This document shows positions 1 to 64,000 of a stretch of 64,000 bases of DNA, in pieces; the first letter of the stretch is position 1; each line of letters begins with the position of its first letter. The notes beneath the pieces were generated by a model that saw nothing but the letters and a program-made list of their open reading frames with translations, had not been told where the DNA came from and did no database searches. The DNA is from Crambe crambe (Eukaryota > Porifera > Demospongiae > Poecilosclerida > Crambeidae): NCBI GenBank assembly GCA_963924555.1, contig OZ004583.1:8756582-8820581 (forward strand), in the 5' to 3' direction. A program made the translations under genes and the position numbers.

Positions 1-3000
1 TGCCTAATACCTATGATGCTGTTTGGATGCTCCTCTTCAAGTGAGTTCACCATCACCACACTGTATCCACAACCGTACTGTAAGAAGATGATGATTCCTC
101 TCATCCTTGTCCTTCTCCCTGCTTTCTTCTCCTCTTCTCCCCTCATTCTTCTTCTCCCTCTCATCTTTTCCCCTCCCACTGCTTCTCATCCCCCTCATCT
201 TCTCCCTCCTCCTCTCTCAGACACCTTTCAGACCTGTGTGTTGACGAGAGGGCAGCAGTGAGGAAGAGTGCCAGCCAGACCCTATTCTCCACCATCTCTG
301 CCCATGGCACACTCCTCCAGAAGGAGACATGGAAGGACGTCCTGTGGAAGGTCAGTTGGTCATGTGACATGCATGTGATCTCCATACACATTGATTCTAT
401 AATAATAGGCTTCTACATATTATTTTAAGTTTATAATTTGCTAATAATGTAGCATTTCTATGTATGTATGTTCAGTTCAGTAGTTACTACTGTTTTTAAC
501 GATATCCAATGGCAGCTGCATTTCTGCCATATGCAGCTGGTACAGTGAGGTAGACCCTGTGATTAGGAGGCATTGGGAACCACATGTTCTCAGAGTTAGT
601 GTTAGTAGCAAGTTGATCCCAAGAGTATAACATGAGGTATTTTCATATTTGTTGGTTCCAATCTGAGTGAAGATTTTAAGGTTCTGTTGAGATCCTCGAC
701 TACTATGCCCTACTGCAGCACCCACAAAGATTAGCACTTCACTAATATTTGAAGACCATTAAAATTCATAATAGTGTGTAGCCCATTGATAGGATTGGCA
801 ACTGCCACCTGTACATACACATTGCTGCTATGACATCACTCAATGGATTTCTGATGACAGAGTTCATAGTGCAACTACCTGTGTCTGTGTTTGTGCTGGT
901 AGTCATAACAATATGCCAGCTCACATATATTCTGGCATTCTAGATCTGATGACAATTATGAAAATATTACTGTAATGTGTTATTCTTGGTGTCTTGGCAC
1001 CAATTTTTTAAATCAAGAAGCTATAATATGTCTAAGCAGGAGTATTCATGTATTTTCAAAGTACATGTATGTATGTTCAGTTCAGTACTACTATTTTTAA
1101 CGATATCCAATGGCATAGAGATATGCTGCTGCATTGCTGCCATATGCAGTTGGTACAGTGAGGTAGACCCTGCGATTAGGAGGCATTGGGAACCACATGT
1201 TCTCAGAGTTAGTGTTAATAGCAAGTTGATTCCAAGAGTATGACATGAGGTACTTCTCATATTTATTGGTTCCAATCTGAGTGAAGACTGAGGTCACGAT
1301 AAGGTCCATTGTTACTGTGCCCTAGTTTTACACCCACATAGATCAGTACTTCCCTAGCACTGGAAGGAATGATGTTGGGGATGGTGAAGGTCATAGTTGA
1401 AGCATGTCGTAGATTTGATGAACCAATATATCTTCTTGTGACAGACGTCCAGGTGACAGGGTGATTAGATTGCTGAATGGGTGGAGGTGTAGTACCACTA
1501 CACATGGACATTATGGCTGTTCTCAGTTGATTCACCTTTGACAGGAGGTCAGGGCACCCTATTCCAAAGATACACACCCACGGATCATAATAAGCTGGTC
1601 TTATGTATTGTACGTGACTCACTTCCTTCATGGTGTGCTGTAGTCATTGCCGTCATGCAGAGCAGAATGAAAATAGCAATATTCGAAGCAGAGAGAGTCA
1701 CCATTGTTAGTTTTAGGTCACTTTGGGAGGTCAGCAGTAACTTGAGAGAGATGTGTGTTATGAACTGTCAGAAAATCCTCTTTTATAGCAGAAAGCTGGT
1801 GAATTTTAGGTCACTTTGGGAGGTCAGCAGTAACTTGAGAGAGATATGTGTGTTATAAACTGTCAGAAAATCCTCTTTTATAGCAGAAAGCTGGTGAAAA
1901 CAATATAATTCCTCGTGTGTCAATCCATTAAAATTAATAGGGTACATGAAATTCATGTTGTGTGTGTGTTAGAGTGTGTTGACCTTTGTTTGGAGTTCAG
2001 ATCTGTAGCTGCATGCATGTGTGTACATCGGTTGTTTATGATCATGTTTATGATGTCATTGTTCACTGCTCAATCGATCTCTGAGGATCGAGTTCATAGT
2101 GTAACTGTCCAGGTGTATGTATTTGTGCTGGGTCAATGGGCAAACATTTAGAAGCTTAGTATTCAGGCATTCTAGCTTTGTCATTTGGAATAATATGCCA
2201 CTCAACTCAGCATTGCTACAAAAAAAATTCAAGCACAATTCAAGATTGAGACATGGAAGGGTGTCCTTTGGAAGGTCAGTTGGTCATGTGACCTGCATGT
2301 GAGCTTTCTTCTAATTAGTATGTGTATGCATACATATTGATTCTACAAAAATAGTCTACATAATCACTATTTTGAGTGGCTATTTTAGTTGTTATGCATT
2401 TTCAAGTAGTACTTATGTAACATGTTCAGCTCTTTTTAATGATATCCTATAGCAAAGAGACGTGCCCCTGCATTGCTGCCATGTCTAGCTGGGGAAATGT
2501 GTGTTATAAACTGTCAGAAAATGCTCTTTTATAGCAAAAAACATGTTATTCCTCGTGTGTCAGTTGTGAGCACATGAAATTCATGTTGTGTGTAGTTGAC
2601 CTTTGTTTGGAGTTCACCCTGCATGATGTCACCTGTACATGTAGCTGCATGATGTCACCTGTACATGTAGCTGCATGTGTGTACATCACTGATGTTTATG
2701 ACATCACTGTTCACCCCTCAATTGATCTCTGAGGATTGAGTTCATAGTGCAACTGTCCAGGTGTGTGTGTATTTATGCTGGGTAGTCATAACAAATAGGC
2801 AAACATTTAGAAGCTTAGTTACTAGATTCAGGCATATGTCATTTGGAATAATATGCCACTCAGCATTGCTATAAAAAAAAATTCAACCATACAAGTCCAA
2901 TTACAATTCAAGATTGAGACATGGAAGGGTATCCTGTGGAAGGTCAGTTGGTCATGTGACCTGCATGTGAGCTTTCTTTTAAGTAGTATATGAATTATGT

Positions 3001-6000
3001 ATGGGTAGTAGTACTCCTGTACATGGACATTATGGCTGTTCTCAGTTGATTCACCATTTGACATGAGATCAGTGCACCCTATTCCAAAGACACACACACC
3101 CATCACATCATAACTACATAGTCCTATACTTAACTTGACTCACTTTCTTCTTCTTGTGCTGTAGTCATTACTGTCATACAGAGCAGAATGAAAATAGCAA
3201 TATTCGAAGCAGAGAAAGTCACCATTGTTAGTTGCAGGTCGCTTTGGGAGGTCAACTGTAATTTGCGAGAGATATTATTGTTGTTAGTAGTAACTTTATA
3301 GCATTATTTTTAATAACTTCAAACGTTTATAAAGTATTCCATGACATCTACCCTGAGGTCTCACATTGTTTATTTGACATTTCACTGATGATGGCCTCGC
3401 CGAAATATTTGAAGTTATTGCTTGTGAAGTTACTAACTACAATAATGTCGATACCTAGCAACACAAAACTTTTCAGTTGAGAGAGATATGTGTGTTATAA
3501 ACTGTCAGAAGAATTAATGCTAAGCAGGGGACTCAGGAAACTGGTTATTCTCGAATATTAGAGTTTGTAGACATTGCAGAAACAGAGTTCATTGTGCAAG
3601 AGTTAGTAGTTGGAGTTCAGATAGTGATGTTCATGACATCACTGTTCATCCCCCAATAGGACTACAGAGTTCATAGTGCAACTGTCCAGATGGGCAGTCA
3701 TGGGGAAATGAAGTGCAAGTGTGTGTGTTTGCTGGTAGTTGACAAATATGCCAGCTTATAAGTATACATTCTAGATCTGATGACAATACTACTCAGTAAA
3801 GAAATATAGGCACATATAATATTCAGCATTGCTGTAGTGTTATTTTTGGTATCATGGCACCAATTTTTAAAATCACAATCACATGTGTCTAATAGTAGTA
3901 TTTTCAAAGTACTATGTATGTATGTATGTATGTATGTATGTATGTATGTATGTATGTATGTATGTATGTATGTATGTACATCCAGTTCAGTACCACTATT
4001 TTTTAACGATATCCAATGGCATAGAGATTTGCCGATGCATATCTGCCATGTGCAACTGGTACAGTGAGGTAGACCCTACGATTAGGAGGCATTGGAAACC
4101 ACATGTTGTCAGAGTTAGTGTTGAAAGCATATTGAGGAAAAGGATATAACATGAGATATTTCTCATATTTGGTGGTTCCTATCTGAGTGAAGATTTTGAG
4201 ATCGTTGTAAGGTCCATTGATATTAGTGCCACTATAGACACCCATGAAGATTAGCACTTCACTAGCATTTGAAGGAATGATGTTGGGGATGGTAAAGGTC
4301 ATAGTTGAAGCATGTTGTAGATTAGATGAACCAATAGAAGTTTTTGTGACAGATATCCAGTAGATGGGATGATTGTATTGCTGTATGGGTGGAGGTGAAG
4401 TACTGTTGCACATGGACATTATGGCTGTTCTCAGTTGATTCACCTTTGACAGGAGGTCAGAGCACACTATTGCAAAGTTACACAACCATATTATCATAGA
4501 AACATCATAGTCCTACTTAGTAAGTTACTCACTTTCTTCATGGTGTGCTGCAGTCATTGCCGTCATGTGGAGCAGGATGAAAATAGCAATATTTGAGGCA
4601 GAGAAGATCATTATGTTTTTTCGGTTGCTTTGGGAGGTCAGCTGTGACTTAAGAGAGATATGTGTGTTATAAACTATCAGAAATGCTCTTTTATAGGTGA
4701 AAACATGTTATTCCAGTCATGAGCATATTTCTACAACTGGTTAGAGTTCAGGTCTGAGTTGACAACTGCCACCTGTGCATGTGTGTGCATCATTGTCATT
4801 CATGACATCACTCTTCATCCTTCAATAGATCTCTGCCTACAGAGTTCACAGTGTACTTGTGCTGAGTGCTGAGTAGTCATGCCATAATAGGCCAACGTTT
4901 GTATAGGTATATTCTAGCTGTACCATACTAAAGTCTATTTTGCATTCACCACTATAACTGCTTTAACTTTCTCAATTCTTCTAGTTTAATGTATCAACAG
5001 AGAGCACTCTCTCTGCTGGTATTAGAATTTGAAATTAAGGAAGTTTAGCACATTGATCAAGGTGCCAGGTGACTTTAGATGTCCTTTGGAATAATATATA
5101 TACATAAGCCACTCGATATAATACTGTAGTGCAAGTAATAATGAGTTATTTTTGGTGCCTTGACACCAGTTATTTAAATCACTATTCAAAAGAAGTTTAT
5201 CACTGTAAACTTTATGATGCTAGAAAGTGTGTACACATTTATCGGACGTACAGTTCAACAAGGTGTACTGGGTAGTTGTCTCTGTGAGAGAAACCTGCAC
5301 AGACTCTCAACTCGAGGTCATCCATGGTAGAGCTTGGTAGTGTTTTGTGGAACCACGGCGGGTTGTTGACGTTACAATATGTGTCTGGCTCGGCAGTGCA
5401 ACCCACTCCATCCCATAGCGGGTTGTCGGTGTAATACTTTGCAGACGGAAGGGAGTCATTTCTATTACCACTCTCGCAGAAGTAATCCACACCCACAAAG
5501 GATGGGGTATCAGTGCCCCTTTGAGAAGGGCAGCTGAACTGAGTGCTGGCGCGGTTAGCTTGACTGAATGAAGCTGCAAAGCTCCAAACGTGTCTCCGAT
5601 TCCCGGCTACTCATGATCAAGGGCCAAGGGAATGAAGTAGGAATGGTATCTCATACTTGATGATGGGTAAGGGTCACTTCACTAAGTTCACTCTCTTGCA
5701 TGCAGTTATAATACATATTCCAGCTAGATTTTTGGGCCATACTGCTTCGATGCTGCAGTACTTGGTTTTCATAATGAAGCTGCAGTTATAATAGCTATAA
5801 TAATTATTATGTGCTAAATTGTGGTCATCCCTACTTCACATTTTTATTTCGAAGAAATTTTTTGCATTCACTTGTGTATGTATGTATGTATGTATGTATG
5901 TATGTATGTATGTATGTATGTATGTATGTTCAGTCAGTTCAGTACTACTGTTTTCCAATACATATCTGCCATATGCAGCTGGTACAGTGAGGTAGACCCT

Positions 6001-9000
6001 GCAATTAGGAGGCATTGGGAACCACATGTTGTCAGAGTTGATGTTAATAGCAAGTTGATTCCAGGAGAATGACATGAGGTACTTCTCATATCGTGTGGTT
6101 CCAATCTGAGTGAAGACTTTGAGGTCATGATAAGGTTCTTGACCACTGTGCCCTATTTTTATACCCACATAGATCAGTACTTCCCTAGCACTGGAAGGAA
6201 TGATGTTGGGGGATGGTAAAGGTCATAGTTGAAGCATGTCGTAGATTTGATGGAGGGAGGTCCAGATGACAGGGTGATTTGATTGCTGAATGGGCGGAGG
6301 TGTAGTACTACTACACAAGGACATTATGGCTGTTCTCAGTTGATTCACCTTTGACAGGAGGTCAGAGCACCCTATTATACCCACAGATCATAATAAGCTA
6401 GTCTTATGTATTGTCACTTCCTTCATGGTGTGCTGTAGTCATTGCTGTCATGCAGAGCAGAATGAAAATAGCAATATTCAAAGCGGAGAGAGTTACCATC
6501 GTTAGTTTTAGGTCACTTTGGGAGGTCAGCAGTAACTTGAGAGAGATGTGTGTTATAAACTGTCAGAAAATGCTCTTTTATAGCAGAAAACATGTTATTC
6601 CTCATATCCATTAAAATTAATAGGGTACATGAAATTCATGTTGTGTGTAGTTGACCTTTGTTTGGAGTTCACCCTGCATGATGTCACCTGTACATGTAGC
6701 TGCATGATGTCACCTGTACATGTAGCTGCATGTGTGTGCATCACTTGTTTATTGATGTTTATGACATCACTGTTCACCCCTCAATAGATCTCTAAGGATC
6801 GAGTTCATAGTGCAACTGTCCAGGTGTGTGCATTTGTGCTGGGTAGTCATAACAAATGGGCAAACACTCAGAAGCTTAGCCAGGCATTCTAGCTTATGTC
6901 ATTTGGAATAAGCATTGCTATCTATAAAAAAAAATTCAACCACACAAGTCCAATTACAGTTCAAGATTGAGACATGTCCTGTGGAAGGTCGGTTGATCAT
7001 GTGACCTGCATGTGAGCTTTCTTTTAATTAGTATGCCCATTGCTATGGTAACGTCACAATTTACATGGATCTATAAATGTGATACAGTGCATGTAATTGT
7101 AGCCTGGGGTGGTTCCAATCTGAGTGAAGATTATGAGGTCGTTATTGTGTGTACCCACAAGGATCAGTACTTCGCTAGCATTTGAAGGAATGATGTTGGG
7201 GATGGTAAAGGTCAGGGTTGAAGCATGTCGCAGATTCGTTGTGCTAATAGAAGTATTCGGAACAGATATCCAGTAGGTGGGCTGTGTAGTAGTAGTACTC
7301 CTGCGCATAGACATTATGGCTGTTCTCAGTTGATTCACCATTTGACATGAGATCAGTGCACCCTATTGCAAAGATACACACACCCATCACATCATAACTA
7401 CACAGTCCTATACTTAATGTGACTCACTTTCTTCTTCTTGTGCTGTATAGTAGTCATTGCTGTCATGCAGAGCAGAATGAAAATAGCAATATTCAAAGCA
7501 GAGAAAGTCACCATTGTTGGTTGCAGGTCACTTCGGGAGGTTTAGCTGTAATTTGAGAGAGATATTGTTGTTAGTAACTTTATAGCATCATAGATAATAC
7601 AGTACCTCCGGTGGATATGAAACGCCCGCGTATACAGATGATATACGGAGTTTTTGCGGAATAATCACTGTAACGCTTGAGGACAGTGTTCTAACTCCAA
7701 CTGCAGCGCGGTTCTGTCCATTTTATCACTTACCTTTTCACTCCATGCAACTTTAGTGCGCGGAATTTACTGATATAATAGTGTAGTAAGTGAATGTTAC
7801 TTAGTTTGTAGCTTAAAACTACACCAAAACATTAAGGAAGATGGTATTATTTAGTTACTTGGTTAAAATAATACTTTTGTTAGATTATAATAGCACTTAT
7901 TGTCATGCATTGAAAAAAAAAAAGAGCAACCTGGAAATCCTTACCTTGTGGGAGACTGGGAGAAAGTAAAAACAAATGTCATGGTGGTTAAACATAGCAA
8001 CTCAAGACTCAATAATGGCTGATATTTTTGTTAGATTTTCGTCCACATGATAATGCTGGGATAGCAATTTTTTACATCATTATACAGTTAAAGGGTCAGT
8101 GCACCAGGAGAAAGTGTCATTTTCAGGGACTAGTCACTCCTTCACACTTTGTGGCACTATCAAGACATACATGCTTTCATTATGTAGCTAATTGATAAAT
8201 TGCCTATGGCATAATTCAGTTTTTGGATAATAAAAATGGCAACAAACAACAGCAACATTGCTGCAACAAATGTATCATTCAACCATTGGCATGCATAGGT
8301 ATGATAGCTAATGTAGCTAGCTGGCTAGTTGTATAAATCTTGTGATGCTAGCTATAATTGATACTGTAGTAAATGGGAACCATCCTACCAAATTTCACAA
8401 AAAACGAAGAAAAAAAAAGAAGGAGCCAGATCAAGGTTTGATCAACATGTGAGAGTGAGGGTAGCCTATGTTTGTTTCCAGATTGAATACATTTGTTCAG
8501 CTCTGAAAGGATGCTTGCAATGCTGAAGGTACAAGAACGGTCCAAATGCTGTATGCAATCCAGGAGCTCTCCTATGTTCTTTTATCTTTTGGAGAATGCT
8601 TAATTGCAGCGAGCGAGCGAAGCGAGTGAGCTGACTCTCAGGTCATGACTCATTGAAATTTTAAATATATATATCTATGTCTACACTCCAAAATGCCCCA
8701 GGCGTTCGTGCAATAGTAGCGCCCCTGCGCTGCATTTATGCGCATGCTCCAGTTGTAATTGCTTGATTGATTTCTACATCGCTTTGTTTATAGCATGGTG
8801 GATAGTAGGGCTAGGCTTATCTAAGTGGATTGTAGGCACTAGACATATCTAAGTGCTTTGTGGTAAGTACTTAGCTTTCTATGCATGCAACTGCCTGCCA
8901 CTTAGCTACATAACACAACAGCAAAGCACAAATGAACTATCAGCTCAACATTTCTACAGCCTTTTGGGCAGCAGGCACGAGGCTTATCTAAGCGGCTTGT

Positions 9001-12000
9001 AGGCACTAGGCTTATCTAAGTGCTTTGAGGTAAGCATGTATGCAGCTGCCTGCCACCACTTACATGACTCTTAGCAATATCAAGCACTGAAGCCTATCAG
9101 CTACTTTAATTGCTCACTATCAAATGCTGCACATTGCTACAGATACTCAACAGCAATCGTTGAAGAATGTACTTGCTTGCTCGCTCGCTGTCAACTGAAT
9201 GTTGAACATTGCCCTAGTTAATTCTGCTTTTAATATATTAGAAACCATGGAGAGAAAAAGATCAGAACATGGCTTTCTCACTGTTTGTAGCTGCTGCTTA
9301 CAGACTGTGTCTGTATAATGATAATAAATAAAATTGTTACACTAAACTTACATTTCTTTGCATCCATTTTCTTCTATTTCCTCTTCAAATAAACCTCCTA
9401 CACTCTCTCAGTATCACTACTTGACTCCATGAGCCTGTCTCCAGCGCTAGTGGCTATGTATTCCGCCATAGAAACCCGTAATTTACTATAGTATCCGTGT
9501 GCGTAGTCCGTGACCGCGCGTTACAGTGATTGAATTGCCACAATGATCATACAGAGTATTTATATTATCTATGATAGCATTAATTTTAAACGTTTATGAT
9601 AGCTTAGTCAGACATACTAGCTTCAAGCCATAACATGTTAAAGCATTCCATGACATCTACCCTTGAGGTCTCACATCGTTTATTTTGACATTTCATGTGT
9701 TTCCATGGACTACTGACATTATGACTTATAAACCACACCGCGACCCTTTGATCTCGCCCACGCATGGGATATATATACATAATATATAATATTATAATGA
9801 GTTATTTTTGGTGTCATGGCACCAATTTTTAAAATCACACAATCATATCATTACATGTGTCTTTACTATGTATGTATGTATGTACATCCAGTTCAGTACT
9901 ACTATTTTTTAACGATATCCAATGGCATAGAGATTTGCCAATGCATATCCACCATGTGCAACTGATACAGTGAGGTAGACCCTACGATTAGGAGGCATTG
10001 GGAACCACATGTTGTCAGAGTTGGTATTAACAGCACTTTGACCCCAAGGATATAACATGAGATATTTCTCATATTTGGTGGTTCCTATCTGAGTGAAGAT
10101 TTTGAGATCGTTGTATGGTCCATTGATATTCCTACCACTATAGACACCCATGAAGATCAGCACTTCACTTGCATTGGAAGGAATGATGTTGGGGATAGTG
10201 AAGGTCATAGTTGAAGCATGTTGTAGATTCGATGAACCAATAGAAGTTTTTGTGACAGATGTCCAGTAGACGGGATGATTGTATTGCTGGATGGGTGGGG
10301 GTGAAGTACTGTTGCACATGGACATTATGGCTGTTCTCAGTTGATTCACCTTTGACAGGAGGTCAGAGCACACTATTGCAAAGTTACACAACCATAGTAT
10401 CATAGAAACATCATAGTCCTACTTAGTAAGTTACTCACTTTCTTCATGGTGTGCTGCAGTCATTGCCGTCATGTGGAGCAGGATGAAAATAGCGATATTT
10501 GAGGCAGAGAAAGTCATTATTGTTTTTTCGGTTGCTTTGGGAGGTCAGCTGTGACTTAAGAGAGATATGTGTGTTATAAACTATCAGAAATGCTCTTTTA
10601 TAGGTGAAAACATGTTATTCCAGTCATGAGCATATTTCTACAAATGGTTAGAGTTCGGGTCTGAGTCGACGACTGCCACCTGTGCATGTGTGTGCATCAT
10701 TGTCGTTCATGACATCACTCTTCACCCCTCAATAGATCTCTGCCTACAGAGTTCACAGTGTATTTGTGCTTTGTGCTGAGTAGTCATGCCATAATAGGCC
10801 AACGTTGTAGGTATATTCTAGCTGTACCATACTGCTACGTCCTCTGGAGCGGGACTCTCCCACTACCCTCCTCCATCTCAAGCAGTTGTGCAAGTGGTGT
10901 TTGATAGCTGTACGATCATAGCTTATCTTGTTAACTTGCCACTCCCCCTCATCACACCATTGTCGCAGCAGAGACACAATCAAAGCAAACCGAAAGAATA
11001 ATACGCTACCAGAACGAGATGACATGTCTGCCGAGATGCCGAGTCTCGATCTCGTAAAGTCAATTCGCATTCACCTGGCACCATGATTGTCCACTATAAC
11101 TGCTTTAACTTTCTCAATTCTTCTAGTTTAATGTATCAACAGAGAGCTGATTATCCACTCTCTCTGCTGGTATTAGAATTTGAAATTAAGGAAGTTTAGC
11201 ACATTGATCAAGGTGCCAGGTGACTTTAGATGTCCTTTGGAATAATATATATACATAAGCCACTCAATATAATACTGTAGTGCAAGTAATAATGAGTTAT
11301 TTTTGGTGCCTTGACACCAATTATTTAAATCACTATTCAAAAGAAATTTATCACTGTAAACTTTATGATGCTAGAAAGTGTGTACACATTTACTGTTTTC
11401 TCTTATCGGACGTACAGTTCAACAAGGTGTACTGGGTAGTTGTCTCTGTGAGAGAAACCTGCACAGACTCTCAACTCGAGGTCATCCATGGTAGAGCTTG
11501 GTAGTGTTTTGTGGAACCACGGCGGGTTGTTGACGTTACAATATGTGTCTGGCTCAGCAGTGCAACCCACTCCATCCCATAGCGGGTTGTCGGTGTAATA
11601 CTTTGCGGACGGAAGGGAGTCATTTCTATTACCACTCTCGCAGAAGTAATCCACACCCACAAAGGATGGGGTATTAGTGCCCCTTTGAGAAGGGCAGCTG
11701 AACTGAGTGCTGGCGCGGTTAGCTTGACTGAATGAAGCTGCAAAGCTCCAAACGTGTCTCCGATTCCCGGCTGCTCCGTGAGTCAAGCTCACTCCGTCCA
11801 TGTAGCGTGCATCGATGCTTGCTGTTTGGTGGCTGGTGATGAATGCATATGCATAGCCATATTGATAGCCTATCACTCGTCCACAGACTTGGTTGTACTG
11901 CAGTCCACCAATGCTGAAAGTGGTGGAGGAACAGCCGCTAGATGACGTGTATAATCCACACATTCGTATCGGACTGGCGATGTACTTCAGTCCCATGGGA

Positions 12001-15000
12001 CAGTTTTGATTTGGATTCGACATGTTGACAAAGGCCACTCTACTCCAACCTGCTCCACCACACATTGCTTCCTGGGGCTCTGTCAATGATTCCTGTTCCT
12101 CTGTTGATGGTGCCTGAGGTTCAGTCAATTGCTCAGTAGAATCTGATTCTTGTGGTCCCTGCTCAGTGGATGGTTCAGGTAATAGCTCAGTTGATGATCC
12201 CTGTGGCTCAGTCGATGATCCCTGGTGCTCAGTTGATAGTTCAGTAGATGACTCAGTTGAAGGCTCGGTTGGTTCCTCTTGCGGGAGGTAGTTTCTCCTC
12301 ACTTCTTCGGTAATCTCTCTGCGAACACGTTCACTTTCTTGCCTTGTAGGACATGCCCCTTGCTCTGCTTGCACTGTGAAGGCACGTATTCGAGCTCTCT
12401 CCACCACTGGGACGGGGGCAGACCTCAGTGAAGAGGAAAAAGGCAGCACTTGAATCAGTAGTACTAAAGTGAAAAGCAACAACCAAATATTTTTTCCTTC
12501 CATCATAAACTGGTTTTTGAAGTTGAAGATTTTTAGTGCATGCTTATGAACTATCTTCCTAGTTCCTTTTATACTGGAGGGTGCATGGCTACATATATAT
12601 TTTAGAGGAGCTGTGTTTTTTATGTGTGGTCTGAAACTTGAGAAGGAAATATCAGCAATCTTACATGCTTGATTCCACAGGAATTGGTACACTTGCTATT
12701 GACTCTATAGAAGTTGACTGATTTGTGTCATTCTATAGCATTCCTTTTGATGTTATGTTATAATTAATTCCTTTTTTGATGTGAACAACACGATCTTCAT
12801 AACATTCATTAATTTACAAATGTATATACATGATAGTGTGTGAGTAATGCACATAAATTTGGCTAAAGTATGTTGTTGTTGTCGCTGTTATTGTTGTTGT
12901 TAATCATTTTATGTAACTGCAGATTCTGTTTCCCCTGCTGGTGGGTGTTGGTCAGGCCACAGGATCAGCCAGTACCAGCAGTTTCCAGACCTCCATCCTC
13001 ATCCACCACTCACGCAACACTGCCCAGAAGCAATGGGCAGAGACTCAGGTGAGCAAAACCCTTTAATCAACAGAATGATGATGTCACCCCTTAAACCATA
13101 ATATTCTCTTTAGTAAAAGAGCTTTTCCTAGTGAGCATCGGAAATATCAACCTATTTTTGAACGATATGGTTTCTCTCTGTGACTACCTTGAGTAAACTG
13201 CTCTTTCTCTTAGAGCTAACCAAAGATTTTGTAGCACTCTCAGTGGCTGCTTGATGCTATGATACTAGCTTCTCCCATTTTTTAACTTCAGGTGCTGACA
13301 CTCACTGGCAGTGCTCGGCTGTTCCAGACACGCTGGACCGTCCTGACCTGCCTGGAGAGATTTGAGGAGGCATGGAGTACGTTCCTGGACATCATCAAGG
13401 AATGCTCTTGTAGCAGCACCACAGAGGTCAGAGGTCAATTGGGTGTGATTTGGGTTTTAAGTATAAATGCATGTACTAATAAAGTCAAGGGGTAGGAAAA
13501 GTGTAAATTGTATGCATATATACGGACAATATGCAAGGTTAAGTATACATGTACTAGTCTATAGATGATTGAATTGTATCGTCACGATACTGAAAGTATG
13601 ATATATAACTGTTGCTATATTTAGAACAAATGAGTGACTAGCAATCGTGCCATAGGTGATTGTATTGTATCAGTTAAGGTTTGTCACGATACTAAAGTAA
13701 CTGTTGCTATATTTAGAACGAATGAGTGACTATAGCAATTGCGCCACAGGTGATTGTATATTTATCAGATAAGGTCTGTCACGATACTGAAAGTAATGAT
13801 GTTGCTATATGAGTGTGTGCCATGCGCATAGGTGATTGTATTGTATCAGTTAAGGTCTGTCATGACGCCTGTATAAATGGTTGCTATATTTAGAGTTTTA
13901 AACTTCCGTTTCACATTTTCCTATAAAGGATACGTGACCAATAATACTTTGCGCAACTTCTAGTTTCAGTGTATCGGTACACAATAATGGCTCCTTCTGC
14001 ATCGTCCACTATTATCTTCGTGACTCTACTCTGCATGACTGCAGCAAATGGAATACCAGAGACTGAGAGTAAGTAGTAACAACTAGTGTATGCTATTTGC
14101 AATACTTTTTTATGACTCGATATGTAGAATGTTCTGATATGAAAAAATTGGAATCTGGGTGCAGTGATGCATCTCGAACTACTGAATCCATTCTCCCACT
14201 TGAGAACACTGCAGCAATATGTCCACCTGGATGTCGCTGTCCTGCCAACTGGACAGCCGTTACTCTTACTCACCTTGGCACATCTGATCTCATGGAAGTT
14301 AATACACTCGCATTCGACATCCCTAGCATCATCCCATCCAGTGCTGGAGAATTCCTAGTCTTTTGTAGCATTTACATTGGTAACACGGGCCAACAGGGAC
14401 CCTATCAGAATCTTGCAATTTTCACAGAGATAAATAATGCTCGATATTATAAATACCTTGCGGTCTATCCTTGGAATGCAGATGATTATAGCTTCGCTTC
14501 TGATAACATGTGGTTCCCAATGCCTACAAATCGCAAAGTTTTTATCACTGTGACAGCTACATGTGGCAGGCATGCAAATTTTAACTGTTTTGTCACTGGA
14601 TATCGTTAACTAACAATAATTATAGTGATTTTCCTATAATGGAAAGAGACTTATTCTATTACTATTGACTTGTGTGTGTGTGATCAATTGTGTACCTATT
14701 TTAATGCCCACCTATTATCATTGAGTTGTTACCTAGCCATGCCACATGCACCTCTTTCATATGTAGTGATTCTTCCTATTATGATATTAGAGATGATGTT
14801 TCATTATAAGGTTTAGTGTTATTCACTGCAAGACCAGCAGGAATAACTCTCCTATATTTAGAACAATGCCACTATGCCCTTTACGAATGATTCTTCTAAT
14901 TATGGTGAACTGATAGTATGCTTGCAATGTCACTGTTAGTACAATGACAATATACCAATGCACACTTCTTCTCATGAAGAGACAGCAGATCATATAGTAG

Positions 15001-18000
15001 TGGACTGAATAAGTATAAGATGCAATACTTCTGCTCACATCATTTGTAGTGATTATATTTAGCACTGACTTGACTAGCAATGGCTTCTACTAATGTTGGA
15101 ATTCTTCTGTTTGCACATGTGATGATGGTTGCTGTTCTACATGTCCAGGGAGAAAGTGAGCTATATGATAAACAAATAAGAAATACAGTTATAGAGGATG
15201 TGATGAAGCCTCCAGTAAATCATCACTGTAATTGCTCTCAGTATCCTGTCAACTGGACATCCATTGAGCCAAAGGCTAGAATAGGTTTGACACATCTACT
15301 TGAAGCTACAACTGAGAGTTTCACCATTCCTGATATTGTTCCTTCTGGAGTTAGAGAAGTGTTGATCTTTGTGGCTCTGTCAAGTGCTGGCAGTAAGAAA
15401 GGAACGATACAGGACCTCAAGGTTTACACTCAGATAGGAATCACTCGATATGCAAAGTATATCAATCTGTTCGTTTGGAGTGAAAATGCTTACAGCACTA
15501 ACTCCGACAATATGTGGTTCCCGATGCCTCCAGATCGCAAGATCTACCTCACTACATCGATAGCAGTTGGCCCTGGTATAGGAGTATACCTTGATGCCAT
15601 TGGATATCGCTGACATGAGTAGAATTTTTAAAGTCTTAAAATGTATATATTATTGGCGTTTCTTTCATAGATTGGTATGTTGTGGAGGTTGGTATGAAAT
15701 ATACTCATGCTTCATGTTGTTATCATTTTCTTTGTCATCTGTTGGTCAAATGTTTTATTGTCTTCATGTACCATATATAGGCCAATCCATGTCATGAAAT
15801 TATGCACATGTAATGGAGCCAGCTGATTCGTCAGTTGGAGGTTTCTACATCTGTATTACAAACCTGCTGGAATTCCTTGTACAAATCTTCATGTGATTAG
15901 TCCTTTAAGAATAAGTGTGTAAAAGCAACCCATTTTAGGCTATCTGAGTTTCAATATAACTAAAATGGTTTACATATTTATATTGGACTTCATGTGGCAT
16001 GCTACTGCTCTCAAAAATATTGCCAGTTTTATCTCCAAGCGCTGAGACTTTAGTATGGCTTTCTCTGTTATTTTCTTCCTGCTCTGCATGACAGCAGTAA
16101 ATATAGAACTGAAGATAGTGGAATCAAGCCAAGAAAAAGGTGAGCAATGAACACCAGCTGTGTATGTTTTTGTGCATAATTTTATAACTCGTATCAGAGG
16201 TAAAGGAGTACAGCGATGCTAATCCACCTTCCCAGAATTGGTCAACTCCCACTACTTCATCTCCAGCCACGCCACAATGCAACTGTGTATGTAAATATCC
16301 TTCCAATTGGACATCCGTTCAGAAGACTATGATCGGTTCATCAGATCTCGATAAAGTAGTAACCAGCACCTACACAATCCCTGGCATTATCCCGTCTAAT
16401 GCTACGGAAGTACTGGTCTTTGTGGGTGCCAACATTCATGGGTACACCAACGTGGGACCTTCTACTGACCTCAAAATCTTCACTCAAATAGGAGCCACAA
16501 AATATGAGAAATACCTCATGTTGTATTCTTCCAATCAAGCTACTTATTTCTCGAATTCTGAAAACATGTGGTTCCCAATGCCTCCTAATCGCATGGTCTA
16601 CCTCACTGTACCTCAGGCATATGGGGGGAAAATTGCTTGGATAAGTTTTTCTGTCATAGGATATCGTTAGCAAAGATCTTCTGTGAAACTTAGTTGGTGT
16701 GCTTTTATTAGTGTAATCCTGATTGCTTGTGGCTTTGAACTTTAGTGTGTGACTATTTTTGAATTTATGTGTGTATCAAGAATATGTCATCACTAGTATT
16801 ATTGACCTGATACTAAAAACAAGTATACTATATTATGTGTAGCAAAACTTTGTAATTTATTTTAGATTGATCCTGCCTAGCGCCTACTTCCTTTGGATTG
16901 GTAAAGGGTTGCCAAGATGATGAAGCTAATACAATAGATGGTTTATTTCTTTTCATTGTTACTTATAGAGTGCTTTGTTATCAAAGTAGATGAAAAAATT
17001 ATGAGTGTTCATGCTGATGTTGTATCCAGTATGCACTCGCGAATAGCTACACCTTTCCCATATAATGACTTAATTGATGTGCTCCACAGTAATGTACACT
17101 CAAATTGATAGGGGAGTCATTTAATCAGGCTTAGCGTGCAATCTCTACATGTTCCTACCGAAATTATTACTTTAACAAACTTGCTTATAGTCAGGCGAGA
17201 TTAATCATTTGAAATCTGATAAAATGACACTATATTTTACGAAACTGTTGGGTTATTTCAATAATGATTAGTCTCGATGTTTATCAAAATAACATGCAGT
17301 GATATAAGTTAGTGCAGTATCTGTGATATAGCTCATACATACATACAGTCTCCATTCAAAAACATCTCCGAGCATTACTGCATGACTTAAGCACTGCAAT
17401 AATGGCTTTTTCTTCATCAACTACTGCTACTCTATTTCTGCTCTGCATGATAGCAATGGTCACTGCACATGGTGAAGAATCTGAAAGTGAGTGAAATTAT
17501 AGCAGTGACTGCTAGCACTGTGCATGGAGTAGCTAATGATCATTATTCTAACAGGCCTTGTAGCTACGGTGAAAAAATTGAAAGCTGCCATAGACTCCAT
17601 GTGCAACATTACAACTACAGCACCTTCCACTGTTGCACCTCCCACTGTTGCACCTCCCACTCCACTTCCAACTGTGCAATGTAACTGTGCAGGTAGATGG
17701 ACACCTGTTACGAAGACTGTTATCGGCACATCAACTATCCGACGACCAGCAACTACCGCCTTCACCATCCCTAGCATTATTCCTTCTAATGCTAGTGAAG
17801 TGTTGATTTATGTTACTTTTCAAGGCTCTACTGGATCAAGGCCCCAGGACCTCAAACTCTTCATGCTGATAGGAAGCACTCGATACGAAAAATACCTCAT
17901 GATAAAGGCTTTTAGTGCCGAAAATATTAACTCTGATAATATGTGGTTCCCAATGCCTCCTAATCGCAGGATATACCTCACTAATTCAGTGGGCAATGGA

Positions 18001-21000
18001 GCTGGAGCAGAAGCAAAGCTTTATGCCATTGGGTATCGTTAAAATACGAGTATTACTGACACTTATTAATAACTATGGCATAATACATACATCTATGGAG
18101 CACAGTACTCAACTAACTTAATTATTGGAAGCCATTTTTTCAACAATACGCATGCACATATGTATTTGAGATCCAATTATTCAAATAATGAACAATGTTC
18201 ATTGATTAAAGATAAACTATTGTTCTGATATCATGAAGAGTTTGAAAGCAGCTGTAGAATTCGTGAACCTTGGATGGAGTATACCATGCATGCATGCCAC
18301 TACCAACACCTACTGCAATATTGTACAGGACATAATACTCTATATGGCTATGTTTACACTGCACCTTCAAATGTATCCCGCAGCACAAGGTTGTGTTTGC
18401 ACTGGAGGGTAAAAAGAGATGTGATATATATATATGTACCTGGAATGTGCTAACTCATTTGAGCCTCCTTTTGGTGGTGCATTTTTGGTGTATCAGAGGA
18501 TAAACCCCCACAAGTTTACCTCGGTTGAAACTGGTGCGGTTGAAACTGGTGCTGTATAAACGGACAAGGTATAACTGGACTCCCCTTATTGTGGTGCATT
18601 TTTGGTGTTTCTCTGTAAACCAAAGGGTAAACCCCATCTGCTGTTTACAAGGTAACTGGTCTCCACTTAGGACTCCCCTTTAGTGGTGCATTTTTGGTGT
18701 TTCTCTGTAAACCAAAGGGTAAACCCCATCTGCTGTTTACAAAGTAACTGGTCTCCACTTAGGACTCCCCTTTAGTGGTGCATTTTTGGTGTTTCTCTGT
18801 AAACAAAAAGGTAAACCCCATCTGCTGTTTACAAGGTAACTGGTCTCCAGTTAGGACTCCCCTTTGGTCCTGCGTTTTTGGTGTTTCTCTGTAAACCAGA
18901 GGGAAAACCCCACAAGTTTTCCTCATTTGAAATGGTGTAATATAAATTGGGCCTATAGCTAACATCTGCTCTTCTGATATAAAGAGAGTTTCTTGTATAA
19001 ACCTGTGTTGCTAGGTAGAGACATGATTGTGTTTCTTTTTTCAATTTCACTAACATAAAATCTTATTATCCAAGCGTTCTTATACAAAAACGATCCTCAG
19101 TGGAGTGACACAAGGATTCAAACATGATGTAAAAACAATGAAAGTCCTCAGGTAGTAAAGATAAAATTGTTCATTGAACTTCTTATATTCCAAGCTTTGC
19201 ATGTAGATTTTTGTGCTTGGGCTGGAGCCAAGATATTGGATAACCACATGCAAGATGTTATTTGGAATCGTGGTATAAGAAACAATAGGAATTCAGTGAA
19301 CAAGGAGGAGAGAACACTGCCTTAGTATACAACAGCTTACTAGGTACACTAGCTTTAGGCAAAATTGAGTTCCACAGTAACTTACCTGAGGACTTTCATT
19401 GTGTTTGAAAAGAGAATTTCTGTTATAAAAATGGATGTGATATGCATCTAGAGCTCTGCACTGAAGTACTCTGCAGCCAGAGAGCCCTACCAACCTCAGT
19501 CCTCCACCTTGTAGTAATTCATTCTTCTGGTCTTCCTGTTTGCTGGTTTTGCAAGGGAGCCCTCCTTATTTTTGTGGTGCATTTTTGGTAAACCATAGGC
19601 CCAACCACTTCCTCCGTTGACATTTGCTCTTTTTACACATATAAAAGAGTTTTTGAGTGTCTACATGCTATATTCTTCACTATCTTCAAGTTCACTAAGA
19701 TAGTGAATCAAGTTCACACAGTTTCATGATGGCTTTTTCTGCATCAACCATTGTCGCCTTTTTTTTTTTACTCGGCATGGCTGTAATGATTACAGCACAA
19801 AGCCAACAAGAAAGTGAGTGATGAAACCATCCCTACCCTACCAGTATGTTTATCACGTTTGTTTTGTACGTATAGAGTGCTCTGATATTATGTCAAAGAT
19901 GAAAGGTTTGAAAGCAGCATTAGAATCCATGTGTGGAAATTCCATTCCGACTTCAACACCTCCACCCATTCAGCAATACAACCATCCTGTCAACTGGACA
20001 TCCATTGCAAAAACCCATATTGGCACATCTAATCTGCGACATGCTTCAACTATGACCTTCACCATCCCCAACATCATTCCTTCAAGTGCTAGGGAAGTAC
20101 TGATCTTTGTGGGCGCACACAGTGGTGGAAGTAACCGTGGACCTTATCATGACCTCAAAGTCTTCACTCAAATTGGAACCAATAAATATGAGAAGTACCT
20201 CACGTTATACTCTTGGAATCAAAATGCTATTAACACCAACTCTGACAACATGTGGTTCCCAATGCCCCCTAATCGTAGAGTCTACCTCACTGTACCAGCT
20301 GTACATGGCAGCAATGCAGATGCACGTCTCTTTGCCATTGGATATCGTTAGCAAATATCTTTTCAGATGGAGAACACTATTAGTATATTGTTTTAGTATG
20401 TAATGATGACTTGTGATTGTAGTGAGTGTAGATTATGAGTGTGTACATCATAATATCACCTTGTATCTCTTGCTTATGCTGTAAATGTGCTAATTCCAAG
20501 CATTGTGAGGCAGATTGTGGTCATTGACAAGTTTACCCAATGGTCATCACATGAATAAACTATTTACCCAAGTGATATGTTTACCCGGTACCCAATGCAT
20601 AACAGGAATAAACTATTTACCCAAATGATGTTTACCCAATGGTCATCACATGAATAAACTATTTTATATGTTTACCCAATGGTCATCATATGAATAAACT
20701 ATTTACCCAAATGATATGTTTATCCATTGGCTTGGCTTACTATGAATTGATCTGAGTGATATAAGTTAATTATTATAGTTTTGAATTTCATGTGTATTCT
20801 GCTTTATTTCTTTTGAATGAGTCCTCTGTTGCCAAAGGAGATGAATCCAGGATGAGCATACTAACCAATGAATATATCACGACGCCTTGCCTTTCCTGTA
20901 TATGACTGTCTTGATGCGTTCCACAGGCATAGTTATGCATACTCAAGTTGATTGGAGAGTTTTATTTGATTGAGCATAACGTGCCAGTGGCATGCAATCT

Positions 21001-24000
21001 CTGTTCCTATAAATTAGTGCTATTCAGTCTCCATTCGAAAAATATCTCCGAGAATTAGCTAATGCATAAAGCACTGCAGTAATGGCTTTCTCTCTATCAA
21101 CTACTGCTACTCTATTTCTGCTCTGCATGACTGCAATGGTCATTGCACACGATGAAGAATCTGAAAGTGAGTGAAATAATGTAATCTATTCCACTGGAGT
21201 AATGATAATTATTCCAACAGGTCTTGTAGCTACAGTGAAAAGATTGAAAGCCACTATAGACTCCATGTGCAATGTTGCTACTGCAGCACCTTCCACTGTT
21301 GCACCTCCCTCTGCATTTCCAACTGTGCAGCAATGCAACTGTGCAGGCATGGCCAAATGGATATCTGTCAATAAGACTACTATTGGCACATCGACTCTCC
21401 GACAAGCAGCAACTCTCACCTTCATCATCCCTAGCATTATTCCTTCTAATGCTAGTGAAGTGCTGATTCATGTTGCTTTTAAAGGTACTACTCGTATACC
21501 CGCTCAAGACCTTAAAGTCTTCATTCAGATAGGAAGCACTCGATATGAAAACTACCTCTTGATAACAGCTATTAATGGTTATCAACTAGTTAACTCTGAT
21601 AGTATGTGGTTCCCAATGCCTCCTAATCGCAGGGTCTACCTCACTACAGCAAGAGCCAATGGAGAGGGTGGAGAAGCAAAGCTCTATGCCATTGGGTATC
21701 GTTAAAATGACTACTTTTGACACTTGCTATGTAATATCTGCAACATAATAATTTGAAGTTACCAATATAGAGTGGTTTAGTTGTATAGCGTATTTTGAGG
21801 TTTCATTTGGCACATCATGTTGAGTGTGGGAGAATGGTAGCAGTGGTGACACACTATGGAGTGTATACCTGATGACAAAGTTGTTACAGGAGTGTATTGA
21901 TAATCGCATCAAGAGTGTGGGCATAGCTATGGGTCACTTTCTTCCCCCACTTGAAATAACCAAGTGCGACAATAGTCTGGATTAAGTTTCTTGGTTCATT
22001 TAGCTGCAAAAACAGTAGTTATAATCTTCGGATGCTACCATGTACTTGTATGCTGATGATATCACGATATGATATCATGTCACCATAACTGCAACTTGTG
22101 TGGGACATCGTAAAGTTAAATCTTAGAGTGCATTCTATAACTGACATATAAAAATATAGTCTCCACTCTTCTTATAAAAAGAGAGAGAGATTCTGTGAAT
22201 TGGCAAACAGCTTTCTTCACCAGCAAGCTATCTTCAAGTTTCAAGCCAATATGGCTTTTTCTACATCAAAAGTCATAATCGTCTTTTTTTTTCTCTGCAT
22301 GACTATAATGACCACAGCACGAAGCCAACAAGAAAGTGAGTTATGAAACTACCCCTACAGCACGTTTATTTGTATTTCAATGCATAGAATGCTCTGATAT
22401 TATGTCAAAGATGAAGGGTTTGAAAGCAGCGTTAGAATCCATGTCATGACCTCAAAGTCTTCACTCAGATTGGAACCACACGATATGAGAAGTACCTCAC
22501 ATTATTCTCTTGGGATCAGGATGCTCATAATACCAACTCTGAAAATATGTGGTTCCCAATGCCTCCTAATCGCAGGGTCTACCTCACTGTACCAGCTGCA
22601 CATGGCAGCAATGCAGGGGCAAGTCTTTTTGCCATTGGATATCGTTAATAGAAAATGTCTGACAAATTATTACTACATTCGTATATAAGATAGGTGGAAA
22701 AATGTATTTGTGTATTGATAATTAAAATCTGTTGAACATGGCTATCATGGTAATGCTAACTGTAGGCTGCACTAGATTGTATCACCAGTTATATGCTTCA
22801 CAGTTCAATAGTCAAATACATATATTCTACCATTAGACTTGGTGACCTACATAGCTATCACTACTATAACTTTGGTATGAGGTACACCCACACACTCCCC
22901 ATGCATCACTATTGCTCACCACTTCCCACAATAGAAAATCTTACGAATAGTTTCTTTGTAGTAATGAGATCACTATATTATAGCATAGTGCATTGGGTTA
23001 CAGTGGTCAGGTATCTTGATAGCAACTGGTCACTATTTTGAAAAAATAGACTTGCAGGCAGGTAAGCAAGTTACAAAATGGAGATACTGAACAAGTTGTA
23101 GCTTAGCAGCCTGAGCTCTTAAGGCTGTTGATACCAGGCTAATCACTAAGGCATCTTCATCACCACTGCCTTATTGGACTTGCACTTGACCCCATAATTA
23201 TCAAGTACTGATTTATGATTCCAATGCCTAATCACAGGGTCTACCTTGCCAGGGAACAACTGTTCAACCATTTCCCCTAGGGTTGGTAAAGGGTTGACAA
23301 GAAGAATAATCAACTACACTGTTTGGTAATGGTTGTTGTATAAGCTGTTCATGGATACGTCTTCTTTTCTTTTGCCAAGGATATGAAAACATGAATAGCA
23401 TGAGAATGCATGCACTGTGGTTCCCAATGCCTCCTAATTGCAGGATATACCAGTGGCTAACGGAGCTGGAGCAGAAGTAAGGCTTTATGCCATTGGATAT
23501 CGTTAATGACACTTGCTAATAACTATGGCATAGTAATACATCAATGCATATTTTACATATCTTTAGGTACCTGTTGAGTAGCTTTGTTGCATGTTAGTGG
23601 CGGGGAGTCATTGTAGCACTGTGGAGTGTACCTTAAGGTGACTATTAAAAACGGGTACTAATTTTAGCGAATTTTAATAATCGTTAATATTTGTACCCGC
23701 TAATAAAACATTACATCACAAAGTAACTATGAATATCATTACAAATAACTATGAATTTTATTACAATAACAAACAGAATTTTCACAACATGGCAAGCTTC
23801 CCACAGCTGGCTAGTGTTGCTCTCTTCTCTGTACTTTCTCTTCACTAGTGCAGCACTTCATTGATCTTGCTCTTCTTCTTCATCTGTATCAGAGTCTAAG
23901 CCTTCAAGAACTTCATCAGTTACATCTTCAAACTTCCCATCTTTAGGCTCCTTGTAGAGCTTGGTGACGAACTCCTCATACTTCACCAGGGCTTTCTTGT

Positions 24001-27000
24001 ATTGTAGTTCACACATTCTTTATTCACAAAAATCGCTAAATTTTGACCCCGTTAAGACTTACCTCTGCTAGTATGACAGCAACATGCATTAAGCAGCTGC
24101 AGTATAATTATATGACTATACTACAGTAGATAGTATACAACAAGCAAGGACCCTGAATGATAGGAAGTTTATATACTCAGTGCTGTTAGAACTTATTTGT
24201 TTGTTTGTTTGTTTGTTTGTATCTATTAATATTATGTCAAAGATGAAGGGTTTGAAAGCAGCAATAGAATCCATGTGTGGAAATTCCATCCCAACTTCAT
24301 CACCACCACTCATTCAGCAATACGATCATCCCGTCAACTGGACATCTGTTACAAAGACCCATATCGGCTCATCTAATCTCAGACATGTTTCAACCATAAC
24401 CTTCACTATCCCTAACATCATCCCTTCCGATGCTAAGGAAGTCTTGATCTTTGTAAGTGTTGAGAGTGGTCGTGCTAGAAATGGACATGCCCAGGATCTC
24501 AAAATCTTCACTCAGATAGGATCTACTCGATATGAAAAGTATCTCACTGTATTAGCTTATCCCCAAGAAGCTTGGAACACTAACTCTGACAACATGTGGT
24601 TCCCAATGCCCCCTAATCGCAGGGTCTACCTCACTGTACCAGCTGTACATGGTGGAAATGTTGGGGCACGTCTCTTTGCTATTGGACATTGCTAACAAAT
24701 ATCTGACCAGAACTATAGTACTACATTCATGTATAAGAGAGAATAGTTATGTATTTGTGTATTGGTAGACTAGCTAGCTATGAGCACAGAAGGGCGAGTG
24801 AAGCAACACAGCTTGCTTTTGCGAAACTTTAAATGTTGCATTATGATATTTTGGAGTTGCATGCCCTCTTCTCGTAGAGTCTATAAGCCCTTGATACTAC
24901 TAACCTAGCTTCTCTTTGTTCAGCAGACTCGCTCTTCCTTCGGTCTAACCTTGCTCTTTTTTCTGCTCAGTTTTGGAGCAGCGTTCATTCACTTCACTTT
25001 CCATCGTTAGCAAAAAGTTAGCTATTTTGCACATGTGCTTTTACTCTCGGGGCTTGACGTACCAATATATATCGCCACTATCCAGTTTGTACAGCATAGA
25101 GAGGGGCTCATTTCGCTCATGATTAAATTCAGGTGAATGGACTATCATGCCAATGCTAACTGTAGGGTGCACTAGAATTATCAGCAAGTCTCTGTATTCT
25201 TATGTGTATCAAGAATAATCGATCTGACTAGTCTATACATGGATTCCTCAAACCGGGGCCTAGGAATTGATAAAGGGTTACTAAGATGAAGAACTAATCT
25301 GTGTTAGCTATAGTACCCATTGTTCATGACGATGAGCTTAATTATAAACCATGCTGCATACTCAAGTTGATTGGAGAGTTTTATTTGATCAAGCATAACG
25401 TGCCAGTGGCGTGCAATCTCTGTTCCTATAAATTAGTCCATTATTTGTTATTCAGTCTCCATTCAAAAACATCTCCTACTGCACAAAGCACTGCAATAAT
25501 GGCTTTTTCTCTATCAACTACTGCTACTCTATTTTTGTTCTGCATGACAACAATGGTCACTGCACACAATGAAGAATCTGAAAGTGAGTGAAATATATGC
25601 TATAGCTATTGCACTAATGATAATTATTCCAACAGATCTTGTAGCTACAGTGAAAAGATTGAAAGCCACTATAGACTCCATGTGCAACATTGCTACTGCA
25701 GCACCTTCCACTGTTGCACCTCCCTCTGCACTTCCAACTGTGCAGCAATGCAACTGTGCAGGTATGACCAAATGGATATCTGTCAATAAGACTACTATTG
25801 GCTCATCTACTCTCCGACAAGCAGCAACTATCACCTTCATCATCCCTACCATTATTCCTTCTAATGCTAGTGAAGTGCTGATTCATGTTGCTTTTCAAGG
25901 CTCTAATACACCCACTCAAGACCTCAAAATTTTCACTACTTACCGATATTGGCTTGGCTTACTATGAATTATTCTGAGTGATATAATATTATTATAATTT
26001 TTAACTTTCATGTGTATGTGTATCAAGAGTATTATTATCTGATACTATTATTGAGCTGGTAGTAAAACAAGTCTAGTCTAGTCTATACATGTGTAGCAAA
26101 ACTTCCCTGGCTCTATTTCAAACCAGGGCTTCCCTTGGATTGGTAAAGGGTTGCCAAGATGAAGAACTAATCTGTGTTAGCTATAGTAGGAATTAGACTC
26201 TAGTACAAGCTGTTCATAGTTAGATTCTGGTTTATTTCTTTTGAATGAGTGCTCTGTTGCCAAAGGAGATGAAAACGTATGGTAATCTCGTGTATCCAGG
26301 ATGGAATAGTTTGAGCATACTAACCAATGAATATATTGCTACGCTCTGCCTTTCCTGTATATGACTGGCTTGATGCGTTCCACAGGTATGGTTATGTATA
26401 CTCAAGTTGATTGGAGAGTTTTATTTGATCGAGCATAACGTGCCAGTGGCGTGCAATCTCTGTTCCTATAAATTAGTGCATTGTTTGGACATGGATTACT
26501 ATTCAGTCTCCATTCAAAAAATATCTCTGAGGATTAGCTACTGCATGAAGCACTGAAATATAATGGCTTTCTCTCCATCGACTGCTGCTACTCTATTTCT
26601 GCTCTGCATGACAGCAATGGTCACTGCACATGGTGAAGAATCTGAAAGTGAGTGTGATTGCTATAGCTATTGCACTAATGATAATTATTCCAACAGGTCT
26701 TGTAGCTACAGTGAAAAGATTGAAAGCCACTATAGACTCCATGTGCAATGTTGCTACTGCAGCACCTTCCACTGTTGCACCTCCCTCTGCACTTCCAACT
26801 GTGCAGCAATGTAACTGTGCAAGCATGGCCAAATGGATATCTGTCAATAAGACTACTATTGGCACATCAACTCTCCGACAAGCAGCAACTCTCACCTTCA
26901 TCATCCCTAGCATTATTCCTTCTAATGCTAGTGAACTGCTGATTCATGTTGCTTTTAAAGGCACTACTCGTATTCCCGCTCAAGACCTCAAAGTCTTCAT

Positions 27001-30000
27001 TCAGATAGGAAGTGCTCGATATGAGAACTACCTCTTGATAACGGCTATTAATGGTTATCAACTAGTTAACTCTGATAATATGTGGTTCCCAATGCCTCCT
27101 AATCGCAGGGTCTACCTCACTACATCAAGAGCCAATGGAGAGGGTGGAGAAGCAAAGCTCTATGCCATTGGGTATCGTTAAAATGACTACTTTTGACACT
27201 TGCTATGTAATATCTGCAACATAATAATTTGAAGTTACCAATATGGAGTGGTTTAGTTGTATAGCGTATTTTGAGGTTTCATTTGGCACGTCATGTTGAG
27301 TGTGGGAGGTGGTAGGGAGTGGTAGCAGTGGTGATGCACTATGGAGTGTATACCTGATGACAAAGTTGTTATAGGAGTGTATTCATAATCACATTACCTG
27401 TGTGGGCATAGCTATATTCCAGACTTTCATCCGCCACTTAAAATAACCAAGTGAGACAGTAGTAGTCTCGATTTTGCTATGATGAAATTTCTTTGGTCAT
27501 TTAACTGCAATTATGTTAACTATATAATCTTTAAACCTTCTAATCAGAGACAATACTACTTCAAACTTTATTGGAACGTTGGAATGATTATTACTGGAAT
27601 AAATCACGTCACTATAATAATAGCTACTGTATCTACTACAACTTGTGCAGGAAATCATAATTCTTATTAGAGTGCATTCTATAACTGACATATAAAATAT
27701 AGTCTCCATTCTTCTTATAAAAAGAGAGTTTCTGAGAACTAGCAAACAGCTTTCTTTACCAACAAGAGTTTTAAGCAATATGGCTTTTTCTACATCAAAA
27801 ATCATTATCGTCTTTTTTTTGCTCTGCATGACTATAATGACTGCAGCACAAAGCCAACAAGAAAGTGAGTTATGAAACTACCCCTACAGCATGTTTATTT
27901 GTATTGCAATGCATAGAGTGCTCTGATATTATGTCAAAGATGAAGGATTTGAAAGCAGCGTTAGAATCCATGTGTAGAAATTCCATCCCAACTTCAACAC
28001 CTCCACCTATTCAGCAATACAACCATCCCGTCAATTGGACCTCAGTCACAAAAACATCTATTGGCTCATCGAATCTGCAACATGCTTCAACCATGACCTT
28101 TACTATCCCCAACATCATTCCTTCAAGTGCTAGTGAAGTACTGATCTTTGTTGGTGCACACAGTGGGTACAGTGGCCGTGGACCTTATCATGACCTCAAA
28201 GTCTTCACTCAGATTGGAACCACACGATATGAGAAGTACCTCACATTATTCTCTTGGGATCAGGATGCTCATAATACCAACTCTGAAAATATGTGGTTCC
28301 CAATGCCTCCTAATCGCAGGGTCTACCTCACTGTACCAGCTGCACATGGCAGCAATGCAGGGGCAAGTCTTTTTGCCATTGGATATCGTTAATAGAAAAT
28401 GTCTGACAAATTATTACTACATTCATGTATAAGATAGGTGGAAAAATGTATTTGTGTATTGGTAGACTACTAATTATAATCTATTGAACATTACGGAATG
28501 GCTATTCATGGTAACACTAACTGTAGGATGCACTAGTTTGTATCACCAGTATGCCTCACAGTTCAATAGTCAATACATATTCTACCATTAGACTTGGTGG
28601 CCTACATAGCTATCACTACTGCAACTTCAGTATGAGGTACACACACACTCCCCATGCATCACTATTGCTCACCACTTCCCACAATAGAAAATCTCAACTG
28701 TTCAACCATTTCCCCTAGGGTTGGTAAAGGGTTGACAAGAATAATAATCAACTACGCTGTTTGGGAATGGCTGTTGTATAAGCTGTTCATGGATATATGT
28801 CTTCTTTTCTTTTGCCAAAGGATATGAAAACACGAATAGCATAAGAATGTATGCACTCACCAATGCAATATGTCACTCCTTTCCCATATATGACAGGCTT
28901 GATGTGCTCCATAGGTATAGTCTTCAATTAGGTTGATAGGGGGAGTAAAAAATGTTCAAGTGTCTTATCGAGCATAACATATCAGTAGCATGCAATCTCT
29001 GTTCCTATAAATAGTGCACTATCTCTGATAGCTCGTATATATTGGCTATACGGACATTGATTACTACTTGCTCACATTTCAAAATATCTCTGAGGATTAC
29101 TGCATATATACAATGGCTTTCTCTCTATCAACTACTACTGTTCTATTTCTGCTCTGCATGACAGCAATGGTCACTGCACATGATGAAGAATCTGAAAGTG
29201 AGTGAAATAATATAATCTATTCCACTGGAGTAATGATAATTATTCCAATAGGTCTTGTAGCTACAGTGAAAAGATTGAAAGCCACTATAGACTCCATGTG
29301 CAATGTTGCTACTGCAGCACCTTCCACTGTTGCACCTCATTCTGCACTTCCAACTGTGCAGCAATGCAACTGTGCAGGCATGGCCAAATGGATATCTGTC
29401 AATAAGACTATTGGCTCATCTACTCTCCGACAAGCAGCAACTCTCACCTTCATCATCCCTAGTATTATTCCTTCTAATGCTAGTGAACTGCTGATTCATG
29501 TTACTTTTGAAGGCACTGGTAGTAATATACCCGCTCAAGACCTCAAAATCTTCACTCAGATAGGAAGCACTCGATATGAAAAATACCTCTTTATAAAGTC
29601 TACTAGTGGTCGTTCAGTTGTTAACTCTGATAGTATGTGGTTCCCAATGCCTCCTAATCGCAGGGTCTACCTCACTACCTCAAGAGCCAATAGAGAGGGT
29701 GGAGAAGCAAAGCTCTATGCCATTGGGTATCGCTGAAATGACTACTTTTAACACTTGCTATGTAATAACTGCAACATGATAATTTAAAGTTACCAATATA
29801 AAGTGGTTTGGTTGTGTGAGATTTCATGTTCAGTGTGAGAGGTGGTGGGGAGTGGTAGCAGTGATTATACACTACCTGATGGCAAAGTTGTTATGGGAGT
29901 GTATTCATAATCACATTACAAGTGTGTGGGCATAGCTATTCAGTCACTAAGTCCAGACTTTCATCCACCACTTGAAGTGAGACAGTTGTCTGGATTTTGC

Positions 30001-33000
30001 TATGATGAAATTTCTTGGGTCATTTAGCTATGGTGACTATAGCCCCGTTTACACGGGGGGGGGGGGGGGGGGGGGGGGGTTCTAACCCGGATTTGCTTCA
30101 CGTGCGAACGGTACCAGGTAGCCAAACCCACATCAATTAGGTGGATTGGAATCCAGATTAAATCTCAACCTGGGTTGGGCACACGTGTAAACACAGCTTA
30201 TGGACTTCACACTTTATTGGAATGTGGAGTAGTAAATCACCTCACTATATACTGCATCTACTACAACTTGTGCAGGAAATCATTCTTTTTAGAGTGCATT
30301 CTATAACTGTCATATAAAATATAGTCTCCACTCAAAGAGAGTTTCTGAGAGCTGGCAAACGGCTTTCTTTACCAGCTAACTATCTTGCAACATAAACCAA
30401 TATGGCTTTTTCTACATCAACCGTTATAGTCTCTTTTTTTTTGCTCTGCATGACTATAATGATTGCTTGTTTGTTTGTGCATAATATATGTAGAGTGCTC
30501 TGATATTATGTCAAAGATGGAAGGTTTGAAAGCAGCTATAGAATCCAACACCTCCACCCATTCAGCAATACTATCATCCTGTCAACTGGACTAATAATGA
30601 TAATAGGCAATCACATTAATTGCATAGTTTCTCATGTGCACTTCTATAGTTTCACATGTGCCAGGGTGTCTGTGGCATGTACGAGATTAACATTTCTAGT
30701 TAAACAAATTACTAGTGTTACTACAATTACTAGCTAGTTTCTCATATGCACTTCTATAGTTTCACATGTGCCAGGACAAGACTAGCACTTAATTCTAGTT
30801 AAACAATTACTAGTGTTACTACAATTACTAGCTAGTTTCTCATATGCACTTTCGCATGTACCATGACTCTTACTATGCATACTGAGCAATCTAAATGGAA
30901 TACAACTTCTTTCACTGTGTATCTGCCTATAAAAGACGCATGCTGGATAACTACGGATAGCAGTCTTTTCTCATCTCTGTACCAAAGGCATCAGTAATGG
31001 CTTTTTCTGTATCAACAATTCTACTCTTCTCTGTGCTCTGCCTGACATCAATGTCTGCAGTACAGAGCAAAGAAGGTGAGGTAGTGTATGTGTAGAGAAG
31101 GCCCTAAAATCTGGCTGGGCTGTATTGAAATTAATATCATATGCGCTTTAATTAATGTTATATATCCCTTTAGGTCTCGCGGCTACAGTCAATTGGTTGA
31201 AAGCAATCATTGACTCCATGTGCAGTGCTAATGCTGCTTCTCCATCTGTGCAGTTCAGTTCAAACTGGACATCTGTCGCAATGACTTCCATTGGGTCCTC
31301 TAACCTCAGGCATGTTACAACCTCAACCTTCACTATTCCTAGTATCATCCCCTCCAGTGCTAAGGAAGTGTTGATCTTTGTGACTGTTGCTTGTGGTACC
31401 TCCGATGGAGGTGCTGTTCGGTACCTTAAAGTCTTCACTCGGATAGGATCTGCTCGATATGAAAAGTACATCACATCATTTCCTTATCATCAAAATGCTT
31501 GGAACACTAACTCTGAGAACATGTGGTTCCCAATGCCTCCTAATCGCAGGATCTACCTCACTGTACCAGCTAAACATAGTGGAAATGCAGCCATATATTT
31601 TGCCGCCATTGGATATCGTTAGCAAACATCTTTTTAGTATGATTATGTAGTGATGACTTTTGTAGTGAGAAGTAGATTATGAGTGTGTGCATCATTATGT
31701 CTTTTGTCATTGGGTAAAACTGCATTCAACAGCATCGGCACATAACTATATGGCACAAGTAAAAGACATATGACCAGTACACTTTTCAACATGAATCAGC
31801 ACTTCACTAGCATTAGAAGGATTTATGTTAGGGATTAGATTAGAGTCTGGAGACTGAAATGACATCTCTCAGACTCTAATCTAATCCCTAGCATTATTCC
31901 TTCTAATGCTAGTGAAGTGCTGATTCATGTTGCTTTTCATGATACTAGTAATATACCCATTCAAGACCTCAAAGTCTTCATTCAGATAGGAAGCACTCGA
32001 TATGAAAATTACATCTTGATAAGGGCCTATAGCTTTGATAATATATGGTTCCCAATGCCTCCTAATTGCAGGGTCTATACCTCACTACATCAACAGCCAA
32101 TCAACGAGGTAGAGAAGCTAAGCTTTATGCCATTGGGTATTGTTAAAATGACCACTTGTTAATGACTACAGCATAATACTGTATAGTGGCTTAGTTGTGT
32201 AAAATAGGGATGGCTAGTGTGTATGGTTCAAAAAAGTTCAGCAACAAGAGAGTAAACTTCAGTCAAGTAACTCCTTATCCATCCAATATCACCAAACTAC
32301 GAGCTAACTATTCCTACTTCACTCCCATGACAGGCCAAGATGATAAAGGGAGTAAAGTAGGAATAGTTAGCTCATAGTTTGGTAATATTGGATGGGTAAG
32401 GAGTTATTTGACTGAAGTTTTGAGATTTCTATAGTGAGTGTGGGAGGTGGTAGGGAATATTAAATTGAGTTAATAATGAGGACCACATGACAAAGGGGTG
32501 GGGCCTTACCAGCAAGGCGCATGCACTGGATCAGTCAACAGCTGCCTCGTGCTCCAACTACCTACAAAGCCTCTTCATTAAGAGCAGACATCTGTCATTT
32601 CTTTCCCACCCACCCATCCACAAACTCTCCATTGTTGGGCTTGCCCAATGATATGATCGGTGTTGGGCCGGGCTTGGGTTTCACAACCCTAAGCTCCTAT
32701 TCCCCCTGTTAGCACCAAGTAGCACCAATTAGCACTTTGGCTACAGGGACGTTAACTGATGGAAAAGTTGTGTATTCATAAGAGTGTTGGCATCACTAAG
32801 TCCACCACTTGCTACGATGCAATTAGCTACAGGACTTCTAATTAGGGACGATACCACTTCAAACTTATTGGAATGATTATATTGACTGGAATAAATGACA
32901 TCACTATACTGCATACATACTGCAACTTGTGTGGGACATTGTAATTCTTGTTAGAGTGCATTCTATGACATATAAAATATAGTTCTTATAAAAAGTGAGT

Positions 33001-36000
33001 TTCTGAGAATTGGCAAACAGCTTTCTTCACCAGCAAGCTATCTTCAAGTTTAAACCAATATGGCCTTTTCTACATCAAAAATCGTTATCGTCTTTTTTTT
33101 GCTCTGCATGACTATAATGACTGCAGCACAAAGCCAACAAGAAAGTGAGTTATGAAACTACCCCTACAGCATGTTTATTTGTATTGCAATGCATATAGTG
33201 CTCTGATATTATGTCGAAGATGAACGGAAATACAAAATATTTTCATCTTTAAGGACTGTTAAATACCTGCAATGGAGAGAAAACAACCTAAATAATCACA
33301 GGTAGTAGTTTACAAGTGTTTGACTCACCAACAGATACTTGCTTGATACAGTTGGCCCAACAGTACCCCCGTCCCGTCATCTCTCATCTAATAACCTGTG
33401 GCCATTATAAATAACTTGAAGGGAATCACTTCACAGCCCTCTACATATGCTCTACATATGAACTAGATCTCAAATACTTGGCTGGGGACTGTCAAATTAC
33501 TCTCAAGCCTGTTTAAAAGAGTGACCATTGGAAGGAGAAGGGGTCGGGACTGAGACATGGATGGCTCAAGTTGTAAATAAGGTCTATTATTGTAAATATA
33601 GGACTGCCAGTGCTTACTACTAAAGCATAGAACACTTTATGGCCACCTATGGGCCTTCTAACTCTTATTACAGAGAGGAATAGAGTAGAGTCCTAGAAAT
33701 TAGTCCTTCTACAAGTAAGTACATGGGATTTAATTGATTTTTGCTGACCTCGTAGCGCATCCAGAAAAGTGAGAAGCTTCCTAGAAATCTTGTTACAGCT
33801 CCCAAAGGGCTCCAACTCAGTATCCTTCAATAAGCTTGATAAACTTCTGATTTTGAGATATTTAGCGATTTAGTAGTGTGAATAGAGCGCCATATTTCAG
33901 GCTTTACTGGGCCGATTTCCTTGCTTCTTCTTGGAAAAATCAAAGAACAAGCCTATGTCAACATGGATGTGGGCTCTATTTTGTTTAATTAGCCACGAGG
34001 CAGTTGCTATAATGCATTTTTGTGACATCATTAGGGTTGCTAGGCCCGTTGCTAGACGCTATTTTCTCAATTTATAATATTTTCGTGACGTCATCAAATG
34101 TCCACGAGTGCAATAGATTGAAACACCCGTGATGAGTGGAATTTTAAAATTGTGGTTGAGTAGAAAATATGATATGTAGAATATTTAGTATGATTTGCTT
34201 TCATTTGTGTGTTGTGGAGGTTGGTATGAAATGTGCTTCATGCTCTTTGTCATCTGTTGATCATGTGATCTTAGACTCTTTGCAGTCTTATTATAGGCCA
34301 TAGTCTATACATGTGTAGCAAAACTTCCCTGCCTCTATTCAAACCAGGGCTTCCCTTGGATTGGTAAAGGGTTGCCAAGATGAAGAACTAGTCTGTGTTA
34401 TTAGACTCTATAGTACAAGCTGTTCATAGCTAGATTTCTTTTGAATGAGTGCTCTGTTGCCAAAGGAGATGAAAACGTATGCTAATCCAGGATGGAATAG
34501 CTTGAGCATACTAACCAATGAATATGTCGCTACGCTTTGCCTTTCCTGTATGTGACTGGCTTGATGCATTCCACAGACATGATTATGTATACTCAAGTTG
34601 ATTGGAGAGTTTTATTTGATTGATAACGTGCCAGTGGCGTGCAATCTCTGTTCCTATTAAATTAGTCCATTGTTTGGACATTGATTCTCCATTCGAAAAA
34701 CATCTCCGAGGATTAACTGCATAAAGCACTACAGTAATGGCTTCCTCTCTATCAACTACTGCTACTCTATTTCTGCTCTGCATGACTGCAATGGTCATTG
34801 CACATGATGAAGAATCTGAAAGTGAGTGAAATAATACAATCTATTCCACTGGAGTAATGATAATTATTTCAACAGGTCTTGTAGCTACAGTGAAAAGATT
34901 GAAAGCCACTATAGACTCCATGTGCAATGTTGCTACTGCAGCACCTTCCGCTGTTGCACCTCATTCTGCACTTCCAGCTATGCAGCAATGCAACTGTGCA
35001 GGCATGGCCAAATGGATATCTGTCAATAAGACTACTATCGGCTCATCGACTCTCCGGCAGGCAGCAACTCTCACTTTTATCATCCCTAGCATCATTCCTT
35101 ACAATGCTAGTGAAGTGCTGATTTATTTTGTTTTTCAAGGCACTGGTGGATCAGTGTCCCTTCAGGACCTCAAGCTCTTCACTCAGATAGGAAACACTCG
35201 ATACGAAAGATACCTCAGGATAAAGAATTATATCAGTGTTAACTCTGATGATATGTGGTTCCCAATGCCTCCTAATCGCAGGGTTTACCTCACTACATCA
35301 TTGGCTTGTACAGGCAATTTAGAAGCAAAGCTTTATGCCATTGGGTATCGTTAAAATGACTACTGATTGACACTAATATACTTATAGTTATTTGTAGTTG
35401 CTTGTATTATAGTTGTAGAAAAGACTGTCAGTAGATTTTATTGTTTTTGAGATTTCATATGGCATATCATGTTGAGTGTGGGAGGTGGTGGGGAGTGATA
35501 GCAGTGGTGACACACTATGGAGTGTATACCTGATGGCAAAGTTGTTATAGGAGTGTATTCATAATCATATTAAGACTGTGGGCATAGCTATAGGTCACTA
35601 AGTCCAGACTTTCTTCCCCCACTTGAAATAACCAAGCGGGACAATAGTCTGGATTAAGTTTCCTGGTTCATTTAGTAGTTAAAATAATTATTTAGGATGA
35701 TACCATGTACTTGGAATGATGATGATACTATGATATCATGTCACTATACTGCATGTATACTGCAACTTGTGTGGGACATCGTAAAGTTAAAATTATTTTT
35801 AGAGTTCATTCTATAACTGACATATGTCTCCACTCTTCTTATAAAAAGAGAGTTTCTGAGAACTATGGCAAACAGCTTTCTTCACCAGCAAGCTCTCTTC
35901 AAGTTTCAAGCAATATAAACCAATATGGCTTTTTCTGCATCAAAAATCATTGTCTTTTTTTTTGCTCTGCATGACTATAATGACTGCAGCACAAAGCCAA

Positions 36001-39000
36001 CAAGAAAGTGAGTTATGAAACTACCCCTACAGCATGTTTATTTGTATTGCAATGCATAGAGTGCTCTGATATTATGTCGAAGATGAACGGTTTGAAAGCA
36101 GCGTTAGAATCCATGTGTGGAAATTCCATCCCAACTTCAACACCTCCACCCATTCAGCAATACTATCATCCCGTCAACTGGACCTCTGTCACAAAAACAT
36201 CTATTGGCTCATCGAATCTGCGACATGCTTCAACTATGACTTTCACCATCCCCAACATCATTCCTTCAAGTGCTAGGGAAGTACTGATCTTTGTGGGTAT
36301 ACACAGTGGCACCAGTGACCGTGGACCTAATCATGACCTCAAAGTCTTCACTCAGATTGGAACCAATAGATATGAGAAGTACCTCACATTATATTCTTGG
36401 ACTCAAGATGCTTGGAACACTAACTCTGACAACATGTGGTTCCCAATGCCTCCTAATCGCAGGGTTTACCTCACTGTACCAGCTATACATGGCAGAAATG
36501 CAGGGGCACGTCTCTTTGCCATTGGATATCGTTAGCAAATATCTTTTCAGATGGAGAACACTATTAGTGTATAGTTTTAGTATGTAGTGATGACTTATGA
36601 TTGTAGTGAGAAGTAGATTGTATCTTTTGCTTATGCTGTTAAATGTGCTAATGCCAAGCATTGTGGGGCAGGTTGTGGTCATCATGGAATAAACTGCAAT
36701 GATCAGTTTACCCAAGAGGAATAAACTGAAATAATAAGTTTACCCAATCAATGATCATCACAGAAATAAACTATTTACCCAATGGTCATCAGTGACCAGT
36801 GCACTTTCCTGTATCCCATAGCTATGGAGACTGAAATGACATCTCTCAGATTCTAATTCCTAACATTATTCCTGATTCAGGCTAAGATATTTTTCATAGT
36901 CCTAATTAGAAGTCCTGTAGCTAATTGCATCGTAGCAAGTGGCGGAAGAAAGTCTGGACTTAGGATGCCAATACTCTTATGAATACACAACTTTTTCCAT
37001 CAGATATGTACATATACTCCCTACCACCTCCAACACTCGCTATAAAACTAGTACAACTAAGCCACTATACATTATGCTGTAGTCATTAACAAGTGGTCAT
37101 TTTTAACAATACCCAATAGCATAACTTTGCTTCTCCACCCTCTTGATGTAGTGAGGTAGACCCTGCAATTAGGAGGCAATGGGAACCACATATAAACATT
37201 TGGACTATAGGCTGTAATTTTCATGTAGAGTGCTACCTATCTGTATGAGAACTTTGAGGTCTTGAGCAGGTATTTTACAAGTACCTTGAAAAGCAATATG
37301 AAATCTGAAGGAAGCATGATAAGGAAATTCATAAGATACACAAAACCACAGCATGTTTCTTTCTTTACTACTCAAAATAATTATTATGAAATATGGCCGT
37401 GCCCTTGAGTGTTTTACACTGTTTCCTACAAAAAATACACTGTTTCCTTCTAGTTTCTATTGGAATCACAAGAGAAATCTCTTATTGCTTCAAACTTATT
37501 GGAACAAAACCACAGCATGTTTCCTTCTTTACTACTCAAAATAATTATTATGAAATATGGCGTGCCCTTGAGTGTTTTACACTGTTTCCTACAAAAAATA
37601 CACTGTTTCCTTCTAGTTTCTATTGGAATCACAAGAGGAATCTCTTATCGCTTCAAACTTATTGGAATGATTGTTGACTGGAATAAATGACGTCACTATA
37701 CTGCATACATACTGCAACTTGTGTGGGACATCGTAAATCATAATTCTTTTTAGAGTGCATTCTATAACTGACATATAAAATAATAGTTTCCGTTCTTCTT
37801 ATAAAAGTGAGTTTCTGAGAACTGGCAAACAGGTTTCTTCACCAACAAGCTCTCTTCAAGTTTCAAGCAATATGGCTTATCGTCATTTTTTCTCTCTGCA
37901 TGACTATAATGACTGCAGCACAAAGCCAACAAGAAAGTGAGTTATGAAACTACCCCTACAGCATGTTTATTTGTATTTCAATGCATAGAGTGCTCTGATG
38001 TTATGTCAAAGATGACGGGTTTGAAAGCAGCATTAAAATCCACGTGTGGAAATTCCATCCCAATTTCAACTCAGCGATATGATCACCCTGTCGGCTGGAC
38101 CTCTGTCACAAAACATCATATTGGCACATCGAATTTGCAACATGCTTCAACTATGACCTTCACCATCCCCCACATCATTCCTTCAAGTGCTAGGGAAGTA
38201 CTGATCTTTGTGGGTGCAAGCAGTGGTCATAGTAACCGTGGACCTTATAATGACCTCAAAGTCTTCACTCAGATTGGAACCACTAAATATGAGAAGTACC
38301 TCACGTTATACTCTTGGACTCAAGATGCTTGGAACACTAACTCTGAGAATATGTGGTTCCCAATGCCTCCTAATCGCAGGGTCTACCTCACTGTACCAGC
38401 TGCATATATGGAAATGTAGGGGCACGTCTCTTTGCCATTGGATATCGTTAGCAAATGTCTTTTCAGATGGAGAACACTATTAGTTTTAGTATGTAGTGAT
38501 AACTTATGATTGTAGTGAGAAGTAGATCATGAGTGTGTGCATCATAATATCATCTTGTAGTTTATGCCGATAATGCCAAGCATTGTGGGGCAGGTTGTGA
38601 TCATCACTGAATGACAAGTTTACCCAATGGTCATCACATGAATAAACTATTTACCCAATGGTCATCACAGGAATAAACTTCAGTGATATATTTACTCACA
38701 GGAATAAACTGCAATGATATGTCCAATGATTACCACAGACTAAACAATGGATCAATAAAATGGAAATCCAGACACGTGACCAGTACACTTCCTATGTTCC
38801 ATGGCTATGGAGACTAAAAATATATCTAATCATGGCACTTTCAAGGGTTCCATTAAATGCCTTAGCAACAGTTAATAATCTATGTCCACAGGGTAGATAC
38901 TTGTGAAAATATGGCCACCTTACTCGTGAAATAACTCACCATATTCCACTCTGACTCATGTAAATGTATTATATAGAGGTCAAGGTGTGACTATTCATGA

Positions 39001-42000
39001 TGGACTAACCTTACAGTAATGCATCTCTATGATCATTAACAGGTATCTGTGGCAGCTATGAAGAGTTTCCAGATTATCGTTACCCCTCAATCATTCTCAT
39101 CTTCCTCCATTCCCCCTCAGACTTCTCTCCATGCCCCACCCAATGTTTCCCCCACCAAGGACCCTTCACTGGGAAAGAGGAAGAGTCCCTCCCCTTCTCC
39201 TATATCTGTCCCCCATGAACAGGTGTGCTATGTTTGAGACCCATGTCAATCTGAGGGGTAGTTATCCCCCCAAAGCTAGTCTTGAGCAGTTAGGGGTTTT
39301 CCCTCAAACCTTAGGACATGGTATGTCAGTCTTGAGGGGTTAATTAACAGGGTTCCCCCCTCCCGAATCTCCAACCAGTTGGTGAGCTATGTGAGAGGCA
39401 CATGTCAGTCTTAAGGGGTTTTTGATTACTAGGATTCTCCCCAAAGCCCTCATTCTATACAATTGCCTTTGATGTGGTCAGTGGAAGCACAATATTATAC
39501 TGAGTATCTCTACATAGGAGGTTTTGCAGGATTTGCCAGGACACCTCTCCCTGTGGATAAAAGCATGGGACACGTGGGTCAGCATTGGCGAGCGGTTAGT
39601 GGTGCAGAGAGTACCCAGTCCCAAAGAGATAAGCACTCTCCTTCAGTCACACAAGTCTGAGAGTTTGAACGCCATGTGTAGTGTTGTACCCTCACAGACA
39701 CTGCTGGTCAGCTTCCTGGAAGTACTGCTTAAGGTACATATGCTGCTACTACTATGTCTATGTATGTGTGTTGATTCATCCTTTCTCCCTTCTCCCCTCT
39801 TGCTTCTCCCTTCTTGTTCCTTTTCCTACCCCCTCCCCTACCCCCTCCCCCTCTCTCCCCTCCCTATCTCCCTCCCTACCTTCCCCTCCCTCTCACCCTC
39901 CCTACCCCCTCCCCTCCCTTCCCCCTCCTTCCTTCCATATTAGGTATATCCTCACGTGCAACACGACTTCACTGAGTCTCACTACCAGACAATGTCCAAG
40001 ATCCTGAAAGCAGCCCTGCTCATGGTAGTGTCTAAGGACGTCTCTCCCTTCCTAGTGCCTTCCTTCACTGAGCACTCTCTGTCCAGTGTCCAGAGACTCA
40101 TCCTTAAGTCCCTGGGCTGTGTGGTGACCACAGATAGCGTTTTGGGATTGCAAGACCAGGAAAACAACCAATCAGATGAGCCAGATGAGGTATGGAGCAT
40201 TACACTGTTTTCTCTGTGATTCACCATCACTGTATTTTCTTCAAGGGCAAACTTGTTCATACCTTATTTGGTAAGAAGAAATCGGACTTGATCGATCCAA
40301 TGCTAATGATGAAATTGAGAGTGGAGGTGGGGTCTCCCCTCATTATCAACGTGCTGTCCGATCTCTTATCCAACACGGCCTACACTCATCAGCTGCCAGA
40401 GATAGCCCAGTTGGTTCAGGGGATTCCCCCTACGAAACTCCCCATAATGTCGGTGAACTTTGTATCGTTTGGATTGGCCAGCCAGGCCTTGGCTGTCAAG
40501 TTATACAGGTCGTGCCTAAGGGCGAACCCCAGGGTCCAGTTGCCTCTCAACACTCACGAAAATTTCCTTAAGGTCAGTCAGTCCAGAGCAAAGTCACTAT
40601 TGATAATGATCAGTCATTTTCCAATGGTATCATCCTACTGAATGTCCAGTTAAATTTTGGCTGCAAGGAAAGTGCTGATAGTGCATTTTGGACAGATTGT
40701 GACTACATTTTGGTATTGTGTTTCCATCGTCACATGCACAGCAGTCAATAATGTCCAGCGTTAAGACGTGGTTGCTCTTGCCACTGGCAGACACTACAAA
40801 CCAATCATTTTAATGATTGTTTCATAGACATTGGGCGGTGGCAGGAAATATCGAAATTCTCGGAAATACTGTGGGATCACTTTTAGCCTCTTAGTAACCA
40901 TTCTAAGGTGTGGAGGATTCCTTGATTGGGTGGAGGTTAATAGTATTTATCACTTTTAACCCAATCAAGTGAAGATTTCAATAAGGAAGTAAAGTTCATT
41001 AGTTTTATTGATGTGTGGGGGTGTTACACCCACTTCTTTGACGGTTTCATTAGTAATTTTGATATTTATAGGTGCTACACCCACCTCTTCAGCTCCGCCA
41101 TCATTGCAGTCACTCTTCTGTTTGGTCTCAGAGTGTGCAATCTCTATTGCTGGTCTTGGAAGTGGCTCTCCCATGCATACTGGAGGAAGGTAAGTGTGAC
41201 GAAAGAATACTTCCAGGTCAGGAGGTGTGACAGATTAATGTACCAAAACAATAACACGAATTTGGCTCTTGAATTAGAGTGGTGCATCAATTAGAAAGAA
41301 TATGGTAGTCACAAATGCTAAGTCCTAACAAAACAATTGTTTTTGAGCATAGAACATGTACATTAGAACTTCAATATGACCTCAAGCTATGAACATAGGC
41401 ACTCAATATGCTTATATGGGAATGGTATCATTTGGCAGCCTCCAAGGGACTATGGTTATAATCCCCCCCCCCCCCCCCCCCCCCCCCCCTTGAGTAAACT
41501 GTAATAGGAACAATGATAAACTGATCTATAATCCCTTGGGAGCCGCAGCCCCTCCTCAGGAGATTAATGAGTATCATCAATTTGTTTGGGTTAAGATATT
41601 GAAGGAGAGTGCATTAGCAAGTGTTGTTTATCCATCTGTTGGGAATAGTGTGTAGTGGTGGTGGGTGGTTGTAACCTGTGTGGTCATTTAATCTCATAAT
41701 GATTTCCACTTGTAGACGATGTTGCTACCCTGTCGTTTTGGCTGGAGCTAGGTGCCATCTTTGAGGACTTCCTCTTCAGTGAAATGTAATTTAGCGCATG
41801 TATAATATATCCATTAATTGGTTCCTGTGTGACCTAGTGCCTCCTGCAGTAATGTCTAGTACAATTTCCAAGTATTTACAGTTGTGCACATGATCAGTGA
41901 TTTTTGACAGACTGACACATCACACACAAAGAGTGTGTTCTCTTTCTTTCTTTCTTTCTTTCTAGCCCTGAAGGAATCACTTTGTCCTCTGACAAAATGA

Positions 42001-44186
42001 GGGAGAATGAAGTCTGGGATATTAAGGTCAATATAATGTAGTATGAATGCAGTTTAGTATACTATGACAATGAAAAGGGAAAAGACTTTGTTTTTCTTGT
42101 TTTAAATTTTATAGATTATTGATGTGATTAAGAGGGATATCCTCTCCATTTCAACACGAGCTCCAGAGAAGTTTAGGGAGAAACTCACCTCAATCCTTAA
42201 CAGGGGTTCTATACACTCCGCTGCTGACCAATTCAATGGTAAACTGAAAACGCTAGCTAAAACTGCACCTTATAATTGTGACTGTTAGCAGAGGGTGACC
42301 AAGGTTTCACTGTTACGGTAGAGCCTCTGAGTCAATAACAACCACTTTGGGATAGCCTATGATGTTTGTTTAGTCTCTAGCAATAGAGTTGCTTTCTCTT
42401 TGGGTGCCGCTTAAATGCACCGGCTGCTAATACAGCAAGACGTGGGCATTAGCCAGTAAAATTTAATGTCCTGTATTATTTAACTGAAGAAATAGCTGGC
42501 AATGTGGCCAGAATGAGTACAGTGAACTCCCTCTAATCTTTAAAAGTCCCAATGTATGCTTCATTAAGTCAACCCCACTCCTCTAATCAAGACACTTCTG
42601 CTGGCCCTAAAGGCCGGATTAGAGGGAGTCCACTGTATTCCCAACTGTCATGTATTTTGTAGGTAACACTTCTCGTCATGGGTCTGGTCAGTTCAGAGAG
42701 AACTTTGCACGGGCTTGTTTTGAGGCTCTACTTCAGTTCTCCTTCATCCACAGCAAAGACTCCTCTTCTCTGGGTAATGATACTATGCAACTATACTCTC
42801 TCTATGATAGAAATTTTACATGCAAGTGTGTTTTTTATAGCTGCTGATTCCACTGGACAGCTGGCTCTGAATGCACTCCTGGAGCGTTGTGAGGAGGTTC
42901 TCCTCAAGTTTGTTGCTGATGAACGTCTCTCGGGATCCTGCCCACTTCCCAGGTAAACTCCCAAAGCATGCATTGCTTCAGTTGCCTCTATCAGAAAGAT
43001 TTACTATAGGGATTTTCTTTCTAATGATCCATTTCCTGTTGTATAAGTGATTTGAGTGTGTGACGACCCTTTACCACATTAGGTGATATTGATGGAAATA
43101 CCCTCTATATATTGCTATGAAATCACTGCTGTGAGTCAACATACCAATGCCCTTATCCTTACCACATTAACTGATTTAAGTGGGGAGACACAGTAGAAAT
43201 GCCTCCTAATCTGTAATCACATGCTAAGTGAGTCAGCATAATCTCCCTTTTATCATCCTCTAAGTCATAATTTTGCTCCTAACCATAATTCCCTTCTACT
43301 AATAGCAAGTATGATTCCCTTGGGGTGTGGTTCCTAATCACAACACAAACTCTGCCCTAAGTAATGTTTTTATTATTGAGATGCTTTCACTTCCAGGACT
43401 CGTATGAATGAGGTTTCCCTGGTCCTGAAATCTGTGACTATCCTTATCTCAACACTTAAAGATGCTCAGAGGAGCTCTGCAGCCATGGGTAAGCTTATGC
43501 ACTCAGGCATACTCTATATCTCTCCTGTAAATATGGATTCACAGTGTACACCATGATAATGTGATAATGCTTGAGGAACAGAGTATTTCTTCAGATAATC
43601 ACCAGGAACCTTAGAATGTATAAATGGCCAACCAGCATATTAGACAAGTAGACTTTTGCGCAAAACAAGAAAGTAATTCACACAGTTTTTGATACTAGGG
43701 GACTATTTATGGACATGTCTCTTGATCACCTCTCCTGGCACCAATCTCAAGATTAGCTGCCAACTCATTTCTGCATACTGTATGAGATGCCTTTAAGATT
43801 ATTAATGGTTGTTAATGGCATAATTACATAACTGGCAGAAAATGGATTAGCTACATGATAAATATACAAACATGATAGCATGGGCAGACAGAATGAAGTA
43901 ATGACTTATATTTTCACACTTTTTAACATTTAGTTCTCCACTTTACCCTTGCTACATAAGCACACAATCCAATATTTCCCGTCTCTCACCTCCCTCCCTC
44001 CCTCCCTCCCTCCCTCCCTCCTCCCTTGCTACAGTTGACAGAGGGGTGTGGCGTTACGTGACCAAACTCTATCCAGCACTGGTCCAGTGTATCACCTGCA
44101 AGTCCCCGGATGTCAGACACGCACTCAAGGACACCCTCTCACAGTTCTCGGACCTTCTACAGCAACCCACCAGCCAGCAATCATAA
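1..44186 (+). CDS. MON2: MON2 homologue, C-terminal ~745 residues, 16 exons (5' part lies before the window)
   Basis: Exons with matching GT-AG phase: 1-40 (partial), 221-350, 12923-13048, 13292-13426, 39043-39222, 39518-39733 (39530 is an alternative start), 39944-40189, 40246-40572, 41072-41189, 41716-41785, 41966-42026, 42115-42238, 42663-42773, 42841-42952, 43397-43488, 44035-44186 (TAA). The joined protein matches animal MON2 along its length: [55 protein letters not shown] and [15 protein letters not shown]2 is a giant peripheral Golgi/endosome protein related to Sec7-type Arf GEFs but without a GEF domain; it works with DOPEY and ATP9A in endosome-to-Golgi recycling (family knowledge). 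An AATAAA lies at 44288-44293. Two introns (351-12922 and 13427-39042) are exceptionally long and house the GYR-family array, yet the protein reads through both junctions without loss. Confidence 0.95.
500..760 (-). pseudogene. GYR-family relic, C-terminal half only
   Basis: The minus strand encodes the family C-terminus (WFPMPPN-type core replaced after a frameshift, ending GYR and TAA near 500). The reading frame slips near 640, where a base is missing around the conserved KYEKYL motif. No N-terminal half or signal exon follows, so this is a decayed fragment. Confidence 0.8.
1097..1704 (-). pseudogene. GYR-family member with one frameshift
   Basis: Exon 1 (1623-1704) gives a start [12 protein letters not shown] and a hydrophobic signal peptide, followed by a GTGAGT donor. 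Exon 2 (1558 down to 1097) carries the Cys-helix, an NHPVTWTSV segment, the [14 protein letters not shown] strand and the [15 protein letters not shown] core ending AIGYR. Two bases are missing near 1289, in the DLKVFTQIG motif, so the two halves of exon 2 are in different frames. All other landmarks are intact, so the break looks recent, or it could be a sequencing error. Confidence 0.8.
2248..2310 (+). repeat. Copied 3' edge of a MON2 exon plus donor site (relic 1)
   Basis: The segment repeats the end of the real MON2 exon at 324-350 (GAGACATGGAAG...TGGAAG) and runs on through its GTCAGTTGGTCATGTGAC donor and intron start. The upstream part of the exon is absent, so it cannot be a functional alternative exon. 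Confidence 0.75.
2430..2491 (-). pseudogene. GYR-family relic, C-terminal tail only
   Basis: Only the last roughly 20 codons are recognisable on the minus strand, ending in a GYR-like sequence with an altered stop region. The tail is joined directly at about 2492 to a sequence that elsewhere in the array lies upstream of the signal exon (the TGTGTTATAAACTGTCAG block). A deletion therefore removed the body of the gene. Confidence 0.65.
2916..2975 (+). repeat. Copied 3' edge of a MON2 exon plus donor site (relic 2)
   Basis: Second copy of the MON2 exon edge and donor (GAGACATGGAAG, then GGAAGGTCAGTTGGTCATG). It shares the preceding CAATTCAAGATT block with relic 1, so both come from one duplicated unit. 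Confidence 0.75.
3003..3225 (-). pseudogene. GYR-family relic, N-terminal part only
   Basis: The minus strand has the signal exon (start at 3225, [12 protein letters not shown] type), a donor, an intron, and the first part of exon 2 including the VNQL(R)TAIMSM helix. The sequence stops at about 3003 and runs into the MON2-exon relic. The domain is missing. Confidence 0.7.
3298..3304. other. Empty paralogous site matching the target of the 7589-9573 element
   Basis: The ATAGCAT heptamer occurs once here. It is flanked on the left by GTTGTTAGTA...ACTTT and on the right by sequence matching 9581 onward, including TTCCATGACATCTACCCT. In the second copy of this segment the heptamer is duplicated around the inserted element. 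Confidence 0.7.
3912..3978. repeat. (ATGT)n microsatellite
   Basis: About 16 uninterrupted tetranucleotide units lie just 3' of the minus-strand gene at 4003-4611. The same repeat lies at the same relative place in other copies (5875-5929; a short one at 9867-9885). Confidence 0.95.
4003..4611 (-). CDS. GYR-family secreted protein, intact, 180 residues
   Basis: Exon 1 is 4533-4611 (start [15 protein letters not shown], a signal peptide ending near AAHHEE) and exon 2 is 4003-4466; the 66-base GT-AG intron joins in phase. The mature protein has a short helix between two cysteines (CSDLL...MSMC), a Pro-rich linker, an NHPIYW segment and the roughly 130-residue domain with [39 protein letters not shown] and a final AIGYR. 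I do not recognise a named family; it is expected to be secreted. A TATAAAAG box lies 77 bases upstream (4688-4695). It is the near-duplicate of the gene at 9909-10517. Confidence 0.85.
4688..4695 (-). promoter_or_regulatory. TATA box of the 4003-4611 gene
   Basis: TATAAAAG on the minus strand lies 77 bases before the start codon. The same octamer is at the same distance in the duplicate gene (10595-10602). Confidence 0.7.
5239..5612 (-). pseudogene. Partial duplicate of the Cys-rich secreted gene at 11403-12506
   Basis: It matches the last roughly 120 codons of the intact gene almost base for base ([22 protein letters not shown], ending VELYVR and TAA), then stops abruptly at about 5612 in unrelated sequence. 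There is no start, signal peptide or linker. It belongs to a duplicated block that also contains the GYR gene at 4003-4611. Confidence 0.85.
5875..5929. repeat. (ATGT)n microsatellite
   Basis: Tetranucleotide run that has grown at, or joined to, the 3' end of the broken GYR copy next to it, so that the minus-strand frame reads into YIHT repeats instead of the normal end. Confidence 0.9.
5875..6499 (-). pseudogene. GYR-family member, frameshifted, with a microsatellite-encoded tail
   Basis: The signal exon starts at 6499. Exon 2 has an extra G in the run near 6208, inside the IPNIIPS motif, and a small deletion near 6250 that removes part of the TSV...GSSN segment. The NMWFPMPPN core survives (with Cys for the first Arg), but the last codons (AIGYR) are lost; the frame runs through the (ATGT)n repeat as YIHT units. 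Three independent defects make it a pseudogene. Confidence 0.8.
6969..7020 (+). repeat. Copied 3' edge of a MON2 exon plus donor site (relic 3)
   Basis: Third, shorter copy of the MON2 exon edge (GAGACATG, then CCTGTGGAAGGTCGGTTG), with an internal deletion and a changed donor flank. Confidence 0.65.
7054..7514 (-). pseudogene. GYR-family member truncated at the C-terminus
   Basis: The signal exon starts at 7514. Exon 2 contains [11 protein letters not shown], a short linker and [17 protein letters not shown] up to IFTQIGTT, then ends in unrelated residues and a stop at 7054. The WFPMP core and GYR end are missing. The first helix cysteine is replaced (MSMRR). Confidence 0.75.
7589..9573. 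mobile_element. 1985-bp DNA-transposon-like insertion with TIRs and 7-bp target duplication
   Basis: The left end CATAGATAATA (7589-7599) and right end TATTATCTATG (9563-9573) are perfect 11-bp inverted repeats. ATAGCAT is duplicated on both sides (7582-7588 and 9574-9580). A paralogous segment at 3298 has one ATAGCAT and no insert. Further inside, ATCACTGTAACGC occurs in inverted orientation near both ends. I see no long open frame or transposase, so it is probably non-autonomous. The superfamily is not determined. Confidence 0.8.
9909..10517 (-). CDS. GYR-family secreted protein, intact, 180 residues
   Basis: Exon 1 is 10439-10517 (start [15 protein letters not shown]) and exon 2 is 9909-10372, joined by a 66-base intron in phase. 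The architecture is signal peptide, CSDLL...MSMC helix, Pro linker, [48 protein letters not shown] and AIGYR. The TATAAAAG box is at 10595-10602. Coding and flanking sequence are near-identical to the 4003-4611 gene, which shows a recent segmental duplication. Differences cluster in the loop after YLMLYP. The function is unknown; secretion is predicted. Confidence 0.85.
10595..10602 (-). promoter_or_regulatory. TATA box of the 9909-10517 gene
   Basis: TATAAAAG on the minus strand, 78 bases before the start codon, conserved with the duplicate at 4688-4695. Confidence 0.7.
11403..12506 (-). CDS. Secreted Cys-rich protein with Ser/Thr/Glu/Pro-rich linker, 367 residues
   Basis: Single exon. The start at 12506 ([12 protein letters not shown]) is chosen because a TATA box lies at 12565-12573 and because a hydrophobic signal peptide follows at once; the open frame runs further up but through the promoter. 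Residues 1-24 are a signal peptide, about 25-75 a charged region, and about 76-145 a linker of repeated TEPS/SSTE units. From about 147 on there is a Cys-rich domain with [51 protein letters not shown] and NPLWDGVGC, ending VELYVR. From memory, this domain recurs in sponge and cnidarian secreted proteins; it has no name I can give with confidence. It lies inside the MON2 intron in antisense orientation, at the 3' end of the intron. A partial copy is at 5239-5612. Confidence 0.85.
   Translation of the reverse strand: MMEGKNIWLLLFTLVLLIQVLPFSSSLRSAPVPVVERARIRAFTVQAEQGACPTRQESERVRREITEEVRRNYLPQEEPTEPSTESSTELSTEHQGSSTEPQGSSTELLPEPSTEQGPQESDSTEQLTEPQAPSTEEQESLTEPQEAMCGGAGWSRVAFVNMSNPNQNCPMGLKYIASPIRMCGLYTSSSGCSSTTFSIGGLQYNQVCGRVIGYQYGYAYAFITSHQTASIDARYMDGVSLTHGAAGNRRHVWSFAASFSQANRASTQFSCPSQRGTNTPSFVGVDYFCESGNRNDSLPSAKYYTDNPLWDGVGCTAEPDTYCNVNNPPWFHKTLPSSTMDDLELRVCAGFSHRDNYPVHLVELYVR
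12565..12573 (-). promoter_or_regulatory. TATA box of the Cys-rich gene
   Basis: TATAAAAGG on the minus strand, about 60 bases before the chosen start codon. It decides against the longer reading frame that begins at 12692. Confidence 0.7.
13560..13890. repeat. Tandem repeat of about 82-94 bp, four imperfect units
   Basis: Units share GGTGATTGTAT...TCAG and GTCACGATACT and TGTTGCTATATTTAGA. Clear unit starts are near 13656, 13750 and 13832, with a degenerate first unit near 13567. The repeat sits directly upstream of the first plus-strand GYR gene. Confidence 0.75.
13987..14609 (+). CDS. GYR-family secreted protein, divergent member, 187 residues
   Basis: Exon 1 is 13987-14068 ([19 protein letters not shown] signal peptide) and exon 2 is 14128-14609, joined by a 59-base intron. 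After the CSDM motif the linker holds a Cys cluster ([11 protein letters not shown]) not seen in most copies. The domain follows with [30 protein letters not shown] and, at the end, FVTGYR. The frame is intact and this is one of the most diverged intact members, so it may be an old lineage. TATAAATG lies near 13873. Confidence 0.85.
15080..15613 (+). CDS. GYR-family secreted protein with an in-frame, possibly retained mini-intron, 177 residues
   Basis: One continuous frame: signal peptide [16 protein letters not shown], then [54 protein letters not shown] and a final AIGYR. At the place where other copies have their intron (15156-15194), a GTGAGC...TTATAG segment of exactly 39 bases remains. 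It is open and a multiple of three, so the protein is in frame whether it is spliced (164 residues) or retained (177). The function is unknown; secretion is predicted. Confidence 0.85.
   Translation: MASTNVGILLFAHVMMVAVLHVQGESELYDKQIRNTVIEDVMKPPVNHHCNCSQYPVNWTSIEPKARIGLTHLLEATTESFTIPDIVPSGVREVLIFVALSSAGSKKGTIQDLKVYTQIGITRYAKYINLFVWSENAYSTNSDNMWFPMPPDRKIYLTTSIAVGPGIGVYLDAIGYR
16055..16670 (+). CDS. GYR-family secreted protein, 185 residues
   Basis: Exon 1 is 16055-16139 ([15 protein letters not shown]) and exon 2 is 16198-16670, with a 58-base intron; phase fixes the acceptor at 16198 rather than 16200. The second exon gives a Ser/Thr/Pro linker, a CNCVC cluster, [46 protein letters not shown], and at the end SVIGYR. 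Like the two genes before it, it does not belong to either of the two main subtypes further along. Confidence 0.85.
17402..18042 (+). CDS. GYR-family protein, subtype II, 190 residues
   Basis: Exon 1 is 17402-17486 ([16 protein letters not shown] signal peptide, ending HGEESE) and exon 2 is 17555-18042, with a 68-base intron. Subtype II hallmarks are a helix [15 protein letters not shown], a repeated [14 protein letters not shown] linker (two extra units compared with other copies), QCNCAGRW, and the domain ending AIGYR with KLYAIGYR. The core reads [15 protein letters not shown]. Intact. Confidence 0.88.
18217..18258 (+). pseudogene. Tiny relic of a subtype I GYR exon 2
   Basis: The sequence GATATCATGAAGAGTTTGAA followed by GCAGCTGTAGAATTC matches the [17 protein letters not shown] region of subtype I genes. 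Nothing else of the gene remains. It keeps the alternation of subtypes along the array. Confidence 0.5.
18570..18930. repeat. 92-bp tandem repeat, four units
   Basis: GGACTCCCCTT followed by TGGTGCATTTTTGGTGTTTC recurs at 18577, 18670, 18762 and 18854, a period of 92-93 bases. Degenerate units lie at about 18466 and 19560, the latter just before the promoter of the gene at 19729. The units have no spacer/repeat alternation, so this is a minisatellite. Confidence 0.9.
19640..19647 (+). promoter_or_regulatory. TATA box of the 19729 gene
   Basis: TATAAAAG lies 89 bases before the MAFSAS start codon, followed by the AGTTTTTGAG block shared by subtype I promoters. Confidence 0.65.
19729..20351 (+). 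CDS. GYR-family protein, subtype I, 186 residues
   Basis: Exon 1 is 19729-19813 (a second ATG lies one codon earlier) with a signal peptide containing a Phe run coded by 11 T, ending QSQQE; exon 2 is 19876-20351 after a 62-base intron. Subtype I hallmarks are [86 protein letters not shown] and LFAIGYR. Intact; NWTS is a predicted N-glycosylation site shared by most copies. Confidence 0.9.
20527..20720. repeat. Repeat of GTTTACCCAATGGTCATCAC / GAATAAACTATTTACCC units
   Basis: Four to five imperfect units lie in the 3' flank of a subtype I gene. Related runs lie in the same position after other subtype I genes (36690-36790 and 38600-38700), so the repeat travels with the gene unit. Confidence 0.75.
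21082..21705 (+). CDS. GYR-family protein, subtype II, 189 residues
   Basis: Exon 1 is 21082-21166 ([16 protein letters not shown], ending DDEESE-like HDEESE) and exon 2 is 21221-21705, with a 54-base intron. It has the [15 protein letters not shown] helix, an [13 protein letters not shown] linker, [50 protein letters not shown] (Ser for the usual Asn) and KLYAIGYR. Intact. It is very close to the copies at 26563 and 29113. Confidence 0.9.
22251..22648 (+). pseudogene. GYR-family subtype I with internal deletion
   Basis: Exon 1 (22251-22335) is normal. Exon 2 begins at 22388, but about 240 bases are missing between the ALESM helix and the DLKVF motif, and the junction creates a TGA right after the helix. 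The remaining 3' part ([15 protein letters not shown] to AIGYR) and its 3' flank are almost identical to the intact gene at 27780-28392. Confidence 0.85.
23220..23507 (+). pseudogene. Scattered C-terminal relics of a subtype II GYR gene
   Basis: A short piece at 23220-23250 resembles PNRRVYL codons, and 23405-23507 encodes WFPMPPN...IY, then [13 protein letters not shown] and TAA. The rest of the gene is gone. Confidence 0.65.
23642..24060. mobile_element. Putative small inverted-repeat element with a 52-codon acidic ORF
   Basis: The two ends carry imperfect inverted repeats (left ...ACGGGTACTAATTTTAGCGA..., right reverse complement ...ACGGGGTCAAAATTTAGCGA...). On the minus strand 24016-23858 is open: it begins [16 protein letters not shown] and ends [12 protein letters not shown], and codon use looks protein-like. 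It could be a captured gene fragment. No transposase is seen and the exact termini are uncertain. Confidence 0.4.
24196..24220. repeat. (TTTG)n microsatellite at a lost splice acceptor
   Basis: The repeat occupies the place where the intron end and acceptor of subtype I genes would be (normally TGCATAG before AGTGCTCTG). Confidence 0.8.
24231..24695 (+). pseudogene. GYR-family subtype I exon 2 without signal exon
   Basis: The whole domain is open from [15 protein letters not shown] through [15 protein letters not shown], but the end is LFAIGHC instead of GYR. The first helix cysteine, the acceptor AG and any recognisable exon 1 are missing; the frame upstream has only a GTG before the microsatellite. 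Without a signal peptide it would not be secreted. It could be rescued by a distant leader exon, but I see none. Confidence 0.65.
25499..25967 (+). pseudogene. GYR-family subtype II truncated after DLKIFT
   Basis: Exon 1 (25499-25583) and the start of exon 2 (from 25636) are normal up to the DLKIFTT motif. The sequence then jumps to what is the 3' flank of other copies (GGCTTGGCTTACTATGAATT, also near 20732) and stops. The WFPMP core and GYR end are absent. It arose by a deletion that fused the gene to its own downstream flank. Confidence 0.8.
26563..27181 (+). CDS. GYR-family protein, subtype II, 189 residues
   Basis: Exon 1 is 26563-26647 ([16 protein letters not shown], ending HGEESE) and exon 2 is 26697-27181, with a 49-base intron, the shortest in the array. 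It has [15 protein letters not shown], the [13 protein letters not shown] linker, [41 protein letters not shown] and KLYAIGYR. It is intact and nearly identical to the gene at 21082 in both exons and the 3' flank. Confidence 0.9.
27716..27723 (+). promoter_or_regulatory. TATA box of the 27780 gene
   Basis: TATAAAAA lies 64 bases before the start codon, inside a promoter block of about 110 bases shared by subtype I copies: GAGTGCATTCTATAACTGAC, then ATAGTCTCC, then TCTTATAAAAAGAGAGTTTC. Confidence 0.7.
27780..28392 (+). CDS. GYR-family protein, subtype I, 186 residues
   Basis: Exon 1 is 27780-27864 ([17 protein letters not shown], an 8-T run in frame, ending QSQQE) and exon 2 is 27917-28392, with a 52-base intron. 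It contains [19 protein letters not shown], the [15 protein letters not shown] linker, [47 protein letters not shown] and LFAIGYR. It is intact and is the probable sister of the deleted copy at 22251. Confidence 0.9.
29113..29736 (+). CDS. GYR-family protein, subtype II, 189 residues
   Basis: Exon 1 is 29113-29197 ([16 protein letters not shown]) and exon 2 is 29252-29736, with a 54-base intron. It has the [15 protein letters not shown] helix, [13 protein letters not shown] linker and [11 protein letters not shown]; one codon is missing in VNKTIGSS compared with its sisters. Then [39 protein letters not shown] and KLYAIGYR. Intact. Confidence 0.9.
30041..30198. mobile_element. MITE-like element with poly-G tract
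   Basis: AGCCCCGTTTACACG at the left and, inverted, CGTGTAAACACAGCT at the right bound 158 bases. Next to the left end is a run of 25 G (30055-30079) whose exact length is probably unreliable. No target duplication is clear, so the family is not assigned. Confidence 0.45.
30402..30595 (+). pseudogene. GYR-family subtype I, truncated relic
   Basis: Signal exon ([17 protein letters not shown]) from 30402, but the donor has been deleted: it runs straight into intron-like sequence. Exon 2 is recognisable from the CSDIMSKM codons (about 30495) to the [14 protein letters not shown] codons with a gap in the helix-linker, then ends in unrelated sequence. Confidence 0.75.
30627..30862. repeat. Imperfect tandem repeat of about 100 bp, two and a half units
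   Basis: GTTTCTCAT(A/G)TGCACTTCTA, TTTCACATGTGCCAGG and ACTAGTGTTACTACAATTAC recur in order. It lies between a broken subtype I copy and the gene at 30997. Confidence 0.75.
30928..30935 (+). promoter_or_regulatory. TATA box of the 30997 gene
   Basis: TATAAAAG lies 69 bases before the start codon, a spacing like that of the other intact genes. Confidence 0.65.
30997..31622 (+). CDS. GYR-family protein, divergent member, 175 residues
   Basis: Exon 1 is 30997-31075 ([19 protein letters not shown]) and exon 2 is 31174-31622, with a 98-base intron. It has a subtype II-like helix ([15 protein letters not shown]) but a very short linker ([15 protein letters not shown]) without the CNC motif, and a subtype I-like domain: [39 protein letters not shown] and AAIGYR. 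It may be a recombinant of the two subtypes. Intact. Confidence 0.88.
31791..31928. repeat. 58-bp inverted repeat (hairpin) made from GYR coding sequence
   Basis: The arms 31791-31848 and 31871-31928 match in reverse complement at about 55 of 58 positions, with a 22-base loop. Both arms carry the [15 protein letters not shown] codons of the family, one sense and one antisense. Confidence 0.85.
31880..32146 (+). pseudogene. GYR-family subtype II relic lacking its N-terminal part
   Basis: The sequence begins at the [14 protein letters not shown] codons (right arm of the hairpin) and continues through DLKVFIQIG and NYILI to WFPMPPN and the end AIGYC-like codons with TAA. Frameshifts lie near 32075. 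No exon 1. Confidence 0.75.
32254..32420. repeat. 73-bp inverted repeat (hairpin)
   Basis: Arms 32254-32326 and 32348-32420 (AACTTCAGTCAAGTAACTCC... against ...GGAGTTATTTGACTGAAGTT) with a 21-base loop. It has no relation to GYR coding sequence. It is MITE-like, but no target duplication was recognised. Confidence 0.8.
33060..33227 (+). pseudogene. GYR-family subtype I, first exon and start of exon 2 only
   Basis: Exon 1 (33060-33144, [17 protein letters not shown]) and its TATAAAAA box (32987) are perfect, but the acceptor has changed (CATATAGTGCTC for CATAGAGTGCTC) and the coding sequence ends after the SDIMSKMN codons at 33227, where unrelated DNA begins. Confidence 0.8.
33228..34200. other. 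Unrelated DNA interrupting the array, no gene recognised
   Basis: From 33228, where a GYR copy is cut off, to about 34200, where the shared 3'-flank sequence resumes, there is no reading frame of note and no match to the rest of the window. It could be an insertion or a recombination junction. I see no terminal repeats. Confidence 0.4.
34737..35354 (+). CDS. GYR-family protein, subtype II, 187 residues
   Basis: Exon 1 is 34737-34821 ([16 protein letters not shown]) and exon 2 is 34876-35354, with a 54-base intron. It has [15 protein letters not shown], linker [63 protein letters not shown] (Asp for Asn) and KLYAIGYR. The loop after LRIKN is shorter than in its sisters, showing that this loop is the variable face. 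Intact. Confidence 0.9.
35840..35847 (+). promoter_or_regulatory. TATA box of the 35925 copy
   Basis: TATAAAAA within the conserved subtype I promoter block, 85 bases before the ATG. Confidence 0.6.
35925..36535 (+). pseudogene. GYR-family subtype I with a homopolymer frameshift in the signal exon
   Basis: Exon 1 (35925-36007) has a run of 9 T where the closest intact copy (27780) has 8, and one codon less before it. The signal peptide therefore shifts frame and exon 1 no longer joins in phase with exon 2 (36060-36535). Exon 2 is fully open ([19 protein letters not shown] to LFAIGYR, core [15 protein letters not shown]) and the promoter is intact. It could be a very recent pseudogene, a polymorphism or a base-count error. 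Confidence 0.7.
37106..37311 (-). pseudogene. GYR-family subtype II relic in reverse orientation
   Basis: On the minus strand one can follow [14 protein letters not shown] codons, WFPLPPN and the AIGY-stop end, with several frame breaks. It is the only copy in the second giant intron that runs opposite to the others. Confidence 0.65.
37341..37672. repeat. 164-bp direct tandem duplication
   Basis: CAAAACCACAGCATGTTTC to CTTCAAACTTATTGGAA occurs twice, starting at 37341 and 37505, with few differences. The sequence matches the far-upstream flank of subtype I genes (TTCAAACTTATTGGAATGAT). Confidence 0.85.
37872..38451 (+). pseudogene. GYR-family subtype I with broken signal exon and C-terminal frameshift
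   Basis: The first exon has lost about 20 bases after ATGGCTT, which removes most of the signal peptide and shifts its frame. Exon 2 (from 37989) has Lys and Thr for the usual Glu and Met in the helix (ALKSTC), a shortened linker, and is open through [15 protein letters not shown], but a frameshift near 38403 puts a TAG before the LFAIGYR codons. Confidence 0.85.
41462..41490. repeat. Poly-C tract in a MON2 intron
   Basis: About 26 C in a row. The length is likely to be inexact in any assembly. Confidence 0.8.
42520..42635. mobile_element. Tigger/pogo-type MITE, 116 bp, in a MON2 intron
   Basis: The ends are CAGTGAACTCCCTCTAAT and, inverted, CAGTGGACTCCCTCTAAT. The element is flanked by TA on both sides (42518-42519 and 42636-42637), as expected for the Tc1/mariner/pogo superfamily. 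It has no coding capacity. Confidence 0.8.
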
Positions 44187-44533
44187 CTTAGGCATTAATA
44201 CTTTGTGAGAATGTTTGTACACATGACTCTATGTACTGTTTAGTAACAAAATGCTCACAGTTTGCACTCTCTATTAGCTCTAATTATAATAAAATCATAA
44301 CTGATTTCATATAAGTTCTATTATGAACTAAAGTATACTGCTTGCTACTCCATTAGCTGATGATTATAAAAGTTCTGTAGCTAGCAATTTTAATTTTTTA
44401 TAATTTTTGGTTTTATTATACAGCTACTTGATTTTAAGTGGCTATAATTGTTATTCATGATAAAGTGCAGAGTAGTTATATAGATACTCAATAAGAAGAT
44501 ACAGACGAACAAGAAAGGTAGAGTGCAGATCAG
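44187..44533. other. MON2 3' untranslated and convergent intergenic region
   Basis: Contains the MON2 AATAAA (44288-44293) and the 3' flank of the convergent GTPase gene. Nothing else is seen. Confidence 0.6.
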
Positions 44534-45661
44534 CTATAGTTGACGTTTCCTTCGTGATTTTTTCAGTGCCAGTTTAGTCACTTCTTGAAAGAGCTCTCTA
44601 GTGCCCATTCGATAGCGTGCTGAAGTTGTGAAAAAACCACCAGCTCCTAAATCCTCGGCCAACTTAGCACCCATCTCCTCAGGTACTATCCTCTCCTCTA
44701 GATCTTCACAAACTTTATCATATTCCAAAGTCCCAATTTTCCCATCTTTTTTCAGCAAGTTCTTCTTGTCTTCATACTCTTCTCTTATGTCTTTTTTAGT
44801 TTCCACGATGACGAAGGGGCAATTTCTAACATGTTCATTTAACTCTGGCAGCCAGTAAGACTTTATTCTCTCCAGAGTTACTCGATCTCCAGCTGAGTAG
44901 CACAAAATGGCCACATCTGTGTTATGATATGAGCAACGACGAAGAGGTTTGAAGTCATCTCTGCCTGGTGTATCCACTAATATCAAAGGGATCTTCCTGC
45001 CAAACACTCTGGCATCAGAAAGACAGCAATGGAGTATAGTTGGCTGGTGATCTTCTGTGAATCTATCTCGGCAATAAGTCGTGATCAAATTTGATTTCCC
45101 ACTTGACATATCTCCAAGAAAAATCATCTTTCTTGAACGTTGTGGAGTATGCAAAGATAGTTTATTTTTCTTCTTTCTTTTGCAGCTCCATTTTATCTTG
45201 TAAGACTCTACTTTGCTCACACCATTTTGTCTGTCTCGTTTTCCACTTGTACTGGACTCGTCCTTTTGTGACAATTTTAGGAAGCATTTTTCATTGTCAT
45301 CCTCGTCTTGGTCCCAATCTTCAGCGTCTGATAAGACCAATCTTGACTCCAATTCAGTGAAAACCTGTATACCCTCGTCTGAGTTGTCTTCAATATCCAA
45401 TGAACTCTGCTCATCACTGCATTCTGCATAACTATCACTGCATGTGCTGTCTGCTTGCAGAGATGAAGTCTCCTCACTCTCTGTGAGCAGTGAGGAGCAC
45501 TCGCTACTTGAGCTGAGAGATAACTTGATTTTGAAGACCGCTGAAGGATGCTGCTCCTCTGAAAACTCCTGCACAGATACACTTTTTGAAAAGTTCACGT
45601 GTTTAGTTTTCTGGAGCAATAAAGGATGGACTTCTTTCTTTTTGTTCCACAATGCAGCCAT
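44534..45661 (-). CDS. Atypical Rho-like GTPase with acidic N-terminal extension, 375 residues
   Basis: Single exon from ATG at 45661. Residues 1-175 are a Ser/Glu/Asp-rich extension; the GTPase domain follows. G1 is GDMSSGKS (residues 183-190), a switch I Thr lies in QPTIL, G3 is DTPGRDD, G4 is TKKD and the G5 region is TSAR; the Rho-type order ...LRRCSYHNTDVAILCYS supports the Rho family. In Rac numbering, position 12 is Met, 59 is Pro and 61 is Arg, all catalytic positions, so GTP hydrolysis is probably impaired (inference, compare Rnd proteins). A Rho-type insert of about 35 residues follows TKKD. The C-terminus is basic (KKSRRKRQL) but has no CAAX cysteine, so membrane binding, if any, is electrostatic. 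It is a tandem paralogue of the next gene. Confidence 0.82.
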   Translation of the reverse strand: MAALWNKKKEVHPLLLQKTKHVNFSKSVSVQEFSEEQHPSAVFKIKLSLSSSSECSSLLTESEETSSLQADSTCSDSYAECSDEQSSLDIEDNSDEGIQVFTELESRLVLSDAEDWDQDEDDNEKCFLKLSQKDESSTSGKRDRQNGVSKVESYKIKWSCKRKKKNKLSLHTPQRSRKMIFLGDMSSGKSNLITTYCRDRFTEDHQPTILHCCLSDARVFGRKIPLILVDTPGRDDFKPLRRCSYHNTDVAILCYSAGDRVTLERIKSYWLPELNEHVRNCPFVIVETKKDIREEYEDKKNLLKKDGKIGTLEYDKVCEDLEERIVPEEMGAKLAEDLGAGGFFTTSARYRMGTRELFQEVTKLALKKSRRKRQL

Positions 45662-46763
45662 AGCTAATTAGACTGCAATTAGTATAGCTTTTCAATTTTA
45701 GCAGCTTCTGATCACAAATCTCATTTTGCAGTAATGAAGTCAGAAGTGGATGAAATCCTTTCACATACTGTCAGATTTTATAGCTAGCTAACTGCTCTTC
45801 CACAACTTTGAATCCTTGCTATTAATAGTAGGAATTTCCCACATTTCTGGCTTATTCTCCAGTACATATGCAAGGTGTAGTCAGCACTGAAGGTGCATAG
45901 AACTTTGACTCTTTGTCCTGAGGGTTGTAGACCATACACACACTTGCTTGATGGGAGCATCATCAATGCATCCACCATGGCAGTCTAAATAAACCTCTTG
46001 ACACTATTCAAAAAGGTTTTGCAATACCTGTAGGTGTTACTGTCAATAATGAAAGTTAATTATCTGAGTACAATAATCGGAGTATGATAGTATACTCTAT
46101 GTAGGAATGACCTATGACCCTTCTTATAATTCATCAGAGAGCTGAGGCTGTATATCTATGTACCCCCCATCCTCAAATTCCCAAACTCTATTTTGAGGAG
46201 TTGAAGACCACTGGAGTTCGGGACAAACACACACAAGCAAAAACATTAGCCCCTGATCCTACCAAGTAGCTAGCTAGGTTCTTCAATTCCATAATCATTA
46301 CAGCTCACCCATGGCTGTATATTCTGAAAATTACACTTTTGACACAGGTTCTAAATCTGTGAGGGAGGTATTTAACTTATGACGTTTCTTGGGCATTAGT
46401 GCATGTTATGCCTACAAGTGAGTGTGCCATGGATTAGATAAATAATGGGTCCTATCTTGTTGATGACCATGGCCAGCATGTGCCCACGATAGTTAACCTG
46501 TGATTCCAGGAAATGACTTTCCACAAGACATTATCTCTTAATTAACCAGTGATGAATTCGAATTTCCATGGAGCCAAAATCTCAGAACATAATAGTTTAG
46601 TATGTGGAAACCATAATGACCTCATTATAACTTCTCCTGAAATTCTCATACTTTATAATACAATACAAAATAAAAATAATAATAATAATACATACATACA
46701 TACATACATAGAACTGCACTGATGAGTTTAAAAACAAAAGTACAATGTATTATTATTTTGACC
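45662..46763. other. Intergenic region between the two GTPase genes
   Basis: Holds the promoter of the 44534-45661 gene and the 3' flank of the upstream one, with short (AAT)n and (CATA)n runs at 46676-46710. No gene is recognised. Confidence 0.5.
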
Positions 46764-48695
46764 TTATAAGATGTTACAGGTGGTGTCCAAATGTCTGTTA
46801 CCAACTCTTCTTTTCCTCCTTGTCTTCTGCATGGCTGTTTTGGTGACATTCTCGAATATCTCACGGGTGGTGTCGCGATACAACGATGAACACTCGTAAA
46901 AACCAGCAGCACCGAGCAAATGTGCCATGTGCTTCCCTCTCTCCTGGGACACGAAGTTCCCACGGAATTCTGCTTCCACACGGAGCCTACCAGCCATTTC
47001 CACGTCACTCTTCTCTTTTGTCAACTCTCGCTCAATCTCTCTCTTTTTATCCTGAGCTTCATCTCTGAGATCTTTCTTAGTACCGACTAAAACAAATGGT
47101 GCTTTTGACGTGTACTTTCTGAGTTCCGGCACCCAAAATTTCTTGACTCTCTCAAAACTTAGAATGTTGTCCACAGGGTAGCAAATAATGACTGCATCTA
47201 TTTTATGGTACGCTCGTCTCCGCAGGGGCTCAAAATCGTCCCTGCCGGATATCTCGATCACTACCAGGTCTATGTTTTCTCCACAGATTTTAGCATCTGT
47301 TTTGCAGCAATTCAGGTAAGTAGGTGTGTATTCTTTGGTGAATCTGTCCTTGCAGTATGCTGATATTAAGTTTGATTTCCCACTTGTCATATCACCTAGA
47401 ATGAGAATCTTTCTTGCTCGACGGTACATGCAAATCTTTCTTGCTCTGCTGAAACGTCTGTAGTTGCTATGAATCATTTGCTCTCTGTATTGCAGTGACC
47501 TGTCATGACTTGCATAACCTGATGAGATACTTGTGAGTTCATTTGAAGGAGTAATGGTCTCTGTGGGAGGGTCGATTTGTTCCTCTGCCGAATCCTCTGA
47601 ATCACACGTCGGAGATTTGAACTCGATCGGAATATCATTTAGTGAAATCGACTCCTCTTTAAATTCATCAACACTGGCAGTTGAAGTATTTGCTTCTTCA
47701 CTCGATGATTTCGGTCTCAAAATGGAATTAGTCCTGGTCTTTCTTGACCTGTTACTACTACCACTGGACAGTGGTACCTGTCTTCTCAACGTGAATCTGT
47801 TTCTGTTTGATATAGTCCTCTTCACAACATTAGTTCGAGAGGCTTTCATGCTCCCTTTATCTGTTTGTTCTTTCTCAACCTCATGTGTACATGTACTGTT
47901 TGGAGTACTTTCAATATGATCATCACGACATTCAACATGCTGTTCGTAAGCACTCTGTGACCCTTGAGCAACCTCTACATTCCAGTCATCTTGAATAACA
48001 CTTATCTTTGGCCCCAAATCTTCTGAAGTCAGGGCATACTCAGCACCAACACCTCTTGTAGCGACAATATCATTATTACCTTCTGAAGTCAGGGCATACT
48101 CAGTACCAACACCTCTTGTTGTGACAACATCATTATTACCTTCGCCATTTTCTTTCCTAGCAATAGAAAGGTCTGATTTTTCAACCATAGCACCATTCAA
48201 CTCCGAACCTAATGATTGTATTGGGACACTTGGTTGAACACTGTACACTTCTCCTTTCGGCGAACTCAATTCATCACCAGATGCATCAGTTTCACTTGAT
48301 GAAACTGCACAATCAGCACTCATTTCGCTGCACCTTGATATCATCTCCTCTTTGCTTCTGAATGCTTTCCTTCCTGGAGAGGATCTTCTAAAAGGACTCC
48401 GTCTGAGAATCTCACATTTTTGAGAAATGTTGCAACAATTCGCATCAGACGATTCATTTTGTCCCTCAAGTTCACAACTTGGAACTTGATCAAAGAGGTC
48501 TATCCGTGGCGGAGCATTATTCTTACAGTGAGTAGCACTAGTGGAGTAATGTCGGGACCTGCTGAGAGTGACGTGATGTCTGAAGGAAGGACGGCGAGAC
48601 TTTATAGTGAAACGCTTTCTGTAATGGCAATGATCTGTTGCATTTTTGTTTTGCTTGTTTGCCGAAGAACCAATACTTTCTGTACTCCATGTCAT
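46764..48695 (-). CDS. Atypical Rho-like GTPase with long N-terminal extension and CAAX end, 643 residues
   Basis: Single coding exon from ATG at 48695; a CTAG acceptor-like sequence just upstream suggests a 5' UTR exon. Residues 1-425 are low-complexity, rich in Ser, Arg and Glu, with two near-identical 20-residue units (EGNNDVVTTRGVGTEYALTS type, 48012-48137). The GTPase domain has GDMTSGKS (434-441), G3 replaced by EISGRDD, G4 TKKDLRDE and ECSS. Position 12 is Met and 61 is Arg, and the invariant Asp-Thr of G3 is Glu-Ile. The Rho insert is enlarged. The end RRKRR...CNIL is a polybasic region with a CAAX box ending in Leu, predicted to be geranylgeranylated. It is probably a membrane-anchored, non-cycling switch or scaffold. 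Confidence 0.82.
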   Translation of the reverse strand: MTWSTESIGSSANKQNKNATDHCHYRKRFTIKSRRPSFRHHVTLSRSRHYSTSATHCKNNAPPRIDLFDQVPSCELEGQNESSDANCCNISQKCEILRRSPFRRSSPGRKAFRSKEEMISRCSEMSADCAVSSSETDASGDELSSPKGEVYSVQPSVPIQSLGSELNGAMVEKSDLSIARKENGEGNNDVVTTRGVGTEYALTSEGNNDIVATRGVGAEYALTSEDLGPKISVIQDDWNVEVAQGSQSAYEQHVECRDDHIESTPNSTCTHEVEKEQTDKGSMKASRTNVVKRTISNRNRFTLRRQVPLSSGSSNRSRKTRTNSILRPKSSSEEANTSTASVDEFKEESISLNDIPIEFKSPTCDSEDSAEEQIDPPTETITPSNELTSISSGYASHDRSLQYREQMIHSNYRRFSRARKICMYRRARKILILGDMTSGKSNLISAYCKDRFTKEYTPTYLNCCKTDAKICGENIDLVVIEISGRDDFEPLRRRAYHKIDAVIICYPVDNILSFERVKKFWVPELRKYTSKAPFVLVGTKKDLRDEAQDKKREIERELTKEKSDVEMAGRLRVEAEFRGNFVSQERGKHMAHLLGAAGFYECSSLYRDTTREIFENVTKTAMQKTRRKRRVGNRHLDTTCNIL

Positions 48696-49194
48696 CTCTC
48701 CTTTCTGAATAGCTAGAAAAGACAGTAAAGAGTGAAGAACCTGTGAGCTATAAGTCTTAGCTGTAAATCATTTATACTGATCTAGCCAGCTACTGCAGTA
48801 GTTGATGGTCATTACCTAGCAATAAACAACTTAACGCCTGCCCTCCCACAGACAATGTGTTTTGTTTCGTCTACATGCCTTCTAATCTCATGTCCTCTCA
48901 CCTCGAGTACGACGTATTCATGCGAAATTCATTGAGTGAAGTGAATCTGCTTGGCAATTGGACTGACTCCACACTTTTGCCGCTTTCCTATTATTCGGCT
49001 TCGTAGAGGAGCACTAATTTTGAGAGCTGTGACCCATAATTTATGCAATACGATGCGGAAGCTATTAGTTTTTTGGTCGTTGACACTTCTTCATTCAGCT
49101 GCACTTGTTATTCATCCGGCCAGCCGGGCGGGCCAACCAAAATTCATGACCTAATAATTAACTAGTTGTCCTAACTACGTATACGTGTGTGAGA
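48696..49194. other. Divergent intergenic region (GTPase / PRPF18)
   Basis: About 500 bases between two head-to-head genes, presumably carrying both promoters. No clear TATA box is seen for PRPF18, as expected for a housekeeping gene. Confidence 0.5.
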
Positions 49195-52100
49195 ATGGAC
49201 GCTTTGAAGAAGCTAGCCGAAGAGACTGCCAGGAAAAGGAAAATATTAGACGAAAAGAAAGCTTTGAAGGTATAACCAGGTGAAATTCTGAAGTGATTTG
49301 TTTGCTGTTATTAATTTTTTGTTATGGTGTGCTCTATTTGGAATATCCTCCCACTAGGGTAAGAAGTACTTGAAGAGATCAGAGTTGGAAAGAATAAGCA
49401 CAGGAGAAGAGCCACCTGATGAAAAGGATGTTGGCACAGGGACAGACTCCAGTAGTAAAATAAAGGACCCAGCTCTCATAAGTCCTACTGCTCTAGCCAC
49501 AATCGAAGAGTCACCAATTTTTTCCATCCCTAAATCTGAGGTAAGGAAAACTTCACCACTGGCTGGCTGCCTTGTGTTGCCAGTTGAGTACCCATGAGTT
49601 GGAATCAGGTCTCTGATAAAGCTGAGGGAGTGAAGACTCAATAGATAGAGAGGTGGTCCATCTGCCTGAAAGGGCCTAGAGGGAAACCTAGGAAGTCTAT
49701 TGACATGAAGCCTCAGGGTCTCCTGCTCTCCTGATAAAGGCTGAGGGAGTGAACCTCAATAGCATTCTGTTAACCACCAAAAGAAAAAGGTCATCTGTCT
49801 GAAAGGGCCTAGAGGGAGACTTAGCCACATTTGCATGCATACAAGGCAGAGTGGGCTGCTCTCTACTATCATGCATTTATAGCTCATGCAAGGTAGAATT
49901 GGTTTGCCCTAATGGAATTTCTCAATACGGATACCCCTAAAAGCAGTAAAATGTCCTGTAGTGTCAGGGGTCAGTAAAAGAATCCTTATCATAGAGGGTG
50001 ACTTGACAATACATACACACACAGCTGTTTGGACAATGTCTAACAGCTGTACAGGAATTTTTTGTTGTTGACATGCAAATAAGATGTTATATCCCTTTGT
50101 TCATCACTGAAGAATGCAAACCCACCAAGATAGGCACCATAGGAGGCAGGAGAGAGGACTCTGTAAATGTGTGTTTGCACACTTTGTACATTCTGTCCTC
50201 ACCCATGTTGGTCTTAGCTGAGACTCAACCCTCTCTTGTAGTCACGGCTACTCTCTCATTACCACCTGTATGGTGCAGTCATTCATGGGCACACACTAAT
50301 ACTGCAGCTCTTTTAGGGGGGGGGGGGGGGGGAGAGGGAGGAACAGCCTTGTGGATGATGTAATATCAACTCCACTAATATGTTGGTGTTTAATGTTAAA
50401 AGTGACTGAATGATCTGCTAATTTTGGGGAATCCAATGCGACTGACCAACAGAGCCAGTGGTTTGGTCAAGATCGGAGAGTGTCAAATGTTGCACTTTAA
50501 GCCTGTAGTCTTTATTCTATTATGAGTGTTTCGGGTGTGAAATGCATGCAAATGATTTGGTAATGCCAGTGCTAAGTGGGCCAGCTTCATACTGTAGGAT
50601 TACTGGAGCTCAGGAACACAAAGCTCGCTGCCTTTAGCCTCATTAGTGACTTTAGCGGGGACAATAGATTGGAGCATTACTCACAATTATCAGGTGGTGC
50701 TTGATTATCAGGTGGCTTGCTGGATTTGTACACAAATCTCTCTGCCTTTTTCCCTGATTAGGGTCAACACACATTGGTGGCTACTTGAGGACTGCCGGAA
50801 ATACTAATTTCTCTGCCATTTATCTCCTTAGTGACTGGATAGAGCATCATAAATGGTGCTAATCACTTGACCACAATCACCACCTCTGTAACTGCAGGTA
50901 GTTCGGAGACTGAGAGAGAGGGAAGAACCCATCAGACTGTTTGGAGAGACCGATAAAGAAGTCTACCTCAGATTAAGGTCAGTCTAAAAACGAACTGTGT
51001 GTGGTATAGCAGTATTAATTCCTCTATAAATATCATTTTAAAACAGGTCTTTTGCTTTCATTTCTGCAGGCAAATAGAGATTTTGGCTCCAGAAGTCAAC
51101 AAGGTTAGATTCATCTGTTGCTTGAGCAAAGATTAACACTGGATGGGTAGAAAACAGCCCTCACTGTCCCTTGGTCCGTAGTGGCCATAATGTCACATGT
51201 GATGCAACTGGCAATTGCTACTAAAGGCTGTGCAAACATTAACTACTTTTTGAGAATAATAATAGGTGGAATAATAGGTGGAATATTAGGTAGCAGTTGG
51301 AGCATTATGGAATGGAGTAAGTCTAACCACCAATTCAAGTTCTTACTGCCTCAAATCAAGGAGTTGTCTAGGGAATCCTTTTATGCAAGGTTTCATAATG
51401 CGATTAGACCTTTGTCAGGGGACGATTGATACACTGACTTCAGCCATCTTAAATTGCATGGGGAAAAGCATGGAGAATTGTGGTATCTGAACTATTCCCT
51501 GAAAGAACACATCTCAACTCAATTAAGCCATTTGAGAAGAACCCTAATAACTAACTCTGATAGGGCAGACGTTTTTATAACAAATTCCCTGATTTTATTG
51601 CCATTTTCCCTGGTAACCTCTTATCAAATCGTAGGGCACCTGCAGGGCATTGTGGCTTATTAAGAAATCAGATAAATAGACCCCCATTGCTGTTATAGTC
51701 AGTAAATAATAAACAGTGAATTGCTCCCAATGGTTGCTAACCTATGGTCAACACTCTCTTAAAGTAAATATTATTTTAGTTGTTTCCTTCAAGAGAGGAA
51801 GTAACTAAGCCACAATCTCCAATGTCAGGCCAACCCCAACATCTGTGTTCCCCATTTCATGGGTGATCCAATAGACTAGTATTTTGGTGTTCAGGGAAGT
51901 GGTTTTGCATACCTAAGTAACCACTTATGCCCCCAGGTCAAAGAATTCAGTTGTTATGGTTACCCTTGTAAAGTCTAGGGCAAAAAAAAAAGAAGCATTC
52001 TTTCTCCTGAAAGGTTGTGGAAAATGGGATTTTCATGCAGTGGTCCCTCCCTTCCATAATGTGTTGTCATGTGAACAAAGTGGAGACCGCTTTGTGTTTA

Positions 52101-55100
52101 TTGAGTGTTTGGAGAGAATGCCAGAGACAAAGCTCCTTCAAAGCAAGTGTGGAATGCTCTTTTTTTCTCCCAGTTAATCTTTGCTATTATCAACCCTTGA
52201 AACTCATGGCCAACACTGGCTTCATACAGCCAGGCAAAGACTTTAAAGTTATTTTTGAGATATAGTTAACTGGCTTGATTTAGGGTAATTGCACTTCTTA
52301 GGAAGTGTGTCCAGTGCACAGTAGAACTTCTGGTATTTGCACTTCAAGGAGTTCACATTGATGAGGCATTGCATCACAGCAGAGGAGGCTTTGAGTTTGA
52401 ATTGTTCTTAGGATTAGTGTATAGCAGTATGCATTGATAGTAGAGATTCTCAAAAGTGCCAGTGGTATAGCAAGTAGACATAATTGCACAATCCATATAG
52501 TCCATGATAGAAACATTTGCAGTTACTCAGCAAGCATTTGTTTCTAGCAGTTGTTAGAGTACAGAGGAAGTTTTGAGTTTCATTAGAATTGTACACTCGG
52601 GGATTAACTCTGAAGGTGTTTTTACTAGTTTGAGTCTTGTTTGGTATTTATTCTTTTCCCTTACGTAAACCTCAGTGACTCAGTGACTCATTTTGGCCAA
52701 ACATACACACATTAATGAAGCCTTTAAAAAAAGCCAACACTTTCCATTACAGTGAATTGCAAATGTAAAGCACAAATTGACTGCAATAAAAACTTGCACC
52801 TATTGAGGAAAAGCCACACATCTATTCAGGAACAGCCTAGATTTTGCATCTTTTGGACAACCAACTTGTAATTCACTGTAAGTACTTCACAGGACAAAAA
52901 CTCTTACATGATAGGTGGTCTCACCTTTCAAAGCTTCTAGCCATAAAATATTTGCTTAACTTTATTAAGGTAGATTTGAGGGTGGATTGGCTGACCAGAA
53001 TGGAAAAGAGTTGCTTTGATGATTATACTTGGTGTGCAGTCAAAATGCTATGTTGCTTTTCAATGGGCAAGCATTCAGATGTGTGGGGCGTCCTTATTTT
53101 GGGATGAGGATTCCTATTTTTCTTCAAAATGACAAATTATGGTCATTGAAGGGTTTTATCTGTGCAACCACATGCAACAGTATCAACCACAAGGAGATAG
53201 TTCATTCCAAAAATAAGTCACAAAGAACTGCACTTCAAAGCTGTAAGACATCTGTTGGAATGAGAGCCAGCATCGTAACATTTGAAATTCAGGTATCCAA
53301 TTAGTACAAAGCCAACTTCTAGCCGCCCAATTTCTCCCTAGCGATGTTTATCTTCCATTGGTGTGTTTATTAAGAATGTTTGTCTTTTATTGCTGAGTGT
53401 GTTAAGTGTGTTATTATCTGATTGGGATTTGTAGAATGCATTCTCTATTCTGTAGGTTCTTTAGGTGTTTGTAGCCACAGGGGGGAAGGGGAAGTATGGT
53501 CTAGAGCCTTTGTTTATTTTCAGAATGGCAGAGCAGGTTCACTAACATTTTATTGTGTGTGTTTCTGTAGTGATCTGTTATTGTCCTGCAGTTGTATATT
53601 CTAACACAAGCAAGTATAACTCTAATGACTCACAGAGCTAAATTTTCAATTTCAGCTTCAAAATTTATCCAGACACACGTGTACACAAAATGCCAGCTAG
53701 AATGGCTGGAAAACCATCATTTTTTTGAAGTGGTGTAGCTTGAGTAGTGAGACCTATCAAATTATCTGATGTCCTAACTATATTATATTCAGTGAAAGTA
53801 ATTTTGGGCTTCTAATAATTTCTTATTACCATTGCTTTTTGTTCTTTTCTCTGTACAGGGTCTACGGAATGACTTTATGGATGCCATGGACCAAATAGAT
53901 GCTGACTACTTAGTCCAGTTGGCCAAACAAGAGGTGAGAGAAAAGTCGGGAGGTCAGGGAGGTTAAGAAGGGGTCAAGTTATGACTGGCATGACCACACA
54001 AATATGTATTTACTCTTGGAGTCTAAGGAGGATGTAACCACATCTATAGCCCTATCCTTTAGTTTTGTGTGGGCAGTATTTGTCACAGTAGCAGCTTTCT
54101 TTGGTGCTGTTTGTTCTCCTTTCTTGGTCTCTGAAGTGGCTTGTTGGAAATTGCACTGATATAGTGTAACCAGTACTTGAATGATGAATGGTGGGTGGTT
54201 AAATCTATGGAGCCTGAGCTTGCTGTGTCTTGAAGGGAGGGGCCCCTGAGAGTGAGATGGCTAGGAATATGACCACAATGATGGGTGATGATGTCGATGC
54301 CTTCCAGTGCAGTCCAAATAGTGCTCGATTAGAGTTCCCCCTGATGGTGCCACATCCAACCCCACCCATCCCATCCCATTTGACAGATGTACAGCCCCTT
54401 CTCATGTGACCCTGTGACTTGTCTGGTTATAAATCCTGGGAATGAATGGCCTAATAACCAGTCTGGAACCTGTATACATTTGAAACTGACTAATAAGCCA
54501 GCTAGTATTTGGAGTGAGTCCTTGCATAACTTGGTCTGTGTATCGTGTCCCAGTGATCAACTGGTATTCTCCAGCCGAATGAATGAATGTATATCTTTAA
54601 AATTAGCAGGGCTTGATTGGTAACATGTGTCTCAGAGTTGAGTTGTTATCATGGCATTCGCAAACTGGAAAATCATTGCCCTCCAGGTGTTGGTTAAGAG
54701 TACCACATTAGTCATGTGGATCAAATCATGTTATGCAATGCCAGTAATGCATGGTCTCTCTCAGCAACAACATGTAGTATTTTGTGGTATGAAATGGAGT
54801 GGGCACTTCTGCCACTTTTCCTTGCTGACTGCTTCAAAGCAGTTTCTTAATTTCATTAATGCATTGATGGCCACTTTGAATCTGCTGTAGAAATAGCCAA
54901 AGAAGTAACTGCTGGTGACCAGTGATTTTCACCAACCATCTCGAGGAAATGTCCAGTGTTTTCAAGCATTAAAGGGTACTGGATGTCGACTATCGGACTG
55001 ATTCTCTTATTTCCAGCTGTGCATTGTAGATAAGTCCTCAATAGAGAGAGGGAGTTTATCGTGCAAGAAAAAAGTATAGAGAGGGAGGTTTTCTAGCAGT

Positions 55101-55439
55101 GTTTCATCCTTCTCTATATTGCTAGGCTGAGCCCATACCACTCCATTGGCAGAAAGAGCAATAGATGAGTACAAATTTCCTTTTGAAATTCAAAGGATTA
55201 ATAATAAGGAACCTCTTTTCGATATTTGAAGCCTTCCATCACTGCAAGAGCTTTGAAACTTCATCAAGGCATGTTTGACTTTGTACTGTACCTGGCACTG
55301 ATACAAATGATTACTTGACTGAGAATATCTGTGATACCTGTGTTACTATAGCAATACATGTATGTGCCTGTGTTGTTATAGCAATGCATGAATGTGCCTA
55401 TCTTTACATGCCATTTCCCACTGTGATCTTTCTCTCTCT

Positions 55440-55528
<89 letters not shown>

Positions 55529-56956
55529 AGGGAGTGGAGGGGACCAACAGCTTGGACCTGAAGGTGATAGAGGATGGAGTAACAATCGATGACCTTATGG
55601 TAAACTGATGACATTGAATTACCTAATTCGTATTAACCTTTGACTGTGTGTGTGATGTCTTCAGGCTCAGGTTGCTGATTTAGAAGGGGAAGATGAAATA
55701 AAACAACAGGATATGTGTCATAAAACATTAAAGGTATTGTAGGACATGTAGTATTACTAGGACAAGGTATAAGCACATTAGGACATTTTAATAGGACTAG
55801 GGAATCACTGAATACCTATCAAAAATGATTCTTGATTATGCTAGGATTATTGAATTTTCATACTATCAAGAGACTACCCTTTTAATACCACTTGGTTATG
55901 TCCCAATAGTGCTTGTACTGTTGATTTTTACCCTCCATTAAGAGACCACCTTTTTGTGAGGTGGCTCCACGTAGCATCTGCAGTGGCACACAATAGGGGT
56001 TTTGATATATGTAGTAATGAAGTGGTTATGACTGTTTTGTGCACTAACTTGATTAGTTTCTGTTGAATGAGTGGGCCAAGGAGCTCAACAGCAAGAGTCT
56101 TGCCGATAGGAGTCAATACCAGGTCGGTTCAATGTTAGAAGCTTTCTGTGTGTACACACTTATTATCCTTCCAGCCAAAATATATAAAACTGATTACATC
56201 CCTTTGATGTTGACTATTACGATGCTGGCTATGGGGTTATATATAGATACTGGGGAGAGTTACAGGGAGATTCACCATGTACTGTACACTACTTCTATAT
56301 ATGTTTACAGAATAAAGTAGCCCAGGCCAAGTACAGACAGACTGAGTCATATCTCGGTCCTCTAATGAGGCAACTCAAGAGAAAAGTGAGTGCTTGTAAT
56401 AGGTTTTGTACAAGTAACGATCCTTTACCAGATATAGCTTGTTTACATTCTTTTACCAGATATGTGCTCTTTTTGTCTCATTAGACCACCACTCCTGATA
56501 TTCTTGTCTTCATGTCAAAGATATGTGCCCATTTACTTCACAGAGAATATGTACAGGTGAGTGTTTGGTAAAGGGGAACAGGTTTAATTGCATATGCACC
56601 CACAGGCCAATGATGCATACTTGTCCATGGCAATTGGTAATGCCCCCTGGCCAATCGGGGTTACCATGGTGGGAATTCACGCAAGAACAGGCAGAGAAAA
56701 AATCTTCTCGCAACAAATTGCACACGTCCTGAACGATGAGACACAGCGAAAATACATTCAAGTGAGTGAGTCCACAAGATCAAAGCTATTAGTGCACATC
56801 ATATGAGGAAGACCTTCTCTATTATGGTGTGAGCTGGGCACTCATTGGCTTTTACTGATTTATGTGCAGGGAGTCAAGCGGTTAATGACATTTTGCCAAC
56901 AGAAATTTGAAACTGACCCTTCAAAATGTGTTGAATTTCAAGGCTTAAAAAACTGA
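49195..56956 (+). CDS. PRPF18: Pre-mRNA-splicing factor 18, 12 exons, 346 residues
   Basis: Exons: 49195-49269, 49358-49540, 50898-50977, 51070-51103, 53859-53933, 55531-55599, 55665-55733, 56057-56122, 56311-56385, 56485-56556, 56606-56761, 56870-56956; all phases agree and the total is 347 codons. The N-terminus has the KKYLKRSEL motif, then the SFM-type [16 protein letters not shown] segment shared with PRP4, then the Prp18 helical domain with WAKELNSK and the almost invariant loop [20 protein letters not shown], ending [13 protein letters not shown]...DPSKCVEF. Length agrees with the roughly 340-residue animal protein. PRPF18 acts in the second catalytic step of splicing with SLU7 (family knowledge). 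The exon at 55531 begins directly after a long (TG)n tract. Confidence 0.97.
49590..49830. repeat. Imperfect direct repeat in PRPF18 intron 2
   Basis: TGATAAAG(G)CTGAGGGAGTGAA and CTGAAAGGGCCTAGAGGGA each occur twice, about 130 bases apart. Confidence 0.65.
50317..50332. repeat. Poly-G tract in PRPF18 intron 2
   Basis: A run of 16 G; its length is uncertain in an assembly. Confidence 0.7.
51104..53858. other. Long PRPF18 intron 4 without recognised genes
   Basis: About 2.75 kb. Several open stretches below 90 codons occur, but none has codon bias, motifs or splice context that supports a gene. Confidence 0.5.
55443..55527. repeat. (TG)n microsatellite ending at a splice acceptor
   Basis: About 42 TG units run up to the TCAG acceptor of a PRPF18 exon at 55531, in place of a normal polypyrimidine tract. 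The preceding TCTCTCTCTC (55430-55442) may serve as one. Confidence 0.95.
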
Positions 56957-57609
56957 ACATTTTTTTCTGCTGCATATCCTTTCACATTGTCCTCTCTGTA
57001 TAGTAATATTTATATTCCAATCTTTTTCAAACTGCTTGTAATAATCGACAGTTAGACACCAGACTTTTGTCCTCTGCAGGCAGGGTTCTCCCCAGAAAAA
57101 TTGATCAGAGCAATGCTAGAATACCACATTAAAGGATTTTGACATTCTTGTGGCTATTAATAACCACATGAAACAAAAATGGGACCCATCAGAGCAGTGC
57201 TGCATTACTCTACCGCCCTTTAGAGAGAACCCTCCTTTGTAGGGAGGTTATCCTCTTATTCTGTATGGCTAGAATGAGATGAGTGTGGCCTTTATTGGTG
57301 GTTCCATTGTAAACACATTTATGGTGTGCTAGGACTGGATTACACTATCCATAATGATTTGCATGAGGAACATTGATGATAATTATATTCACAGCCTGTC
57401 CTAGTTACTACCCTCAAGTATGTATTATAGATTGAGATTGAGCAGAGAAGTAATGCATATAGAACTGGCCGTGGTGTGTATCATTACGACAGTGCAACTC
57501 GGGGGGCCAATGATACACAGCACCTATATAGATGACATACACAAAAAGGTCAAAGTTGACAGCACATACAATTTCACTTGGATTATGATACACACAATAG
57601 AGAATTCTG
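56957..57609. other. Convergent intergenic region (PRPF18 / receptor)
   Basis: Holds the two 3' untranslated regions. No other feature is recognised. Confidence 0.5.
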
Positions 57610-60429
57610 TTATATTCCCTCTTCAAAGACTGCAGAAGTGGAGCCAATACTGGTACTTGTTCCAAACTGGTTTGTGCTTGTGCCACTGATGGTTCTGGTG
57701 CTGGTTCTCGTGCTACTCCCAGTTCCATGTGAGGATGCAAGCGACCCCCTATGGCTGTTCCCATGGGAACGATGATGGTGGTGGGCGTGTCCAGTGCTGT
57801 AGACCCCACCCATCATTAATGGATTATGATGGGTCCCCAAGCCGCTCGTAACTGAATGAAATGGCTTCCCAGTTGTGTGACCAACTGCGAATAGCGGATT
57901 TCTGAGTTCCATAATATCACTGTTACTCTCAGTATAAGCATCACCACCAAAGAGATAAGGACTGGTGGCATCATGTGATGGTGAGTTGCTACTACTACAT
58001 TCTCCTTCTTCTGAGCTGGAGCTGTGCAAGTTATTGTAGTCTTTGATACTGCTCTCTCTATTGCCATGAGGTGTAGCATTATATAAAGGTAAATAGTTTT
58101 GCATGCTACTTTCTGAGCGGTTCTCTGCACTACTAGGTGGATGGAGGAATTCTGAGTGACTTCCATACTGCACATTCTCAGTACTCTGGCCTTGTTGTGA
58201 AACATTGGAGCTTGATGCAGTCATGTGAATATCATGTGACCCAGGAGAAAGTCCTGAAGGGAGTCCTGATTCATGCTCATTATTGAACCTGGAACCTAAG
58301 AGCAAACTCATTGAAAATCCTCCTCTCTTAACAGTAGATGATCTGTCATTGGATGACCTGTTTTTGGATGACCTGTTTTCAGATGACTCGTTGGATGACC
58401 TGTTTTTGGATGACCTGTTGAAGCACTCTGTAGATGTATAATTTCTTGCAGAATTATCGGATTCCCTGTTCGAATTGCCCGCAGTAGCATTAGATAACAG
58501 GTTAGAATTGCTTCTGGCCACTTGTCCCACACTATTTATGTTCTCCAATGAAGTTCCTCCACGCCATAGTGGTAGTCGAGACTTCTTTCTTTTCTTTGAC
58601 TGTTGATACCCGAGGACTGCAGTCAGTGTGACTATTATGACGATTGCGATGAGTATCAAACCTCCTGTAGTGGATAAAGAGGCAACTTGGACTTCCTTAG
58701 TCTTGGAAAGTCTTGCTGTGTGGAAGGTGGTAGTAAAGAGGCTCCGGTTACTAATGTTTGGTGGTGTTTGCGTCCCCCTGTCCACAGTTGGAGTGAGGGG
58801 AGTAGCTGGACTGGTGGTGGGAGGGGTCAGAGGCATGCAGACCATCGAATCTTCATCAGGGTAGGAGAGAGATCTAGGAGAGAAATTCATGCTTGTAATT
58901 ATGTATATAGCCAGTCACAGTACAGAGACATGAATATTATTATTGTAATCATGGATGTCAAATTAGTATACATTGGATAATGGACATGTTGGGGCCACTG
59001 AAATAGTCCTTTATGTCCAGGTCATTTAATACTATGTCCATTATTCGGAAGTTCACTAATTATCAGCAAAGACACTGCCAGATAGTCACTCGTTTGTAAA
59101 AAATGGTTTCTCTCTGTGACTTCCTTAAAGGGGTTTTTAGATTTATTTAAGGGAAGAAGGGTGTGTTCCTAGTACGCTGTCTTTTGCAAGGTTTAGTAGC
59201 TACACTGTAACAGTCACTTACAGGTTGCAGGAGCTCACACACAGACCCATGAACCTGTAATGACGACAAGTGACACATTCATCTGCCAAAGTTCCCCAAC
59301 AGCCATCCTCCTGCCGACACTGTTGGTGGCAATACGTGTCTGTAAATAACAACAAAACAAATAAACAGACCTTCTAAACACACTAGCATTCCATTCATTC
59401 ATGCTTACACACCTTATTATTAACACACTTACCAGAGCAATCGTAAGCCAGTCCTGATACGCGGATGAGGTTACTATTGATAAGGTACATCCCTACAGAT
59501 ATTGTGTCCACCAAGCAGAGTGCAGGATTTTCTGATATATGGATTCCTCCTCTCTCTATTCGTCTCAGAGAGGCAAGGTTCAGAGTGCGAAGATGAGGGT
59601 TATTTCTGATCACTAGTGAGTGATTCTGTGTGCCATAGAAAAGGCGAGTCTCAGTCCCATGGATAACCTGAAGGCGTTTTAGGAAACGTAGATTTCTGAT
59701 GGACCTGTGATTGAGTCCCTCAATGGAAAGGTAACCATCAATCTCGAGAATGCTTTCCAGAAGAAAGAGCTGGTTGTGTGAGATGGAGAGAGCTGAGCTG
59801 CAGAATGGTATTGATTGTGGATACTAACTGTTGGTAATAGTTCATGGAATCACTATTCAACACTGTTAGGTAGACTAGCTTGTTAGCTAAAGTGGTGAGT
59901 GTTATGGAGTGATTGCAGAATGATATAATATTATTATTACCTACAGTAGCCAAAAGGGGACATTCAAACATGATTTTTTTAAATTTTATTTCCAAACATC
60001 ATTTTTTTTATAGCTACTGTTACAGGATGCAGGTTTCTTTGGGACACTCAACATATGAAGGCTTAACACCCTTCAAATTCTAATGCTCAGTACCAACATA
60101 AATCTTATCCTTAGTTATCTTATAAAGAAGCCCACTGGAAAAAAGTAATCACAAGTTCCATTCTAATAGGTCTCACTTTATTGAGTGATTGTTGATGATG
60201 AGGTTTCCTGTTACATGCTCACAGCCATTAAATAGATGAATGTTCTCACTGTCAAGATGTTGCTCAGTGCCTGGACAATCTTAGAGGAACAACAATACAT
60301 ATTAAAAACGAGGAAGCCTATACCTGCTAGAGGTGCAGCAATAGAGCTGCTTGTGCCTCAATGCTTACCTGTGCATTCTCCGGGCGAGATGAAGTGAAAT
60401 GCAATCACCAAGAGGACAAGACTACCCAT
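57610..60429 (-). CDS. Receptor-L-domain single-pass membrane protein without kinase, 636 residues
   Basis: Five exons: 60369-60429, 60177-60279, 59433-59797, 59222-59339, 57610-58873; phases agree. Residues 1-20 are a signal peptide (MGSLVLLVIAFHFISPGECT). About 21-177 form one receptor L domain: NGCEHVTGNLIIN, LEIDGYLSIEGL, HSLVIRNNPHLRTLNL, GGIHISENPALCLVDT. About 178-216 are a Furin-like Cys-rich stretch (CHQQCRQEDGCWG...CVTCRHY). A Thr/Pro stalk, a transmembrane helix at about 283-305 (GLILIAIVIIVTLTAVLG) and a basic stop-transfer follow, then about 330 cytoplasmic residues, Ser/Asn-rich with repeated KNRSSN units and a His cluster. No kinase motifs are present. YNNL fits the Grb2-SH2 pattern and RNPLF is NPxY-like (weak). 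EGFR/insulin receptors have two L domains and a kinase; this may be a decoy, co-receptor or adhesion protein. Confidence 0.85.
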
Positions 60430-60564
60430 CCTTTACAATAATGCATCCAGCCACGCCCCCGAGACCATCTGATCGATCTAGCTACAGTCAGCCACGCCCC
60501 CTCAAGCACGCGTACGTACATAATACGTGTTTGATCATTGATGTGGTATCCAAGTTTGTAAAAA

Positions 60565-62003
60565 ATGATGCCATCAAAAGAATGCTTAGTTCTGCTCCTA
60601 ACGCTCGCCTCGGCGTTTCTCTGTTTTGCTTATTACCGGAGTTACATTTACCACTCCTTCGCCACCTGTACCCAAAGAGAAACAGACATGGAGTATTATG
60701 TCCTTCCAGAAAGAGAAAAAAGCTCCTATAAAGGAACATCAGAAGGAAGAAAGAGGTAAAATCAAGATCTCCCATGTAACCATGGTTGAAATGTTTGCTG
60801 AACAGATCTCACAACCAAAAATTTGTCGGATGCAGCAAGGAAGCTCTGATGCTTATCGGAGTTTCAATATTAGCTCGGTTTCAAACCAAGTTAGTGGAGT
60901 ATGCCCATTTCCACAGGGAACAGTTGCAGTTAATAAAAAATCATTCAACACCAAAACCACTGCTGCGTATGCTGTCATGGGTGTGCCCTGAGGCCGGATA
61001 CTGCTCTGGTCTGGGAGACCAATTTTACAAAATAGAGCTGGCATTTCTGTTTGCCCTGGAATCCAATAGACTATTTGGCATCCAGTGGAATAGAGTCAGC
61101 ATGAATCTCATGAAATACTTGAAACCAAATGCCATTCGATGGGATTTAGTTGGAGAAAATGCAGGAAACATTCATGGAAGAGTTAGTAGCACATGAATAA
61201 AAAACAAACATCAATATTCTCGAGTCAGAGATGCAGTGTTTGGATCAGATCGTGTGCATGTCACACTCACCAATGAGCCTCCAGTTCCCTTGACTAGGGG
61301 GATCAGGAAGATGTGTAACTGGGACAAGAAGATTAGAAACTCCTTTCATGAGTTTGGAATCTATGGAGGTGATAAAGTCTCTATGTCTATGCTCCATTCT
61401 ATCTTACTGAATTACCTGTTCACCTTCAAGGAAGAACTGATCACTAAAGTGGATCGAATTCAGAAGAGCATTGGTTTGACTAGGCCCTTCATAGGCATCC
61501 ATTTACGCACAGGTTTTTTGGGTAATGATTACGAAGAGACCAGTAGTAGATATTTCAATCCACTGAAGATCATACGCAAAGAAGAACTATGGAGAAGCAC
61601 ATTGAAATGTTCTGTGCAGCAGGCAAATTATAAGTTAGGGCATAATTCTCCTCTCTACCTGGCCACTGATTCTTATAAAGTGAAGAAGATTGCACGAGAG
61701 ATGTTTCCAGGACGCATAAGAGTGTTGAATATTCAGTTACAACATGTGGCAATGGTGAACAGTGTCACCACGGTATCACACAATTTACAAACTGGAGTTA
61801 ACAATGACTCTGGGGGAACAGATGAAATAGATGCCTTTGATGGTACATGGGTGGACTTTTTGCTGCTGGCTCGTTCCCACACCATGGTGCGTGGTGTAAG
61901 TGGTTTCTCAAAGACAGCTGGTTATTTTTGCTCCGTTTCAACCAACAGAGTCCTTTATGCACCCAACTGCACCAAAATAAAGCCACTGATGATAAGGAGC
62001 TGA
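60565..62003 (+). pseudogene. Fucosyltransferase-like gene, broken copy
   Basis: The start MMPSKECLVLLL and its membrane anchor are like those of the intact neighbour, and 60880-62003 matches it at high level (GYCSGLGDQFYKIELAF, FIGIHLRTGF, YLATDSYKVKK, YAPNCTK). But the frame slips near 60655 and near 60870, most of the stem region is missing, and at 61194 a TGA stands where the neighbour has CGA. The 3' part is open for 255 codons after that. Two frameshifts and a nonsense codon make it a pseudogene, unless introns remove them, for which I see no convincing sites. Confidence 0.8.
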
Positions 62004-62191
62004 TATTTTTGTCAGTGTAGTTTCTAAATGCTAGTAGTTTCTAAATGCTAGTAGCTTCCTTTATTATTATTTTTTATTATGTTATGTGTATGATTCGATT
62101 TGCGCATGCGTATTATATTGCACCTTGCAGCTGGCCAGCCACGCCTATTTTTGCATTCCTGCACAACTGTAAGTATCCAAGCAAACGCAAA

Positions 62192-63883
62192 ATGATGCCT
62201 TCAAGAGGGAGCCTTGTTTTATTGTTGGCGTACACCTTAGGGTTTCTCTGCTTCTCTTACTACTCTATCTGCAGCTACACTTTTGCCCTTCACTCAGTAC
62301 CTGTTGTCAAGGAGAAGCAGGCCATTGCCAAGCAGGTCCCCTTACTTTCAGGGCATGACAGACATCAAGAACTGAATAAAAGTGGCAGAGATATTGCTCT
62401 GGTGTGGAAGACAAGGGATGGTAGGGTATCTGGTTACCTCACATCTCCTACTGAAGGAGTGGAGGGTGATGTTCCAGGGAGCAGTGTGTCAAATGAGAGA
62501 AAAAATGACAGTGATGATATTAAGATGGACACCCCCCAAAAACAGCAAATGAAAGAAAGAGATGAACTGAAGAAGATACAGGTGAGTAGTGGAACTGGGA
62601 CAACTAAATCTAGTCGAGAAGAAATGAACTCATATACTTCGGTGCAGAGAACGCAATTACCGGCTCAAGTCTGTCCCAATCAGCAAGGGAGTTCCAGTGC
62701 TTATTGGAGTTGGGAGAGCAGATCAAAGTTGAGTGTGTTTCAGAAGAAGTTAGTGGAGTATGCACGTTTCCATGGAGAACAGTTGGAGTCCATAAGAAAT
62801 CATTCAGTGCAGAAATCACAAGTACGAATGCTCACATGGGTGTGTCCCGAGGGTGGAGCCTGCTCTGGTTTAGGAGACCAGTTCTATGAGATGGAGTTGG
62901 CATTTCTGTTAGCCCTCACCTCAAAGAGACTTTTTGGCATCCAGTGGAACAGTGGTAGTATGAAGTCGATGAAGTATTTAGAGCCCAGTGCAATTCGATG
63001 GGACTTGGTCAGAGAAAATGCAGGAAATATTCGGGGAAGGACTAGAAGCACACGAATGGCTACCAAACGTGAATATTTTCAAGTCAGAGATGCAGTGTTT
63101 GGTTCAGATCGTGTGCATGTCACACTCACCAATGAACCTCCAGTTCCCTTGACTAGGGGGATCAGGATGATGTGTAACTGGGATGAAAGGACGAGAAAAT
63201 CCTTCCGTGAGATTGGAATCCTTGCAGGTGATAGTGGACTCCGTATCTCCACTAATGTGCTCCATTCTATCTTACTGAATTACCTGTTCACCTTCAAGAA
63301 AGAACTGATTAGTAAAGTGAACCAAATTCAGAAGAGCATTGGTCTGACTAGGCCCTTCATAGGCATCCATTTACGCACAGGTTTTTCTGGTAATAACTAT
63401 GAAGAGATGAGTAGCAGATCTTTCAATCCTTTGAAGATCATACGTAAAGAAGAACTATGGAAAAGCACATTGAAATGTTCTGTGAAGCAGGCAAATTCTA
63501 AGCTAGGACGTGATTCTCCTCTCTACCTGGCAACTGATTCTTATAAAGTGAAGAAGATGGCAAAAGAGATGTTCCCAGGACGCATAAGAATGTTGGATAT
63601 TCAATTACAACATGTGGCAATGGTGAACCATGTGGCTAGAAAACACTTGTTACTTGAACAGCGAACTGGAGCTCATGATACTTCCAAGGCAAGCAATCAT
63701 AGTTTTGGAGAACTAGATGCAATTGAAGGCATGTGGTTGGACTTTTTATTGCTGGCTCGCTCCCACATTATGGTACATGGCATAAGTGGATTCTCTTCCA
63801 TTGCTGGCCACTTCTGCCCCATTTCAAGCAAAAGAGTCCTTTATGCACCTAATTGTACTAAGACAAAAACACGCAAGACCTGA
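62192..63883 (+). CDS. Fucosyltransferase-like type II membrane enzyme, 563 residues
   Basis: The start at 62192 (MMPSRGSLVLLL) is preferred over the upstream ATG at 62045 because the paralogue begins at the same place. Residues 1-8 are cytoplasmic, about 7-30 a signal anchor, about 31-175 a charged stem, and the rest a catalytic domain. Diagnostic features are CSGLGDQFYEMELAFLLAL near residue 223, the IGIHLRTG motif near 390 (the H-x-R-x-G motif of GT-B fucosyltransferases in the alpha-1,2/alpha-1,6/protein-O families), PLYLATDS, and a C-terminal MVHGISGFSSIAGHFC that resembles the SxF nucleotide-sugar motif. It is predicted to work in the Golgi lumen with GDP-fucose; the acceptor is unknown. 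It could be another GT-B transferase. It is a tandem duplicate of the pseudogene before it. Confidence 0.75.
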   Translation: MMPSRGSLVLLLAYTLGFLCFSYYSICSYTFALHSVPVVKEKQAIAKQVPLLSGHDRHQELNKSGRDIALVWKTRDGRVSGYLTSPTEGVEGDVPGSSVSNERKNDSDDIKMDTPQKQQMKERDELKKIQVSSGTGTTKSSREEMNSYTSVQRTQLPAQVCPNQQGSSSAYWSWESRSKLSVFQKKLVEYARFHGEQLESIRNHSVQKSQVRMLTWVCPEGGACSGLGDQFYEMELAFLLALTSKRLFGIQWNSGSMKSMKYLEPSAIRWDLVRENAGNIRGRTRSTRMATKREYFQVRDAVFGSDRVHVTLTNEPPVPLTRGIRMMCNWDERTRKSFREIGILAGDSGLRISTNVLHSILLNYLFTFKKELISKVNQIQKSIGLTRPFIGIHLRTGFSGNNYEEMSSRSFNPLKIIRKEELWKSTLKCSVKQANSKLGRDSPLYLATDSYKVKKMAKEMFPGRIRMLDIQLQHVAMVNHVARKHLLLEQRTGAHDTSKASNHSFGELDAIEGMWLDFLLLARSHIMVHGISGFSSIAGHFCPISSKRVLYAPNCTKTKTRKT

Positions 63884-64000
63884 TTAAGAAATATATATCT
63901 GGTAATGGGTCGTCAAATATACAAACATCTATAGGGCTTGTTTTTGAAGATGACGATCTTATACCAAGTTAACTCTGTAACTAACTAGTTAAGTTGACGA
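63884..64000. other. 3' flank of the fucosyltransferase-like gene
   Basis: Short AT-rich end of the window; no feature is recognised. Confidence 0.4.

What the first reader, a model, noticed from the sequence alone, without database searches (positions are those of the whole stretch)
351..39042. About 30 copies of an unnamed secreted-protein family nested in two giant introns of MON2
The MON2 exons on both sides join in phase and match conserved MON2 sequence, so the array truly lies inside introns. About 13 copies look intact and at least 16 are broken, all at different points. A secreted family that expands and dies within a housekeeping gene suggests strong turnover, as in recognition or defence arrays. 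The function is inference.
Basis: partly seen in the sequence, partly recalled or inferred. Interest (0 to 1): 0.88.

Follow-up and report, generated by a model that had tools for sequence, protein, structure and literature searches.

The report
Bacterial-fibre-like proteins inside sponge introns
A sponge keeps a fast-changing set of small secreted proteins inside the introns of a housekeeping gene, and their binding head has the same rare fold as the tip of a fibre that a predatory bacterium displays on its surface.

Summary
MON2 exons ending at 350, at 12923-13048, 13292-13426 and from 39043 join with GT-AG ends in phase 0. The two giant introns hold 13 intact genes of one secreted family, 14 broken pieces and 2 orphan signal-peptide exons. 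The host is probably a demosponge. All family matches found in its genome lie at this locus, four of them upstream of the window.

The parts
221..350 (+). MON2 exon before the first giant intron (donor GT 351-352; 5' end read by eye)
351..12922 (+). first giant MON2 intron, 12,572 bases; family copies on the minus strand
12923..13048 (+). MON2 exon ILFPLL...WAETQ
13292..13426 (+). MON2 exon VLTLTG...SSTTE
13427..39042 (+). second giant MON2 intron, 25,616 bases; family copies on the plus strand except one fragment
39043..39222 (+). MON2 exon [10 protein letters not shown]...
4003..4611 (-). intact copy c4, 2 exons, 180 aa
9909..10517 (-). intact copy c9, 2 exons, 180 aa
13987..14609 (+). intact copy c14, 2 exons, 187 aa
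   Evidence: PDB match
15080..15613 (+). intact copy c15, intronless
16055..16670 (+). intact copy c16, 2 exons, 185 aa
17402..18042 (+). intact copy c17, 2 exons, 190 aa
19729..20351 (+). intact copy c19, 2 exons, 186 aa
21082..21705 (+). intact copy c21, 2 exons, 189 aa
26563..27181 (+). intact copy c26, 2 exons, 189 aa
27780..28392 (+). intact copy c27, 2 exons, 186 aa; its exon 2 is the modelled protein
29113..29736 (+). intact copy c29, 2 exons, 189 aa
30997..31622 (+). intact copy c31, 2 exons, 175 aa
34737..35354 (+). intact copy c34, 2 exons, 187 aa
499..755 (-). broken copy (head in two frames)
1100..1701 (-). broken copy (head in two frames); an open relative, 94 and 90% identical to its two pieces, is in another assembly
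2442..2492 (-). head fragment
3136..3222 (-). orphan signal-peptide exon
5959..6496 (-). broken copy with signal exon
7075..7511 (-). broken copy with signal exon
22251..22645 (+). broken copy with open signal exon
23352..23503 (+). head fragment in two frames
24234..24692 (+). copy c24: open exon 2, no clear signal exon found
25499..25949 (+). copy cut short, with open signal exon
30402..30595 (+). broken copy with signal exon
31863..32140 (+). head fragment in two frames
33060..33143 (+). orphan signal-peptide exon
35925..36535 (+). copy c36: open exon 2, signal exon split over two frames
37108..37366 (-). head fragment in two frames
37876..38413 (+). copy c38, changed near the C-terminus, partial signal exon
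2240..2305 (+). duplicated 3' end of the MON2 exon with its splice donor
2908..2973 (+). duplicated 3' end of the MON2 exon with its splice donor
6976..7018 (+). duplicated 3' end of the MON2 exon (short)
3913..3978 (.). (TATG)n microsatellite 25 bases from the 3' end of copy c4; similar arrays at 5875-5929 and 9867-9884 beside two more minus-strand copies

Best explanation
The nested genes encode small secreted recognition proteins. Each has a signal peptide, in 10 of 13 intact copies a short heptad helix ending in a cysteine, a linker (Pro/Thr-rich in most) and a 118-residue beta-sandwich head homologous to the Bd2133 fibre tip (anatomy and homology: shown). As in Bd2133, three heads should associate along the strand that ends in NSDNMW, with the helix and its cysteine locking the trimer (inferred). 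Three loops would meet at the apex as a pocket with an aromatic at site 109 and often Asn at 142; copies differ there, so each would bind a different surface ligand, most likely a microbial glycan (inferred). The array grows and shrinks by tandem and segmental duplication inside MON2 introns, where copies come and go without harm to MON2 as long as splicing holds (duplications shown; tolerance inferred).
Against: No expression, ligand, trimer or phenotype evidence. For the Bd2133 tip no natural ligand appears in the passages read: a neighbouring peptide fills the pocket in the crystal, and the only reported glycan-array binder is another tip, Bd2439; so a peptide ligand is as open as a glycan. 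The first half of the Bd2133 trimer strand corresponds to sites 112-116, which vary strongly; only its second half is conserved. The pN/pS excess depends on window and pairs: with 3 residues 0.80 against 0.35, p 0.02; two other pooled sets gave 0.74 against 0.17 and 0.63 against 0.17, with loops defined after seeing the variation; the pair c21/c26 has 1 nonsynonymous loop change, w 0.10. Framework w is 0.54-0.85 in the other 5 of 27 pairs (four with c17, and u1/u2). Synonymous change is also higher near the pocket (0.17-0.24 against 0.11-0.12), so conversion of the framework or local mutation may add to the contrast. At the three pocket sites alone, 4 of 117 shifts reach the value in the copies and 16 of 117 in the relatives. 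Three of 13 intact copies lack the heptad pattern.
Confidence: 0.55

Rival explanations
1. Secreted structural or adhesive proteins (matrix, mucus, glue or feeding filter) whose loops vary because the apex is weakly constrained, with no recognition role.
For: pN/pS near the pocket is about 1 or less, not clearly above 1, as relaxed constraint would give. Secreted threonine-rich genes nested with a glue gene in an intron of dunce are known in Drosophila (PMC10835880, passages).
Against: Variation peaks at the three loops that form the Bd2133 pocket, while an aromatic (92 of 109) and Asn (62 of 109) are kept at sites 109 and 142 in most relatives.
Confidence: 0.22
2. Allorecognition or sponge cell-adhesion molecules: variable heads that mark self.
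For: Differences between two assemblies in sequence and copy content, expected for self markers.
Against: Small soluble-looking proteins: no Pfam domain in 8 copies and, by eye, no second membrane stretch in the spliced sequences printed. The solved homologue is a bacterial surface fibre placed by its authors in prey recognition.
Confidence: 0.12
3. Mostly decaying duplicates without function: a selfish or neutral amplification inside introns.
For: 16 of 29 pieces are broken. Upstream copies u1/u2 lack the heptad helix and have whole-head w 0.87; c17 has framework w 0.54-0.85.
Against: In 22 of 27 listed pairs the framework is under purifying selection, w 0.02-0.29. Thirteen copies keep open frames, 12 of them with splice sites. 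The head is found in 130 database proteins (own copies included).
Confidence: 0.08
4. Assembly artefact placing an array next to MON2.
For: None found.
Against: A MON2 exon and family members are recorded on contigs of the same length in a second assembly; pieces of the MON2 exon end are duplicated together with copies.
Confidence: 0.02

Closest known systems
Bd2133 C-terminal tip (mosaic adhesive trimer, MAT, superfamily of Bdellovibrio; PDB 8ok3, 8ond; PMC10769870, abstract and passages read)
   Different: Here a secreted animal protein of 175-190 residues with a short helix, no room for a beta-helix fibre or MAT N-terminal domain; many paralogues in an intron array. The words sponge and eukaryot do not occur in the main text of that paper.
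C1q-like and other soluble trimeric-head lectins of animals
   Same: Stalk plus trimer-forming beta-sandwich head, secreted (analogy; general knowledge).
Tandem innate-recognition families such as sponge SRCR genes (PMC10855680, passages) and sea urchin Sp185/333 (recalled)
   Same: Tandem copies and turnover; microsatellites beside three copies in the first intron recall Sp185/333.
   Different: Unrelated protein; here inside introns of a housekeeping gene.
Nested genes in animals, including sponges (2432 in Aphrocallistes vastus, 3358 in Amphimedon, PMC10282587, passages) and the Sgs4/ng cluster in the dunce intron of Drosophila (PMC10835880, passages)
   Same: Genes inside introns of an unrelated gene; in Drosophila secreted ones.
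   Different: Here about 30 copies of one family in two introns of one gene, with no family match found elsewhere in the genome.

Membership tests
Bd2133-type tip domain | Sequence homology over the domain | tested here: met
   phmmer E 9.7e-17 and 1.3e-11 to 8ok3_A
Bd2133-type tip domain | Same beta-sandwich fold | tested here: met
Bd2133-type tip domain | Trimer along strand G989-W999 | not testable with these tools
   Only a monomer model; the equivalent is sites 112-122, of which 117-122 are conserved and 112-116 variable
Bd2133-type tip domain | Apex pocket with Y985, N956, N1020 | tested here: inconclusive
   Site 109 aromatic in 92 of 109 relatives, 142 Asn in 62 of 109, site 80 variable; the pocket itself not seen
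MAT fibre superfamily (whole protein) | Long beta-helix fibre with conserved N-terminal surface domain | tested here: not met
   The 12 spliced proteins are 175-190 aa; not filed as MAT fibres
C1q/TNF superfamily | C1q fold or profile match | tested here: inconclusive
Diversified innate recognition family (functional class) | Variation concentrated at presumed binding sites on a conserved frame | tested here: met
   with the limits given in the Against line
Diversified innate recognition family (functional class) | Binds microbes or is induced by them | not testable with these tools
   No expression or binding data

The most novel reading that the evidence does not exclude
Demosponges have a previously unrecognised innate recognition system: soluble trimeric mini-fibres with the head fold used by a predatory bacterium's surface fibre, diversified at the apex pocket and kept as a rapidly recombining gene array inside MON2 introns, with different individuals or haplotypes carrying different repertoires. 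The head may have passed between bacteria and sponges.
Probability: 0.35. Interest if true: 0.88.

Novelty: new variant of a known kind. Interest (0 to 1): 0.78.

Why it matters
It would give sponges, animals that live with dense microbial communities, a germline repertoire of variable binders in a fold whose only close solved match is a predatory bacterium's fibre tip. It makes a concrete question testable: do animals and predatory bacteria use the same head to read bacterial surfaces? It also shows a multigene family renewing itself inside introns of a conserved housekeeping gene.

Tried and rejected
Pfam gave no family for the head in 8 copies; the few rows were far below cut-off. Phage records hold no relative of the sponge head (tblastn E 0.01) or of the Bd2133 tip (E 0.1). 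Viral contigs: none confirmed for the family, one for the Bd2133 tip, 98% identical, so probably Bdellovibrio DNA. The viral structure library gave only weak matches, best E 1.3e-4 with TM 0.39. Prokaryote genome contigs gave no confirmed relative for either query, although Bd2133 is bacterial; so its bacterial spread and a direction of transfer could not be tested. The neighbour gene 11403-12695 has no Pfam family and no convincing PDB relative; its domain modelled alone gave pLDDT 31, meaningless. Rfam found nothing in 1-40000. Reading MON2 linkage in other sponges from contig lengths gave one relative of the MON2 exon (P0122, contig of 379,499 bases); none of the 120 listed family proteins shows that length, which says little. 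Silicatein test: L058-L061 have Cys at the catalytic place; of five later loci L069, L071 and L072 have Ser there, L070 and L073 Cys.

In-print check: Bd2133 is named by no held paper but its own. Searches for MON2 with nested genes, sponge nested genes, sponge lectin families, trimer and transfer listed no paper whose shown title or abstract start describes this family; one search listed 15 of 99 papers, the others listed all they found. Only open-licence PMC papers are held.
Full report
What is there. The window lies on a 9.5-Mb contig of a 143-Mb genome. Three of five fetched cathepsin-L-like loci have Ser in place of the catalytic Cys, one of them as CGSSYAF, the silicatein signature (recalled), which points to a demosponge. 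Four MON2 exons (about 221-350, 12923-13048, 13292-13426, 39043 onward) join in phase 0 with GT-AG ends. Seven Pfam Mon2_C matches lie in collinear order across the two long introns, and none was found elsewhere in the genome (9 candidates scored).

The array. With seven family queries, 27 head places lie in the two introns. Thirteen belong to complete genes: twelve have a signal-peptide exon, a 49-98 base GT-AG intron and a second exon, and one is intronless. Fourteen are broken and two signal exons stand alone. A genome search with one copy gave 30 matches, all on this contig between 8.681 and 8.795 Mb; one with a distant relative gave 26 within the same span. The tool scores only its best candidates, so remote members elsewhere are not excluded. 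Two of the upstream matches are open reading frames 58 and 46 kb left of the window.

How it grew. Exons matching human MON2 residues 106-221 (recalled probe) occur four times upstream, one set presumably belonging to the gene itself; upstream blocks are up to 94.5% identical over 4.7 kb. The 3' end of the MON2 exon with its donor recurs at 2240-2305, 2908-2973 and 6976-7018, and in weaker form beside the two upstream copies (the one beside u2 is only 27 bases at E 0.39, with a second piece at E 5e-6). In the original and in all five recurrences a family copy, fragment or orphan exon follows within about 57-163 bases, so the duplicated unit included the end of the exon. This suggests that the upstream copies came from the first intron (inference). 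(TATG)n repeats sit 25-30 bases from the 3' ends of three minus-strand copies.

Relatives. Protein searches found 41 and then 130 relatives (one listed), with source labels ena, jgi, ncbi and lgn or none, and no organism names. In a tree of 118 rows the 17 copies of this locus fall into one group of five (100/99), one looser group of eleven (83/84), and c14 apart; the four relatives inside the looser group (P0004, P0008, P0011, P0051) are all recorded on the 2,571,004-base contig, apparently the same species, so most of the array looks lineage-specific.

Selection. The three pocket residues map to sites 80, 109 and 142 of copy c27. Among 17 copies, variation is concentrated around them: within 5 residues 1.95 bits against 0.71, reached by 1 of 117 circular shifts; within 3 residues 2, within 2 residues 3, at the sites alone 4 of 117. 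In 109 outside relatives the counts for 5, 3 and 0 residues are 1, 1 and 16 of 117. Sites 117-134 average 0.26 bits; they take in the second half of the trimer strand, while its first half (112-116) is variable. Four non-overlapping pairs, chosen after a first look, give pN/pS 1.09 within 5 residues of the pocket sites and 0.19 elsewhere (Fisher p 3.9e-5), or 0.80 and 0.35 with 3 residues (p 0.02). Two earlier pooled sets with loops chosen from the variation gave 0.74 and 0.63 against 0.17. Close pair c21/c26 shows no loop excess, and synonymous change is also higher near the pocket. So the framework is under purifying selection and the pocket is freed or diversified; positive selection is suggested, not proved.

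Turnover. Nine family proteins have 2,571,004 as their longest contig, the length that also carries a MON2 exon ORF 98% identical to ours. Four are at least 99% identical to copies here, two are 94-95%, and P0011 matches the two pieces of the broken copy at 1100-1631 at 94 and 90% but is open. P0004 and P0051 have no counterpart above 79 and 69% in the 150-kb region. Whether these are haplotypes, individuals or sister species is unknown. Of the 7 differences between P0002 and copy c19, four fall in the loops, one of them at site 142 (my reading).

Mechanism. Most likely each gene makes a secreted trimer: 10 of 13 intact copies, and 24 of 67 relatives with enough sequence, have a 4-3-4-3 hydrophobic pattern ending in Cys before the linker (shuffles 0.19 on average, at most 2; related sequences are not independent). 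The apex pocket would bind surface ligands such as microbial glycans, with a different pocket in each copy. Trimer, ligand and expression are inference. Copies inside introns need their own promoters, also untested.

Verdict. The recognition reading gains support from the fold and the pocket, and the finding grows: an animal family built on a head known in solved form only from a predatory bacterium's fibre.

Noticed in passing
window 11403-12695 (-) and 5239-5610 (-): A second kind of nested gene in the first MON2 intron: an open 430-aa frame with a signal-like stretch and a Ser/Thr/Glu-rich spacer; a partial copy of its end lies beside copy c4 in a block 95.8% identical over 686 bases. No Pfam family or convincing PDB relative found.
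   Followed up: partly
C5:8670001-8756581 (L039-L047): MON2 5' exons (residues 106-221 of the recalled human probe) occur four times upstream, in segmental duplications up to 94.5% identical over 4.7 kb.
   Followed up: partly
window 46764-48767 (-) and 44534-45667 (-): Two open frames of 667 and 377 aa with Ras-like GTPase motifs (recalled, no family search made) behind long charged N-terminal parts, next to the MON2 end.
   Followed up: no
window 61197-63883 (+): Two tandem open frames, about 79% identical in DNA, that look like a secretory glycosyltransferase (my reading, no family search made).
   Followed up: no
L069 (C15:865301-866600), L070-L073 and other loci: Clusters of cathepsin-L/silicatein-like exons; three of five checked have Ser at the catalytic place, two have Cys.
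   Followed up: partly
L074:3001-3366 (IMG/VR contig IMGVR_UViG_2576861479_000001): A contig filed as viral encodes a tip 98% identical to Bd2133, so it is probably Bdellovibrio chromosome or a prophage of it.
   Followed up: no
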